Assembly (NCBI GenBank): GCA_030272155.1
Contig: CP126193.1
Coordinates: forward strand, 6,882,001-6,946,000
Direction of reading: 5' to 3'
Length of the DNA: 64,000 nucleotides
Source: Tetradesmus obliquus
Taxonomy: Eukaryota > Chlorophyta > Chlorophyceae > Sphaeropleales > Scenedesmaceae
Below the pieces are notes generated by a model. The model did no database searches. It saw only the letters and a program-made list of their open reading frames with translations, and was not told the origin of the DNA. This document shows, piece after piece, positions 1-64,000 of the stretch (positions are counted from its first letter, which is position 1; each line of letters opens with the position of its first letter). A program made the position numbers and the translations under genes.

Positions 1-3000
1 ATCTGTTGCAGCTGGTGACGCGACACAGCAGCATCTCACGCCGTTGAAGCGGCTGCTGTGTTCACTCCATGGTGATTTTGCCCTGGTCTCAGCACCCTGC
101 TGCGCACCAGCAGCCAGAACTGCTGCTGGCGTGACTTGTGCAGCCATCTGTGGAAGGGCCTGTGGCAGCAACTGCGCTCACAACAGCGGCTTCCGCGATT
201 GCAGTGGGCTGCTGGCGTGAGCGCTGTGCGTTGGCAGCTACATGCTGATAGCTGTACTGATTGCAACCCCGGGGTATTTTACTGCTGCAGGCCACACAAG
301 CTGCCAGCGGAAGCCCACTGCAGAACTCAGTGGCGGCTTATTGGCATATGTCTTGGCATATGTGCTGGTATATGTGTTCGCATATATGGCGTTGATGCTA
401 TGGCTTGATGGGTAACATGATGATGATGCCATATGTGTGCGCGCATGTGTTGGTACATGTGTGGCTTTTACTACAGCATCATGTGCATCTGTTGTCGTCT
501 GCTGCATGTGGGCCGCACAGACTGGCAGGGCTCTGGGCAACACCTGGGACGTACAGGCTGGCAGCTTCACAGCCTGATGCGGCGCTTGATGATGGAAAAC
601 ACAATGCCAGCATGGTTCTGCACCAGCACTGTTCGACCCCTTGCATCACTCAGCGACGGCCTCAGGTGCTGGTGCATTGTTTGAGTTGTGTGTGATCATG
701 CCTGTTAGCATGGTCGGGGGCACACACCGGCATCAGCAACGGATGATGCATTGCGTGGCACAAGGTGGGGTATTGTCACGCAGTTTATCTCGTCGTCTGT
801 GGTGCTCCGTTTGGTCCGTCATGGCTTGGTATGTGTATCATGTCCCATGTGTGTTGTACATGCGGCGTTGGTGTTGTTGTTATGTGTGTTGTCCTACCTG
901 TGGTGTACATACTGGATTTGGGCTGCTGTGGATGCGCCATGCACCTGTATGCAATCGTTGTGGCATGGTGTTTGTCTGTGAGGTGCACATCACAGCGGGT
1001 CAACATCATCCACTCTTGCGTGTCGCTGCCGCTGCAGGCACTCCATGCAGAAGCTCGCCGCATAACGCACAGGAATCTGTGGGATGTTGGCTGGTCCCTG
1101 CTGCAATGTTAGCTTCGGCTTTGAAGGTGCTGCTTGCTTGAATTCGTCGCTTGATTATTGCAGCAGCTGCAGGCCGCGCTGCAGCCCGGCCGGGCCAGGG
1201 CCCTGGCAGCTTGTGCCATCTGCTGTGTACAGCATAGCATGCCGTAGCCCTGCTACAGGCACGATGGGACTGCCCATAGCATGCCGTAGCACTGCTACAG
1301 GCACGATTGTTTGCCTTCGCTCGCTTGTGCCCAGGCCTGCAGCACGGTTGCAGCTGAGTTGCTGCTGCATGTCGCCAGCATGTACAGCAGCAGGCGAGGT
1401 GCGCGCACGGCGCTGATGCCCCCGTCAGATCCTTTGCTCTGCTTATATTGTAGTTGTCTTGCTGGGCCGGGGAAGCTGATAGAAATATGGGCTGAATGCG
1501 CAAGGGGCCATGCAGGCTTCTTGGGTGCATGCAACCAGCACGTGTTGTCTTGCAAAACAAGGCGGTGGCGCTGACGTCAGCACGCGTAATGCATCTGCAG
1601 CAGCTAAGCCAAGCCGGCTGTCTGTACTCATGTCGTTTGGCTGTTGCGGCGGTGCCCATATGAGGTTGCAGCGTGATGCCGCGTGCGCTGAGCTGCGCCT
1701 TGCGCGCTGCGACTGCAGCAACACAAAAGAAGAGAAACATGCGCGTCGCTGGAGCTGAGCGGCCTACCTGCATCAGGTGCCCTGACGCGTAGTGGTGCAT
1801 GGTGACAATTGGCATTGTATTGGCAAGTTATTGCTGCCGGCTCAGCTGACTGAGTGCTGCTGCCCAGGTCAGCGCTTCTGAGTGGACGGCAGGTTGCATG
1901 TCGATGATGTCACTTTTGGGGTGTATGCCCTCAAGCTGCGTAGCATGCACTGCTGTGCCCTTCTTGCAGCTCTGATTGGCACAAATATTGGCTGGCTTAT
2001 CCTCGGCGATTGCAGATCCGCATTTCTGCTGTGTACGCCTGGTGGCAATGCTGTGAAGCATTTTGGCGTACTGCACGTACGTTGATACGAGTCTGATCAA
2101 AACATTGTTGGCTTTTGCAGTTGCCTGCTGTGCACAAAGTGAGCTACGCCCCATTTGTGTAGATCTATGTGGTGTCCAGCAGCAGCTTGTGTGACAATGT
2201 CCCCAGCACTTGCTGCGACTCATTTGTGAACGGAGGCTTGCATGTGCTCTGCAATGTTGGAAACAGTCATTTGAGATGTTGCGCTGCGCCAGCAACCATG
2301 CGCTTCTGGGCACACAACAGAGCTGCAGGCTGCGGGTGTGTTGATCATGCATACGTTGCTACAGTGCCGCAGAAAGTACTGGGACTTTATTTGAATGGAT
2401 GCAAAAGGACGAACTTATACGGCTCCAGGGTCCCAAGGATGCGTTGTGCGGATGACCTAGCAGCGCAATTTAGCGCCCAGCCAATAGGCCGCCTGTGCCG
2501 CATCTGCTGTCAGCTGACAACATGTTACCCGCCAACATTGGCGTGCAACGCATGGGTCACGTGCCTGCCCTACTGTGATATCGTGTGCACTTGGAGGCTG
2601 CAGCTGAGCTGTGACTCAGTGCAGTATTACTGTCGCCAATCCAATGTACCACACTGCATGCCACGGTGTGCGTATCACATGTCCTTCGGCATCCTGGCTT
2701 TGTCTAGAATTCGTCCTTTTACACATGTATCTGCATAGGAACATGCGGTGAAACCGTCAGTTCGCCACGCCACCTTGTTTTAGTTATCACCAAATTTGGT
2801 GCTCATGTGCTGGTTTGTGTGCCATGAGGGTGAACAGCTAGTAATCACCAGCACACCCTTGTACATTTAGTTTGTCGATCTGATTGATCTCTGAAGAGCT
2901 TTATATACACAGCCAGCGTGGATGTGGCGCAACTAGTGTCCTGATGCCACGCTACGGCTCACTGTCACATGCATGCCGCGTCTGTAGCACCATTGTCCTG

Positions 3001-3326
3001 TTGAATCCGTTGACGTGATGGTTATAGAACCCTTTCCAGCAAATTTCATGCTGCATCTTTCAGCATGAAGCGCATGTGCAGACTGCCCATTGCAGTGGTA
3101 ACATAGTATGTCCTGAACCCTGAAGGCACTGATGGTTACACCCACACATATTCGCTTAATGGTGCACGAATGGCGCGTAAGCTACTGCATCAGTACAAGC
3201 AATAATTTGTTGAACGGTTGCGTCCAGCCCTATGCTACCTGCACTTGATGGAAGAGGCCACAGCTTGTCTTACCAGCAGGGACAGCTGCTCACAAGAAAA
3301 GCCGCTGTATATAATAGAAACGCACT
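1..3326. other. Gene-poor stretch upstream of the first paralogue
   Basis: I see no gene here that I can support. Open frames exist on both strands, but they are Cys-, His- and Ser-rich, show no domain and have no matching splice pattern. A segment of about 30 bp containing GCATGCCGTAGC and CTGCTACAGGCACGAT is repeated near 1,235 and 1,278. A purine/pyrimidine-mixed segment with GGGTAACATGATGATGATG at about 399-428 recurs at about 4,704-4,734 inside an intron of the next gene. A TATA-like TTTATATA lies near 2,900, about 420 bp before the first proposed start codon. It could belong to a promoter, but nothing else supports that. Confidence 0.5.
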
Positions 3327-5337
3327 ATGAGTGGGAATCACTACAGGCAAGCGCCCTTGGCTGGCATCAGCAGAATACAACAGGCATGCGGAGTCCGGGA
3401 CCTACACGGACATCTTGCTGTCCAGGGTGCTGTTCGGCAACTTAGCAAGCTGATCATGTGCCGAGCTTGGCTGTATTATGTGGTTGACTACAATCACGTT
3501 GCGTTGGCGTTATCAGCACTCCTGCTCTGCCGCAGGGCACCCAGCCCAGTGCAGCAGTGTGCCCTCATGTGTCTTGTTTGCTGTTGAGGTACATTTTCTG
3601 CCCTGTGTTGCCTTGCAGTAACCAAGTGCTACAGCTCGAGGACATCTTAAGCAAGAAGGTTGCCCAGCTGGTTATCCTGCAGACAGAAAATGCTCGGCTG
3701 AAGCAGAAAGAGCAGGCATTGCAGAGCTGCATCCTGGGCATTGAGGGCAGCGTGGCAGCAACCAGGGCAGTGCTGGAGGTAGAAGCACAGTCAGATAGTT
3801 TGACTGGCGCTACGGACACTAGCAGAAGCGGAGATGCAGGCTGCACCGACACTGTCAGTGGTGACGTGTACAGTGCTGCCGCTGGCACAGCCAGCTGTGA
3901 TCAGGCCATCAGTTCAATTGGCGCAGCAGCAGCACAGGTGAGCTTTGGCATGGTCTTGTGTGTCCGTGTGCTCCCTTCCTGCAAGCTGAAGCGGTTGCCT
4001 TTGCGCTCTGCAGTAGCAGTGCAGCGATAGCACTGGCAGCAGGGCCTTGCAGCACTTGGCCAGAGACGTCCTGGCAAGCAGTGACACAGCGCAAGCTCAT
4101 GGCAGTGCAGCCTTGATTAAAGCTTATGTGGGTGCCTCATTCAGCATCCAGCACATGCAGACGCCCTCGCTGATACCGCCAAACACCAAAGATATTCCCC
4201 GCCCTGTCTGACCTGTCCGCACCAGGCTGTCCTGCAAGCCCTGGCAGATAAGGAACAGCAGGTGCAGGCTGCACTAGCGCAGCTGGGCTGCTGTAGCAGC
4301 AGCTACAGCGAGCTGTATAGCACGCGGGTGCTGCGCAAGGCTACTGCTGACCCAGCGCATGCGCTCGCAATCTTGAGCTTGTCCCGCAGCGAGCGGCGGA
4401 ACTACTTGGTGCATGTGGTGCGTAAGCTTGCGCTGCTGCTGCCCAAGTATGACAGCAAGGCCCCCAGCACCAGCCTCGGCAGCGCCAAGGACCAGCTGCA
4501 TGCTGCAATAGATGAGCTGTCTGAGCGTATCCTGGTAGCTGGGCTGCTGGACCCTCCTGCAAAGAAGCTCGACAACATGCTGATCAACCTAGAGACCATG
4601 GAGTCCGAGGCATACCCACAAGGTGAGAGATTTTGCAAACATGATAGTGTAGTGCTCCTTCCTGTTGCTGCTCCATCGGGGCGGGGGGCCGATGGTGATG
4701 ACGTTATGGCTTTATGGGTAACATGATGATGATGAAGGTGAGCGATGCAAGGATTACGCACACACTCAGCAGCATCGAGCTAGGTCGCTCCAGCAGCAGG
4801 AGGCGGACTGTAGGCAGTCAACCAGTTTGCAGCATTGTGTCTTGCGACAGCTATGGCAGCAGCTGGCCGGGTCAACGTCAAAAGCATATGCATGTGTGTG
4901 AAGTCAGTTGACCGCGCCGTGCGAGGACGTCACCAGCACGTGCATGCCATGCTGCTGCAGCTGCGCTCTGTGATCTGAGCAATTGCCGACCAGCATTGCT
5001 GATCTGCAGCTCCGCGTCACCTCTTGAGTGCATGGCGCTCTTTTGGTGTGGCTGCAGGATACTGGACAGCGGTTGCGCAAAGCTTGCAGCTGACTGTTGA
5101 CCAGAAAGCAGCTCTCAAGCTGTGCTGGGCGCGGGTGAAAGTCAACAAGGCAACACTGACAGAGCAGCACAGCAGGCTCACTGACTGGCTGCAGCAGATG
5201 CAGTTGCAGCAGCAGCAGGTGCAGCAGCAGTTTGAAGAGCAGGCAGCGCGCCTGCAGGGCTTGCACCTTCCCTACAGTGCAAAGCAGAAGCGGCGTACCC
5301 AGGAGGCGCTTGCGCAGCAGCGGCAAGCACAGCAGAG

Positions 5338-5384
<47 letters not shown>

Positions 5385-6344
5385 GTGCACAGGGCGGCGC
5401 GGCAAGTCAGCAGCTGCAGCAAACCTTGGCTGTAAGCACGCCGCAGCTCAGCAGCACAGTGCCACGGCGCGAGTTCTCGTCTCTGCCAGAGGTGCAGCAG
5501 CAGCTGCTGCTGCAGCAGCAGGGGCTGCTCCAATTGCCAACAAGGGTGTTGTTGACTTATGCCCAGCCCTGCACCCAGCTTGCAGAGCAGCGCAATATCC
5601 AGCCGCAGCAGCAGCAACAGCAGCAGAGTTCTGTACCTGCTGTTGCTGCCTTGCATCAGGCTGCTATGCATGCTGGGCCTCAGCAGCTGCAGCCGCCACA
5701 GTCCTTCACTGCTCTGCTGCAGGATCCACATGAGATGTTTGACAGAGGCACGGGCAGCAGCTGTGAGGGTTCCCACAGCAACCTCGCACCTCGTGGCAGC
5801 GCGACTGCACAGCAGCAGCAGCAGCAGCAGGCGCAGCAGTATCATGCAGCAGCACGCCCTACAACAGCAGCGGCGGCGGCAGCAGCCATGCATCTATCAT
5901 CTCGCCCCGCTGCCAGCTCCAGCACTTGCAACCGGTTCTGCTCGCCAGAGGTGTCAGGCGGTGCCACAGACACGCGTGAGACCTCACGCGGCAGCTGTGG
6001 CAGTGCAGCACCCGACGCAGAGGCGATGCTGCTGCCGGTGAGCTGCTCAAGGCAGCGCCTTCACCTGCACACATGTCCTGCTGACCACACCCGTTCTGCT
6101 GGCACAATCAATGACGCATTTTCTTAGCAAGAGGTGACCCAGAGGAGGGAGCCACTCCCAAACCACCTTCGGTGCTGGCCACACCCGTTCTGCTGGCACA
6201 CAATTGGAAACATGCATGCTTGGTACTGAGCATGTGCTGCGGTGGGGTGATCTGTATGCATTGAGTTCAACTCGCAGGTAGCGCAGGTAACACGCCTGCA
6301 CGGCACGGACACATCAGTCATAGTTGAAAAGGGCGCCCTGAAGC

Positions 6345-6378
<34 letters not shown>

Positions 6379-6915
6379 GTGGTACGATGCACTGGCACAT
6401 GCCTAGACGGCACTCAGTGATACTGCCGCGTGCTGCTGCTGCAGATGTCGGGCAGGGAGCAGCAGGGCATTGAGCAGCAGCTGGCAGTCATCACTGAGAA
6501 GCTCAAGATGCAGCACTTCTGCCAGGCCCTGCAGTTCCACAACGTGCTCACCTACAGGCAGCTCGCAGGCCTCTACGTGGATGCCTGGCCCTTCGTGCCT
6601 GACGCGTTGTCACGTGAGTGGGTGCCATCTGCTGACAGCGCTGCGCTTGTGCATTGCGTATGCCGCCTCACACATAACCCCGTGCACTTGCCAAACTTCA
6701 GGTGTTGCCATCGAGCTCAGTCACGACCTGGCCTGCCCTGTGCATCCATGTCGGCAGCATGCACACCGCACCCTTTGCGCCACTCATGTGCCGGGTGACA
6801 GAATTGCAGCAACGCAGCTCCTGGCCAGTCACTGCAACACCAACATTCTGCTTTTTGCTGCTTGTGTGTTTGCGCTGCAGTGTGTGAGGCGCTTGACGAG
6901 CTGGGCTGGCAGTGA
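3327..6915 (+). CDS. bZIP-like leucine-zipper protein, paralogue A1
   Basis: Proposed exons are 3327-3346 (weak), 3619-3937, 4226-4622, 5058-6037, 6445-6613 and 6881-6915; phases agree at every junction. The product is about 640 residues. The second exon encodes a leucine zipper, with Leu or Lys/Ile at heptad positions and the ENARLKQKEQAL motif. A conserved block around LLPKYDSKAP, a helical block starting GYWTAVAQSLQLT, a poly-Gln tract (about 5,341-5,381) and a C-terminal block ending LCEALDELGWQ follow. Block order and spacing match paralogue A2 almost exon for exon. I infer a transcription-factor-like protein from the zipper. A basic DNA-binding region is not visible, so the true first exon may lie elsewhere. 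The weak first exon would need a GC-AG intron (CAG|GCAAGC) and gives MSGNHYS before the zipper. The 3' end carries an extra 109-bp tandem unit absent from A2. Confidence 0.75.
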
Positions 6916-7035
6916 CAGCCGCACAGTATGAGGACGTTGAATTTCCCCCTACTCCTGTGTGCACAGCAGGGTTTGTACCCCCAGTAGGGGAGAATTCAAT
7001 TTCCTTGTACTGGGCTGGCAGTGACAGCTGCACAG
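6901..7035 (+). repeat. 26-bp duplication flanking a hairpin, at the A1 stop codon
   Basis: A 26-bp segment starting CTGGGCTGGCAGTGA, which holds the A1 stop codon, occurs at 6901-6926 and again at 7010-7035 with one change. Between the copies lies a 17-bp imperfect inverted repeat (arms about 6937-6953 and 6983-6999, containing CCCCTACT and AGTAGGGG) with a 29-bp loop. Paralogue A2 has a single copy of the flank and no hairpin, so the extra material arose in A1. It could be a small hairpin insertion or a member of the tandem exon-edge duplications seen in other genes here, because the 109-bp spacing fits that group. Confidence 0.7.
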
Positions 7036-9432
7036 GGGCAGCCGCCCTGGCCCATGCGCTGCTGCTGGCTGTTGCACTGCAGCCTACTCAGCTCTGGTTC
7101 GCCCAGCCTGGCCAAGCCACTGGCGTGCTGCCAGCATGCGTGGCTGCAAAGGCTTTGCATACAAGCGGCAATTGTGCAGCGGCGTCATCCGGCGAGTGTA
7201 TGGTATTCGAGCTGATTTCTTCTGCAAGGAAGGGGGGCTGAGTATGGCATGACCGCTCATGTGTCAGGGAACACACAATGCCTGCTGGCTGCTGCACTTT
7301 TCGCATTGTTCCCGTTGCTGCATGCAACAGCACAATCTGAGCGACCAGCTTTGCCACCTTTGTTGCCATCACCATCTGCTGCCCAGTGGCGTGGACGTCA
7401 GTGTTAGGTGTGGCTGAGCGTCTCTGCTGTGCTGAAGCCTGCGCACTGTGCGCTGATCAACAGCACGTTGTCTACTCCATTGCATGTGTCTTCGCAGCAC
7501 CGAGCAGGGCACACATTGATGGAGTGCACCAGCAGTCAACAACTACAAGCAACGTGCACGGCACCGTTTTGCTGGTTATGGTTGGTGTGGACTTACCTCA
7601 CCGCAACGCTGACTGTCAGGGTGTTGTTGACAGAGAAGACTTGCAAGATGTTGTGTAGATATGGAACTTGTATGTCAAGGCACGGGCATGCTGCTGATTG
7701 CATGCATAGGCATCATTGTTGGGACCATTCGCTGCAGCGGTGCTGGAAGTCATTTGTCAAACTTTGAAGCTGTCAACTTTGCCATTGCAAAGAATTGATC
7801 ACTGCAGCGGGGATGAACTGCATATCAGGTTTGCAGCACTGGCTGCTTGCATTGTAGGACACAGCAATGCCTTCAGCAGAAGGGTGCCGTGCAGTGGCTA
7901 AGCGTAGGAGGGCTGCTGTACGTGTAGTCAGGATTAGGGGCTGCTTGCCATAGTGCAGCTTGCCAGTGCGCTAGAGTCACTGGCCAAATCCAGTGGATGG
8001 TGGTTGCAGTGGTTGCCCAATGAGCCTGTCATTGGCTCGAAAATGGGCTGTGTTCCCGTCGTGCAACACACAAATCGTGGTGCACAAGTTTTCATGCCTT
8101 TTGCTGATTGCAGCTGCCATGTTACCCTTGGCACAGCATTGCATGTGGCTTGCATAGTATTGCACACCGGTGCTTGAGCTCTTCTTTTTACGGGGCTGCA
8201 TGCACCGGTATTACAGCTGTTGTGGCTGTCCTGCTCAGCGCTGCATGCTGTGCCTCATGCGTGCCACTTGCAGCTCTTTCTGGGATTGCACCACCCCCTT
8301 TATACCTCTGTTTCAACCCATGAGGTCTGGTCTGGTATATACATGCATTGCTTGAGGGGTGGGGCATGCCGCATCTCAAGTGATGAAGGAAGGCATGTCA
8401 GCAATCAACATTGGGGTGGTGGGGGTGGTGGGGGGTGGGTGGGGGGCGTGGGCCGTGCAGCCGCCGCCACTGCCGCGGCTGCAGGAGTCAAAGTCAACTG
8501 AATGTTTATGTATTCACGTGCTCCATTGAAGAATACTATTGCAGGGGAGGGCACCAGTTGCCGCGAGTTGCTTCTCAGTCAGTTTTGCGTCTGCGCTGGC
8601 CTGCGGGCTAGTTGGATGATCAGCTCTGCGCAGAAGCTATGTAATGAAAGGGTAAAACGACTCGACCCCAAAACCTGTTGGCCTTGAAGGATACCTAGGG
8701 CCTACAAGCCGCAAACCCACAAACCAGAATTGCTAACACCTGGTGACACTAAGCCAACATCTGTCGTCACTGCAACGGGGTCCTCTGTGCCCTGCATCCC
8801 AGCAATCATCTGAAGCATGCCATACCGGCGAATCTTATGCTGTTTGAATCCCACAGCATGCCGGTGCTATCGCCTTCGCGTTCAATGCGGCAACTCCTGA
8901 CTTGCAGTGTCCAGTAGTGTTCAGAAGGTAGAACCCTTGGATATTTGCAATTCCCACGCGCATCTTGGTTGCCACCCAAAGAGACGTTTACGCATTTTTT
9001 GTCGTTCTAAACAGACATTGATAAGCGATGCGAAGCGCTTTGCTCCGAGTGCAAGATCCATGATGGTGACAGGCCGCAGCTGGTGCAGCCAAGCGAGGCA
9101 GCTGCTTTCAGCAAAAGCCTCTAAAGAAAAATCAGGTTGAGCGGGAGTCACAACAGGCACGTGCTACCGGCTGGCTTCAGTAGGGAACGTGAGGGACGCA
9201 GCGTGGTGACCTGCAAGGACGGGTGTAGACTCGGGGTGTTGTTCAGCCAACCAGCCAGCCAGCCAGCTGTCCATCTGCTATGCATTACATTATGGATTGT
9301 CAAGTCCTCACGTCGGCGACAACCACAGTATCGCTATTTCACGTCCCACACTCAGCACAGCAATGTGCTGCAGCTGCTCCTGTGTTTTGCTTGCTGGTGA
9401 CATCTAGTCTCTGTGCTGTGTTGTGTTTGCAG
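6916..9432. other. Spacer between A1 and A2, with a G-rich tract
   Basis: I see no gene in this stretch. The first few hundred bases should include the A1 3' untranslated region. Bases 8411-8452 form a strongly G-rich run of G3 to G6 blocks separated by T or TG, which could form a G-quadruplex. A short CCAG run lies at about 9,248-9,262. The first exon or exons of A2 should lie in the last several hundred bases. The sequence near 9,139-9,160 aligns with the proposed first exon of A1 but lacks its ATG. Confidence 0.5.
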
Positions 9433-12393
9433 TATTCACGTGCTGCAGCTGGAGCAGATATTGAGCAGGAGGATCGCCCAGCTGGCCATCTTAGAGGCAG
9501 AAAATGCTCGGCTAAAGCAGAAAGAGCAGGCGTTGCAGAGCTGCATCCTAGGCATTGAGGGCAGCGTGGCAGCAACCAGGGCAGTGCTGCAGGTAGAAGC
9601 ACAGTCAGATAGTCTAAACGGCAAAACTGCTACAAGCAGAAGCGGAGATGCAGGCTGCACCGACGCAGCCGGCGATGACGTGTTTGGCCCTGCTGCTGGC
9701 ACAAGCGGCTGCGACCAGACCTTCAGTTCAAGTGGCGCAGCAGCACAGGTGAGCTATGCCAACAGCCGCCCGCAACCTACTACTGCTTTGCAGATGCGTA
9801 CTCAAGTGCTGTGTTGCAGCACTCAACCATGGCATGCAAGCTGATGGCTGTGCGGTATCAATGTACACAGCGACACCTGGATCTACTGTATCAACTGGTA
9901 TTTGCTTTTTGCATACCTGTCAGCAGTACCAACAGCAGTTGAGCCAAAACTGACGTAGCAATTGAAGCATACCAGACGATCCATCCCTTGCAGAAGTCAA
10001 CTGGTCCACAGCCCAAGCACTCAACGCAGCATGCATGCGGTCTGACCTGTGCACCGCAGGCTGTCCTGCAAGCTCTGGAAGCTAAGGAGCAGCAGGTGCA
10101 GGCTGTACTAGCGCAGATGGGCTGCAGCAGCAGCTACAGCGAGCTCTACAGCACGCAGGTGCTGCGCAAGGCTACTGCCGACCCCGCATGTGCCCTAGTC
10201 TTTGTGAACAAAACTCGCAGCGAGCGGCGGGACTTCCTTGTGAAAATGACAAAGAAGCTGGCACTGCTGCTGCCCAAGTATGACAGCGAGGGCCCCGTCA
10301 CCAGCCTCGGCAGTGCCAAGGAGCAGCTGCATGCAGCAATAGATGAGATCTCGGAGCGGCTGCTGGTGTGTGGGCTGCTGGACCCTCCTGCAAAGAAGCT
10401 GTGCAACATGCTGATAAACCTGGAGACACAGGAGTTGGAGCCTTACCCGCAAGGTACGCGTGTAAAACAAATCCTTCTTCTGGCAGACATGTTGGCAGCG
10501 CTGCTGTATGGTTGGCTGACTGCCTGGCTTCTTGCTGTGGCTGCATAGGTTGCAGCTGGTTTGCATACTCCACAGCCTCGGATTGACAGCCAGACTCCCA
10601 CGATTGGGCCCGCGAGCAGTCGCGCACTCGCTCCTGCAAGCGCAGCCATAGCGCTTCCACCACGCTGCACGCTCGCTGTTTCCTGCAGGGGCGCTGTCGC
10701 CACGGTCATGTGCGTGCCGTGCTACTGTACGTGCTTGGTGTCACCATGTTGCAGATGTTTGTTGGTGATGCCCAGCAGCCTTTCGCAACCTGCGCGTGCG
10801 TCATGCTGTAATTGTGCTGTATTGCAGGCTACTGGACAGCGGTTGCGCAAAACCTGCAGCTGACTGCTGACCAAATGGCATCACTCAAGCTGTGCTGGGT
10901 GCGCGTGAAAGCCAACAACGCAGCACTCACTGAGCAGCACAGCAGGCTGACTGAACGGCTGCAGCAGCTGCAGCTGCAGCAGCAGCAGGTGCAGCAGGAG
11001 TTTGAGGAGCAGGCAGCGCACCTGCCGGGCTTGCAGCATAGCTATGGTGTGCAGCAGAAGCGCCGCACCCAGGAGGCGCTTTCGCAGCGTCGGCAAGCAC
11101 AGCAGAGCCAGCATCAGCAGCAGCAGCAGCAGCAGCAGGAGGAGGAACAGGGCAGTGCAGCAAGTCAGCAGCTGCAACAGGCCTCGGCTGTGAGCACGCT
11201 GCAGCCGAGTGCTGCAGTACCACAGCAGCAGCCTGGGTGGCCGGTGCAGGTACAACAGCAGCAGCAGGGACGCGTTCCTGGCGTCAGTGGCTTGCGACAG
11301 TTTGGCTTGCCCCCTAGACCGCCGCAGTTGCCGCCGCGGCAGTCCTTGGCTGATCCACTGCAGCAGCTACGTACAATGGTATCTGGAAGCAATGGCAGCG
11401 GTTGTGAGGTTCCCAGCACTCTTGCGCCCAGTGACAGTATGAGCAGGCAGCAGCAGCAGCAGCAGTCGTTGCTGTTGCCAGCCAGCCCTGCAACAGCAGC
11501 AGCAGCAGCAGGCATGCCAGCCTTGTCCCAGCCTGTTGCCAGGCCCGGCACTGCTGGTGCTTTACCCTCAGTGGGGGTGGCAGCTGATGTGGCAGGCATG
11601 CCTCAGGCCACTCACAGCAGCGTTGGCAGCGCAATGACACACTCAGAGGAGATGCTGCTGCCGGTAAGTGAGGGAGGCAGGCACAGGCACCGCTGCATGC
11701 AGACAGGTCTTGCTCGCTATGCACTGTGATATAGCAGGTAGGCTGGCTGTGTAAAGTTGGTTGACATGGCTGAGAGTTGCAGCTGCAACTGATTGCTGAC
11801 CATGTGCTGTGACTGGCTGATAGGTATGTTCTCTGTGATGGGTCTGGAAGTGTCCACAATGTATATTAATCAGACACCTAGGGCGGTGCTGCTGCTACTG
11901 CTGCTGCTGCTGCTGCTGTTGTAAGACGTGGGTGCATATCCTGTAGCTCGCTCAGTGATCTGGTGGTGCTGCTGCGTGTTGCTGCTGCAGATGTCAAGCA
12001 GAGAGCAATGGGACATTGAGCAGCAGCTAGAAGTGACTACTGAGAAGCTCAAGATGCAGCACTTCTGCCAAGTGCTGCAGTTCCACAACGTGCTCACCTA
12101 CAAGCAGCATGCAGCAGTCTTCGTGTATGCCTGGCCCTTTGTGCCTGATGCCTTCGCAGGTAGCTGCCGCGTGCTGGCTGAGGTTTGTACACATTTGCCA
12201 AACTTAGTTGTTGCCATCGAGTTCAGTTATGGCTTGTCCTGTCCTGTGCTTTCATGATGGCAGCATGCACGCTGTACCCTTCATGTGTCACTTGTATGCC
12301 GCGTGACAGAGTAGCCCCAACGCAGCCACCACTCCTGGTGCTTGTGTTTGTGCTGCAGTGTGCGACGCGCTCGATGAGCTGGAGTGGAAGTGA
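9433..12393 (+). CDS. bZIP-like leucine-zipper protein, paralogue A2 (5' end unresolved)
   Basis: Supported exons are 9433-9748, 10060-10453, 10828-11663, 11991-12159 and 12359-12393, all in phase, giving about 582 residues without the first exon. The zipper block VLQLEQILSRRIAQL, the block with LLPKYDSEGP, the block starting GYWTAVAQNLQLT and the end VCDALDELEWK each match A1. The poly-Gln insert is shorter and broken by acidic residues. The start codon is not assigned: the region aligning with the A1 start reads TTG instead of ATG, so an upstream exon is likely. It is a tandem duplicate of A1, on the same strand, about 2.5 kb downstream. Function is inferred from the zipper only. Confidence 0.75.
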
Positions 12394-14356
12394 CAGCTGC
12401 ACAGGGGGCAGCCGCCCTGGCTCATGCGCTGCTGTTGCACAACGTTGCGCAACGTGCGCAACGTGCACAACGCGCTGCAGACTGCGCAGCTCTGGGAAGG
12501 CTTTTGCAGCTGGCAGGATCAGCCAGTCTGCCAAAGGCGGTAAGCCACTAGGGTGCCATAGTTCGCTGTGGTCAGCAGCCCACGGTCGGTGCTCGAGGCA
12601 GCACTGCTGTGTCAGAGCTGCTGCTGTTGTGTGCATGCATGTGCATGCCTGGGGTCATTGCATGGGGCACGCCAATTTTAATTTCGGAAGTGGGGCTGGT
12701 GCTGGCAATGTGGGGCTTCGTGGGTAGGGGACTGTGGTGGCGTCTGCACAACAAAGACAAGTACAAAGCAACCCCGGTTGATTCCGGTGTGAGTAGGGTA
12801 TGGATGAGGGTTGGTGGGTCAGGCGGCCGCAGCAGCTGACACCGGCGCGACATAGTTTGCAACGGATCAGGTTCATCGGTCATTGAGTTGCATGTTGAGC
12901 GCAAGTGCACCTGCGTCACAATCGGCGGCGTGGTTGCACGTCAGGCCAGCCAGCCAATGAGAGGTTTGTAAGGGCGCATGCTCATTTAGGGGTGCTTGCT
13001 GGGACCTTGCACATGCATGATAAGCCCCGGGGATGCAGATTTGGCAAATGCAAGTTTGGCGATGCATATCTGGCGGATGCATATTTGGCGGAGCTATTTG
13101 GCGGTGCTATTTGGCTGAGAGACGTCATGTGTATGCTTTTACGGGTTGCTGTGTCTACATAGCTAGCCTCAGTAATTTCTGCCGGCCGCAATGGTGTCGA
13201 AGCCCTCATGTTGACCAAGCACACTCAACGTCGCAGTCAGCAATGGTTTCGTCAAACCTTGTTACCATCATGTATGCTGCTGTCTACGAAGTGCTGGGCA
13301 GGATGCTACCAGCGTGGCGCTGTATTTTGGTTCCATGACCTGGCAGCCTGTTTCCCCTGATGGGTACTGATGTGGAGTCAGTCGGGAGTTTACATCAATA
13401 CAGCACAGCGCGGCTTCCTGCAGTGCATTGACAGCGTGTTTCTTTTGAGGCTGCCGCATTGGACAAGTGCACCTGTCCGAGACAGCTCGTTGCCACAGGC
13501 AGGTTGGCAAACTGGCAGGTTTGGCAGGTTTTGTGTATGTGAGTGTCACCAAGGTGTAACAAACGCTGATGTTGTGTCACCTCAAGTTCGGAAAAGTGCC
13601 AGCTGAGATTTAAAAACTCTTTTCGGTGTGTGGCAGCTTGTGTGGGGCGGTACGACCAAGAGCCGCAAACATGACATCTGTTGTCTCTCCTGACGATGGT
13701 CTACTTGACCCCTCGCTACAGCAATGCCCCTGCGTTTGGGGTGGGGACACTTACTAGTAGTGACAAAGTACTTTGCATTAGTGTACCGTACACTAACTGT
13801 ACCACACAGGCTGTGGCAGCTATGCGCCCACAGTGGCTGCCAGAGTCGCTCAACGGTTGTGCAAATCTCACCCCTGCCCAACTTCATCGCACCTTGTGCA
13901 GTTTCTTTGGAGGGGTAAGGAAGGGGGGAGAGACCAGGGTAAGAAGGGAGGTAGGGGGGGGGGTGAAGGGTGCACCCACGTGGAGTAAGGTGGGACCCAC
14001 GTGGAGTAGGTGCACCAGCTGTGGCGCACACACCAATCAGCGCATCTTCAAATTAATTTTTGTTTTTAATACAAAAAAGCCGGGGTTTGCTGTTTCTTTG
14101 GTATGCGTGTGGGGCACCGTGCGTTCGGTTCGGTCACCTGGTCCTGAACATCAAAGTGCGATGACAGCAACGCTTTGTGCCTAGTGGTTCTTACGTCTAT
14201 TTTAAACGCGCATTTAATAGCATATGTTGCTAGTAAGAGCTTGCCCGTGTGACCCAGCGCAGCTCGAACCAGAGTGCACTCACTCAGATCTAGTCGCTGC
14301 TACTGCTTGCTATTGTCAGCAGCCGCCCATCAGCTTCGTTGCCTTTATATAGGCGG
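12394..14356. other. Spacer between A2 and B1 with local repeats
   Basis: No supported gene. Near 12,436-12,476 the heptamer GCAACGT recurs in tandem. At about 13,032-13,118 a 15-16 bp unit of the form GATGCATATTTGGCG repeats four to five times. In one frame it reads DAYLADAYLAEL, which resembles pentapeptide repeats, but the open frame around it is only 85 codons and has no other support. Bases 13,917-13,966 are G-rich, and CCCACGTGGAGTA occurs twice just after them. The 3' part should hold the B1 promoter. A TTTATATA at 14,343-14,350 is too close to the ATG to be a usual TATA box. Confidence 0.5.
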
Positions 14357-16120
14357 ATGAGTCGGCCCAAGAGGGGAGGGAAACGCTCAGGCGGCGTAGC
14401 GAAAGAGGACCACTACAAAGCTCAGAAGGACAAGGCCCTGAGGCAATTGGAGCAAGCGCAAGCTCTGCTACAAGTAGGTGCACAGCGACAGGCATCAGCC
14501 GTTCTGCACTGCACGCGCGAGACTGCAGGCCTTGGCGCATTTGTGCAAGAACTGCCCTGCAGTACTGGTCTGTACCTGTATGAAGCGCAGACCTACAGTT
14601 TGGAAGGTGCTGCACATGGGCAGTGACAGGGTGTTCACATGTGTGTGTATTTGCCTGCAGGTGACAAATGATCACCGGGTACTCATCCAGGAGCGCAGCA
14701 ATGTCCTGAGTGACATGATCTCGTTGCAGGCCTGCGTGATGGAGCTGCTGCGCAGGCACTGGTCCTGGATGTATGAGTTGGCACCAGAAGCAACAGCAGC
14801 CGAGCCAGCCTCCACCAGCCAACCAGCGGACAGCTGCAGCAGCGGGCAGCAGTCGCTGCTGCACCAGCACTAGTACATGCAGCACACCTGCATGAGGCAG
14901 CTGCAGGCAGCCACGCCACAGCAGCTGCAGCGGGCACTGACCATGACACCCCAGGACTGGTGGGTGAAACCAGCATGGGGGGGGGACGCTTGTGCTGTGT
15001 TTTCAGAGGTTGCACGTGGGCTCTGCAGCCAGGGATGAGTAGTCGGTTGTGGTCTGTCAATTAACTTGACGCACTTAGTGCTGGCAGCAGGGCCCAGCAT
15101 TACTACCACCACTGCACCACGAAGCATCAGCATCAGCATGGTGTGTGTGTGTGTGCACTCTCTTATCCTCTGGCTGTGGACCATGTTTACACCCTGTTGT
15201 GGCTCATGCCTGCGGGACATATGGGACACAAACGTTTAGCAAGTTTTGGTAGGGGCGCGGTTGTGTCTCATACCCAAGGGGGCGTTGACTCGGGTACATC
15301 TAAGATGGTGCCAGCCCCCACGTGTAACTTGCCTCTATCAAAGCATCAGCTCTGCCACTGGCACCGCGTTCATAACAGCACAAACGTTTGTGATCACGTG
15401 CTCACAACATGCGACTGCTGCCACTGCCTGCAAAGCCGCATCTAACAAACTTGCTACACTGCTACCTTTATCCTCTCTTTCTCTCGCAGGGTCACCTTAG
15501 GCCGCTGCCACTTCAGGGAGCTCGTGGTCCTGCTGGAGTTTGTAAACAGGCCCCCAGAAGCATACCTTGCCGATCCCTCTGCCTTTGAAGCAGCAGCCGT
15601 CGTGGCAGCATCCCTCTCCAGCACCGTTGACGCTGCCTGCAAGACCCAGCAGCAGCAGCAGCAGCAGCAGGACGCACGACGCCCGCAGGGCAGCAGCCCT
15701 TAGCAGCAGAGGAAGATGCAGAGGCAGCCATATCTGCAGCAGCAGATGGCAGCTTGTCCTGGGAGCTGGACCCCATGCGGCTGCTGGTTGAGGCCCTGTG
15801 GAAGACTGGGCAGATGGCCCACCTGGCCCTGCTGCATGCCTGCATGGCCTTCATGTATGCAGGTAAGCAGCAAGCCAAGCGGCTGCAAGCAGGAGCCGGA
15901 CTACTGCAGGAATCTGGTGACGCAATTGTTGTTGCTTGCAGCTGTTTGCAGCAAGTCAGCAACAACGGTACCCTGGGAAGCCTGGTGCAGCTTGCACCCC
16001 TCGCAGGGTGTGCTTTGCATGCCAGGCCAGCAGAGCTGCAGCCGTTTGCTCCTTGTAGCAGTGGCAGCGCCGGGTGCAGTGCTGCGCTTGATCCTGTTGC
16101 TGCTGCTGCTGCCACCCTCA

Positions 16121-16167
<47 letters not shown>

Positions 16168-18333
16168 AGGCAGCCTGAACATGGAGACAATGCAGCCAGA
16201 AATGCCGACGCCACGCTTCTGGCGGGGCGTGGTGGACCGCTTGCACCTCAACCCCACACAGCGCATGCACTTCCAAGTTGCTGTGCAGGAGTACCAACGG
16301 CTCACACGGTGCGCAGTGCGCAGTTGGAAAAGGGGTCAGCTGCTGTGTCTTTTTAACGTGTAACATATGATCCAAAGCACTTGTGCATCAGTACCAGTGG
16401 CCAAGATGGTCAGCAGCTGAAGCAGCAGGATGGAGGGTGTGGCTGATTTGCAGATGGGTCGATGGTGATTCCGCCGTGCTTGTGCATCTGAAGCAATTAG
16501 ACTGGCGTGTAGTGCAGGCTGATGCATGTGGGACGAGCTCATACTGACATGTACTGTATGTGTAGCAGCATGCACGTGCAGCCTGCAGCAGTGCTGATCC
16601 GGCGATCTGCCGAGCAGACCATTCTCACCGACCCAATTCACTGGGTCAACCTCGCTGTCTGTTGTTCTTTCTATCTCTGTGTACAGGGCTGCCAGTGCTG
16701 CGGGCCTCGACCTGGTGCAGCACACCAAGCACTTCAGCCTGTCAGATGTGGCGGCAAAGTTTGTTGCCGAGGGCCAGCCGGCAAGCGCGACAGGGCCAGA
16801 AGGCTCACCCGAGCCAGGCGCGGCAGCAGCAGCAGCAAGCAGCCGTGCATCCCCTGGGGATGCCGGCAGTGCAGCAGCAGGCACAGCTGCTGGGGGCGAG
16901 CACAGCGGCAGCAACGGCACGGAGAGCCGCTGCACGAGTGGCAGCGGTTCAAACGCTGGAGGCTCTGCCGCGTCTGCTGCTGCTGCTGGCGCCAGCGGCG
17001 GTGCATCTGCCGATGCTGCTGCCGGTGCCGGTGCCAGTGCTGGTAGTGCTGCTGCTGCTGCTGCTGGTGGCAATGCTGCTGCTGCTGGCGATGCTGCTGC
17101 TGCTGCTGGCGATGCTGCTGCTGCTGGCGATGCTGCTGCTGCTGCTGCTGGCGATGCTGCTGCTGGCAACCCGCTGGAGCAGCTTGATGCAAAGCTGCAG
17201 CGGCACCTGCAGAGCTACTTCCTGAACATTTACTTGGTGAGCTGCAGTAGGCGCTGTTCATGCAGCTCATGGTGGGCTGTGGGTGGATGCGTTGTGTGTG
17301 GCGCCAGGGACTGTGCTCCTTATGTTGTGTGTGCAGTCTGCTGTTGCTGCGGGTGCCGTGCGTGCAGCATGCCTGTCTGTCCTGCAGATGCAGATGGCGG
17401 ATGGCCGCGTGCATTGTTGCACATTGATACCAGCGCTGCAGCAGCAGAAGCAGTAGCACACGGATGCCTACTGCTGATAGTGTCGTGCTGGGACCATGCT
17501 GTGCAGGTGAACACCTTCCTCACCAACTCGCTCACCCCGTACCAGCACGCGCTGATGTGGACCGCGAGCTATCCCTACTTCCCAAACACAGGGGCCATGG
17601 CTGAAGGTGTGTTGATGATCCACAGCAGTAGCAGGTCTTGCTGCCGCCGCTGGTGCACGTCTCGGGTTCCTTAGCACAGCAGGGGTGAGACTGTAACAAG
17701 ATCCGGGGTTGAAGAGTAAATGCACATTCATGCACCGTCAAGCGATGCTGGACCAGGAGAGGCCCGTCCATACTCTCCCGTTGCTCCGAGTGGGCTGCCA
17801 TGCCCGTGCTGCCGAGATGCCTCTGCATGCTGTTGAGCTCTGCTCTGCCTACTGACTGACTGGCTGTGCATGCAGTGTTCAGGCTCTTCAGCAGAGCAGG
17901 GGTGAAGCTGTGCTGCCGTTGTGCCTCTGCACGCTCTGCTCTGCCTACTGACTGCCTGTCTTGTGCATGCAGCGCTGGTTGTTCAGCTTGTTCAGCAGAG
18001 CAGGGGTAAGGCTGTGCTGCCGTTGTGCCTCTGCAAGTTGCTGACTTCTGCCGTTCTTACTGCCTGACTGTGGGTGCAGCGCTGGTGGTTCATGTTGTCC
18101 AGCAAAGCAGGGGTAAGGCTGTGCTGCCGAGGTGGCAAGTTGCTGACTTCTGCCGTTCTTTCTGCCTGACTGTGGTTGCAGCGCTGGATGCTGTGCCGTC
18201 AACCGGTCCGCAGCCGCCGCTGCCGCCGCACATCCAGGCACACATCAGCAGCAGTGCAGAGCGCCACATCGCGCGCCGCAGCGCACTCATGGCGCAGCAG
18301 AAGCAGGAGCTGCGCTGGTGGGAGCAGCAGTGA
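14357..18333 (+). pseudogene. bZIP-like coiled-coil protein, paralogue B1, probably decaying
   Basis: Exons matching B2 are 14357-14473, 14661-14959, 15490-15862, 16170-16308, 16687-17236, 17507-17606 and 18182-18333. The N-terminus is basic (MSRPKRGGKR) and leads into a coiled coil around LRQLEQAQALLQ. Later blocks are CHFRELVVLLEFVNRP, the MRLLVEALWKTGQMAHLALL helix, an Ala-rich linker, and the end AQQKQELRWWEQQ. Two lesions stand out against B2. An in-frame TAG lies at 14,871, where B2 reads CAG nearby. The third exon also changes frame inside or near its CAG tract at about 15,648-15,700, with a second TAG at 15,701; its length is 373 bp against 422 in B2, a different remainder modulo 3. 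The 15-residue exon of B2 has no clear partner. Conserved splice sites suggest recent decay. Sequencing error in the CAG tract could explain one lesion but not both. Confidence 0.6.
17671..18181 (+). repeat. Four tandem copies of a 3' splice-site segment in the last B1 intron
   Basis: The last intron of B1 consists largely of imperfect copies, each about 100 bp, with AGCAGGGGT near one end and a 3' splice acceptor followed by CGCTGG or a close variant near the other. The acceptor points fall at 17,876, 17,973, 18,080 and 18,182, that is 97, 107 and 102 bp apart. Only the last opens into the conserved final exon. The others copy the first few bases of that exon and then return to intron-like sequence. 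B2 has no such array in its last intron. Confidence 0.75.
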
Positions 18334-20129
18334 AGAGGCCTCAGGTGGTCGTGCTGCATGTGGCAGTGCTGCATGCTGCGTTGCCTTGACATCGGACACT
18401 GAGAAGTGACACCGTCAGAAACACACAGCGCCAGCAAACCGCACCACAATCCCAAGCCCGAACAACACCTACATACAGGTATACAGGCATCATAACGGGT
18501 GTGCCTTGGCAGCCTGCAGGCGTAACTTGCTGCCTGGCTGCTCAATGGGACTGATTGGGAGATCGGCATATTTGCTTGTGACTGAAAGAAAGCAATGCAT
18601 GCTGCAGCATGCTGCAGCAGCACTAGCTTGCTGCAGCGGTTGCAAGCTGCAGCAGTTGCAAGCTGTGGTGCTGCTCAGTTGGAGGGCAGGGGCAGGCGCA
18701 TCATGATGTACAGCATCCTGGAGTTGGGTTTGCAGGAAGGCCATGTGGGCATGCAAACGCAAGCGCGGCATCAGCACAGGGTGCGTCAGGCGCATGGCAG
18801 TCCACTGGGAGGGTTGGGAGAGTATGGGGCGTGGGCTCGCCTGATCCAGCATTGCTTTGAAGGTGCGCAGCTGTGCATTTATCTGGTCTGATCTGGTTTA
18901 ATCTGGTTTTTATCGGATATCTGGTTTGATTTGTCTGTTTTGCATGGCAGCTTGGGAGGTTGGCTTGCAGGCTGTCTAATGCGGGCTGCAATCCGCGACC
19001 AGAAATCTGACACAACATACACAGCTACTCATGTGCTGCAGCTCAGAAGGTGCATGCAACGCATGAAGGCTTGACAAGTTGGTTTGAGTTGTGGATTTGG
19101 GTTGGGGCGTAAGTTGGTTGATTTTGCAGTTGATGTCTCAGGACTCTGGCGTCCAACTGTGCGTTAGGGCATGGACGCAGTGCGCATGCCGGCATGTCCT
19201 CCCTTCACGCACCTAGTGCATGTGATTGATCCGTATTCTGTGATTATCATGGGCCATGATCCGTGGTACTGCTACGCTGCGGTGGCTGTGTCGAATTGGT
19301 CAGCACTGGTGGCAGCGGGCTCTGATCTGTGTCACTTGGGCTGCTGCTGCTGCTGCCACTAACAGCACAGGCTTGATACTAGTGGAAGCCTGCTGCGTAT
19401 TATGCTTTCAGACTTTCTGCACAGCACCAGGTGTGATGCAGCGCGCTCATTGCAGTATTGCAGTACGCGCTGCTGTTTTTTTGCCTGATCCAGTTGGCTA
19501 TCATTGTGCCAGCTTCCTGGCGTGCAACTTTGCTACTGCATGCTTTGTGGGATGAACACTGTCTAGTGCTTTGCATGCGTGACATGGCAGCGCTGCCTGC
19601 CTGCCTGCCTGCCTGTGCAGCGCACTTGAGGCAGCGCATGGCATGTGCAGCCCATGATGTTTAGTGTGTCTGTAGGGTCGCATAATTGCGTTTCTCACGG
19701 CACAGCTGTCAATTTAGTTTAATTTGTGCCGCCGTTCATGATGACCGGCGTGCAGCAGCGGTGGCATCCAGCACCGTGGTTTCTAACTCTCTACTTACAC
19801 TGCTGCTTCAGTGTGCTGGCTTTGTGACGATTGTGTTTCTAGCAGCACAACTGTCAATTGAGTTCAATCGAGTTGTATCTGTGCCGTTGTTCATTGACGG
19901 GCTTGCAGCAGCGGGCCTTGTGCATGGCTCTGGCCACAAGACTTGCAGGATTTTTGTAGCAAGGTAGCTGGTCTGGCAGTTGCAGCAGACATACATGGCA
20001 GGCATTGTCTGCGCAGACGCATGCATTGTGGTCAATGCTTGTCATCTGGCCAGCATCTGCCGCTTTGTCTGTCGTGTAAGCAGTGGGGCGCGCGACAGGT
20101 CTTTCTACGTCAGCCTGCCTGTCAGCGTG

Positions 20130-20880
20130 TGTGCCTCATTATGCAGCAGACCATTCGTTGTGCTTCCCGTTCGATCTGCAACAGGCTTATCAGTTGTTTG
20201 TCCTGGTTCTTGGCTACAAGGTTGTCTGTTGAAGTCCCAATTTGCTATGCAACAGACTCTTTGTCATGTGCGCACACCTCAGTGCGCAACAGATCTATCA
20301 GCTTCTGTGCACACAACTTCATACCCAACACATTCGACTACCCTCCGGACTTGTGGTAAAAGTGCTAAAAGTCGGCTAAAAGTCCCAGGGCACCGACCTT
20401 CAAATCCTTGGGTCGCAGGCTCGACCCCCGGCGCCCTCGCTTGCTTGTCGCTTTCAGTTGTCCACGTCAGATGAAATTACTACTGAAAACTTATTGTCTG
20501 TTGTATGTTCACAAGTGTGTGCAACAGACTGTGCAGTATGTGTGTTGAGATCAGTTTGCAACAGCTGGTCACTGTGTGTGTCCAGCTCATTGCGCAAACG
20601 TTGATCTGTTCTGATTTGTCGGCGACATTGTCAGGTCACTGCACAGCACAGACCACTGGTGTGTGCAGCTCAGTGCGCAACATGTTACTGATGTCTGTGC
20701 AGCAGCGTACACAGCAGATTCATCACATGCGTGTCCAGATCAATGCGCAATGCGTTACTTCAGTTCAGATCAGTGCGCAATAGCTTGCTTTTGTTTGTCA
20801 GGTCAGTGCGCACTAAATGTTTCTGTTCTGCGTGCAAGATTGTTTCCATGTGTCCAGATCAGTGCGCGACAGGGTGCGCA
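20130..20880. repeat. Degenerate array of a TCAGTGCGCAACA motif
   Basis: The words CAGTGCGCAACAG, CATTGCGCAAACG, CAATGCGCAATGC, CAGTGCGCACT and CAGTGCGCGACAGG recur at least seven times between about 20,279 and 20,870. They are interleaved with GCAACAGACT-type words upstream. Spacing is irregular, roughly 30-100 bp, so this is an old and eroded array, not a fresh satellite. I see no coding function. Confidence 0.4.
20373..20440 (+). other. tRNA-like or tRNA-derived segment
   Basis: The segment contains CGACC and GGTCG arms bounding CTTCAAA, a loop of anticodon-loop form, followed by GGCTCGACCCC, close to the B-box consensus. The acceptor and D arms cannot be folded convincingly and the T stem does not pair. 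It is more likely a tRNA-derived short interspersed element or a chance match than a working tRNA gene. Confidence 0.25.
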
Positions 20881-23205
20881 CCAATATGGTGTGGCGGGTC
20901 TACACAATGGCGACCAATCGGGAGTCCAAGTCGTCAGAACACTTGCGGAATCTTGCGAAGCTGGTCATATTGGTTTGTCAGTTGCGCAATGTGGCAGTGA
21001 TTTGTCTTTTTCTTCAACTGAACGGTGCCGCGTTCAATTTATCTCAGCAAGGCACATTCATGCATGTGGAACATGCACTCATGATCTGCACTTGCTTATC
21101 TGCACTTGCTTATGTTGGCAGATGGCTCACAAGTGCACATGGCTGCATGGAGATGTCTTGGTGTTGTCCTTCTGCAGCCATGACCTGGCTGCGCCTCACA
21201 GCAGCTCCCTTTACAACATCCGCCCCAGCTGTTGCTGCGTATGTGTTGTTGGCCTGCAGCAGCATTGTTGGTCAGAGTTTGCTTGGTGGTTTGTGTATTA
21301 CACAGTGAAGTAGGCATGTGTACTGTCAGCTGTCAGGAAGGCGTGATCACCTGGTGCTTGTATTGCAGCTGCCTTGTGCAAAATGACAGTTTTATAAAAC
21401 CTAATTAGGCGTGGTAAATGCACAACAGCGCACCTGCAAGCAATGCTGCTTGTGCTCATGAGCACCTGATCAGTTGTGGCTGTTTGCTGTGGGGTTCATG
21501 CGTGCTGCTGTGTGTCACCGCAGCATCCATGGGACACCTGCAGAATGAGCAGTGTGCCGCAAGTGCTGCGCAGGTGTTTATTGGACTGGTTTCTTTCTGA
21601 ATTTGGGCAATGTACGTGTGCATTAGGGCATGGATGCAGGCATGAATGCCAGCATTTATTGCTTCATGTATGTTGTACAAGCACTGCTGTGCCCTGATCC
21701 CTCGGCGTGGCAGCAACTGTCTGCACTTGTGCGCTGGCAGCGCTGTTGCACGCTGTTGGATCTCAGGTTTGATTTGGGGGGGTGTCTGGTGTGCAGCGGT
21801 TGGGCGTAAATGTTACCACTGCAGTGCAGTGCGTGCCGTCTGGGCTGGTACTTTTGGTTTGCTTGGTGTACCCGTTAACTTTGGTTGCTCTCAGCCTGCC
21901 TCTGGGGGGCGAGAGTGTGGCCACTGATGGCGTGCCTGTGAACGTGTTTGGCTGAGACCAGCACAACGTAGTAGGAGATCGTTGCTAGACAGCTGTGCAG
22001 CGATGCACATAATGCTTCTCAGCACATGGTGCAGCGGCGGTGTCTTGGAGGCAGCAGAAGGCTAGTATGAAGGCAGTGGAAGGATGTTGCCAGCAGCTAT
22101 GCAGTTGTGCAGCCTTGCACATAACGATGGGTGTCACGGAGTGACATAAGGGATGGAGTCACTGTCACAGAGTGGCATTGACAATACACTCTGGCCTGTA
22201 GGCCATTCTTGGCAGATGAAGAGTGATGTGGCAGCCAGTGGTTGTGCGCAGCAGTGCTTGTACAGCTGAAGAATCCTTGGAGTGGCCGGAGAGTGACGAC
22301 GTCCTGGCCAGGGAGTGACGACGTCGTCGACGAGGCTAAGCAGCAAGTGTACTCGGCTCCTGTTACAGGTTCCTGCAGCGTGTGCCATGTGTTGGGGCCG
22401 CAAACTTAACGATGTAAAAATGTTACATTTTATGCCGCTACCTGCATGCGGCGGCGTTTGTGGTGCAGCCGTGGTGGCCTTGCCCAATTAGTTGGCACTG
22501 GCCCCGATGGCTCTTACCTGTGTCCAGGGGCTGCGGCTGTTGACATGGAGTACTGCTGCAATCGCAATCTGTGCAGCTCTTGATATTGGCAGCAGCGTTT
22601 CAGAGAAATATAGCAGAGATAGCTTGATAGCTCTGCTGCAGCTGGCAGGCGAGTACTCACTAGTGGTGTCAAAGATTTTGGCGTGCCTGCTGCCTGATCA
22701 CCTGTACACCCACACCATTGGTGTTGCATGTTCAAGCTGTTCATCTGATGCACTGCAGCCTGTGTTGCATCGGGTCATAAGTCTCCGATGGTTGTGCGGT
22801 GCCACTGCAAACCTCCTGCAAACCGGCACCTCCCTCCAGACAATGGAGCTCACCTACAACACTCCCCTCATGCAATAGCGCAGCACGTACCACGTCGTGA
22901 GAGCCAACCAAGTCTCTGGCACATGACCTGAGTGTTCGAACTGTCGCATCCAGGGCCTGTAACCATTAGCGTGTGATCATGGCACTGGTGCAACAATCGA
23001 TGACATGACACGCTACTCCACACAGGGTAGCGTTGGATGGTCAGCTTGATTAACATGACTCAACTTCCTTTTTTTATTTAAGGAAGATCAGACTACCATC
23101 GAGACTGCCAGCACACCCCACGCTTACACAAGTAAAATCCTCGTGCCCGCTGCCTCTAGTCAGTCTCCATTGCTTCGCAACGGTTTCATATATAGCTGAG
23201 CGTCC

Positions 23206-25065
23206 ATGGACCGGTCCAAAAGCAGATGTCGAAGCTCAGGCGGCATCGGCAAAGGGGACCACCTCAGACTGATGCGAGACAAGGCTCTGAGGCAGATGGA
23301 GCAAGTAAAATCACAGTTGGAAGTGAGTAGCACGTGAAGTACCTTACACGGCTTGCAATGACGGAGCCGCATGCCAGGCATTGCCTTGCTGGGCCGTACA
23401 GTGACAGGAGGTTAACTGGCCATGGCACGTGTGTTCATCGTTTGCTGCAGGTCGCAAACGAGCAGCGAATGTTTGAGCTGGAGCGCAGCAACGTCTTGAG
23501 TGACATGATCTCGCTGCAGGCCTGCGTGATGGAGCTGCTGCGCAGGCACTGGTCCTGGATGTATGACTTGGCACCAGAGGCAACAGCAGCAGAGCCAGCC
23601 TCCACCAGCCAACCAGCGGACAGCTGCAGCAGCGGGCAGTCAACACTGCACCAGAACCAGTACAAGCAGGGTCAGCACAACTGCATGAGGCAGTTGCTGG
23701 CAGCCACGCCACAGCAGCTGCAGCGGGCACTGACCATGACACCCCAGGACTGGTGGGTGATCCGGTTTTGAACGCTTGTGCTGTGCTCGTTGGGGCTGTA
23801 CATGTACATGGCTGCAACCTGAGCACGTGTTCATGGCTGCAACCTGAGCACGTGTTCTTGGCTGCAACCTGAGCACGTGTTCATGGCTGCAACCTGAGCA
23901 CGTGTTCATGGCTGCAACCTGAGCACGTGTTCATGGCTGCATCCTGAGCACGTGTTCATGGCTGCAACCTGAGCACGTGTTCATGGCTGCAACCTGAGCA
24001 CGTGTTCATGGCTGCAACCTGAGCACGTGTGCATGGCTGCAACCTGAGCACACGTAGTACGGCTGCAACCTGAGCACATGTAGTACGGCTGCAACCTGAG
24101 CACATGTAGTACGGCTGCAACCTGAGCACATGTAGTATGGCTGCAACCTGAGCACATGTAGTATGGCTGCAACCTGAGCACATGTTCATGCTGTAGCCTG
24201 GTACTCACCTTGCATTGCAGGGTCAGCAGCAGCAAGCAGCACAGCACCATGTCGCCCCGTGTGGAAAGCCTTGCATTAAACACACCACCTGACAAGGCAC
24301 CTGTATTCATCAACTGCCAGCAGCTTACGATACATGACCATTTGAACAATGGATGCAGCACCGTCGTTGCACACTAGAGAAAGTGGCAAGCAAACCTGCC
24401 ACCTGGTTTGCTGTCGCCTGTCCTGCAGGGTGGAGATGGGGCGCTGCCATTTCAGGGAGCTCTCAGTGCTTCTGGAGTTTGTCAACAGGCCGCAGGAAAC
24501 ATACCGAGACGACCCCGCTGCGTTTGACGCAGCTGCCACTGCCGCAGCAAGCCTTGCAAGCGTCTTCTTTGGTGCGGACAGCTCAACAGCGACGTCGGCA
24601 GGAGAGGAGGCGGACACAGCAGGGACAAAGACAGCAGCAGCTGCAGCAGCAGCAGCAGGCAGCGTTGCACCTGCAGAGCAGCAGCAGCCGGAAGGAGAAG
24701 CGGATGCGGTTGCTGCTGTCGCTGCAGCTGTGGATGGCAACTTGCCCTGGGATCGGGACCCCATGCGGCTGCTGTGCGACGCGCTGGCCAGAACTTCAAT
24801 GATGTGCCACCTGGGGCTGATGCATGCCTGTATGAACTTCTTCTATGCAGGTCGGCTGCAAGTTAGCAGGTGCTTGAAGGCTGCAGGCGGTTGCAAACAG
24901 ACGCGGCTTGCAGATGCTCTGCAGCTTGACAACTCACGCGAAAGCCTGCAGTGTTGGCACCCCAGCACATTGGCGTGGCTTGCATTGTCACACGCTTGTG
25001 CGTTGCAGCTGTGGCAGAGGCTTGTACTGTTGTCATGAGTGTCGCTATTGCTGCCACCACCCTCA

Positions 25066-25106
<41 letters not shown>

Positions 25107-27289
25107 AGGCAGCCTGAACATGGAGACGATGCAGCCAGAGACGCCCAGCCCGCGCTTCTGGCGGGGCGTGGTGGAGCGGCTGCACCTCAGCCCCACGCAG
25201 CAGCTGCACTTCAGGGTGGCAGTGCAGGAGTACCGCCGCCTCACACGGTGCGCGTTTGCATGGAGTCAGTCATAAGAGAGGAAGTTTTGCGTTATGTTGT
25301 TTAGAATGAAATGTTCAAAATGAATTTAGTAGTGTTGCTCACATGAGCATGGTTGAACAGGCACGAAGTGCAGGGTGTGGGTTGTACTGCCAGTGATTGG
25401 GACATACATGTCACTCTCAACACATGTGCAATGATGCCGGCGGCCCCCACATCGGCGCAAGCGGCTGTGGCTGTCAGGGTATAATGCAGCGTGTTACAAA
25501 CAGCGCCTGTAACGCAAGGAACGCACCTGGTAGCTGCTATCGCGTTTTCAAGTGACTGCTACTCCCGGGATCGCAAGCGCGATTGAGCATTCACAAAGTA
25601 GCATTGCGTGCGACAGCGCATACACAGGCCCGTGCTGTGCTAATCAGCTTGATTTATGCGCGTGGAGTGTTTTGTCCTTGTTCTCACCATATTCAAATGT
25701 ACTGGCTGCTGCACCGCTACGTAGGGCTGGCAGCGCAGCAGGCCTCGACCTGGTGCAAAACATGCAGCACTTCAGCCTGTCAGATGTGGCGGCACGGTTC
25801 ATTGCAGAGGGCCAGCCCCCAACTGCGGCTGCAGCAGCAGGCGAAGCGGAGCCAGCAGCAGCAGCAGCAGCAGGAGGTGCACCAAGCAGCCGTGCCTCGC
25901 CAGAGGCAGCAGCGGTAGCAGCAGGCATGTGTGGCAGCGATGTCACGGCAACCCAGGGTGTGAGCCGAGGCACTTCAGATGCCGGAGGCTCCGAGTTTGC
26001 TGCTGCTGCTGGCTCCTCTGCCAGTGCAGCTGCTGCTACTTCTGCTGGTGGCGGCAGCGATGCTGCTGCTGCTGCTGGTGATGACGATGCTGCTGCCGGC
26101 AGCCCGCTGCAGCAGCTGGATGCCAAGCTGCAGCGGCACTGGCTCAGCTACTTCTGCAACATCCAGCTGGTGAGCTGTCGTAACAGCGCCTGACTGGGCG
26201 CTATGCTTGGCAGGGTGGGTTGTAAATGGAGCGAGTTGAGTGTGTTTGAGTGTGTTGAGCATGGGCAAAGCGTGGCTTACTGCGGCTGGCGTGGTTTGCA
26301 TCTTCAGGAGCTGCCTTCACAGCGCTGTGCAGTCTGCAGTGGCTGCAGGCGCCATGCATGCAGCATGAGCTGCAGCACCTGCTGACGGAGCGCGTGTACT
26401 TCATGATGCTGTCATGGGCACTTTATGCATGCCATGTGACAGCTTTGAACATTGCTGGCGGCCATGCGGCTGGCAAGTGCGGCTACACAAGCACTCAAGC
26501 AGCAGGTGCAGCAATGCACACAGATGCACAGCTCTCTGACAGCATTGCTTTGGGACTACTGATCCTGCGCAGGTGAACGCTTTCATAATGAACTCGGTGA
26601 CCCCGTACCAGCACGCGCTGATGTGGATTGCAAGCTACCCTTACTTCCCCATTCCAGGATCAATTGCTGAAGGTAAGCTGAATCAGTAACTGCAGCAGCG
26701 GCAGCAGCAGTAGCAGCAGCTGCAATTCATATCTGTTGTGAACGGCCAGCTACCCCTGCCCCCCCCATCATGGGTGTAATGGCTGAAGGTAAGCCAAACT
26801 CTACACTGCAGCTGCTGGTGTTGCCTGTGTCATCTACAAATCTTAGCAGGTGTAAGCTGTGAAGACCTAGTGGTAATGCATCGTGTGTCAGAAGAGTGTT
26901 TGTGTTTGTACCCAGGTACCGGTGCATGCAAGCAGGCTAGGTTTCGTGCGCGTTGTGCTAGCAACCCGCATGGCCTGTCTAGAAGTGCTGCCATCGACAG
27001 ATCGAGCTGCTCACTGTTGCAGAGCTCGCACACTGGATGTTGGTCGAGTTGATAGAAGAATCAGGTTGATTTCAGGCAAAGTTCTGCTCCGCATGCTGCT
27101 CACCCGTGCACTGTTATCTGCTTGGCTGGCCATGCAGCGCTGGATGCCGTGCCTGCAACCGGCGATCCGCTGCCGCTGCCGCCGCACATCCAGGCACACA
27201 TCAGCAGCAGTGCGGAGCGCCACATCGCGCGCCGCAGCGCACTCATGGCGCAGCAGAAGCAGGAGCTGCGCTGGTGGGAGCAGCAGTAG
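23206..27289 (+). CDS. bZIP-like coiled-coil protein, paralogue B2 (intact)
   Basis: Exons are 23206-23322, 23451-23752, 24429-24850, 25109-25247, 25725-26169, 26349-26393, 26573-26672 and 27138-27289. Their phases agree and give about 570 residues. The basic start MDRSKSRCRSSGG leads to a coiled coil (LRQMEQVKSQLE, then ERSNVLSDMISLQ). Next are CHFRELSVLLEFVNRP, a helical block MRLLCDALARTSMMCHLGLM, and LHLSPTQQLHFRVAVQEYRR. An Ala-rich linker, a block ending SYPYFPIPGSIAEA, and the terminal HISSSAERHIARRS and LRWWEQQ complete it. The part from LTERVNAF to YPYF resembles the A-type block LTYRQLAGLYVDAWPFVP, so A and B are distant relatives. The 45-bp exon at 26349 is inferred from phase and an open frame. 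Intron 2 carries a large minisatellite. A transcription-regulatory role is inferred from the basic plus zipper-like start; the canonical Asn and Arg of a bZIP basic region are not evident. Confidence 0.8.
23811..24190 (+). repeat. Intronic minisatellite, 25-26 bp unit, 15 copies
   Basis: The unit starts GCTGCAACCTGAGCAC. Nine copies of 25 bp end in GTGTTCATG or a close variant and so contain CACGTG at the GAGCACGTG junction. Five copies of 26 bp end in the ATGTAGTACG type or a close variant, and a final hybrid copy closes the array. It lies inside intron 2 of B2 and is missing from B1. The clean split into two unit types shows separate expansion of each variant. Confidence 0.95.
26652..26795 (+). 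repeat. Exon-edge echo after exon 7 of B2
   Basis: The exon end CAATTGCTGAAG|GTAAGCTGAA is followed 116 bp later by GTAATGGCTGAAG|GTAAGCCAAA. The second copy keeps the donor site and the last codons of the exon but has no acceptor that I can see. Confidence 0.65.
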
Positions 27290-29990
27290 CCTGCTCTGCA
27301 GCAAAGAGGTGGAATACGTGTCATCATCGTGAACATTGTGTCATCATCATGTTGAACATCAGAACAGTTGCCACGGCATGCTGATTGCATCAGCTGTGAC
27401 GAGCTGCTTCTTGGGAGGGATGGAGTGGGTGAATTGGGGTGTTACATGACTGGACGTTATTGCAGACACTGAACTGAGACGCTGGCTTGCTTGATCGAGT
27501 TGCAGTGCTGCTCAGTTGAAGGTAGTGGAAACGCAGGTCACGCATAGCGCTGCTGATCAGTACGGCAACGTTCTGTAGGAGCCTCATCTGTGCATCTGAT
27601 CACCAGGGGTACAATCATATTGTGAAGTATGTTTCATGGGGATGCGTGCACTGGTGAGTATATTGGGTCTGGGAGTAAAACACTTTCATTTGGTTCAAAG
27701 CAAGGCGGTATGGGTGCATTTGTGCATGTGTTCCTAGGCCAGTCTGTGGTTCTGTGTGCTGTGGCGCATGATGCCACAAACTCCTGGAAACCCCGCCCCT
27801 TTGCTGTAGCAGCTAATTTGTTGCTGCTTGTGGAAGCAGCACCAGATGCCGCAGCTCCAGCACGCGGGTGCAGCTGTAGTTACTGCATGCGTATGGCTGC
27901 TGGAGGTGGAGCAGCGTGCACACGGCTGCAATGCAAGACTCTCGATCTTTGTTTACAGAACGCATGGATGTGATGTTGGCAGATTATCTGGGTGTGAACA
28001 CTGGGAGAGTGATTTCTGCAATTTAAAGAGTTATGGTGTCGATGACCCTGCACCCGCTTTCTTATGCATTACGGCTGCAATGTGGCTTGGTGGTTGCTAC
28101 AATTCAGTTGGTTCTGTACAACTTAGTTTTGGCTGGACAGATGCAGTCCCTGAGGCTATTTAAGTTTTATGTATGGTGTACGGGCAGAATCGCAGCATAC
28201 GTGTATCACTCTCTGAATAAATACATCGCCTGGCCGCCAGGTCAACGTGCACGAACGGTGGGCGCACCGCAGCTGCCGCTGCATTTTTGTGTGTTGTGCT
28301 CAAAGTACGTATGAGGTGGTACTCTGGATTGCATGTCTTGCTGCATTCTTGGTGCAGCTGGGGAGCTGTTCTGCTTGTTGATTGGCAGGCGTGCACGCCT
28401 TGTGGCTAAGCAGCTGTTATGGCAGTGCCAGCAGTATGTATGATCCTACCTGCAGGCGGTGCCAGATGTCAGGCGTGTGTGTTGCTTGCAGGCGGTGCTC
28501 CTGCAGCCGTATGCCTCAACCTGCCACTGAAAGGCAGGGAAGAGGAAAAAGCAGTGCATGATTTGTGTACATATGTCCAGACATCTGCTTGTGTTGTTTT
28601 CTGGGAAGGAGCCACTTGGTTGGACCGCAGGTCTCTACAGCGCATGCGCTACTGCGCAGTAGTCAGTGGTCATGCTGGCAGCGGATATATCAAGGTCAAG
28701 TGCAGCTGGCTCAGTTGAAGGTCGAGAAGTGACAGCTGTTTCATGCTTGTAGCCTGAGGCTTGCAGCACTCTGCTGTTGCTGTGTCCTGCTCTGTGGTTG
28801 CTGACTCAGCAGCGGCGGAGTTTGGAACCCGAGTGACACGTGCCCTGCTCCGTGCCTGCCTATGGCCAGTGAAACACCGTTGGGTGTTTGCCTGCGTATC
28901 TTCTGTTTGAGTGGTGCTTGGTGACTGGCGGTGTGGGTGCGGCTTGTTACGACCGCTGTCTTGCATCTGCACGTCCCTGGTTGACGTGGCTTTGTGCGTG
29001 TTTGCATGATTGTCTATGCTGGCGCGTTTTGTTTGCGATGCTTGTCGATATATGGTGTCAGCGACTGTGTTGGCTTTTGATGGCTTGTGCCTCAGTCTTC
29101 TCCTTTTGGAGGGCCCCTCCAGCCAGTCTGAAGGGCTAGGCTGCATACAGCACTGACTAATAGACTTCACTGTTCAACTGTACATCTGCAGCATGTTGTC
29201 AGTTGTGAGTTCAGGATGAAATTGTGTCAGGGCTTCTGTGTGTACTCCTGCTGTACGCCAAGAGTGACCCCGAGGCATGCCGAGTGCGCAGTGCCAATAA
29301 AGCAAGCTTTATTGGATACAATTGTTATACTATGACAATGTTGGTGACAGTGTTATGCTGAGTCAGTGTAACGGTTGCAACTTGGGTCATGAGATGCCAG
29401 GAATTGGCAGCAGCACTTGCGCATGACGCCCACTCTGCTCTTGCCTGTATGCGGGCCGCCTAACACGTGTTGATGCCGCCTTGCGTGTGTTGATGGTCGC
29501 ATGGAGAGTTGGATCCTGTGAAATCCCTACTCACAAACAAGCTATGCCTCTTCTGTTGCACATATTTTGTTTACCCCTGAGCTCGTTAACCTGTGCAGCC
29601 TCACTGGTAGCATGGAATCATCTTCACCTAGTCAGCATGCGAAGCATTAGGTCCGAAACTGCTGTTTCCCACGGGAGCCAACACTGCACGGCACGCTGTT
29701 GTATCCAGTTTTTCTAAGACATTTGACTGTTTTGAGCTTAAACTCCGGCCTGGCGGATGCCTTCCCGCGCCGCGATCGCGTTTGACTGCACACGTTGACC
29801 TGTTACATAACAGCACGAGGGCTCGCCTACTGGGTTCTCTGATTCATTGATGCCATCGATAATGCGGTTCATATGTCTGTCTTGGACGTGCACCAAACTG
29901 CTCATATCCTGTGATTGTTCTGCCAACGCACTCACTTCAGGCGACACGGAAGCAATCATGCATTAACTTTACAGTTCATTAGTCAACATC
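27290..29990. other. Spacer between B2 and the dynein gene
   Basis: No gene that I can support in 2.7 kb. Several open frames of 80-170 codons occur on both strands, for example around 28,670-29,170 on the minus strand, but their composition is Ser-, Gln- and Thr-rich and they show no domain or splice pattern. The last few hundred bases should hold the promoter and 5' untranslated region of the dynein gene. I see no clear TATA box there. Confidence 0.5.
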
Positions 29991-32900
29991 ATGCCTCCAT
30001 TCTCGTCACTGCTCAAGCGAAAGGATGACGGGCTCAAGGTGTGCACGAAAGCAGCAGCAGCACAAGGCTAGGCCTGACAGCATGCCTCTGAATGTGTTGG
30101 GTGCAGTTGATTTGATCTGGACCACCATGTGGAATGCTCAAAAGTATCAATTTTGCAGGCCAAAGACAAAAGGAGGGGTGGGAAGGACAAGCCACCTTCT
30201 CCCATGCCAGATTCCCCGCCACAGGCACTGCCTGGAGATGAGTTTGCACTGGTGCGTGTTTAAAGTCTACACACAGCAGGCACCATAAGCCCTTGTACAG
30301 TACAAATATATCACATGCCAGCTATATCACAGACCCTGCCGGGGCATGCGAGGCTACAGCTGTGGACATATATCATTGCCGCCAAGCCCGCCCAGCACAG
30401 CTGGGCATGCTGTCCTGCAGCCACGACCTTCACTCTGCAACTGGTTCTCTGTCCGCTGTGATGTGTGCAGCCCACACGTGAGGTGGTGCGACCGCCCAAC
30501 CAGTTGCAGCTGACAGAGGCAGAGCTAGCAGAGGAGATGGCCAAGATGCTCACAGCTAACAACCCTGCAGCGCCTCAGAACGTTGCCCGCTTCAACATGA
30601 AGGAGCGCTGCTACAAGTTTGACCCCATGGTTGAGCAGGTAGTGGTGCACTACGGCAGTGACGGCTGGCTGCTGCACAAAGCTGGCGAGGAAGCACGCAG
30701 GCAGGCTGAGTCAGAGAAAGCAGAGGCAGAGGCAGCTGCAAAGTTCCAAGCAGAGCTGGAGCGAGCGCTGCGGGACAAGGAAGCAGGAGCAGACGTAGAG
30801 CCGCCAGATGACAGCCGGCAGCTGCGCAACCAGTTCAACTTCAGCGAGCGTGCCGCGCAGACTTTTACGTATCCGCTGCGGGATAGGGCGACCTACACAG
30901 AGCCTCCGCCAACAGCCACTGTATCAGGTGCGGGGAGGGCTAGCGCAGCACTGCCGGCAAGGGCATAGTGCGGTGCAGCATGTTCAGTGTGCTAGGTGCA
31001 TGCCATTGTGTAATATGACGCAACTATTTTGCATAGGTATCTGCGCGCCTTCATGGCATTGTCAACAAGTGAAAAATGTTTCGCCTTCAAGTTGTCCTTG
31101 TATATGTGTCGAATAGGCGGCACCCACCGCTTGCAGGACAGCAGGCTGCTGTTGACAGATGTGACAGAGAGCTTTGCCACTGACGGGTCATCGGTCACTA
31201 CTAATGTCCAAGCTTTTCTATAAACATTGGTGCACATGATGAACAAATAGCAAGGCAGCCGTGGCTAGCACACTCACGTGCCTTGCCTTGCGCATATGTA
31301 ATCATGCAACAATTGATTGCAGTGCAGCGCAACCTAGCGAGCGCACCTGCTGTTTCTGATGCAGGCTCTTGCTCTATGTGGGAGGTGTATGATGAGTACT
31401 GCAGGGACTTTGAGCGCCAGCGGCAAGAGGAGGCAGCAAAGCAGAAAGCAGCAGGCAAGAAGCAGCCAGCAGCAGCAGCTGCTGCAACGCAAGGCTCAGC
31501 AGCCAGCACAAGCAGCAGCGGCGCAGGCGGGGACACCTGTCGCAGCAGCAGTGTAGCTGCTGAGGATAGATGGGCATGCAATGCTGGCATGCTTGATGGC
31601 CTGCGCATCCTGGACCGCATGGTGAACCAGAACACCTTTGCAGACATCACCATGGACTTCAAGTACTGGGATGACAGCAGCGATGTATTCAAGTAAGCAG
31701 AGCGCACAAACAAAGTTGACATGCGCAACCACTCTAGCTGGCAGCAGCAGCAGCAGCAGCGGCGGCGGCGGCAGCGGCAGGCAGACAAAGTTTACAGCAG
31801 GCAAGTGCTTAGCAGGCAGCTCTTCATGCATGCAGATTGAGCAACGGGCAATTCGCAATCGCATACGCAGTCTGCGTATGCAGGCCGCAGCGCATGTGTG
31901 CTATTCGTGGTGTCTGTGTGTTCACGCTATATCTGACTGTGTTCAACTGCGCCCAGAGTTTACCTGTGTTGTCTTGACAACAGTAGGCACAGACTGAGCA
32001 AGGCACAAACATACAACTGCTGCCTGTCTCCACCCCGCAGGCCTGGCGAAGGGTCGCTGCTGCCGCTATGGCAGTTCAAGTGCGAGAAGAGCAAGAAGCA
32101 CGTGACCTCCATGTGCTGGAGCAGCCTGTACAGTGACCAGTTTGCAGTAGGCTACGGCAGTTTCCACTATCAGAAGCAGGGCACGGGCGCAGTCAGCGTA
32201 TTCAGCCTAAAGAACCCATCACATGCAGAGAGGACCATCACAACACAGTCAGGTGAGGCCAACCGCAGCAGCGTTGTCGGCACTGTGCTGAAACAGCGTG
32301 CGATTGTGCTGCAGCTGCCAGCCCAGGCATGCAGCAAGCGCCTGCTGCCGCAGTCGTGTCCAGCTGGTGCCTGCACATCAACTCTGGGACACTACCGGCC
32401 TGCTGGCTGCCTGCTGTATCCAGTTTATGCAAGCGGATGGTTGCAGCAAGCAGCAGTTGAGGCAGCACATCTCATGTCGTCCGCTTCTGTCTCTGCATGC
32501 TGTCAGGTGTGATGGCGCTGCACTTCCACCGCGAGTTTGCCAACCTGCTGGCAGTGGGCTGCTACGACGGCAGCGTCATGGTGTTTGATGTGCGCAGCCC
32601 ATCTGACAAGCCCATCTGCCAGGCCTCAGTGAAGACCAAGAAGCATGCTGACCCTGTGTGGCAAGTCTGCTGGCAGGTGGGTGTGCTGCACTACACTGTT
32701 CACACCTGCAAGTGATATTCGCATTTCTTTGTTGACAGCAAGTGGTTGATGTTCCTCCCTTGCTAGGCAATCCAGGCAGCGCCGCACGGGCGGTCAAGCC
32801 ATTGTAAACTCAACACACACTGCGTGACACACTTGTCGTCTGCTTGGCTGGCTGCCTGCTTCTCCTGCAGCCTGATGAGCTGCAGAAGACGCTGGCCTTT

Positions 32901-34761
32901 GTCTCCATCTCGACGGATGGCGATGTGCTGCTATGGACGCTGACCAAGGTGGAGCTAGTGCCAGAGCGGCTGATGAGGCTGCAATCAGCCTCCAAGGACA
33001 AGGCAGCAGGCGCAGGCGCTTCTGCGGTGGCAGCGCTGTCAATGTCGGGCAGCTTTGGCACAGGCATGGCAGCTGCGGCAGTGGCAGCAGCAGCTGGCAA
33101 TGCAGCAGCTGCGGCTGGTGGCCGTGGCAGCGAGGCTGGCGCTGGTGCTGCTGACATCGTGGCCCAGCACACGGTTGGGGGGCTGTGCATGGACTTTGCG
33201 CAGGTAAGGCACAGCACCCATGCCGCGCGCCACATAGCAGTGCGTCCCTAGCAAATAATAATAATAATCTGCAGAGTAGTGGCAGGCTGAACCAAGTGCT
33301 TGTGCAGCTGTTTCGCGGGCGTGTGTGCCGTTGAAAAAGCAGCCGTGGCCAACCTGTATAGGCGGCATATCAGGCAGAGCTAGCGCTGAGCAGCACAGGT
33401 CATTGTCAATGCTGCTGCTGAACCTGTAGGCGGCTGGCCAGGAGAACACCTACCTGGTGGGCACTGAGGAGGGCTCCATTCACAAGTGCAGCAAGGCCTA
33501 CGGCAGCGACTACCTAGCCACATACAGCGGGCACGGCATGCCAGTGTACGCAGTCAAGTGGAACACCATGCACCCAGGGCTGTTCCTGTCGTGCAGCGCT
33601 GACTGGAGTGTCAAGGTGGGCAGGGCATGCAACGCAGCCTGTCGCTGGGCCAGACAACTGAGCGTAAATTCGCAAGGTCACCTGACCACTTGTCGTCTGT
33701 TACCAGCAGCTCGCTGTGTAGCAGTTGCGCGCTGCCTTTGACAGTTTGCACGCACCTTCCGCATGTGCATACGTCTATCAACACCTGCAGGAACTGCTGC
33801 ATGTTATGACGTCCGTGCCACCACAGGGAGCGGCAGTTGCTGAGATCACTTCTGCATGCACGGCTGCTGCTGCTGTGCGCAGGTGTGGGATGTGTCGCAG
33901 CCGCAGGCGCCGCTGATGAGCTTCGACTTGGGCGCAGCTGTGGGCGACATTGCGTGGGCGCCTTACAGCAGCACCGTGTTTGCAGCAGTGACTGATGACG
34001 GCAAGGTGCACGTGTTTGACCTGGCGCAGAACAGGCAGCTGCCGCTGTGCGCGCAGAAGGTGGGCATGTTTGGAGGGTGTGCTGCGCCTGCAGGGGCGGC
34101 AGTTCGCATTGCAGCAAGGTTGCTGGCTGATTCTCAAGCGCACGCTGTGTGAACATAGCAGGAGTGCACCCACCCGCTGCATAGTGCACATCACCAGCAG
34201 CCACCACAGCAATATGATGCACACACTACCAGCTGCTACGTGCCCTGCCGTTGCCTGACAACCTTTAATGTCTTATGTTTGGCGTACATGCGCTGTTGCT
34301 GTGTCCCGCAGTGCACCAAGAAGGCACGCCTCACGCGCGTGGTGTTCAACCCCAAGCACCCCATCCTGCTCATCGGCGACAGCAAGGGCAACGTGTCCGC
34401 GCTCAAGCTCAGCCCCAACCTGCGCCGCTGCAGGTAATACCAAGAACATAGAGCAGGTGGCACAGTGCATCATGACATCTGAGGTCAAAGCAGCCATGGG
34501 GCCGCCTTCTTGCGATGTGAGTGCGCAATATGCTGCTTAGCGATGCTAGCATCGCTGCACTGCAAACTGTTTAGTTCCTGCAACTCTTGGTACTGCAGCA
34601 AGCCGGACAAGCCGGGCGCCAAGGTGGAGGAGCTGGAGCGGCAGAAGCTGGACAAGGTGGTGGAGGTGGCACGCAAGAGCCAGGCGCCCGCGCTTGCGGC
34701 GGCTGCGGCTGCGGCAGCGGCAGAGGCGGCCGCGCTGGCTGCGACGGGTGGCAGCGAGTAG
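29991..34761 (+). CDS. ODA9: Outer-arm axonemal dynein intermediate chain 1 (IC1/IC78, DNAI1 type)
   Basis: Exons are 29991-30038, 30159-30251, 30471-30927, 31365-31692, 32041-32252, 32507-32676, 32871-33203, 33430-33615, 33883-34059, 34312-34433 and 34599-34761. They sum to 762 codons plus stop. The N-terminal part has LTANNPAAPQNVARFNMK and EPPDDSRQLRNQFNFSERAA, which I recognise from Chlamydomonas IC78 and animal DNAI1. The LDRMVNQN helix and DFKYWDD segment follow, then WD40 repeats such as EFANLLAVGCYDGSVMVFD, LFLSCSADWSVKVWD and VFAAVTDDGKVHVFDL. The C-terminus is a charged helix with an Ala-rich tail. The protein anchors outer-arm heavy chains to the doublet microtubule in cilia. It is slightly longer than IC78 because of low-complexity inserts at 31,440-31,560 and 32,990-33,150. 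No exon-edge echo was noticed in this gene. Confidence 0.95.
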
Positions 34762-35687
34762 TAGGCAGGCGGCTGCTGGCGGCGTGCTGGTGTCTGTTGT
34801 TTCACTGTGATCTTTTGCGCTGATGCTGTATTATGACTGACCACGATTGCGGGCGTAGCACTGCTGCAGCATGCATGGCATGCTTGCGTTGACTTGAGCG
34901 CCCTTGCTTCCTGCTGAAGTGAGTCACCAACCAGCGATCAACCTAAATAGAGTAGCAGGTCATGGATGTTGGCTTGCGGTTTGCGGAAGCAGACCCAGCT
35001 CCTGAGGGGTATAAAATTGGTACAACGTGCAAGCAGGTCAACCATTGCAGGTCAATCATTGCATGCAACATAATGCGTACTCACATAGCAAGAAGGGGCC
35101 CCCCAGGACCAGCATGGCTACTTCAACTTCCATGTTGTGGTGCTGCTGGGTGTGATTGAGCAGCTGTGGGGGCACTGTCGCATCGCATCTTCACAAGGCC
35201 TGTTTTGCGCGCGACTCTCGAGTTTGTTAGTATCCAATGGCAGGTCCCGGCAAGGATACTCACATCAGCTTGCTTGAAGCAAGATTGTCAGACAACATGC
35301 TGCACCACCTCATACGATACACGTCTGCAATTGAAGCATCTTCCAGTCAACGCTGGCTTGTCGTGAGTCCGATTTCGCCTTCATTGATCCTTCAAAGACT
35401 TTGACATTTTGCTGTTTGGCCGTGCTGCTGCCGTCTACTGGCACTCAGCAGAGCTGCTGGGCCATCTAGGCACAACATGTGCCAAAGCACTGAGATTGCT
35501 CGTACCGTGCAATTGCAAACACACTCACCCAGACAAATGCCGCAATACCCTCTGCAGCCTGAAGCTACGCTACCTACACAGCTGCCTACATCTGCCACTG
35601 CCATCGCTACGCTACATACACCTACTGCTACCCCTAAACCCACACATACATTCAAGCCCTGCGAAGTGCCACACTGCTGCAGCCTGC
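34762..35687. other. Convergent intergenic region between ODA9 and GNL3
   Basis: The two genes end towards each other here, so this 0.9 kb should hold both 3' untranslated regions. I see no further gene and no repeat of note. I could not find a clear TGTAA-type polyadenylation signal, which green algae commonly use, near either stop codon. Confidence 0.55.
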
Positions 35688-38600
35688 TCACGACTCCATT
35701 GCATCCTCATACTTGCGGTCAGCATCTTCGCTGTCAGAGCCAGCTCCGTACTCTTCGCTGCTGCCTCCTTCCTGCTCTCCGTCCTCGCTGCCACTGCCGC
35801 TGCCTACATCGCTGCCGCTCATGCCCTCCTCTCCACTCTGTGCGGGTGGTAACACGGCAGCAGGAAGCAGAAGAGCCAGAGTAAAGCACAGCATCAGCAA
35901 GGTGCGAGGGAATAATGTGAGTTGAAGACGGCAGCAGAATTTTACAAAGGCGCAAGGCGATCCTGCTGGATGCTAACCAGCCGATGTGGTGATAGATTGT
36001 GGGTGCCATATGGAGCCTTGTGCAGCCCACACGCAGCTGCCGCGCCAGAAGACCTGGCGCAGCAGCCAGAGCCGCTAGGTAACGATTGACATCCGGCTGT
36101 GGTGTTGGTTGAACATACTAGTTGTGCAGCTACTTCACACAGCTGCACAACACTCTCGCAACCTTGCATGTGTGTGCACCTGCTGCTGCAGCCAACTTCA
36201 GCGCAGCACAGCATCCCACTGCCCGCTGCATCTCAGCTGCAAGTGCGCACTTGCAACATATCATGTCCTTCCTGCCATGTGCAGAACCACCAGCACATAG
36301 ACCCGCACAGCCATCCCTTTCCCCAACAAAACTCCAAAACCCCGACTCACCGCTGCTTCCTTGATTCCATCAGCCTCATTCGCTTCATCAAAGTCAAAGT
36401 CGCTTTCATCCCCGTCAGCAGCAGCAGCAAACGAGGCAAAGTCTGCCTTGACCCGCTTCGCCTTCTTTTGCTCTGCCTTGGCCTTCTTGGGGTTGTGCTG
36501 GCCCACAGCATTGTACAGTTCCACATTCTGGCCTGCCTTGCCTGCTGCTGCTGCTGCTGCTTTGCCGCTGGTGCTGGGCGCACCATCCTCATCGTCCATG
36601 GCATCTGCAGGGCGGCAACAACACACCAACTGACTTAAAAATATATCATGTAAGCCCAACTTCTGTGTCGCTATCTTGGTATGCACACGCCTGCCTGTAT
36701 GCGGTCGCTGAGCTGCAACAAGCAAGCGCTACATCATTGCTGCTGTCTCAGCATGTATGTTCCAGCAGCTAGCGCTGCTGCTGCTGCTGCTGCTGCTGCC
36801 GCTGCCGCACTCACCCTCGCCATCTGCCGCCTGCTGCTGCTGCTGCTCCTCGGCCTCCTCCAGCTGCATTGCCACTGCGCCTGCTGACTGCGCCTCAAAG
36901 AATGCAGCGCCGTCATCCTCCAGGGAGGGCAGGTGCTGGATGACAGCTTTTGCCTCGTCAGCAAACACCCTGCAGGAACGCAGATGACGTTACAAATACG
37001 GCAAATGTTAAACATGATGCTGCAGCAGAGGCAGGGTGCAAGACACGCAAGGTTCGCAGGGCAGGACGGAGTCAACAGTGATGGTAAAAGCTGGCTGCAG
37101 CACCAAACACTCATGGTTGGTTTCTGCAGCAGCAGCTGTGCATTGCGAGACGAAGGGCGCACAACAGCAGTTTCTGAGGCTTGATAAAACAAGCTGGTAG
37201 AGCAACATTGTGGGTGCCATATGGAGCCTTGTGCAGCCCACACGCAGCTGCCGCGCCAGAAGACCTGGTGCAGCAGCCAGAGCCGCTAGGTAACGATTGA
37301 CATCCGGCTGTGATCTTGGTTGAACATACTAGTTGTGCAGCTACTTCGCACAGCTGCACAACACTCTCGCAACCTTGCGGCGCGCCAGCCTTGCCCAATG
37401 CATGCTTATGCGCCGCAGCTGAGAAACCATCGCGATTTCATACGAGCTCTCAAACATTGGACAAGGTTAAACCGGCAATAGTGACGATACTTGCAGCACA
37501 CTCGGCAACTCACAGACCACAACAGCAGCGCAGCGCAGGGTTCAGCCATTCAAGTGCCTGCGCCACACACAGCCGCCCATGCTGTGACCACCTCAAACAA
37601 CCGACAGACACACACACCCAGCAGCACGCTCAACAGCCCACAACAGCAGCAGCACAGGGCGAGTGCCTAACGTCTTAAACGTTTCAGCCACTCACGTGTC
37701 TGCATCAAACTCCGCGGCCCAGCTCGTCACCACCTCTGCTGTGTTGTACTGCGTGTTCTTTGCCTTGGGCGGCAGCGTGTAGTAAGGGATGCGGCCCTCA
37801 TTCCAGTCTTGCAGCACAATGCGCGCAGCAGCCTGCGCGACAGATGAGGAAAGATGGCACAACATATAAGTGGAGCAAAAGCAACACAACCGGATGTGGC
37901 GCTCATTCCAGTCTTGCAGCACAGTTCGAGCAGCAGCCAGCGCCGTGGATGCGAGAAGCAATGAGAATGCGCAAAGCAGCGCAGCAGGAAGCTCACACGT
38001 GTAGCACAAAGCAGTTGAACACACACTGCCTTTTTGATAAGATAGCATGTGATCAGAATTGCTCTTGAGTTGTGGGTGCCGGATATTCGAAGATCAGTGC
38101 ATGCTTTTGACTTCCCATCCCCGGAGATCCGCACCGCTGCTGCTGTTGCCCCGTCTTGTACCCGGGCCGGCACTGGCAGCAGCCGGAACAGGTCTTCACT
38201 CAGGGGCTTGGCAAACACACCAACACACGTGCATGCTGCTGCGCTGTTGTACCTAGGCTGCTCACCACACCAACATGCCTTTGGCATCCTAAACACTGCT
38301 CAATGAAAGGGTCTGGCACCCATAGTTGCAGCTGTGCTCCCATGCGATTCCGCCACACATTGATGCAACCTCTACCAAAGCACAGCAGCCCACCTCCACG
38401 TCCACGATGCCGCCCTTTTTGAGCTTGCCGCGTGCTGCAGCGATCAGCTGCAGGAACTGATCCACGCCCGCAAAGGCGCCGATCTTGTAGACCGCCATCA
38501 GCTGCTTGGAGGGCACGCGCTTCATAATCTCGCCCACGGGGGTGAGCGGGTCCGCCAGCCGCTCCACCTGCAGGTGAAGATGTTGTGTAACATGTCACGA

Positions 38601-40385
38601 ACTAGTTCAATGGGGTGAAACATGCTGCATGACATGATTGTGACGTGCTTCGAGCTCTCGCCCACAGGCGTGAGTGGGTCCCCCAGCCGCTCCACCTGCA
38701 GGAGACCAGACGTTTGCAGGAAAGCAAGAGGCAAAATGGTTTGAACTTGCAGCATTTAACTTGCAGCTTTTAATTGTGACGGTTGAAGAATCTTGCCAAC
38801 AAGGGTGAGCGGGTCCTCCAGGCGCTCGATCTGCAGGTGAAGATGTTATGTCACATGTTACAAACCAACTCAATGAACTGGAGCAAGACTAAGAACAGAT
38901 TAGACCAGGCAGCGCAACGGCTGCTGCTGCTGCTGCAATGCCGCTGCAAACACACAACAGCTTCACCTAACCCAATTCAGCCACAGCCACATAACAGCGG
39001 CAGCGCACCTTGATGGCGTTGCGCAGTGCTGCTGCTGCTGCTCCCTCGCCGCTTGTGAACACGATACCGGGGGAGTCCAGCAGCCTGATGTGCTTATCCA
39101 GGTGGATCTCCTGCACGCCCTTGGTCACACCTGGCGTGCTGCCTACCTGCAGGGAAAAAAGAGTGAGATGAAATCAAGCGTGAGGGTGAGAACAGATTAT
39201 CCGTAGACCACCTTATTTAGACACGGCTGCTATTCTGCTGCGAAAGTATTACATATGCATGCAATGGCTCTGATAAACACAAACACGATGCATGGCCCGA
39301 CTCATCTAGCACTTCAAGCTGAGGTGCTTGCAGCTTCCTATTTTATCGGATGTCTGTGGTGGCGTATCCCGCTTGAACACACAGTGAAACCCCTCTATCT
39401 ATCAAGCACTCCAGGGCCACCTGTGCCACGCATGCCCGCTTGAGGCTGTTGATCAGCATGCAAGTAAAGCTTGGAACACACAGGGCTCGCAAAAGCAATG
39501 CAAAACATAACCCACGGCTAAAAGTTCAGCTCACACAGCACACCCAGGGCCCACCTGCGCCACGCGTGCACGCTTGAGGCTGTTGATGAGGCTGGACTTG
39601 CCCACATTGGGCAGCCCCACAACGCCCACAGTGATGCTGCCCTTGCCACCCATCGCATTCCTCGCATAGTTCTTCAGCAGCTGCAGCAGCGTGTCAGCAC
39701 CCAGGCACGCAGACCCAGCAGCAGCGTACGACTGCTCGCTGCCTGCTGCTGCTGCTGCTGAGGAGCCTTTCTTGCCTTTGCCGCCTTTTACTGCTTTGGC
39801 CTTGCCCAGGCCCTCCTGCTGCTGCTGTGTTGAAGCTTTGAAGGCCACTGCAGGCAGCTCCTGGCGGTAGTGCTTCAGCCAGGCTTCTCCAACTTCACGA
39901 GGCACCAGGTCTGCGGGGTTCAGGGTTTACAGTGGAGGCAGGGGTTTTGGCAGCTGGGTTTAGTCATGTGCAAAGAGGTAGAGGTGGTAGTGCTTCAGCC
40001 AAGCCTCACCAACCTTGCGAGGCACCAGGTCTGCACATATAATGATTCAGCAGCAGCAGAGGTTGGTGAAGTTTGTAGGCAGCAGCGGAGGCGCAATGGT
40101 GTGAACATGCTACACTGAACTCAAAACAATGTGCAAGGTTGCAGCAACGGCTGGCGCACAGCATATCAAAGTATGACTGCAGCTGTGCTCCAACATAGCT
40201 ATGATGAGAAGTGCTCACTGCATGACACACATGCAGCATGTGTCGATTCCATCACGGTGACGCACTCACCCATCTTGTTGAGCAGCAGGATGATGCGCTT
40301 GCTGGCGTCCAGGCTGCGCACGTAGCGCTCCACATCAGGGCAGCGGCAACCCGCAGGGTCGCGTGCATCAAGCACCTGGCAACAC

Positions 40386-40419
<34 letters not shown>

Positions 40420-42719
40420 GGTCAGCAGGTTTAGCGGCGGGGCAACAGAATGAGCAAGCAGCTATGCAGTGGAAGTAGTACAGCTGGCTCACGCAACACT
40501 TGCTGAACACACACGATGCTTGCTGCACATGAGCCGTTGAACCAACGGGCTTGGCTAGGCCCAGGCAGCCCATGTACAGCAACAAGACATGGGAACACTG
40601 TGCAGCAGAACCCTGGCTGGGACCTGGCTGGGATTGGCTCACCTGAATCATCACGTCGCTGGCCTCCACCATGCATGCACAGCAAGCAGCCGCAGCTGCC
40701 ATGCAACTCAAAATTGTATAATCAGAAACATGCAACCCAGAGCATGAGGCAGCGGCTCACCTGGATGACCACATCACTGGCTTCCACCACGCGCCTGAAC
40801 TCCTTGTAGAATGCGCGCCTGCTGTTGTCTGCGCACACACAGCCACATATGCATGTCAGCAACATTGTGAAGCACGCAAGCTCCAGTGAGCCACGCACCT
40901 GTGCGTTTAATAGCGAAAAGCACAAAGCACGGAGTGCTTGCGGCCTGCCTGATACCACAGAGCAGCAGGCTGCTGCTGCAGCTGCGGAATGTGGGTGCCG
41001 GATATTCGAAGATCAGTGCATGTTGTTTACTTCCCATCCCCGGAGATCCGCACCGCTGCTGCTGTCACCCCGTCTTGTACCCGGGCCGGCACTGGCAGCA
41101 GCCGGAACAGGTCTTCACTCAGGGGCTTGGCGAACACACAACATGCACATACTGAAACCTGGCCACTGTCTGCTGCTTTTCAAGTGCTTCCTGCTGCCTT
41201 CCTTTGCTGTCTCTAACCGACTTGTTCTCCGCTATACTTTTCATTTGCTGATGCCTATACGGAGCACTTGCACACACCTGCATCTCCTGCTTTGGTGCCT
41301 TCGCTGGTCAGCTTTGCTTTCTTGCGCGCCTCAAAATCTGTTGCCTTGTGTGCTGCACTGGCCTGCAGCGCTGCCAGCTGCTGCAGGTCCTCCTGCTCAT
41401 CATCCATAGCAGCTGCATTTCGCTCCTGTGTGTTGGCAGCCGTGATTCAGCAGTGCAACATGGCAGCAGTGGTGATAGTAGTAATGTTAGCCTGAGCTTC
41501 TGCATCACATACAGCATGCATGCAATGCTAGCGGCCACACCGATTTACTTGATGCCTCAAGACATTTTGCTTCTGCTTGCGTGAGAAGCAAAGTGGTTGC
41601 CATGATTGTGGGTGCCGGATATTCGAAGATCAGTGCATGTTGTTTTCTTCCCATCCCCGGAGATCCGCACCGCTGCTGCTATCGCCCCGTCTTGTACCCG
41701 GGCCAGCACTGGCAGAGCCGGAACAGGTCTTCACTCAGGGGCTGATTCTGACATGCGTAAAGTCACCCTGCACAGCCATTCTGGAGCACACATGTACTGT
41801 GCGCTGCTCACCGCATGCGCTTTGCCTTGGTGTGCTGCAGGAAATGTCTGCTCATTTGGCCAGGCAGCTGCATTCCATGCTGCAACACCCTGCTTCTGCT
41901 CTGCTTCTGCTCCTAGCCAGCTCACCTCTCTGTTCCCTTTGCGCTCCTCGCGCTCGGCCTTGTCTGCCAGCAGCACCTGCTGCCATACAACACACCACTA
42001 TAACATCCAGCTGCTGCTGCTACTGCAATCTAAACCTGAACAGCTCACCTCTCTGTTGCGCTTGCGCTCCTCGCGCTTGGCCTTGTCTGCCAGCAGCACC
42101 TGCTGCCGCTTCCAGGCCATCTCCTTGAGCAGCTCCTCCTTAAAAGGCCACTGGCTGGGGATCTCAGGGCCCACGGTTTTTAGGTCTTTGGGCTTGCGGC
42201 CGCTCTTCTTTAGCTCGCGGCGCTGCTTGCGGTGGTGCTCCTTGACCTTCTTGATTTGCTTGTACTGTGGGGCGGCAAGGGAGTGGGAGGTTTTCGTTAG
42301 GGTGAGGGGTTGGTGGTGGGTTGGTGGGTGTTTGTTGCGGAGGAAGTGTGGGTGGAGCATGAAAGGGGAGGGGGCACAGCATGCGCGTGCAAGGACAAGA
42401 TGCCAGTTTAATGTGTGGTGATAGGCAGCGCATGGGTGGGCTTCGTACGTGCAAACACTTAAAGTGCTATTGTTAAGCACATGCTATGCAGTGAAGAATC
42501 CAGGATGTGTGCTGTATGTATACAGTGCATGCTGCTGGACGGCACCAGTGCCGGCGGCAGCAGCAGCAGCAGCAGCAGCAACATGCACCCACACCATGCA
42601 GCGTGCAGCGCATGCTTGCGCGTATAGTCGACTTATGCATTCCACAAAGCGCTTCACACCTTCTGCTTAAGCGTCAAGCGCTTGGACTTGGACTTCTTTG
42701 AGCGTTTTGCTCCCACCAT
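35688..42719 (-). CDS. GNL3: Nucleostemin-family circularly permuted GTPase (GNL3/NSN1)
   Basis: Twelve exons in gene order: 42719-42660, 42264-42049, 41425-41278, 40828-40761, 40375-40270, 39910-39555, 39146-39009, 38567-38394, 37832-37696, 36969-36815, 36604-36351 and 35837-35688. They sum to 653 codons plus stop. The Lys/Arg-rich start with [18 protein letters not shown] is a Grn1-type nucleolar segment. The GTPase motifs run in permuted order: G4 NKMD (split by intron 5), G5-like FKAST, G1 [10 protein letters not shown]3 DSPG. Acidic, Ser/Gly-rich sequence ends the protein. By family, it works in the nucleolus in 60S ribosomal subunit assembly. The product is longer than the roughly 580 residues of Arabidopsis NSN1, mainly through Ala and Gln inserts. 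Its introns are remarkable: six exon edges have damaged copies about 105-135 bp away, and five copies of two repeat families sit in other introns or other parts of the same introns. Confidence 0.93.
35997..36167 (+). repeat. Intronic repeat family R1, copy 1
   Basis: About 171 bp, beginning ATTGTGGGTGCCATATGG and ending CACTCTCGCAACCTTGC. It is nearly identical to copy 2 at 37,207, with a handful of substitutions. It lies in the last intron of GNL3. Its first nine bases of the GTGGGTGCC type are shared with family R2, which suggests a common terminus and perhaps a related mobile origin. No terminal inverted repeat or clear target-site duplication is visible. Confidence 0.85.
37207..37378 (+). 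repeat. Intronic repeat family R1, copy 2
   Basis: Second copy of the 170-bp R1 sequence, in the same orientation as copy 1 and in a different intron of GNL3 (between exons 9 and 10). It begins ATTGTGGGTGCCATATGG. The flanks differ from those of copy 1 immediately outside the unit, so the unit moved or was copied as a discrete block. Confidence 0.85.
37891..37938 (-). repeat. Exon-edge echo of GNL3 exon 9 (5' edge)
   Basis: The sense strand repeats the start of exon 9 (codons for [12 protein letters not shown]) about 105 bp upstream of the real exon. The acceptor AG has been lost in the copy, so it is unlikely to be spliced. Confidence 0.75.
38072..38220 (+). repeat. Intronic repeat family R2, copy 1
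   Basis: About 150 bp, beginning GTGGGTGCCGGATATTCG and ending near TCAGGGGCTTGGCAAACAC, in the GNL3 intron between exons 8 and 9. On the GNL3 sense strand this copy stays open across most of its length ([19 protein letters not shown] and onward). This may mean that R2 carries a fragment of a gene. Copy 2 has a stop in the same frame. Confidence 0.85.
38641..38880 (-). repeat. Two exon-edge echoes of GNL3 exon 8 (5' edge)
   Basis: The acceptor region and first codons of exon 8 ([12 protein letters not shown]) recur with acceptor points at 38,695 and 38,830, against the real one at 38,567. Spacings are 128 and 135 bp. The intron sequence just before the acceptor is copied as well, so the duplicated unit spans the junction. 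The outer copy keeps CTGCAG at the acceptor but carries changed codons. Confidence 0.8.
39412..39459 (-). repeat. Exon-edge echo of GNL3 exon 6 (3' edge)
   Basis: The last codons of exon 6 ([12 protein letters not shown]) and its donor recur 134 bp downstream in the gene sense. The copy has several substitutions in the coding part but keeps GTGG at the donor. Confidence 0.75.
39982..40030 (-). repeat. Exon-edge echo of GNL3 exon 6 (5' edge)
   Basis: The acceptor and first codons ([15 protein letters not shown]) recur 120 bp upstream of the real exon, with a working-looking TGCAG acceptor and only a few changes. Of all the echoes this one could most easily act as an alternative acceptor, although reading on into the real exon is not in frame by inspection. 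Confidence 0.75.
40636..40675 (-). repeat. Exon-edge echo of GNL3 exon 4 (3' edge)
   Basis: The last codons of exon 4 ([10 protein letters not shown]) and donor GTGAGC recur 118 bp downstream in the gene sense as VEASDVMIQ with an intact donor. Confidence 0.75.
40991..41140 (+). repeat. Intronic repeat family R2, copy 2
   Basis: About 150 bp, with the same ends and orientation as copy 1, in the GNL3 intron between exons 3 and 4. It is roughly 95 percent identical to the other two copies by eye. Confidence 0.85.
41608..41743 (+). repeat. Intronic repeat family R2, copy 3
   Basis: About 136 bp, same start and orientation, in the GNL3 intron between exons 2 and 3. It has a 3-bp deletion in the GCAG run and loses similarity just after TCAGGGGCT, earlier than the other copies. 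Confidence 0.85.
41920..41980 (-). repeat. Exon-edge echo of GNL3 exon 2 (3' edge)
   Basis: The end of exon 2 ([17 protein letters not shown]) and its donor recur 123 bp downstream in the gene sense as [17 protein letters not shown] with an intact GTGAGC donor. The long identity suggests a rather recent duplication. Confidence 0.8.
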
Positions 42720-43289
42720 GGCTGCTTGTGAAAGCTAAAGAGCCTAATGAAGACGGCTGCCTAGAAAAAATATGTTTTATAGCCCAACGTGTATGGTAAA
42801 CGCTGCGAAACTTGTTGCTGCGCTGTTTTTTCCAGAAGGGCTGGCGGCACGGAACCCTGCAATGCGCAGCAGACCCTGATGTTTCCTGAAAACAGCCTTC
42901 TGGACTTGAGCTGCTTACTTCACAGCGAGGCTGCGGTTGCAAAGGTTCTTCTACAAGAGTTAACTGTGTCATGTCACTTGTTACGACTTTGAACCTGTTC
43001 ACAACTGTCCAGGGCTTTGCTGTTTTTTTTTGCGGTGTGCACTGCACCTGTCATTCCAATTGGTACGATACTTTGATGCACGCTATAGGCCAAGCTCGCT
43101 TTTCGCAACAATCCAAGCCCGCCCTGCTGTTGATATACTCAATCCTCTGCTTGCCGTGATACGATATCAGACAAGGATTTGATCTCGGATCGACATGATT
43201 TTAGGCCCGTTTGTGTGGCAACAACGCTGCTCAAGGGCCTGAGCAACAGCAGAGGAGCAACAACACTTGCCTAGGGAGAGGCAGCCAGC
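42720..43289. promoter_or_regulatory. Shared upstream region of divergent GNL3 and WRAP73
   Basis: The start codons of GNL3 (minus) and WRAP73 (plus) lie about 570 bp apart and point away from each other, so this stretch should serve as promoter for both. It contains T-rich runs near 43,021 and no repeats. No individual motif can be named with confidence. Confidence 0.5.
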
Positions 43290-44625
43290 ATGGTATGCTT
43301 TAGCACAGTATCAACAAATAGCACGACATCATGTACCAACATGTTCGCATTGTGTTAGTTACCTGCATATACCATACACCCAACTCCGGCTTGCAGTACC
43401 CAGACTCTGAGAGCGTGCCACTGCCACAGCGCTGGCTGTACCATTGCTGCACCACAATCTCCACCCTCATTGCGCACCATGGCATCAGCTGACTGACAAA
43501 TCCGCCAACTGAACATGCATCTTAATCACTGCCTGCTATGTCAGGCTGTCCTCACTCATGCAGATTAAGCCAGCCGCACATAGCAGCGCCTATGCATGCA
43601 CCATGGCAGCTTTACATTCACGCTGCTCTAGGCTAGCACTCTGCCATCTCCTGCAACCATCGCCCTGCACCGCAGCATCACACGCTGTGACCTGCTGTCC
43701 TTACCTTTCCCACTTGCAGGACTTCAGCGAGTCGTACCGATGCTCGCTGCTGCCAGCCTACTCGCCTGATGGCCGTTTCATAGCAGCAGCAGTCGAGTAC
43801 AGGCTGGTAGTGCGTGAGGTTGAGTCACTGAAAGTGGTGCAGATATACAGCTGCCTGGACAAGATCCACCGCATAGAGTGGTCAGCCAACGGCAAGTGAG
43901 TGCTGATGGACGCAGGCATGCCCAACAGGCAGCTGCTGTTTGTGAGCAAAAGTGATACGAGCTGCAGCAGGACACGGCAGCAGCAGCAACAGCTGCACGG
44001 GGTTTCTGTCGTGTAGTAAATGCAACAGCTCAGCTGTTGCAGAGAGCAGTGATAGGCCATAGCGTCAGCGGCGGCAGTCAGCATGTTGGTGCACCTGGCA
44101 GGGATGGCCTAGTACATCCTGCAGCAAGAGCTGCTTGCTTTGGCTGACAGATATCGCACCTACGCACGTACTACGCCTCTATGTATCTGAGATCCACAGC
44201 CACTGCTGAAGCTACAGTTGTTGTTGCAATTGTGCGCAGGTACGTGCTGTGTGGGCTGTACTCGCGAGGCATAGTGCAGGTGTGGTCAGTGGAGGACCCA
44301 GAGTGGGCCTGCAAGATAGATGAGGGCCCGGCAGGCATCAAGCACTGCAGGTGCGCTGACTCGTGCTGGTGCAGCACCGCCACTGCTGGAGTGACTGACG
44401 CAGCTGACGATAGGACAGCTTTAGCCGGCAGGCAGGGAGCAGCCAGCGGGTGCATATGGTGCGCAAACATCATGCAGACAGGACGTATGCTACCCTAGAA
44501 GAAGTAGAAGTGTTGCAGGATCAGCTGCGTCTCCTGCACAGGTTGCCCGTAGCAGGACACAGAAGTGACAGCCGGCAGACCCTGCTGTTCATCATGCCTG
44601 CAAGTTTGCAGTATCTGACAACCGC

Positions 44626-44669
<44 letters not shown>

Positions 44670-46853
44670 ACAATGCCACAGGTGGAGCCCGGATGGGCTG
44701 TCCGTGGTGCTTGTGGCAGACTTTTGTGTGCGCATGACCATCTGGTCGCTGGTGGACCGCAAGTGCACCTACCTGCCTGGGCCCAAGCATGCCAGCAAGG
44801 GCATCGCATTCTCGCCACGCGCAGACCAGCTGGCAGTGCTTGAGGTAAGCAGAGAGCTGGTGTAGTTGTCCAGGGGCATTGCGACCAAATTGCTTGCACA
44901 GACCCAGCCAAGGGCGCATCATTGGCAGCAAGCAGAGTGCTGTCTGGCACGCTTGTCATTGTCATCAATTTCGTGGACATGCCTCACCGCCTCCACGCTC
45001 ACCCATCCTGTCACAGTTTGCTGCATGGTGCTCTGTGACCTCGGCTTCTGTATGCCTTGCTTTTGGGAAGCTGCTTCCTGTCCCTATTGTTCCCTTGCCC
45101 ATGCAGCAAAGACTGCAGAACAGGCTAGCACTGTACAGCACCAGCAGCGGCTGCGCAGGTGATTACCCTCTTGCTGCATCTTCTCCCTGTGATCAAGTCC
45201 ACAAACTGCTGCGTGTGTCCGCTTTTCCTGTCCATGCAGCGCAAGGACTGCAAGGACTGGCTGGCACTCTACAGCACCAGCAGCGGCTGGGAGCTGCAGG
45301 CGCGGCTGCAGCTGCCAACCCTGGACGCTGCTGACCTGTCCTGGAGCCCAGACAGCAGCAAGCTAGCTGTATGGGACAGCGCGCTGACATATGCTGTGCA
45401 CGTGCTGGGGGCTGATGGGGAGGCCTTGGGCAGCTACAGCGCGTATGGTGATGGCCTGGGCGTGCGCAGCGTGGGGTGGTCCCCAGGAGGCGACTTGCTG
45501 GCAGTGGGCAGCTATGATCAGGTGGGAGCGGTGGCCTGGGCGTTGGATCACTAGTGTGAGTTGCATTCTGTACTGAACACTTGTGATGGCTGCACGGTGT
45601 TGTCGTGCTCTGCGTTGCGGTTGTTGCGCGATGGTGGCGACATACCAAAAGGAACTGCACAGTGCTGTGTCACGTGTGTCTTGCGCTCACGCCCTGCAGG
45701 TGGTGCGGCTGCTCAACGGCAGGACGCAGCAGCTGTTGCTGGGGTGCAATCACTCTTGCATCTCGCATGTGTTCACGCACGTGTTGCCTTGCTTGCATGC
45801 TGCAGGTGGTGAGCATATCGAACAGCATGACGTGGCAGCCGCTGCTTGAGTGCCGCCACATTTGCATTCTGAACACACCCACACGTGCTGCCTTGTGTTC
45901 ATGCGCAGGTGGTGCGCGTGCTCAACGGCGTGACGTGGCAGCCGCTGCTGGAGTGCCACCACGGCAGCCCAGTGGACGAGCCTGCGCAGGTGGCAGTGTA
46001 CCAGGAGGTGGAGGAGCCGCGGGGGGTGCTGGCGCCGCTGCAGGTTTGTATCATTGTGTTGCAAGAGCAATTGTTCAGACGCATGCAGACAGGCCAGTGA
46101 CAGTGGGTATGTGGGTTTGCTTCTGCGTGTTGGTAGGCAGTGGAGGAGCCGAGCGGCATGCTGGCGCCGCTGCAGGTGCGTGTTTGGATGTTTGAGTCCT
46201 GCAGTTTGCTTTACGGCCTTCTTCACTCTGCTAGCATGAGACGAGTTGCACATCTCAAGGGTTGTGGCATTGGCAGTGCAGCCAACCGTTCAAGGCAGTT
46301 CGTGGCAGGCAGCGTACTGCACCGCATGGACTGTTTTGTGAGCTGACCCTGTGGTGCCGTTCATTTACCTCGTTCATGTGTGTGCTAGCAGCTGCAGCAG
46401 CAGCAGTCCCCCGCCGCTAAGCGCGACACGCGTGCGCGCTACCTGGTGTGCCCGCTCCCTGTGGAGGTCACCAACATCACGCCGCCCACAAACAAGCCAA
46501 ACCCCACGCTAGGAGTCGGCAGCATTGCCTGGAGCCCCAACAGCAGCCTGTTGGCAACAGTAAACGAGAACATGCCGCATGCTGTGTGGATCTGGGATGT
46601 GCTATCTGCCTCGCTGGCGGCTGTGCTGGTGCATATCGGCAGCGTGCGCAGCATGGCATGGTCTCCTGCAGGAGACTACCTGGCGGTTGGCACCGGCAAC
46701 TGCCGCGTGTATGTGTGGACGGCTGAGGGAGCGAGCATCGTGCACATTCCGCTTGCAGGATTCAGTGCGTCGCAGCTGGCGTGGGCGCCTGATGGCAGCA
46801 GCTTTGCGCTGATGGATCAGGAGGCGTTCTGCTGCGCGTACGTCACCAGCTAG
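43290..46853 (+). CDS. WRAP73: WD40 protein WRAP73 (WDR8)
   Basis: Exons are 43290-43292, 43720-43895, 44240-44350, 44682-44844, 45240-45521, 45909-46043 and 46392-46853, which sum to 443 codons plus stop. The start codon sits alone before an intron (ATG|GTATGC), then the protein continues [18 protein letters not shown], as in animal WRAP73, which starts MNFSE. WD40 blocks include [73 protein letters not shown] and the C-terminal [17 protein letters not shown] and [18 protein letters not shown]. Human WRAP73 has about 460 residues. By family, it acts with SSX2IP at centriolar satellites, spindle poles and basal bodies; a role in algal cilium assembly is inference. Three loci carry exon-edge echoes. 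The lone ATG is the least certain part. Confidence 0.9.
45107..45161 (+). repeat. Exon-edge echo of WRAP73 exon 5 (5' edge)
   Basis: CATGCAG and the coding start of exon 5 (ALYSTSSG region) recur 133 bp upstream of the real exon, with a frame-disturbing set of changes in the first codons. Confidence 0.75.
45700..45875 (+). repeat. Two upstream echoes of WRAP73 exon 6
   Basis: The start of exon 6 ([18 protein letters not shown]) occurs three times with intact AG acceptors, at 45,700 ([18 protein letters not shown]), 45,806 ([18 protein letters not shown]) and 45,909 (the full exon). Spacings are 106 and 103 bp. Only the third runs to a sensible donor and matches the family best. Confidence 0.85.
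46141..46180 (+). repeat. Exon-edge echo of WRAP73 exon 6 (3' edge)
   Basis: The end of exon 6 ([11 protein letters not shown]) recurs 132 bp downstream as [11 protein letters not shown], with both an AG before it and a GTGCG donor after it. It could therefore be an alternative 36-bp exon. Confidence 0.75.
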
Positions 46854-47753
46854 CTAGCACTGCTTGGGCCCTGGGCTGAGATTGGGTATTGACAGAATGC
46901 TGCACGTTCACCAGCGCCATTGCATTGCGGTGCACGGCCAGCCTGTCTTATGAACATACTTTGCAGACGCGTATACAGCTGATGCTGATGCATCAGCGAG
47001 ACATATGTATCAGGTTGTTGCGCCAGATCCTTATGCAGCCTTTGGCGCTGTCGTTACCTGGTGTGGCTTGACTGGTGACTTCAGGGCATTGACAATGCCA
47101 ACGTTGACGGCCAACTCTTCCAGGTCTTTGTGGTTGCAGTCTCCTTGACCTGTCACGTCAGCTGTTTGAGGCGTTGTGTACACAACATGTGCTGTACAGC
47201 AACATGTCAGCCTGGACTCCAGGCCTGGGAGGCAGCGTGCTTGTGTTGCATATTGTTGCACACATTTGTGTAGGTATGTGTGTTTGCTGTGCTGCCAGTG
47301 ACCGTGATCCTCGTCATGACTCCTCATCCCACCGAATTTATCGTAACGATGTTGCTGACCCGAACTGCCAGCATCGGGCGGCATGATACTGTCATGCGGG
47401 AAATTTGAAAGTCACGGCAGCATCCATACTGAGTAAACGCACCGATGCTTGAAACGCCCCATCAGGGTAATGGTCGTGTTCATACACGTCAATTGTGTTT
47501 GCCAAACACACCTCCGGCTGTATGAGAGCTGCTCCGGATCGTTGCAGGCTTCAGCGTATGCACCAGCTCCAGTACACGTCAAGCACACTCCCAGTACGGC
47601 ACAATTCAGCACAATCGCTTTTCAAAACTTTTCAAGCGGTGCTGTGAGCCGGACGTCGCCACGTAGCTGCAGTGGGAGCAGCAAGAAAAGGAGTGGGGCA
47701 CACTGGCAGTGCCTTCTGGCAGAGAGCAGCAGGATATAGCAGAGGTTGATGCC
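46854..47753. other. Spacer between WRAP73 and the MYND gene
   Basis: 0.9 kb without a supportable gene. It should contain the WRAP73 3' untranslated region and the promoter of the next gene. No repeat or TATA box was recognised. Confidence 0.55.
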
Positions 47754-49190
47754 ATGTCAGGGGTAGCAGACGTCTCAAGCAATGGCAGTGACGTTGCTAG
47801 GCTGGACGAGGTGCGTGCCCAGTGCAGGGTGCTGCTCCACAATGCTTGTTGCACGTGGTAGTGCACGATACATGTATCCGCAACTTTTCTTGACACTTGT
47901 CCACCCACCAGCACAAGTGCTCCCTGCCACCTGCAACAAGCACTCAAAGTCAGACAAGGCAATGGTGACTCTAAAAGCTTATTGCATCAGCTCTGGTCCA
48001 CAGGCATTGCCGTGCACTCAAAGAAGCCGCTGCTTTTGCCCTGCTGTTTACTGCAGCTGTGCCAAGCAGCATCAGAGGCAGCGTCACAGCTCAGCCGCTT
48101 GTGGAAGCAGTCTGCACACACCAAGCTGCTGCAGCAGCCTCCCACTCAGAAGATGAGTGCCAAGCATGCAGCACTCTTCCTTCAGAGCAAAAAGCACACA
48201 GCTGCGCTGGAACATGCTCTGTCGCTTGCAGCCCAAATATGCGCAGATCTGCAGCAGCAGGGCCATCCACAGCACGGCCAGGACTTTGTCGACAGGGTTT
48301 TGGCTTCCAAGCCAGTGCCCACGCTTACCAGGCTGCTGATGTGGCTGCAGCAGAAGCCAGAGCGCCTGCAGCTGCATGCGCTGGAAGCATGGAGCACAAG
48401 CCCAGCAAGCAGCAGCAGCAGCAACCATCTAGACTACGGGATCCTTTGGATGGTGACTGCTGGAGGTAAGCGTATTCAGCTGGAGCAATCAATGCCAGCG
48501 TTAGAGCCGGGGGCGAACAGCATTAACGTGTCAACAGGGCGGCTATGTGGAGAGCACATACACAGCAGTATAGCAGGACATCTTCTGCGTCTGCAATGCT
48601 CAACTCAGCTTGGGACTGCTTTGCCGATGTGATGGAGATGTGATGGGACGGCAGCAGCCGCAGCATGCAGCAAGTACCATGCCTATGTGTCATCCTGGCG
48701 CTGCTGCTGCTGCAGCACCTGCTGCCACCCTTGTTTTGCTGCTCTCAACTGTGGTTAGCTTCATCGTGGTGTGCTGCAACAGAATACCTTTATTATTACA
48801 AAAACTTTGCTGCTCTCCCTCACAGCACCACTCTGTGCCCTGACCACCTGCGCCATGCAGGGCTTGTTGCGCTGCTGGACTTTGTGTTGAAATTCGGCGG
48901 CAGCAGCAGCAGCAGCAGCAGCAGCAAGACGCCCGCGGTGCTTGGCGAGCAGCTGATCCAGCAAGGTAGGGCATGGTAGTGCTTGCGGGGATGCTGGCAG
49001 CAGTGCACCCTGACAACCCCCTGATGTGTGCTGCCTGGCCGCTAGCCCAGTTGGCGCAGCAGTGCACAAACTCACTCTGTTACCAAATGAACCATAGCTT
49101 CACTCGGTTTCATCAGTGTAGCGCCCCTGAATTGTGCAACCCCCTGACTTGTGCAGGCCCGTGGTGGCACTTGCCATATGCCCTCACCTG

Positions 49191-49274
<84 letters not shown>

Positions 49275-49555
49275 AGGCCTGCCTCTGCAGCTGCCAGCCT
49301 TCCTGCTGCAGTCCGTCAACCTCCTTGCAGCAGCCGGGCAGCCGGTGGTGTGCTCGCCGCTGCGCACTGCAATGCGTGTGGTGGAGGCTTTTATAAGAGC
49401 GCTCACGCATGAGCACTGCGTGGCAGCGCTTGGCTTCAAGTGGTCCTGGGCAGCAGTCATGCTGCAGCAGCTGCTGAACTACGCAGTGGCTGCAGGCCTG
49501 ATGCGCGCACTGCCAGGCGGAGCAGCAGCGCCGTCAGCGGCGGTGTGCAGGGCAG

Positions 49556-49596
<41 letters not shown>

Positions 49597-50912
49597 GGGA
49601 AGATATGGGAGAAACTGGCGTGCGCACAGGTCATAGCTCCTGTTGAATGCCTGCTGCGGTGTGCCAAGACGGCCCTGCTGCTGCAAAGCAAGCGGCAGCG
49701 CCTGTTGGACTGCACGCCTGCACAGGTGCACTCATCAGAGGCATGTCAGGCGTTCATCTTCCAGTCAGTGACAGCAGAGCTGGCACTGCAGCTGCTGGCG
49801 AGCCGCTGTCTGCTCATGCACCAGCAGCTGAAAGCAGTACAGCAGTACAAGCTGCAGCAGCAGCAGCAGCAGCAGCAGCAGCCGGTCCGGCTGCTGCGGC
49901 TGTCGCTGCAGCTTGGCAAGCGCATGCGTGGTGACCTGCTGCTGCTGCCTGATCCGAAGTCCAGGCTGGCTGAGCTGCTGCCAGGAGACGTGTTCACGGC
50001 TGCCGATGCAGCAATGCACGCACGCCGCCGCAGCAGCAGCGGCAGCAGCAGCAGGGACGTTGGCATGTTTGACCTGAACGACACGTGCACTATGCTGAAT
50101 CTGCTGCTCTTCACGCTTATAGACGCCTGCATACCCAGCAGCAGCAGCCACAGCAGCACCAGTGCCAGCGGCAGCCAGCTGGTGCTCTCTGGGCCAGCAC
50201 TGCAGCTGACAGCAGAGCTGCTGCTGCTGGCTGCTGCGCACTGGCAGCAGCTTTACTACAGCTTGACTGGGCGGCAGCAGTGGCTGCTGAACAAGCAGAC
50301 AGCGCAGCTAACAAGCGAGGAACGTGCGGAAGTACAGGGGGTCAGAACCGGCAAGCTCGCTGCTGCGCACGAGCTACTGACAAGCTGTGAACGGCTGCTG
50401 CGGCAGCAGGTGACGCAGGCATGGGCCGGTGGGCAGGCGCAGGCGCCGATGCAGCTGTTGCAGCAGAGCGGCGGGCAGGTGCTGCTGCAGGGCCTGAGCC
50501 TGGCGGTGCGCTGCAGCAGCAGTGATGTGGCGCTGCGCAAGTATCTGACCGTATCTGAGATGCTGTTTGTGCTGTCAGACTATGTTGGAGGTGAGTGTCC
50601 CAAACCCGCTGTTGGTGTGTGGTACCCCACCGGACCCTCGGGTACGGCAGGGATGGTAGGAGACGTTGAGGCGCATGGGGTCCTCATCGCCAAACACGTC
50701 CCCTTCCGTAACTTATGCGGGTGTTAAGTGTGAACACACCACGCGTAGCTCATTCATTCATTCATTGGTGTGTGGTGCCTCTGCTTTGCTGCATTCCATG
50801 TGCAGCACAATTCCCCATGCTTCATCACCCAAATGCAACTCAACAGCACATCAGCCCTGTGCCGCACAGGAGTGCACTACGCATAACATACAATGCATCG
50901 AGCTGCTGCTGC

Positions 50913-50944
<32 letters not shown>

Positions 50945-52279
50945 GCACGCACAGACTGCGGTGAGGAGGGTGTGCTGCACCGCACCAGGCGGGACCTGTT
51001 CACCAGCCAGCTGGCGCGCAAGAACCCGGTGCCCTTCTTTCAACTCCTGGACATCTGCGTGAGGTCGGGCCAGCTGCATATGACCACGCGCGAGGTTCTG
51101 CATCTGATGCAGCTGCTGGTGCACGGCAGCAGCAGGATCGGCACCAAGGGGCTGGCAGAGCTGCTCGCTGACCCTGCAGCAACAGCAGCGCTGGCCTCGG
51201 CGCTGTGCAGCATACTGAAGGTTAGCGCTAGAAGCTTCTCTGCAGCAGCAGCAGTGGCAGAGGTGGTGCAGACTCCCGGGTTGCGCACAGCATCTGTTGG
51301 TGCAGGCGCTTGCAACCTTGAGCCTCCCGCCACCAACTTCACTGCTGCGATGCAGCTGCTGCCACCGCTGCAGCAGCTGTGCTGTGCACTGAAGGCAGCA
51401 GTGCGGGCCGTAGAGCAGGACGCAGCTGCAGCAGCAGCTGCGGTGAGCAGCAGCAACAGCAGCAGGGTTGAGCAAGCAAAGACCAGTGCTGTGTTCCTGA
51501 TGGTGCTGCTGCACCAGCGGCTGCTGGCGCTGCTGGAAGCTGCAGCAGGCAGTGCTGCACTTCATGAGCCAGACCTCCACGCAGCAGCAGCAGCTGCAGC
51601 TTCTGCACCACCTGCGGCAGGTTGCGGCGCGTACATGATGCTTGAGCTGACGCTTGTTGTGGCAGGAGTGCTGCTGGAGGCCGCAATGTTTGAGGAGTAC
51701 TTGCAGCCGCAGCACGCTGCTGCTGCTGCTGCTGCTGCTGCTGAGGCACGCAGCAACAGTTCAGGCGCAAGACAATTATCAGCGGCAGCGGCAGATGCGC
51801 AACACGACGTCAGCAGCAGCGGCAGCAGCAGCAGCAGCAAGGCTGTGCGTTGGCATTACCTGCTGCGGCTGCATGAGTCGCGCAAGCTGGCGGCTGCAGC
51901 AGCAGCCGTCTCTGCAGCCTGGACTTCTGATGCTGCTAAGGTAGTTCGTGGTGCATGTATTACTGCAGCGGCAGATGCAGAGACCCTTGTAGTAGCTCAA
52001 CAGGCGGCGGCGGCAGGAGGCTGTGAGCAGATACAGCCGCTGATGGAACATCTGCTGGGCTTTTGCAGGGCGCTGAGCGCTGTTGCGCCGCTGCCTGTGG
52101 TGTGCAACAACCCCGAGTGCAGTGCACTGCATGGTGTCTCGGAAGCAGCGGCTGCACGCTTTGTTTGCAGCGGGTGCGGCTGCCGCTACTGCAGCGCTGC
52201 CTGCCAGGCTGCTGGCTGGAGGAGCCACAAGAAGGGCTGCAGGCGCATGGCAGCATGCGGGATGAGGGTGGAGGGCTGA
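47754..52279 (+). CDS. Large helical protein with C-terminal MYND zinc finger
   Basis: Exons are 47754-47810, 48057-48465, 48783-48965, 49277-50590 and 50955-52279, which give 1,095 codons plus stop with consistent phases. The start is MSGVADVSSNGSDVARLDE. The body is alpha-helical and low in recognisable motifs, broken by Gln, Ser and Ala runs (for example about 49,558-49,590, 49,855-49,880 and 51,715-51,742). The C-terminus holds a MYND-type finger with the Cys/His pattern CNNPEC, CSGCGCRYC, C and HKKGC in order. MYND fingers bind proline-rich peptides in partners. Green algae have many such long proteins with one C-terminal MYND finger and unknown role, so I give no gene symbol. The 48783 acceptor was preferred to a later one because only it keeps phase, giving EYLYYYKNFAALPHS. 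Confidence 0.85.
49190..49276 (+). repeat. (CTG)n tract ending at a 3' splice site
   Basis: About 28 uninterrupted CTG triplets run up to the CTGCAG acceptor of the fourth exon of the MYND gene. It is the longest of at least ten such tracts in introns of this window. Confidence 0.95.
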
Positions 52280-53107
52280 CAGTATTTGCGGTGTAGATGC
52301 AGCAGCAACGCAGCAGCGGCAGAGTTCAGCTCAGGACCTGCAGCAAAGCAGCAGCGAAAAGGTTGGTGAAGGAGGGTGGCATCAGCACTTACCTTACACT
52401 TGGTTTCATCTGGGTGTGGTCAGCTGGCCCTTGAGCGGCATTGGCGGTTGTGTTTGTCCAGGGAAGAAAGCGGCAAGTTGGTGCCACCTGCTGTTGGTAC
52501 TCCGGACAGTAAGAGAACCTTGGCTTGGAGCCGATGTTGTGTTGTTGGAATTGACTGGTCTGTTGTTGGTGTCTTGAACATTACACCATGCATGAAGTTC
52601 ATGGTGCGCTGTTGCCAACTTCACACTTGCCAGGTGGCGGTGCAGCATGTGCCGTAGAAGGCTTATCACGGGAGGCAAGCCTTGGAAGTGCTGCTTTCAG
52701 CGGATGGTGCGTCCATTGTCTGACCAGGAGTCTGGCTGAAGGGTGGCGACAGTTCCAGCTGGAACTCCATCCGCAGCTGCAGCTGGGTGCTTTCATCGGG
52801 TCGCAGTGTTGTGACTTGTGCGCGTCACCGCTGTTTGCTGCGCTCAAGTTTGCGTTGTTCGCAGCAGCATTCCTCGGCCCTGGCAGGCATGCGCCCGGGA
52901 CGAAACGCAGGCAGCAAAGTTTGAAAACCCTACACCGAACCAGTGAATTACTGCAGGCAGTGTGTGATTCAATGAGCGGTTGCAGTATTTTGTTAACTCA
53001 TCTGCGTGTTTGCTGCACTTATGCATTACTCCAGCCCGCCCTCGTACCGACACAGACGCCTGCAGGCTACGCGTTTGCAAAGCAGGGACAGATCTAGGCT
53101 CGTTTGC
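52280..53107. other. Spacer between the MYND gene and the hydrolase gene
   Basis: 0.8 kb without a supportable gene. A 169-codon open frame at 52,588-53,097 has a plausible length but no recognisable motif and ends against the start of the next gene, so I treat it as chance. Confidence 0.5.
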
Positions 53108-55350
53108 ATGAGCAGCAATATTTCAACCAGCAAGGCAGTTACCTTTATAAACAACGATGTGAGTCACACGTGTTCAACTGCAGTGGACACACAGCCTTCT
53201 GCTCCTGTACAGCACATGCTGCTGCTGCAGTGCTGCTGCTGCTGTGCGCTGCTGACTTCGCTGAATTGCAGCTGTGAAATGAATGTGACACATGAGCAGT
53301 GCTCAAGAATGATGTGTGTCAGTTGAATCAGCCTGTGCTTGGGGTTGCAGGGGCTGAAGCTTGCAGGAACGCTCACTAGCAGCAGCAACCCAGGCAGCCA
53401 GCAATGTATCATCATGTGCCATGGCTACCAGAGCTACAGGGAAGGCTTCCAACTGCCGGCACTGGCAGCTGCTCTGGCAGAAGCAGGTAAGCTATTGGTA
53501 ACAGAATGCAGCTCACGCTGACGGTCACGCCACGCTTGCCAGTACCAGTTGCCAATGTGTACTTGTTCACTAGTTCAAGATCATGTGTTACATGGTGGAT
53601 GGCCTAGCACACAATGCACCCACTTCATCCAGGTATACCCTTTGCTGCTGCTGTGTACTGCCAGGCGCATTCACTCTGCAGTATTGCAGCAAAGGTCTCT
53701 GCAGCAGCAGTGTGCTGCGGGGAGTGCGCGCCCAAGGCCCAAAGCATGCAGTCAAAACAACTGATCCTCACCTTCTGCTGCTTGCAGGCTACAACAGCTT
53801 TAGGTTTGACTTCAGCGGTGAGTTTGACCAGCACGCTTGCAGGACACTTGCAGGCAACGTGCACGGCAGGCGTGCTTACAGCAGCTGCACAAGTGGGCTG
53901 CGCCCTGCCCCCTGATGGCATGCAATGCATGTCCATGCAGGCATCAGCGCAGCACTTCAGGAACACTGGCAGCAGTAGCCACGGCATGCAGCAGAGCCAG
54001 GGAAACAGTGCAGGGGACAGCAGCAGCAGCAGAGGAGAACACAGTCGTCCTAGGCGTGCCTAGGCGTGCCTCCCCCGCCCTTCGTCGCCCTCATGCAAGT
54101 TGATGTCTAAGCCAGGTGCAAGGCCTTGGAACTGCCGCATTCCCGACATTGGTTTGCAGCTTTTCGTGCTCACACCCTCTCTGCTGCTGGTGGCGCTGGC
54201 TGCTCAACAATTGCTGCTGCTGCCAGGCAATGGCGACAGCGAAGGCACCTTCCGCTTTGCCAACTACTGGGGTGAGGTGGCTGAGATCCATGCGGCCAAG
54301 CAGCACCTGCAGCAGCATGAGGGGCAGGCCGTCATTGGGCTGCTAGGTAAGGGCCGGGGGTTGCAATGCAAGCCTTGCGGTGCAGTACAATGTAGTGCGG
54401 CGATGCCGGAGGCCGGTAGGCTTGATGCGGTGAAGTGCGGCAAAGTGCAGCCACCTTGGCCTGTTGCATGTGTGGCAGTTCTGGGGTATTCGCACTACAT
54501 GCTGCTGTCTTTGACCACGTGCAGCATGCTCGTGCAAAGCAACGCAGCTGCGTCTCCTGACCTGTACTGCCTCCTTCTGTCGGAACTTTATGCCGCATCA
54601 GGGCACTCCAAAGCCGGCGGCGAGGTGGTGCTGTACGCCTCGTCATATGACGACATTCCACTCGTTATTAACGTAGCCGGGCGCTTCTGGATGGACAGGG
54701 GCGTCACCATGCGCTTTGGGGAAGACATTTTTGAGCGTGCAGCAGCAGCCCCTGTGGAGATGCCTGCTCAGAGAGATGATGGGCACACCTTCACCTGGCT
54801 GCTCACAAAAGAAGTGAGCGAGCTGGCAGACCTGTGGAATGCATGGTTTGGTACAGCACCTTCACATGTCATAAGTCTTAAAACATAACACGCCAGGAGC
54901 TTTGCAGCAGCAGTGCATAGGATGTGGCTCCTGCAGCGCATCACTGGCATGTGGCATGCTGATCAACGCATGCTGTGACAGCGCAGCAGGGAAAGGGCCA
55001 TTCCCAGTCGCAACAAGCCAGAGTGGCACGGTGCATAATGTGTGTGTTGGCGGCATAACTGTCTGCATTCACCTGTGTGTCTGCAGGACCTGGACGAGCG
55101 AATGAACCTAGACATGGCTGCAGCAGCTGCTGGCATCAAGCGCTCAAAGGTCCTGACCATACACGGCACTGCTGACAGCGTCATCCCAATCGATGATGGC
55201 CGCCAGATGGCTGAAAGCATAGCAGGCAGCAGCTTGGTTGAGGTTGAGGGGGCGGACCACAACTTCCGAGCATCAGAGCAGGTGCTGCAGCAGCTGATAG
55301 CCGCAGTGCTGGGTTTCCTGCAAGAAGGCAAGGCCAAGGGCTGGGTGTGA
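53108..55350 (+). CDS. Alpha/beta hydrolase (serine hydrolase)
   Basis: Exons are 53108-53158, 53351-53486, 53788-53817, 54227-54346, 54602-54813 and 55087-55350, in phase, 270 codons plus stop. The fold markers are an oxyanion-loop HGY (IIMCHGYQSYREGFQLP), GYNSFRFDFSGNGDSEG, the nucleophile elbow GHSKAGG (Ser about 115), the acid in HGTADSVIP (Asp about 213) and the base in VEGADHNF (His about 241). All three catalytic residues are present. The elbow has one extra Ala compared with GHSKGG of plant and yeast relatives. The product appears cytosolic, with no signal peptide. By family it hydrolyses esters or amides, but the substrate cannot be told from sequence. The first exon, MSSNISTSKAVTFINND, is supported by phase and a GTGAGT donor. 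Confidence 0.9.
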
Positions 55351-56758
55351 GCACCAGCACTGCACCTGGCAGCTGCCGCTAGGCAACAGCAGTGTAGACA
55401 TTTCAAAGGCGTGCATTCACGTTGGCATGGTGTCTTCCATGCTTTGTCAAGCCGTTGACATTGGCTATGGTCCATTGCATGGAGTCATGCTTTGTACGTG
55501 CACCTCAGCTCAGATCCCAGATCTGGTAGGCACTCCAAGGTTTGGCAACAGGCTAGCAGGCAGCGCGGTGGCACCGCACAGGCTTGTAAGCGTTTTGGTG
55601 TGTGTGACCAGTGATTGCTGGGGTGCTTTCTCCTCAGGTGGATGCTACTCTCTATCCACTCCTGCTGCTGCTTCTTTGCAGATCTCTGCGGTACCGCTAC
55701 TGGTAGTCATTGCAACTACAGGCTGCTGTTCTTGACATGCATGTTCAGGCGTTGTTAAGCGCGGCTGGGCGGTGGCTGAACGCTTTATGACGTTTTTGGT
55801 TTAGTGCAGCTGAAACACGCGTGGTGACACCTGCAGGTGACACTGTCTCGCCAGCATCAGCGCGAGAGGAGCAGTCTGCTATTATGTGACGTATGTATAC
55901 AGCTACACGAGACGTCAAGGTCAGTACTGTCACTTACAGGAGCTTTGCGAACACCGTTACTGTCGCAAGCAGCGCTGAACATACTAGCCACAACACCACT
56001 TTAATGCAGATCATACACGTAGTTATTTCCTTCTGATTTAACCTAGGCGTTACCCGCTGCTTAAGCAGCAGGTGAGGTACTGTCACGTCAACATGGCAGA
56101 GGCAGCGCGATTGACTTCCTGCTGAGCAGCAAGGGCATGATGCATCGAGATACAATCTGCCAAACTGTGGCAGAGCAGGAGTTTGACCTCGAGGTGAGCA
56201 GGAAGATGCAGCGGATGTCAGCAGCTTGTGCTGAAGCAGCAGACCAGCACGCCTTGGCCCACGTGGGCCCACATGCACACTGTGCCAGGTCAGCACCATT
56301 TCACGCCCTGCAGCGGTTGCATAGCCTGCCATTGGCACCTAGGGGTGGTATGCATCATTGAAGTGTCAGCAAAACTTGTTGTGGCTGGCAGGGTGGCACC
56401 GAAGGATGCCAACCTTGCTCAGCTTCTATGTTCTAGCACCCTGCTTTAGGAAGACGTCATCGCCTGAGTGGCCGCCCCGGGTTTAGACTGTCACTTGCCA
56501 CCACATGAACATTGTTTTTGCACCAGCATTTTTATGCAGCATTTCCTAAAAAGTGACCTTCTCCTCCCTTCTGATCCACACCCATTGTCAATCAAGTCAA
56601 GCACAAAAAATTACCATCACGAGACTTTCTGCGGGGGCCTCCTGGTCCAGCATTGCCTGAAGGTGCAGAACTGTGCAATCACTGTATGAATACGTTCTGA
56701 CACATCATCTACCACATGCTAAAAGACTCTGCAAACTGCATGTTAGCATGCACCGCAG
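55351..56758. other. Mostly unassigned, possibly 5' exons of the next gene
   Basis: I cannot support a full gene here. An open frame around 56,100-56,360 reads DFLLSSKGMMHRDTICQTVAEQEFDLE followed by a GTGAGC donor at 56,193, and could be an upstream exon of the gene whose last exons start at 56,759. The rest shows nothing. Confidence 0.35.
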
Positions 56759-57387
56759 TACTCCCACCTGCGGAGCCTGGACTGCACAGAGCAGGAGAAC
56801 CCCCACGGGCGCCACCTCACTCCCCAGAAGACATACAGCATGCGGGACGTGGCAAGGCTGGCTTTGCAAGTCAACGGGCCCACAGGAGAGAACCTTCTGC
56901 TGCGCAAGCAGCGTGCAGATGCAAAGCTGCAACGCTCAGATACAAAGCAGCGCATCGCAGCGGAGCAGAAGGCAGCAGCAGCAGCGCTCACGCCGTCAAG
57001 CCTGTCAGAGAAGCTCTGCAAGAAAGCTGGGGTGGCACCGTGGAGCAAGCTGACCAAGCAGGACATGTTGACCAAGTTTGACTTGGAGTACAGTGAGCTG
57101 GAAGCCCTAGGGGTGGCGTTTGAGGCAAAGCCCAACCCCAGGAACCCCAGGTTTTTTTTGTTTTTTTTTTTGGTTCAGGAACCCCAGGTTTCAGGAACCC
57201 CAGGTTTAAGCCCATGCGGCTATACAAGGCTGGGGACGTGGCCAGTGCCTTGGCTAGGAAGCAGCAGAGGGCCCAGGAGCTGCAGCAGCAGCGGGAAAAT
57301 GCCAGAGCAGCACAGATGGCGGCCTCTCGGCGCGCTGCGCGGGCAGCTGCAGCCGCAATTGAGGCAGCTGCAGAGCAGCAGGCATGA
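56759..57387 (+). CDS. Unidentified gene, last two exons
   Basis: Two coding exons, 56759-57150 and 57204-57387, are joined across a 53-bp intron in phase. They give about 192 residues and are open at the 5' side. The sequence starts YSHLRSLDCTEQENPHGRHL, has TYSMRDVARLALQVNGP, a Lys/Arg/Gln/Ala-rich helix, KAGVAPWSKLTKQDMLTKF, and then NPRNPRFKPMRLYKAGDV. It ends in a long Arg/Gln/Ala helix. I recognise motif flavour (HGRHL and RFKPMRLY) but cannot name the family. The charged, helical character suits a nucleic-acid-associated or scaffold protein. That is only a guess. The acceptor before 56,759 (CACCGCAG) is in phase with an upstream exon ending at a codon boundary, such as the one proposed at about 56,192. 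Confidence 0.6.
57151..57203 (+). repeat. Micro-intron built from tandem copies of the exon edge
   Basis: The word AGGAACCCCAGGTTT occurs three times. The first copy forms the donor side (CCCCAG|GTTTTTTTT), the third forms the acceptor side (CCCCAG|GTTTAAG), and a T-rich run fills the middle. Removing the 53 bp restores NPRNPRFKPMRLY. Both splice points use the same copied CCCCAG|GTTT. Confidence 0.75.
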
Positions 57388-58869
57388 AGCGGTGTTATGT
57401 CAGTCAGTATGGGCTTAGGCACTACTGTGCTTATTGCTTATTGTACAGTGACAGCAGGCAGACGAGAGGGACACTGCCTGTTCACAACGGCTAATACTGC
57501 GAGCACCCCCCCCCCCCCCCCAAAGCACCCTGAACCCCACAGTGGGGAATTTGACTGGTCGCCGAGCGAGGTTGACCTACCAGCAGGCAGCCTTACAGGC
57601 ATTGTAATTTCATCGAAGACAATAACACTACTTCAGTTATTCGTCTTGCAAAACATCGGGGCAACAGCTCATGTTTCCACGAGTGAACCGATGCTTCGCC
57701 TTACGAAAAGGCCAGACTGCTTTTGCTGTGGCAAATCAGTTCGATAAGATTGTAAAACGTTACCAATTGTACCTAGTAGTTTTTTGGGCTCTCCTGCAGA
57801 GTATGTTTGTGCCATCAGTCCAGATGCTGCCAAGCCAGTAGGGCCCATGGCCCAGCACCAGCACCACCGTGTGCAAGACATGCTCTGTGAAGCTCAAATT
57901 TTATGCAGCTAGCTACAAGAGTCAGACTGAAGTTCGCTCCACTAAGCGCAGCTGCACCCCAACATCACCACCAGCGGCAAAGCATGTGTGCAGTACTGCT
58001 GCAGCGGGCAGTACGGTACTGCAGCACAGCCCGGCACCACCATCAGCGCTTGAGAGCCCTTGGTAAGCATCATCAGTGCCAGTATATCAACCTAGGCTGT
58101 ACACGTCATCGTATGCATATCCTGACACTCATGAGGTCCCGGAATCCGCTTGCAGGAGGGTGGGGGGTTTTAAGAGGCCGCAGCTTCACACTTCTGTTGA
58201 CAAAGAGAACATGCCAACGTGTGCACAGCGGCTGGAGCAGCTGGTTGGCGCAGCACCTGCTGGTTTGACAGCGTTGGGAGCCCTTTGCCCCTGCGAGTCA
58301 ATGACAGGCTGACTGGGCAACCACCAAATCTATCAACCATGATAGACTGAGGACCGGGTACAGTGACACAGTATATATTGCTGATAATTGTGGATTGCAT
58401 GCTAACACATGCTTGCAACAGCTGGCTTGGATTGATCGGTCGCAGCAAAGTGTCACTGGCAAGTGCCGCGGCGGTCAACAACGGCGTGATGGCATAAACC
58501 GGAACGCAATGTTCATATGACCTAGTACTGTGATTATTTGACATGTTGTAGCCTGCATAGCTGCCTGCATAAGGGAGTGACATTTGACGGCCAGTACGTA
58601 TGAGCATGACACACCCGATTGCTTTCCATCGACGGGCATCAAAGGCCATCAGCAACACTATGAAATGCAAAGATAGCTATCTGGACAGTTCCCAGGTGCT
58701 ACACCCTACTGTCGCTTGCGTGTGCCCAAAGGTAAAGTGTTATGTCAATGCGTAAACCTGCAGGCAGTGTACCAGTGGCTCCCTCACCATCATGCATTGG
58801 CAGTCGATGCTTGTCTATGACGTATGTTAGGCATGCGCAACACTTTGTTACCCAACGAGCACAGCACAG
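57388..58869. other. Spacer before the transporter gene
   Basis: No gene that I can support. A poly-C run lies at about 57,507-57,521. Two open frames at 57,869-58,066 and 58,076-58,312 could be exons of a small gene (SVDKENMPTCAQRLEQLVG in the second), with a TTGGTAAGC donor after the first, but I find no start, family or consistent phase. Confidence 0.4.
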
Positions 58870-60373
58870 ATGGCTGCAGGCTTTCAGCAGGTCTCTGCGA
58901 TGCCGACGCCAATCATAGCCGGTCAACCGAAAGACATATTAAATCTCAACCAAGAGTTATTTGATCAGTCAGTCGTGGAGTGCGGTGGACATGAAGAAGA
59001 GCCTGAGCTGAAAGCAGTTTTGAGCAAGTGAGCGAACACAACCAGGGCCAGCCATCGTCAATCAGCCAAACAAATGTTACATGGCATACATAATGTCTGT
59101 ACTCTTGTACGTGCTGTTTCGCGCTGCTTTTTGTAAGGGGCATGTGACTCATGTGGGGTGAGCTGTTACGCCGCCATGGTGCACCATACCTCTCATCATG
59201 GTGCATCCTGATGCACATGCACCCGCTGCTGCTGCTGTCACCACCACACCTTCACCTGTGCACTGTTGCTGCCCATCTTCATGTAACTGCCAGAGTGTCG
59301 CGATGGCTGTTGCCTATATGCTTCCTAGCTGGCGTCTTCAGCTACCTGGAGAGCACCAATTTGAACTTTGCAGCACTGCAGCTAAATGCAGGCCTAGGCT
59401 TTGCCCCACAGGTGATTGTCACTGCACAAGCTGCCGGTGAATGACGGCCAGCCCCCAGAAACAGGGATCCTGATCGTTAGCACAGCTGCGGCCTGGCACT
59501 AAGCGTCTGCTGTCGTGCTTCAAAAGGACAGCTCTTCGTGTCATGTTGTCCTGCTTTGCCAGCTGGCAATCTCAGCATTTGAATATAGACAGGTCACTGG
59601 CAGTACACAGCTGTGTCCCGCTGCAGCGCACAAGAGCAGGCTGGCTCCAGATGCACTGTATGCAGGTCAACGCCTTTAGTCAACAAAGTTTGACCAAGTT
59701 CCAAATGGACTGTGCTGTGCTTCCTGCAGGACTATGGCCTGGGTGCTGGCCTGTTCTTCCTAGGTGGGCAGCAGCAGCAGCAGCAGCAGCAGCAACGAGC
59801 AGACGTGCCACAGGCAGCAGCAGCAGCATGACCAGAAAGGGCCCAAAGCAGCTGTCCCTGCTTCGCCTGCAGTTCATGGTTGGTGCAAACAGTAGCAAGG
59901 CTGGCACAGGTGCCACAAAATGCCACAGCACCGCGGCCCTGTAACAGGAGCAGGAGTGCTGATGTAGAGCAGCAGAACAACTACTTGACTGGCAACAATT
60001 CCATTACATAGAGTACATCACACAGGACGCATCAATCACTTGCTTCATCATCAACAAACTGCTTGCAGGGTACGGTCTGGGCCATGTGCCATCCACGTTT
60101 GCCACCATGCGCTGCGGGGCGGGCTGGTACAGCAGCATCGTGATAGCCTGGGGCATCGTCGCCACATGCGGCGCATTCATCAGCAGCAGCGCAGGGCTGT
60201 GCCTGCAGCGCTTCTGCATGGGGCTGGCTGAGGCTGGTGAGCAGCAGCATGACGCATTTGTTTGCAGGGTTTTCAGTGCAGCAGCAGCAGCAGCAGCAGC
60301 AGCGCAGGGCTGTGCATGCAGCGCTTCTGCCTGGGGCTGGCTGCGGCTGGTGAGCGGCAGCATGATGGGTTTT

Positions 60374-60408
<35 letters not shown>

Positions 60409-62764
60409 GGCGTTTTGCTGAGGCTGGTGAGCGGCAGCATGCTTGCTGAGTCGTTTGCTGGCAGCCTGCAGCAACGGTAGCAGCAGCAGCAGCAGCAGCA
60501 GCAAAACAGCAGATGCAGCCAACAGTACCTGTGCCTCCAGCAATGGAAGCGGCAGCAGCAGAGGCTTGCTGCAATAGCAAACATACTTCACAGCTGCAGT
60601 TGCGCAGTCAGCATCTTGCACATGGCATCGCAAGCAGCAAGGCACTGCCGGCTGCGCTGCGCAAGAAAGCCTGTCAGCAGCACCAAACCGCTGCTGCTGC
60701 TGCTGCTGCCGCAGGTGCCATTCCATCAGCGCTGCACCTCATGTCTCAGTTCTACCCAGTGCAGATGTGAGCTGCTGCGCTGGGGCCCCTGACAGTTCAG
60801 GTCCATGTCAAATGCAGCATCACAAGAGTTTATACTTGTTCCAGCAACAAGGTGGTTTGAGAGCAGCACCTGCTAGCCATGCTTGTACCTGCATAGGCAG
60901 CTGGCCTTGCAGCTGGCTGTAGCAGCCACACTGTAGTAGGCAGGGCCTCAGTAAATAGGCGAAGCTAATGTTGTCACGGGGCTGTAGCAACAGACATGGT
61001 GACACTGCAACCCTAGCTGTAGTTGCCTTATTACTAGCCTGGCAGCACAGGCTATACACCCACCCTGGGCGCGTCAGTACGCACTGCCCGCTGCCTCTCA
61101 CATGTTGCATGCTGCATTGCTGCCGCGCCGCTGCTGCAATAGGCGCAGCAAGCCGTTCCTGGCGGTGACGCTGGCAAATGTGGTCAGCGTGGTGTTTGCT
61201 GGGCCCCTGGCGGCCGGCATTATGACGCTGGACGGCCGCGCAGGACTTAGGGGCTGGCAGGTATGCAATTTGTTGGATTGTCACATATTCTAGGAATGTG
61301 GTCAGCGTGGTGTTTGCAGGGCCCCTGGTGGCAGGCATTATGACGCTGGACGGGCGCGCAGGACTCAGGGGCTGGCAGGTGCGCTGTGCTGGACTGCATC
61401 GTTTATCTTATTTTGCATTGTCCATCTCTGATGCATGATTGGACTGTGCCATTGTCATGGCGCTGGACGGGCGCGCAGGGCTCATGTGCTGACAGGTGTG
61501 TTAGTGGTTAGCCACGTTTGTTACTTTTTGAACGCAAGTACCAATATGGCAGGGTATCATGACGCTGGACGGCCGCAGGGCTCAGGGGCTGGCAGGTGGG
61601 CTTTTCTTTACTATCTGTCTCGTGTGTAACGCACGTGAGTAACGCTATGTCAGGGGCTGGCAAGTGCGCTGCTGTTAAATTTGCTTTTTTTGCCACTTCT
61701 GGTACAGAAAGTAATCGTGCGCATGTGTGAACAGGGGAGCCACAACGCAACAGGACTCAAGTTAAGTCCAGTATGCCTTGTTCCTGCAACAGGCAGCAGT
61801 TCAATAATTTGATATCACACATTGAATGGCACATGCGCCTCACTCCAACGCCGCTGGCCTGCATTCCTGCAGTGGCTGTTCATCATCGAAAGCTTGACAT
61901 CAATTGGTATATATTGCAAGTTTGTTGATGTTCAATACGCCACGGTTACACAGCTCAAGAGTATGCATATATGCTGCTTGCCTGCCTTCCTGCAGTCGCT
62001 GTTCATCATTGAAGGCTTGCCATCCATTGCGCTGGGTTCGGTGATGATGCTGGTGCTGCCCTCAGGCCCCCTGACAGCCTGGATGCTCACGCCAAGGGAG
62101 CGCCAGTTCCTGCACAACAGGGTGAGACGCGCGGTTGATCGCTAGCTGATTTGTCTGTGAATAGTATCCACGGAGTTTTGAGGGGAGACATCTGCGGCTA
62201 AGCGAGAGCCAATTCCTGCACAGTAGTTCAAAGCTGAATCACATGCTGACTCAAGAACCTGTGCCGCAAAAACCGCGCCAGCCGGCAGCAGTAGATTGTG
62301 TGCTCCTCCTTCAACGAGTGGTAGTGTGACATGCGCCATTGCCACTGCTGCTGCTGCTGCCTCACAGGTGCACGAGGGCAACGCTGAAGCAGCAGAGGCA
62401 GCCAAGCAGCGGCTGCAGTGGAAGCAGATGATCAGCCTGACCATGGAGGCCCTGCGCATGCCGCAGCTGTGGTTCTTCAGCATAGCGGCCTTCTTATGGG
62501 GTGGGTTTTGGGCTGTATAGCTCTGTAGCTGTCTGCATCAACTTGTGTTGCATTTGTGCATCAATTGTACCAGCAATAACTAAATGCTGCTCTGTAGTGA
62601 CAGATTTCTTTGTTCTGCCAAGCAACTGTGAGAAAGAGGCATGTCCTGACATTGTCAATCTTCGCGTGCACTGCTGCAGTGCTTGCTGCGTTGGTCAGGA
62701 TGTGTGCAGGGCTTGTCAGTCTTTGCGTCCTTTTACAATACCTCGAGGCCACCTCCGGACCAAC

Positions 62765-62805
<41 letters not shown>

Positions 62806-63684
62806 GTGCTCCCCTGCAGTCCTAGGCATCTTCAGCCTCAATGCGTGGATGCCCATCATAATAAAGAACATGCTCGCCGGGACAGCGCTGCAGTCCAGCA
62901 GCAGCAGCGGCGGCAGCTCGGCAACCAACACCCTGCACGCCACACTGCTCGCGACCATCCCCTACTTTTGTGCGGCGATCGCAATGTGGCTCAACACGTG
63001 GAGCGCGAGTCTTTTGCGCGAGCGCACGCTGCATGTTGGGCTGCCGTGTGTGTTTGGCGGCATCCTGCTGGCGCTGTTTCAGCCGATGTACAGCGCATCG
63101 TCTGCCGGGGGCTTTTCAGTGCTGGTGATTGCGATCGCCTGCGCTTACAGCGGGCAGAGCAACATGTTTGCGCGCGTCACAGGTGAGCTCTGGCCTCTGT
63201 CGATGCTTGCAGGGGCGCTTGCCTGCCTGTCTATTTACCCGTCAGCTTGCCTGCTGGCCTGCCTGATTGCCACCAACCTGCCTTCCTGCGCAGTCCTTGG
63301 CCGCACCATGCGTGCCTGATTGCTTGCCTAGTGGTTGTGCCTGCTCAGTGCCTAGACAGGCGTGTGTCCCTGCCTGGTTGTCGACCTGCGCATCTACATG
63401 TTTGTGCGGATCACTTGCTTGCCTCTCTATCCACCTACCTGCCTGCCTGTGTACATGTCTGCCTGCCTGCCTGCCTGCATGTCTGCCTGTCATCAGAGTC
63501 CCTGGAAACCAGACCTGCTAATTTGCTCGCCTGCCTGTTGTGCCTGTTCGTTTCAAACCTGCTGACACCCCCTTTTCTTGCCTTGCACCTGCCTGCCTGC
63601 CTGCCTGCCTGCCACCAGAGTCCCTGGACACCCAGCATGCTCGACTACATGTTTGTTTTGATCACTCGCTTACCTTCCCATCCA

Positions 63685-63719
<35 letters not shown>

Positions 63720-64000
63720 TTCGTCTGCCTGCCACCAGAGTCCCTAGACACCAGACCTGCAAATTTGCTCGCCTGCCTGTTGTGCCTGTTCGTTCCACAC
63801 CTGCTCACACCCCCTCTGCCTGCCTTTGCACCTGCCTGCCTGCCTTTTGTCCGCCTGCCACCAGAGTCCCTGGACACGCGGCACGCTGGCGTCGGCATTG
63901 CCATCTTTAATGCCATTGGAGCAGCAGCAGGCGGCTTTTCTGGGCCGTGGGTTGTGGGCACGCTGGTGAACCGCATTGGCTCTTTTGTGCCATCCATGGT
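58870..64000 (+). CDS. Major facilitator superfamily transporter, anion:cation symporter type (3' end outside window)
   Basis: Exons are 58870-59027, 59294-59411, 59730-59763, 60069-60236, 60715-60766, 61143-61260, 61996-62121, 62368-62500, 62820-63182 and 63865 onward, all in phase. The start MAAGFQQVSAMPTPIIAGQP is the first ATG after an in-frame stop. Membrane segments begin at SRWLLPICFLAGVFSYLE. MFS landmarks are YGLGHVPSTFATMRCGAGWYS, IPSALHLMSQFYPVQ, GLRGWQ followed by LFIIEGLPSIALG, LTPRERQFL, a central charged loop (EGNAEAAEAAKQR), and the second half with NAWMPIIIK, TLLATIPYF, GQSNMF and GIAIFNAIGAAAGGF. The pattern fits the Dal5/allantoate-permease-like group, which moves organic anions across a membrane; substrate and membrane are unknown. 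At the join of exons 6 and 7 the usual Trp after GW(R/Q) is Ser, while a damaged upstream copy of exon 7 keeps Trp. Exons 4, 6, 7 and 10 all have echoes. Confidence 0.88.
60290..60426 (+). repeat. Two echoes of MFS exon 4 (3' edge)
   Basis: The exon end (SSSAGLCLQRFCMGLAEAG) recurs as SSAGLCMQRFCLGLAAAG with donor at 60,349, 113 bp after the real donor. A shorter remnant with donor at 60,426 follows 77 bp later. Confidence 0.8.
61295..61662 (+). repeat. Four echoes of MFS exon 6 (3' edge), decreasing in length
   Basis: The exon end at 61,260 (MTLDGRAGLRGWQ) recurs with ends at 61,378, 61,494, 61,594 and about 61,662. The first echo copies about 84 bp of exon, the next ones 40-48 bp, and the last only GGGGCTGGCAAGTG. 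Spacing is 118, 116, 100 and about 67 bp. Damage increases with distance from the real exon. Confidence 0.85.
61861..61906 (+). repeat. Echo of MFS exon 7 (5' edge)
   Basis: CCTGCAG and the exon start recur 123 bp upstream as WLFIIESLTSIG, against SLFIIEGLPSIALG in the full exon. The upstream copy keeps the Trp typical of the family and is followed by a GTATAT donor. Confidence 0.8.
63480..63864 (+). repeat. Three upstream echoes of MFS exon 10 (5' edge)
   Basis: The acceptor CCACCAG and first codons (ESLDT) recur at 63,497, 63,619 and 63,739 before the real exon at 63,865. Spacings are 122, 120 and 126 bp. The CCTG-rich and TTTGCTCGCCTGCCTGTTG segments between them are copied too, so the last 380 bp of the intron is a tandem array of exon-edge units. 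Confidence 0.85.

Follow-up and report, generated by a model that had tools for sequence, protein, structure and literature searches.

Decaying copies of exon edges in Tetradesmus obliquus introns suggest recurrent short duplications of a set size

Why are the borders of exons repeated, in damaged form, inside the introns beside them? The question is raised by a 64,000-nucleotide stretch of T. obliquus DNA (the window), for which a preliminary description held that exon edges are echoed in neighboring introns at a near-constant spacing of 95 to 135 bp. We find that these echoes are real and that they are also present beyond the window, in a 304-kb sample of the genome consisting of the window, 20 spread 10-kb pieces, and one 40-kb piece (counts exclude pairs in one dense array, that of L019 past base 7900). 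Exon edges are the sequence-based predictions of our own gene finder; introns shorter than 70 bases and exons shorter than 30 were left out of edge counts. Chance levels were set by a third-order Markov null of the 304 kb (score of at least 22) and by 855 control edge pairings (score of at least 18). The initial codon-position count (161/282) and the comparisons of splice sites, spacer homology, and intron halves used only pairs spaced at 70 to 200 bp.

Within the window, three genes carry most of the echoes discussed here. In GNL3, on the minus strand, exon 37696-37832 is echoed at both edges, the donor edge at 37541..37594 (spacing 142) and the acceptor edge at 37892..37943 (spacing 105), as is exon 39555-39910 (donor, 39414..39456, spacing 134; acceptor, 39983..40034, spacing 120). 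The acceptor edge of exon 38394-38567 has a first echo at 38643..38705 (spacing 128), part of which was miscalled exon by the gene finder, and a second at 38778..38840, a further 135 bases away and 263 from the exon copy. Donor edges of exons 40761-40828 and 42049-42264 are echoed at 40636..40674 (spacing 118) and at 41918..41984 (spacing 123, 94% identity), the latter also called exon in part. WRAP73, encoding a WD40 protein on the plus strand, has an echo of acceptor edge 45239/45240 at 45117..45153 (spacing 133 to 136), two echoes (45694-45761 and 45800-45867, together 45694..45867) of acceptor edge 45908/45909 at spacings 103 and 209, and an echo of donor edge 46043 at 46135..46177 (spacing 132), again partly called exon. 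In the MFS gene, also on the plus strand, donor edge 60236 is echoed at 60291..60372 (spacing 113), and a remnant of 25 bases lies 77 farther on; acceptor edge 61995 is echoed at 61850..61906 (spacing 123). Donor edge 61260 is followed by an array of four echoes at 61295..61670, starting at about 61295, 61457, 61553, and 61650, the first of which has a spacing of 118 and 94% identity over 86 bases. The last MFS intron holds a CCTG-rich array at 63481..63826 with steps of about 111 to 126, preceding a copy at 63816-63877; its exon edge was placed by eye, and the gene finder's exon begins at 63928. In the first 35 kb of the window, pairs lie at 6079, 6901, 17876-18187, and 19685, the third being a plus-strand array (17876..18187) of period 102 to 107, directly 5' of exon 18182-18317, whose repeated block is mostly intronic. 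The gene model spanning 3635-34761 has no echo edge in its 31 introns, so the earlier remark that echoes are not obvious in ODA9 stands. Echo density is strongly uneven from gene to gene, which counts against the reading favored below.

Most of the individual spacings first reported could be recovered: 19 of 24 were confirmed, 4 were unsupported, and 1 was not located. All seven GNL3 values (118, 120, 123, 128, 135, 134, and 105) correspond to ungapped pairs. In WRAP73, 106, 103, and 132 were found, and 133 proved to be 136, or 133 and 136 flanking a small gap. For the MFS gene we found 113, 118, 123, 126, 100, and 120; the reported 116 measured 117, and 122 appears solely as 242 minus 120. 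The two outer remnants, given as 77 and about 67, measured 77 and 68. The values assigned to B1 (97, 107, and 102) and to B2 (116) lack support: positions 46500-60100 contain no pair of score at least 14 at 60 to 170 bp once simple repeats are masked, and the match at 116 bp is an 18-base CAG-rich string. The spacing of 109 reported for A1 was not located.

Across the sample, about 1 in 6 exon borders has at least one decaying copy in the adjoining intron, mostly 80 to 170 bases off. An echo was present in the edge's own intron at 48/286 donors and 40/286 acceptors, compared with 0/855 controls for each. Of 91 edges with echoes, 58 have one, 23 have two, and 10 have three to six. We also searched for short-range duplicates using no gene model and obtained 120 independent clusters in the 304 kb, against zero pairs in the Markov null. 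The smallest spacing per cluster was 80 to 169 bp in 90 of the 120, 30 to 79 bp in 8, and 170 to 599 bp in 22, and 121 of 141 steps between successive copies fell between 60 and 170 (median of those, 121; quartiles, 106 to 138). These values bear out the proposal of a single process with a common unit size, albeit over a wider range than the near-constant 95 to 135 bp originally claimed.

The gene finder did introduce errors, and we considered whether the whole pattern could be an artefact of gene prediction or of assembly. Some echoes were miscalled as exons (e.g., 41926-41976). With gene models, spacings appeared to avoid multiples of three (28/121), a deficit that disappears without them (45/150, neither preferred nor avoided); it arose because in-frame echoes had been called exons. 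The size peak, however, is independent of gene models, and the copies are not identical to one another but carry substitutions and indels. Pfam families are matched by three of the window's proteins. One edge is also fixed by a solved structure: a peptidase-S41 gene, retrieved through its Pfam family, matches a D1 protease with an E value of 1.1e-15. The match starts at residue 1 of the copy that continues into the exon, and the two echoes lie outside it, which makes this gene an independent case for the reading favored below. The structure, 1fc6, is that of the Scenedesmus D1 protease, of which the gene is only a relative. An artefact is thus scarcely credible.

Placement relative to exons is far from random. 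Among 96 clusters spaced at 70 to 170 bp, 78 touch an exon, compared with 38.4 expected by random placement, whereas 14 are noncoding (45.5 expected) and 4 are coding-only (12.1 expected). Coding-only pairs fall at multiples of three in 16 of 18 cases, a figure to which one gene contributes 8 and in which open frames favor such multiples. Fresh duplications of the whole unit show the same tendency: 8 of 10 loci (period 77 to 160), hand-picked from 31 rows with harmonics of a 25-bp minisatellite excluded, have exon bases in a copy, and most are arrays with non-integer copy number. The preliminary description regarded the splice site as part of what is duplicated. One echo sits beside a stop codon, at 115 bp, so the process does not depend on a splice site; duplications of like size also occur within coding sequence. 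The stop-codon echo was the only one at 70 to 200 bp among 32 unspliced gene ends, two others lying at 232 and 439; so few ends do not permit a comparison with spliced edges. At donor edges, exons with an echo have a higher GC content (0.637 versus 0.602, p 0.001), and at acceptor edges the difference is less clear (0.643 versus 0.624, p 0.062); we saw no dependence of echo rate on GC3.

Based on these observations, we favor recurrent short tandem duplications, with a unit typically of 80 to 170 bp and frequent in or beside exons, of which the echoes are the surviving half; we give this reading a probability of roughly 55%. A unit wholly within coding sequence would be lost unless its length were a multiple of three, and the spare copy of a unit straddling an exon edge would land harmlessly in the intron or 3' flank and lengthen the intron. 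The spare copy would then decay almost neutrally, while purifying selection maintains the copy that is continuous with the exon body, and further events beside the first copy could build arrays of up to six echoes. As the preliminary description had supposed, introns with an echo are longer (median 477, n=71) than those without (305.5, n=208). Stretches running from an exon edge to its farthest recognizable echo make up 12.7% of the intron bases sampled; this is a minimum, as old echoes can no longer be read.

Could ordinary random short tandem duplication suffice, with constraint on one copy simply keeping edge events visible for longer? Constraint on the exon copy is clear, with exon-private changes distributed 10/9/64 over the three codon positions, and intron-only and coding-only pairs of like size exist. 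In simulation, edge events were indeed detected more often than intron-only events (0.52 versus 0.38). Yet uniform tandem duplication with neutral decay yielded 595 edge and 1148 intron-only detections, about 0.5 to 1, far from the 78 exon-touching and 14 noncoding clusters observed; exon bias must therefore be put in by hand. The exon bases in 8 of the 10 fresh loci likewise argue against random placement, and the scarcity of spacings of 30 to 79 bp is left unexplained. The intron half of the unit is a further difficulty. In many pairs it can be aligned above chance near the edge, in line with the original suggestion of a duplication spanning the exon-intron junction followed by decay. Its per-base score, in classes of falling exon identity, is 0.45/0.24/0.25/0.19, compared with 0.83/0.66/0.45/0.33 in matched simulations, so the echo decays less quickly than the intron unless some events hold unrelated filler. 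Random duplication with neutral decay thus fails to reproduce the exon bias, nor does it account for how fast the intron half diverges, and we regard it as an unlikely account, albeit the strongest of the alternatives.

Slower decay of the echo would be expected if echoes had a function, whether as alternative or decoy splice sites or as elements of regulated splicing, and if selection preserved them. In agreement with this, within a unit the echo part resembles the exon more than the intron part resembles its own copy, and splice dinucleotides are often kept (GT in 25/31 donor echoes, AG in 23/27 acceptor echoes). At an identity of about 90%, however, descent by itself would lead to such retention. 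Coding constraint on the echoes is hinted at by third-position differences (161/282; 249/426): they number 249/1445, against 177/2921 at first and second positions, a ratio of 2.8 compared with 1.65 in simulation. That hint is weakened by frame-shifting indels (25 of 28 are not multiples of three) and by three-way comparison, in which changes private to the nearer echo are distributed 33/36/59, figures that also argue against a duplicated alternative exon. Within base type, a weak third-position excess persists in nearer-echo changes (odds ratio 1.71 on 81 changes). In-frame stops are present in echoes (5 in 1390 codons). Echoes are not maintained as coding sequence, and some constraint on them may still act, a caveat to the near-neutral decay of the favored reading. 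Together with the indifference of spacings to multiples of three and the stop-codon echo that has no splice site, the broken frames make a functional role quite improbable.

The spacers were considered as possible insertions. In some pairs a block of 27 to 86 bases at 90 to 100% identity surrounds an unrelated spacer, as if a mobile element or introner had inserted with a long target-site duplication, the spacer being the element and the echo the duplicated target. An element would leave related sequence at many loci, yet among 58 spacers from different places no two were similar at a score of at least 14, neighbors within 2 kb excluded. Many spacers are instead homologous to the sequence past the echo: collinear homology was found in 21/58 pairs, and in 12/22 where exon identity is at least 0.93. 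The spacers of the remaining pairs have diverged past recognition or contain filler. The absence of a spacer family largely refutes the mobile-element reading, which we judge very improbable.

Tandem duplication of the favored kind would still need a source. We suggest that events may start preferentially in exonic or transcribed chromatin, that they could originate in fill-in repair of staggered breaks or in mis-processed lagging-strand fragments, and that nucleosome-scale spacing of nicks might set the unit length. A purely replicative version, in which the copies are made, as in FEN1 (rad27) mutants, by faulty Okazaki-fragment processing or by slippage, and fragment length sets their size, agrees with the observed unit, which lies within the range spanned by lagging-strand fragments. 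It does not predict the exon bias, and simple repeats are no commoner beside edges with an echo than beside those without (masked fraction, p 0.83 and 0.28), which also speaks against simple-repeat hairpins as a trigger; replication error by itself seems improbable. More tentatively, the favored duplications may reflect an active process tied to exons through chromatin or transcription and advancing in roughly nucleosome-sized tandem steps, in which selection spares edge-straddling units, introns grow outward from exon borders, and echoes form a dated record.

Several known systems resemble the echoes in part. Intron gain by tandem duplication, in the available portions of its accounts (PMC3443670, PMC4974935), is likewise short and touches exon sequence and splice sites, and a potato case there crosses the intron-exon boundary (PMC4974935). 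The copy described here instead lies within an existing, longer intron and has a set unit size; echo distance equals intron length (within 12 bases) at only 1/91 edges, contrary to the AGGT model of intron gain. AGGT itself occurs in both exon and echo in 19/31 donor and 8/27 acceptor pairs. Small tandem duplications made by CST-Pol alpha-primase and NHEJ in cells of mouse and human, where the breaks were induced and spanned tens of bases, as presented in the available part of PMC8355091, are also short, not driven by repeats, and set in length by the overhang, whereas those here are natural, about 120 bp, and exon biased. Repair-mediated proximal duplication in primates, according to the available text of PMC2671141, yields copies with a median length of 147 bp, some of them including filler. 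Splice sites can be carried along, and duplicated exons there are unconstrained. Donor and acceptor in that system are about 1.2 kb apart on average, compared with about 0.12 kb, head to tail and arrayed, here. Minisatellites likewise form arrays, as do the loci with up to six echoes, but a single echo is found at 58/91 edges, and three or more at just 10/91. A standard tandem-repeat finder run on 35688-64000 returned no edge echo at period 80 to 170. The portions of the literature available to our search contained no account of exon-edge echoes at a set spacing.

Taken together, our observations suggest that short duplications of a set size keep arising in this genome and lengthen its introns. 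If the sample is typical, hundreds of exon edges would be affected genome-wide. In the available text of PMC8226300, the mechanism and advantage of the long introns of Chlamydomonas relatives are stated to be unknown. If a duplication process of set length leaves its trail legibly at exon borders, intron growth would have a specific route that can be dated, extra putative splice sites would be supplied steadily, and a DNA repair or replication error of limited size would become open to study.

We examined 304 kb, about 0.3% of the 104.66-Mb, 17-contig genome: the window (contig C3, 6882001-6946000), twenty 10-kb pieces from 14 contigs with arbitrarily chosen round coordinates, and one 40-kb piece on contig C12. 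In the window, pairs of similar stretches were sought at all offsets from 30 to 400. Gene models came from a small hidden Markov gene finder trained on the sample itself; they are predictions from sequence alone, and a few echoes (decaying copies of an exon edge in the adjoining intron or 3' flank) are miscalled in them as exons. The stricter run, which we used, gave 38 genes with 338 exons (median, 163) and 300 introns (median, 340). Training returned a splice consensus of CAG before and GTGAGY after the donor junction and CTGCAG before the acceptor junction; CAG/CTG runs are abundant in introns and at acceptors across the whole sample. Three window proteins have Pfam matches, to GNL3-type GTPases, WD40 repeats, and MFS transporters.

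Of the 24 exon-to-echo spacings listed in the preliminary description, 19 were confirmed and 5 were not, and its core observation stands. The window also holds a 25-base, 15-copy minisatellite (23803-24190) and, in the GNL3 gene, a 168-base repeat (36000-36167 and 37211-37378; 98% identity, 1.2 kb apart). Three copies of an element of ~150 bases starting near GTGGGTGCCGGATATTCGAAG, perhaps a small mobile element, were seen by eye in GNL3 introns (~38075, 40992, and 41610).

Counted without gene models, the 304 kb contains 120 independent short-range duplicate clusters, excluding a dense array in one 10-kb piece (L019). The smallest spacing per cluster is 80-169 bp in 90 clusters, 30-79 bp in 8, and 170-599 bp in 22, with the top of the histogram, in bins of ten, at 100-139 bp. 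Sequence generated from a third-order Markov model of these 304 kb yielded zero pairs at the same score cutoff. The spacing peak is real and independent of gene models, and the shared unit size proposed earlier is borne out. Among 91 echo-bearing edges, 121 of 141 steps between successive copies fall within 60-170, these with a median of 121; 58 edges carry one echo, 23 carry two, and 10 carry three to six.

The echoes favor exon edges, as had been claimed. Placed at random, the spans of the 96 clusters with spacings of 70-170 bp would touch an exon in 38.4 cases, be noncoding in 45.5, and be wholly coding in 12.1; the observed counts are 78, 14, and 4. By pair, intron-with-edge matches number 59 versus 18.9 at random, exon-with-exon 11 versus 26.5, and intron-with-intron 58 versus 74; 34 of these 58 run from echo to echo and are linked to an exon. 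Exon sequence is present in a copy at 8 of 10 hand-picked fresh whole-unit loci (period, 77-160). Of 18 wholly coding pairs (offsets, 30-400), 16 have an offset that is a multiple of three; 8 of the 18 lie in one gene, and an open reading frame by itself favors such offsets. In-frame coding repeats in one piece (L011, 39-448; steps 93, 96, and 102) possibly reflect the same duplication process surviving within an exon.

Each edge, represented by at most 90 bases of exon and 12 or 30 of intron, was aligned to its own intron. Echoes scoring at least 20 were found at 48/286 donors and 40/286 acceptors; the same edges aligned to other introns gave 0/855 for each, even at a score of at least 18. 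No echo in the edge table lies nearer than 75 bp. Donor and acceptor echoes share an intron beyond expectation (14 introns; odds ratio, 3.7; P = 0.0016), and echoes go with longer introns, as suggested earlier (median 477 with an echo versus 305.5 without). Echoes occur in 16 of 22 sampled pieces, at densities very uneven among genes, from 0 in 31 introns (model 3635-34761) to 17 in 22 introns (one C12 gene). Summed by contig, echo edges number 16/276 on C1-C4 versus 75/282 on C5-C15, a difference that may reflect a chromosome effect or gene clustering.

Of the copies at an edge, the one continuous with the exon body is the exon copy. For a peptidase-S41 gene retrieved through its family (L034), the PDB match begins at the first residue of the exon copy, and two echoes lie outside it; this acceptor edge (~1661-2054) has echo spacings of 237 and 90, and long CTG tracts reading as poly-leucine keep the echoes apart. 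Private changes by codon position (1/2/3) number 10/9/64 in exon copies versus 33/36/59 in nearer echoes, 25 of 28 indels are not multiples of three, and echoes contain 5 stops in 1390 codons; the exon copy is therefore under constraint, and the echo is not preserved as protein. Splice dinucleotides are retained in echoes at 25/31 donors and 23/27 acceptors, as descent alone would give at the observed identity. In another piece (L018, 5410-5589), the end of a coding sequence, stop codon included, has an echo 115 bp downstream, in the 3' flank; thus, splicing is not essential.

Uniform random tandem duplication followed by neutral decay does not fit these data. Simulated, it predicts 595 edge versus 1148 intron-only detections. 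With the same detection applied, per-base similarity of the intron half of the duplicated block beside the edge is 0.83/0.66/0.45/0.33 simulated versus 0.45/0.24/0.25/0.19 observed. Collinear homology of spacers (the sequence between exon copy and echo) is significant in 21/58 pairs; unrecognizable spacers are rare in simulation, whereas 6 of 12 displayed spacers, and many others, look unrelated on inspection or by score. Codon-position differences have a third-to-other ratio of 2.8 observed versus 1.65 simulated. The overdiverged intron half, seemingly unrelated spacers, and codon-position ratio therefore indicate that either echo decay is slower than that of the intron or some events place filler between the copies.

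Intron gain by tandem duplication of AGGT-containing exon sequence, raised in the preliminary description and treated in PMC3443670 and PMC4974935, does not describe the echoes, because echo distance equals intron length in only 1/91 edges. Searches of an open-access library with few subscription journals turned up no report of such exon-edge echoes. Fill-in repair of staggered breaks produces short tandem duplications, with the overhang setting their length (PMC8355091); proximal DNA can also be duplicated, with filler, when breaks are repaired (PMC2671141); and in FEN1-deficient yeast, insertions reaching 100 bp arise between short repeats (PMC5677150). Fill-in, proximal copying with filler, or a FEN1-type error could each serve here, and nucleosome-scale nick spacing around exons would account for both unit size and placement. 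Among short tandem duplications, the echoes are notable for size and place, and they constitute a real feature of this genome: introns grow from exon edges in duplication steps of ~120 bp.
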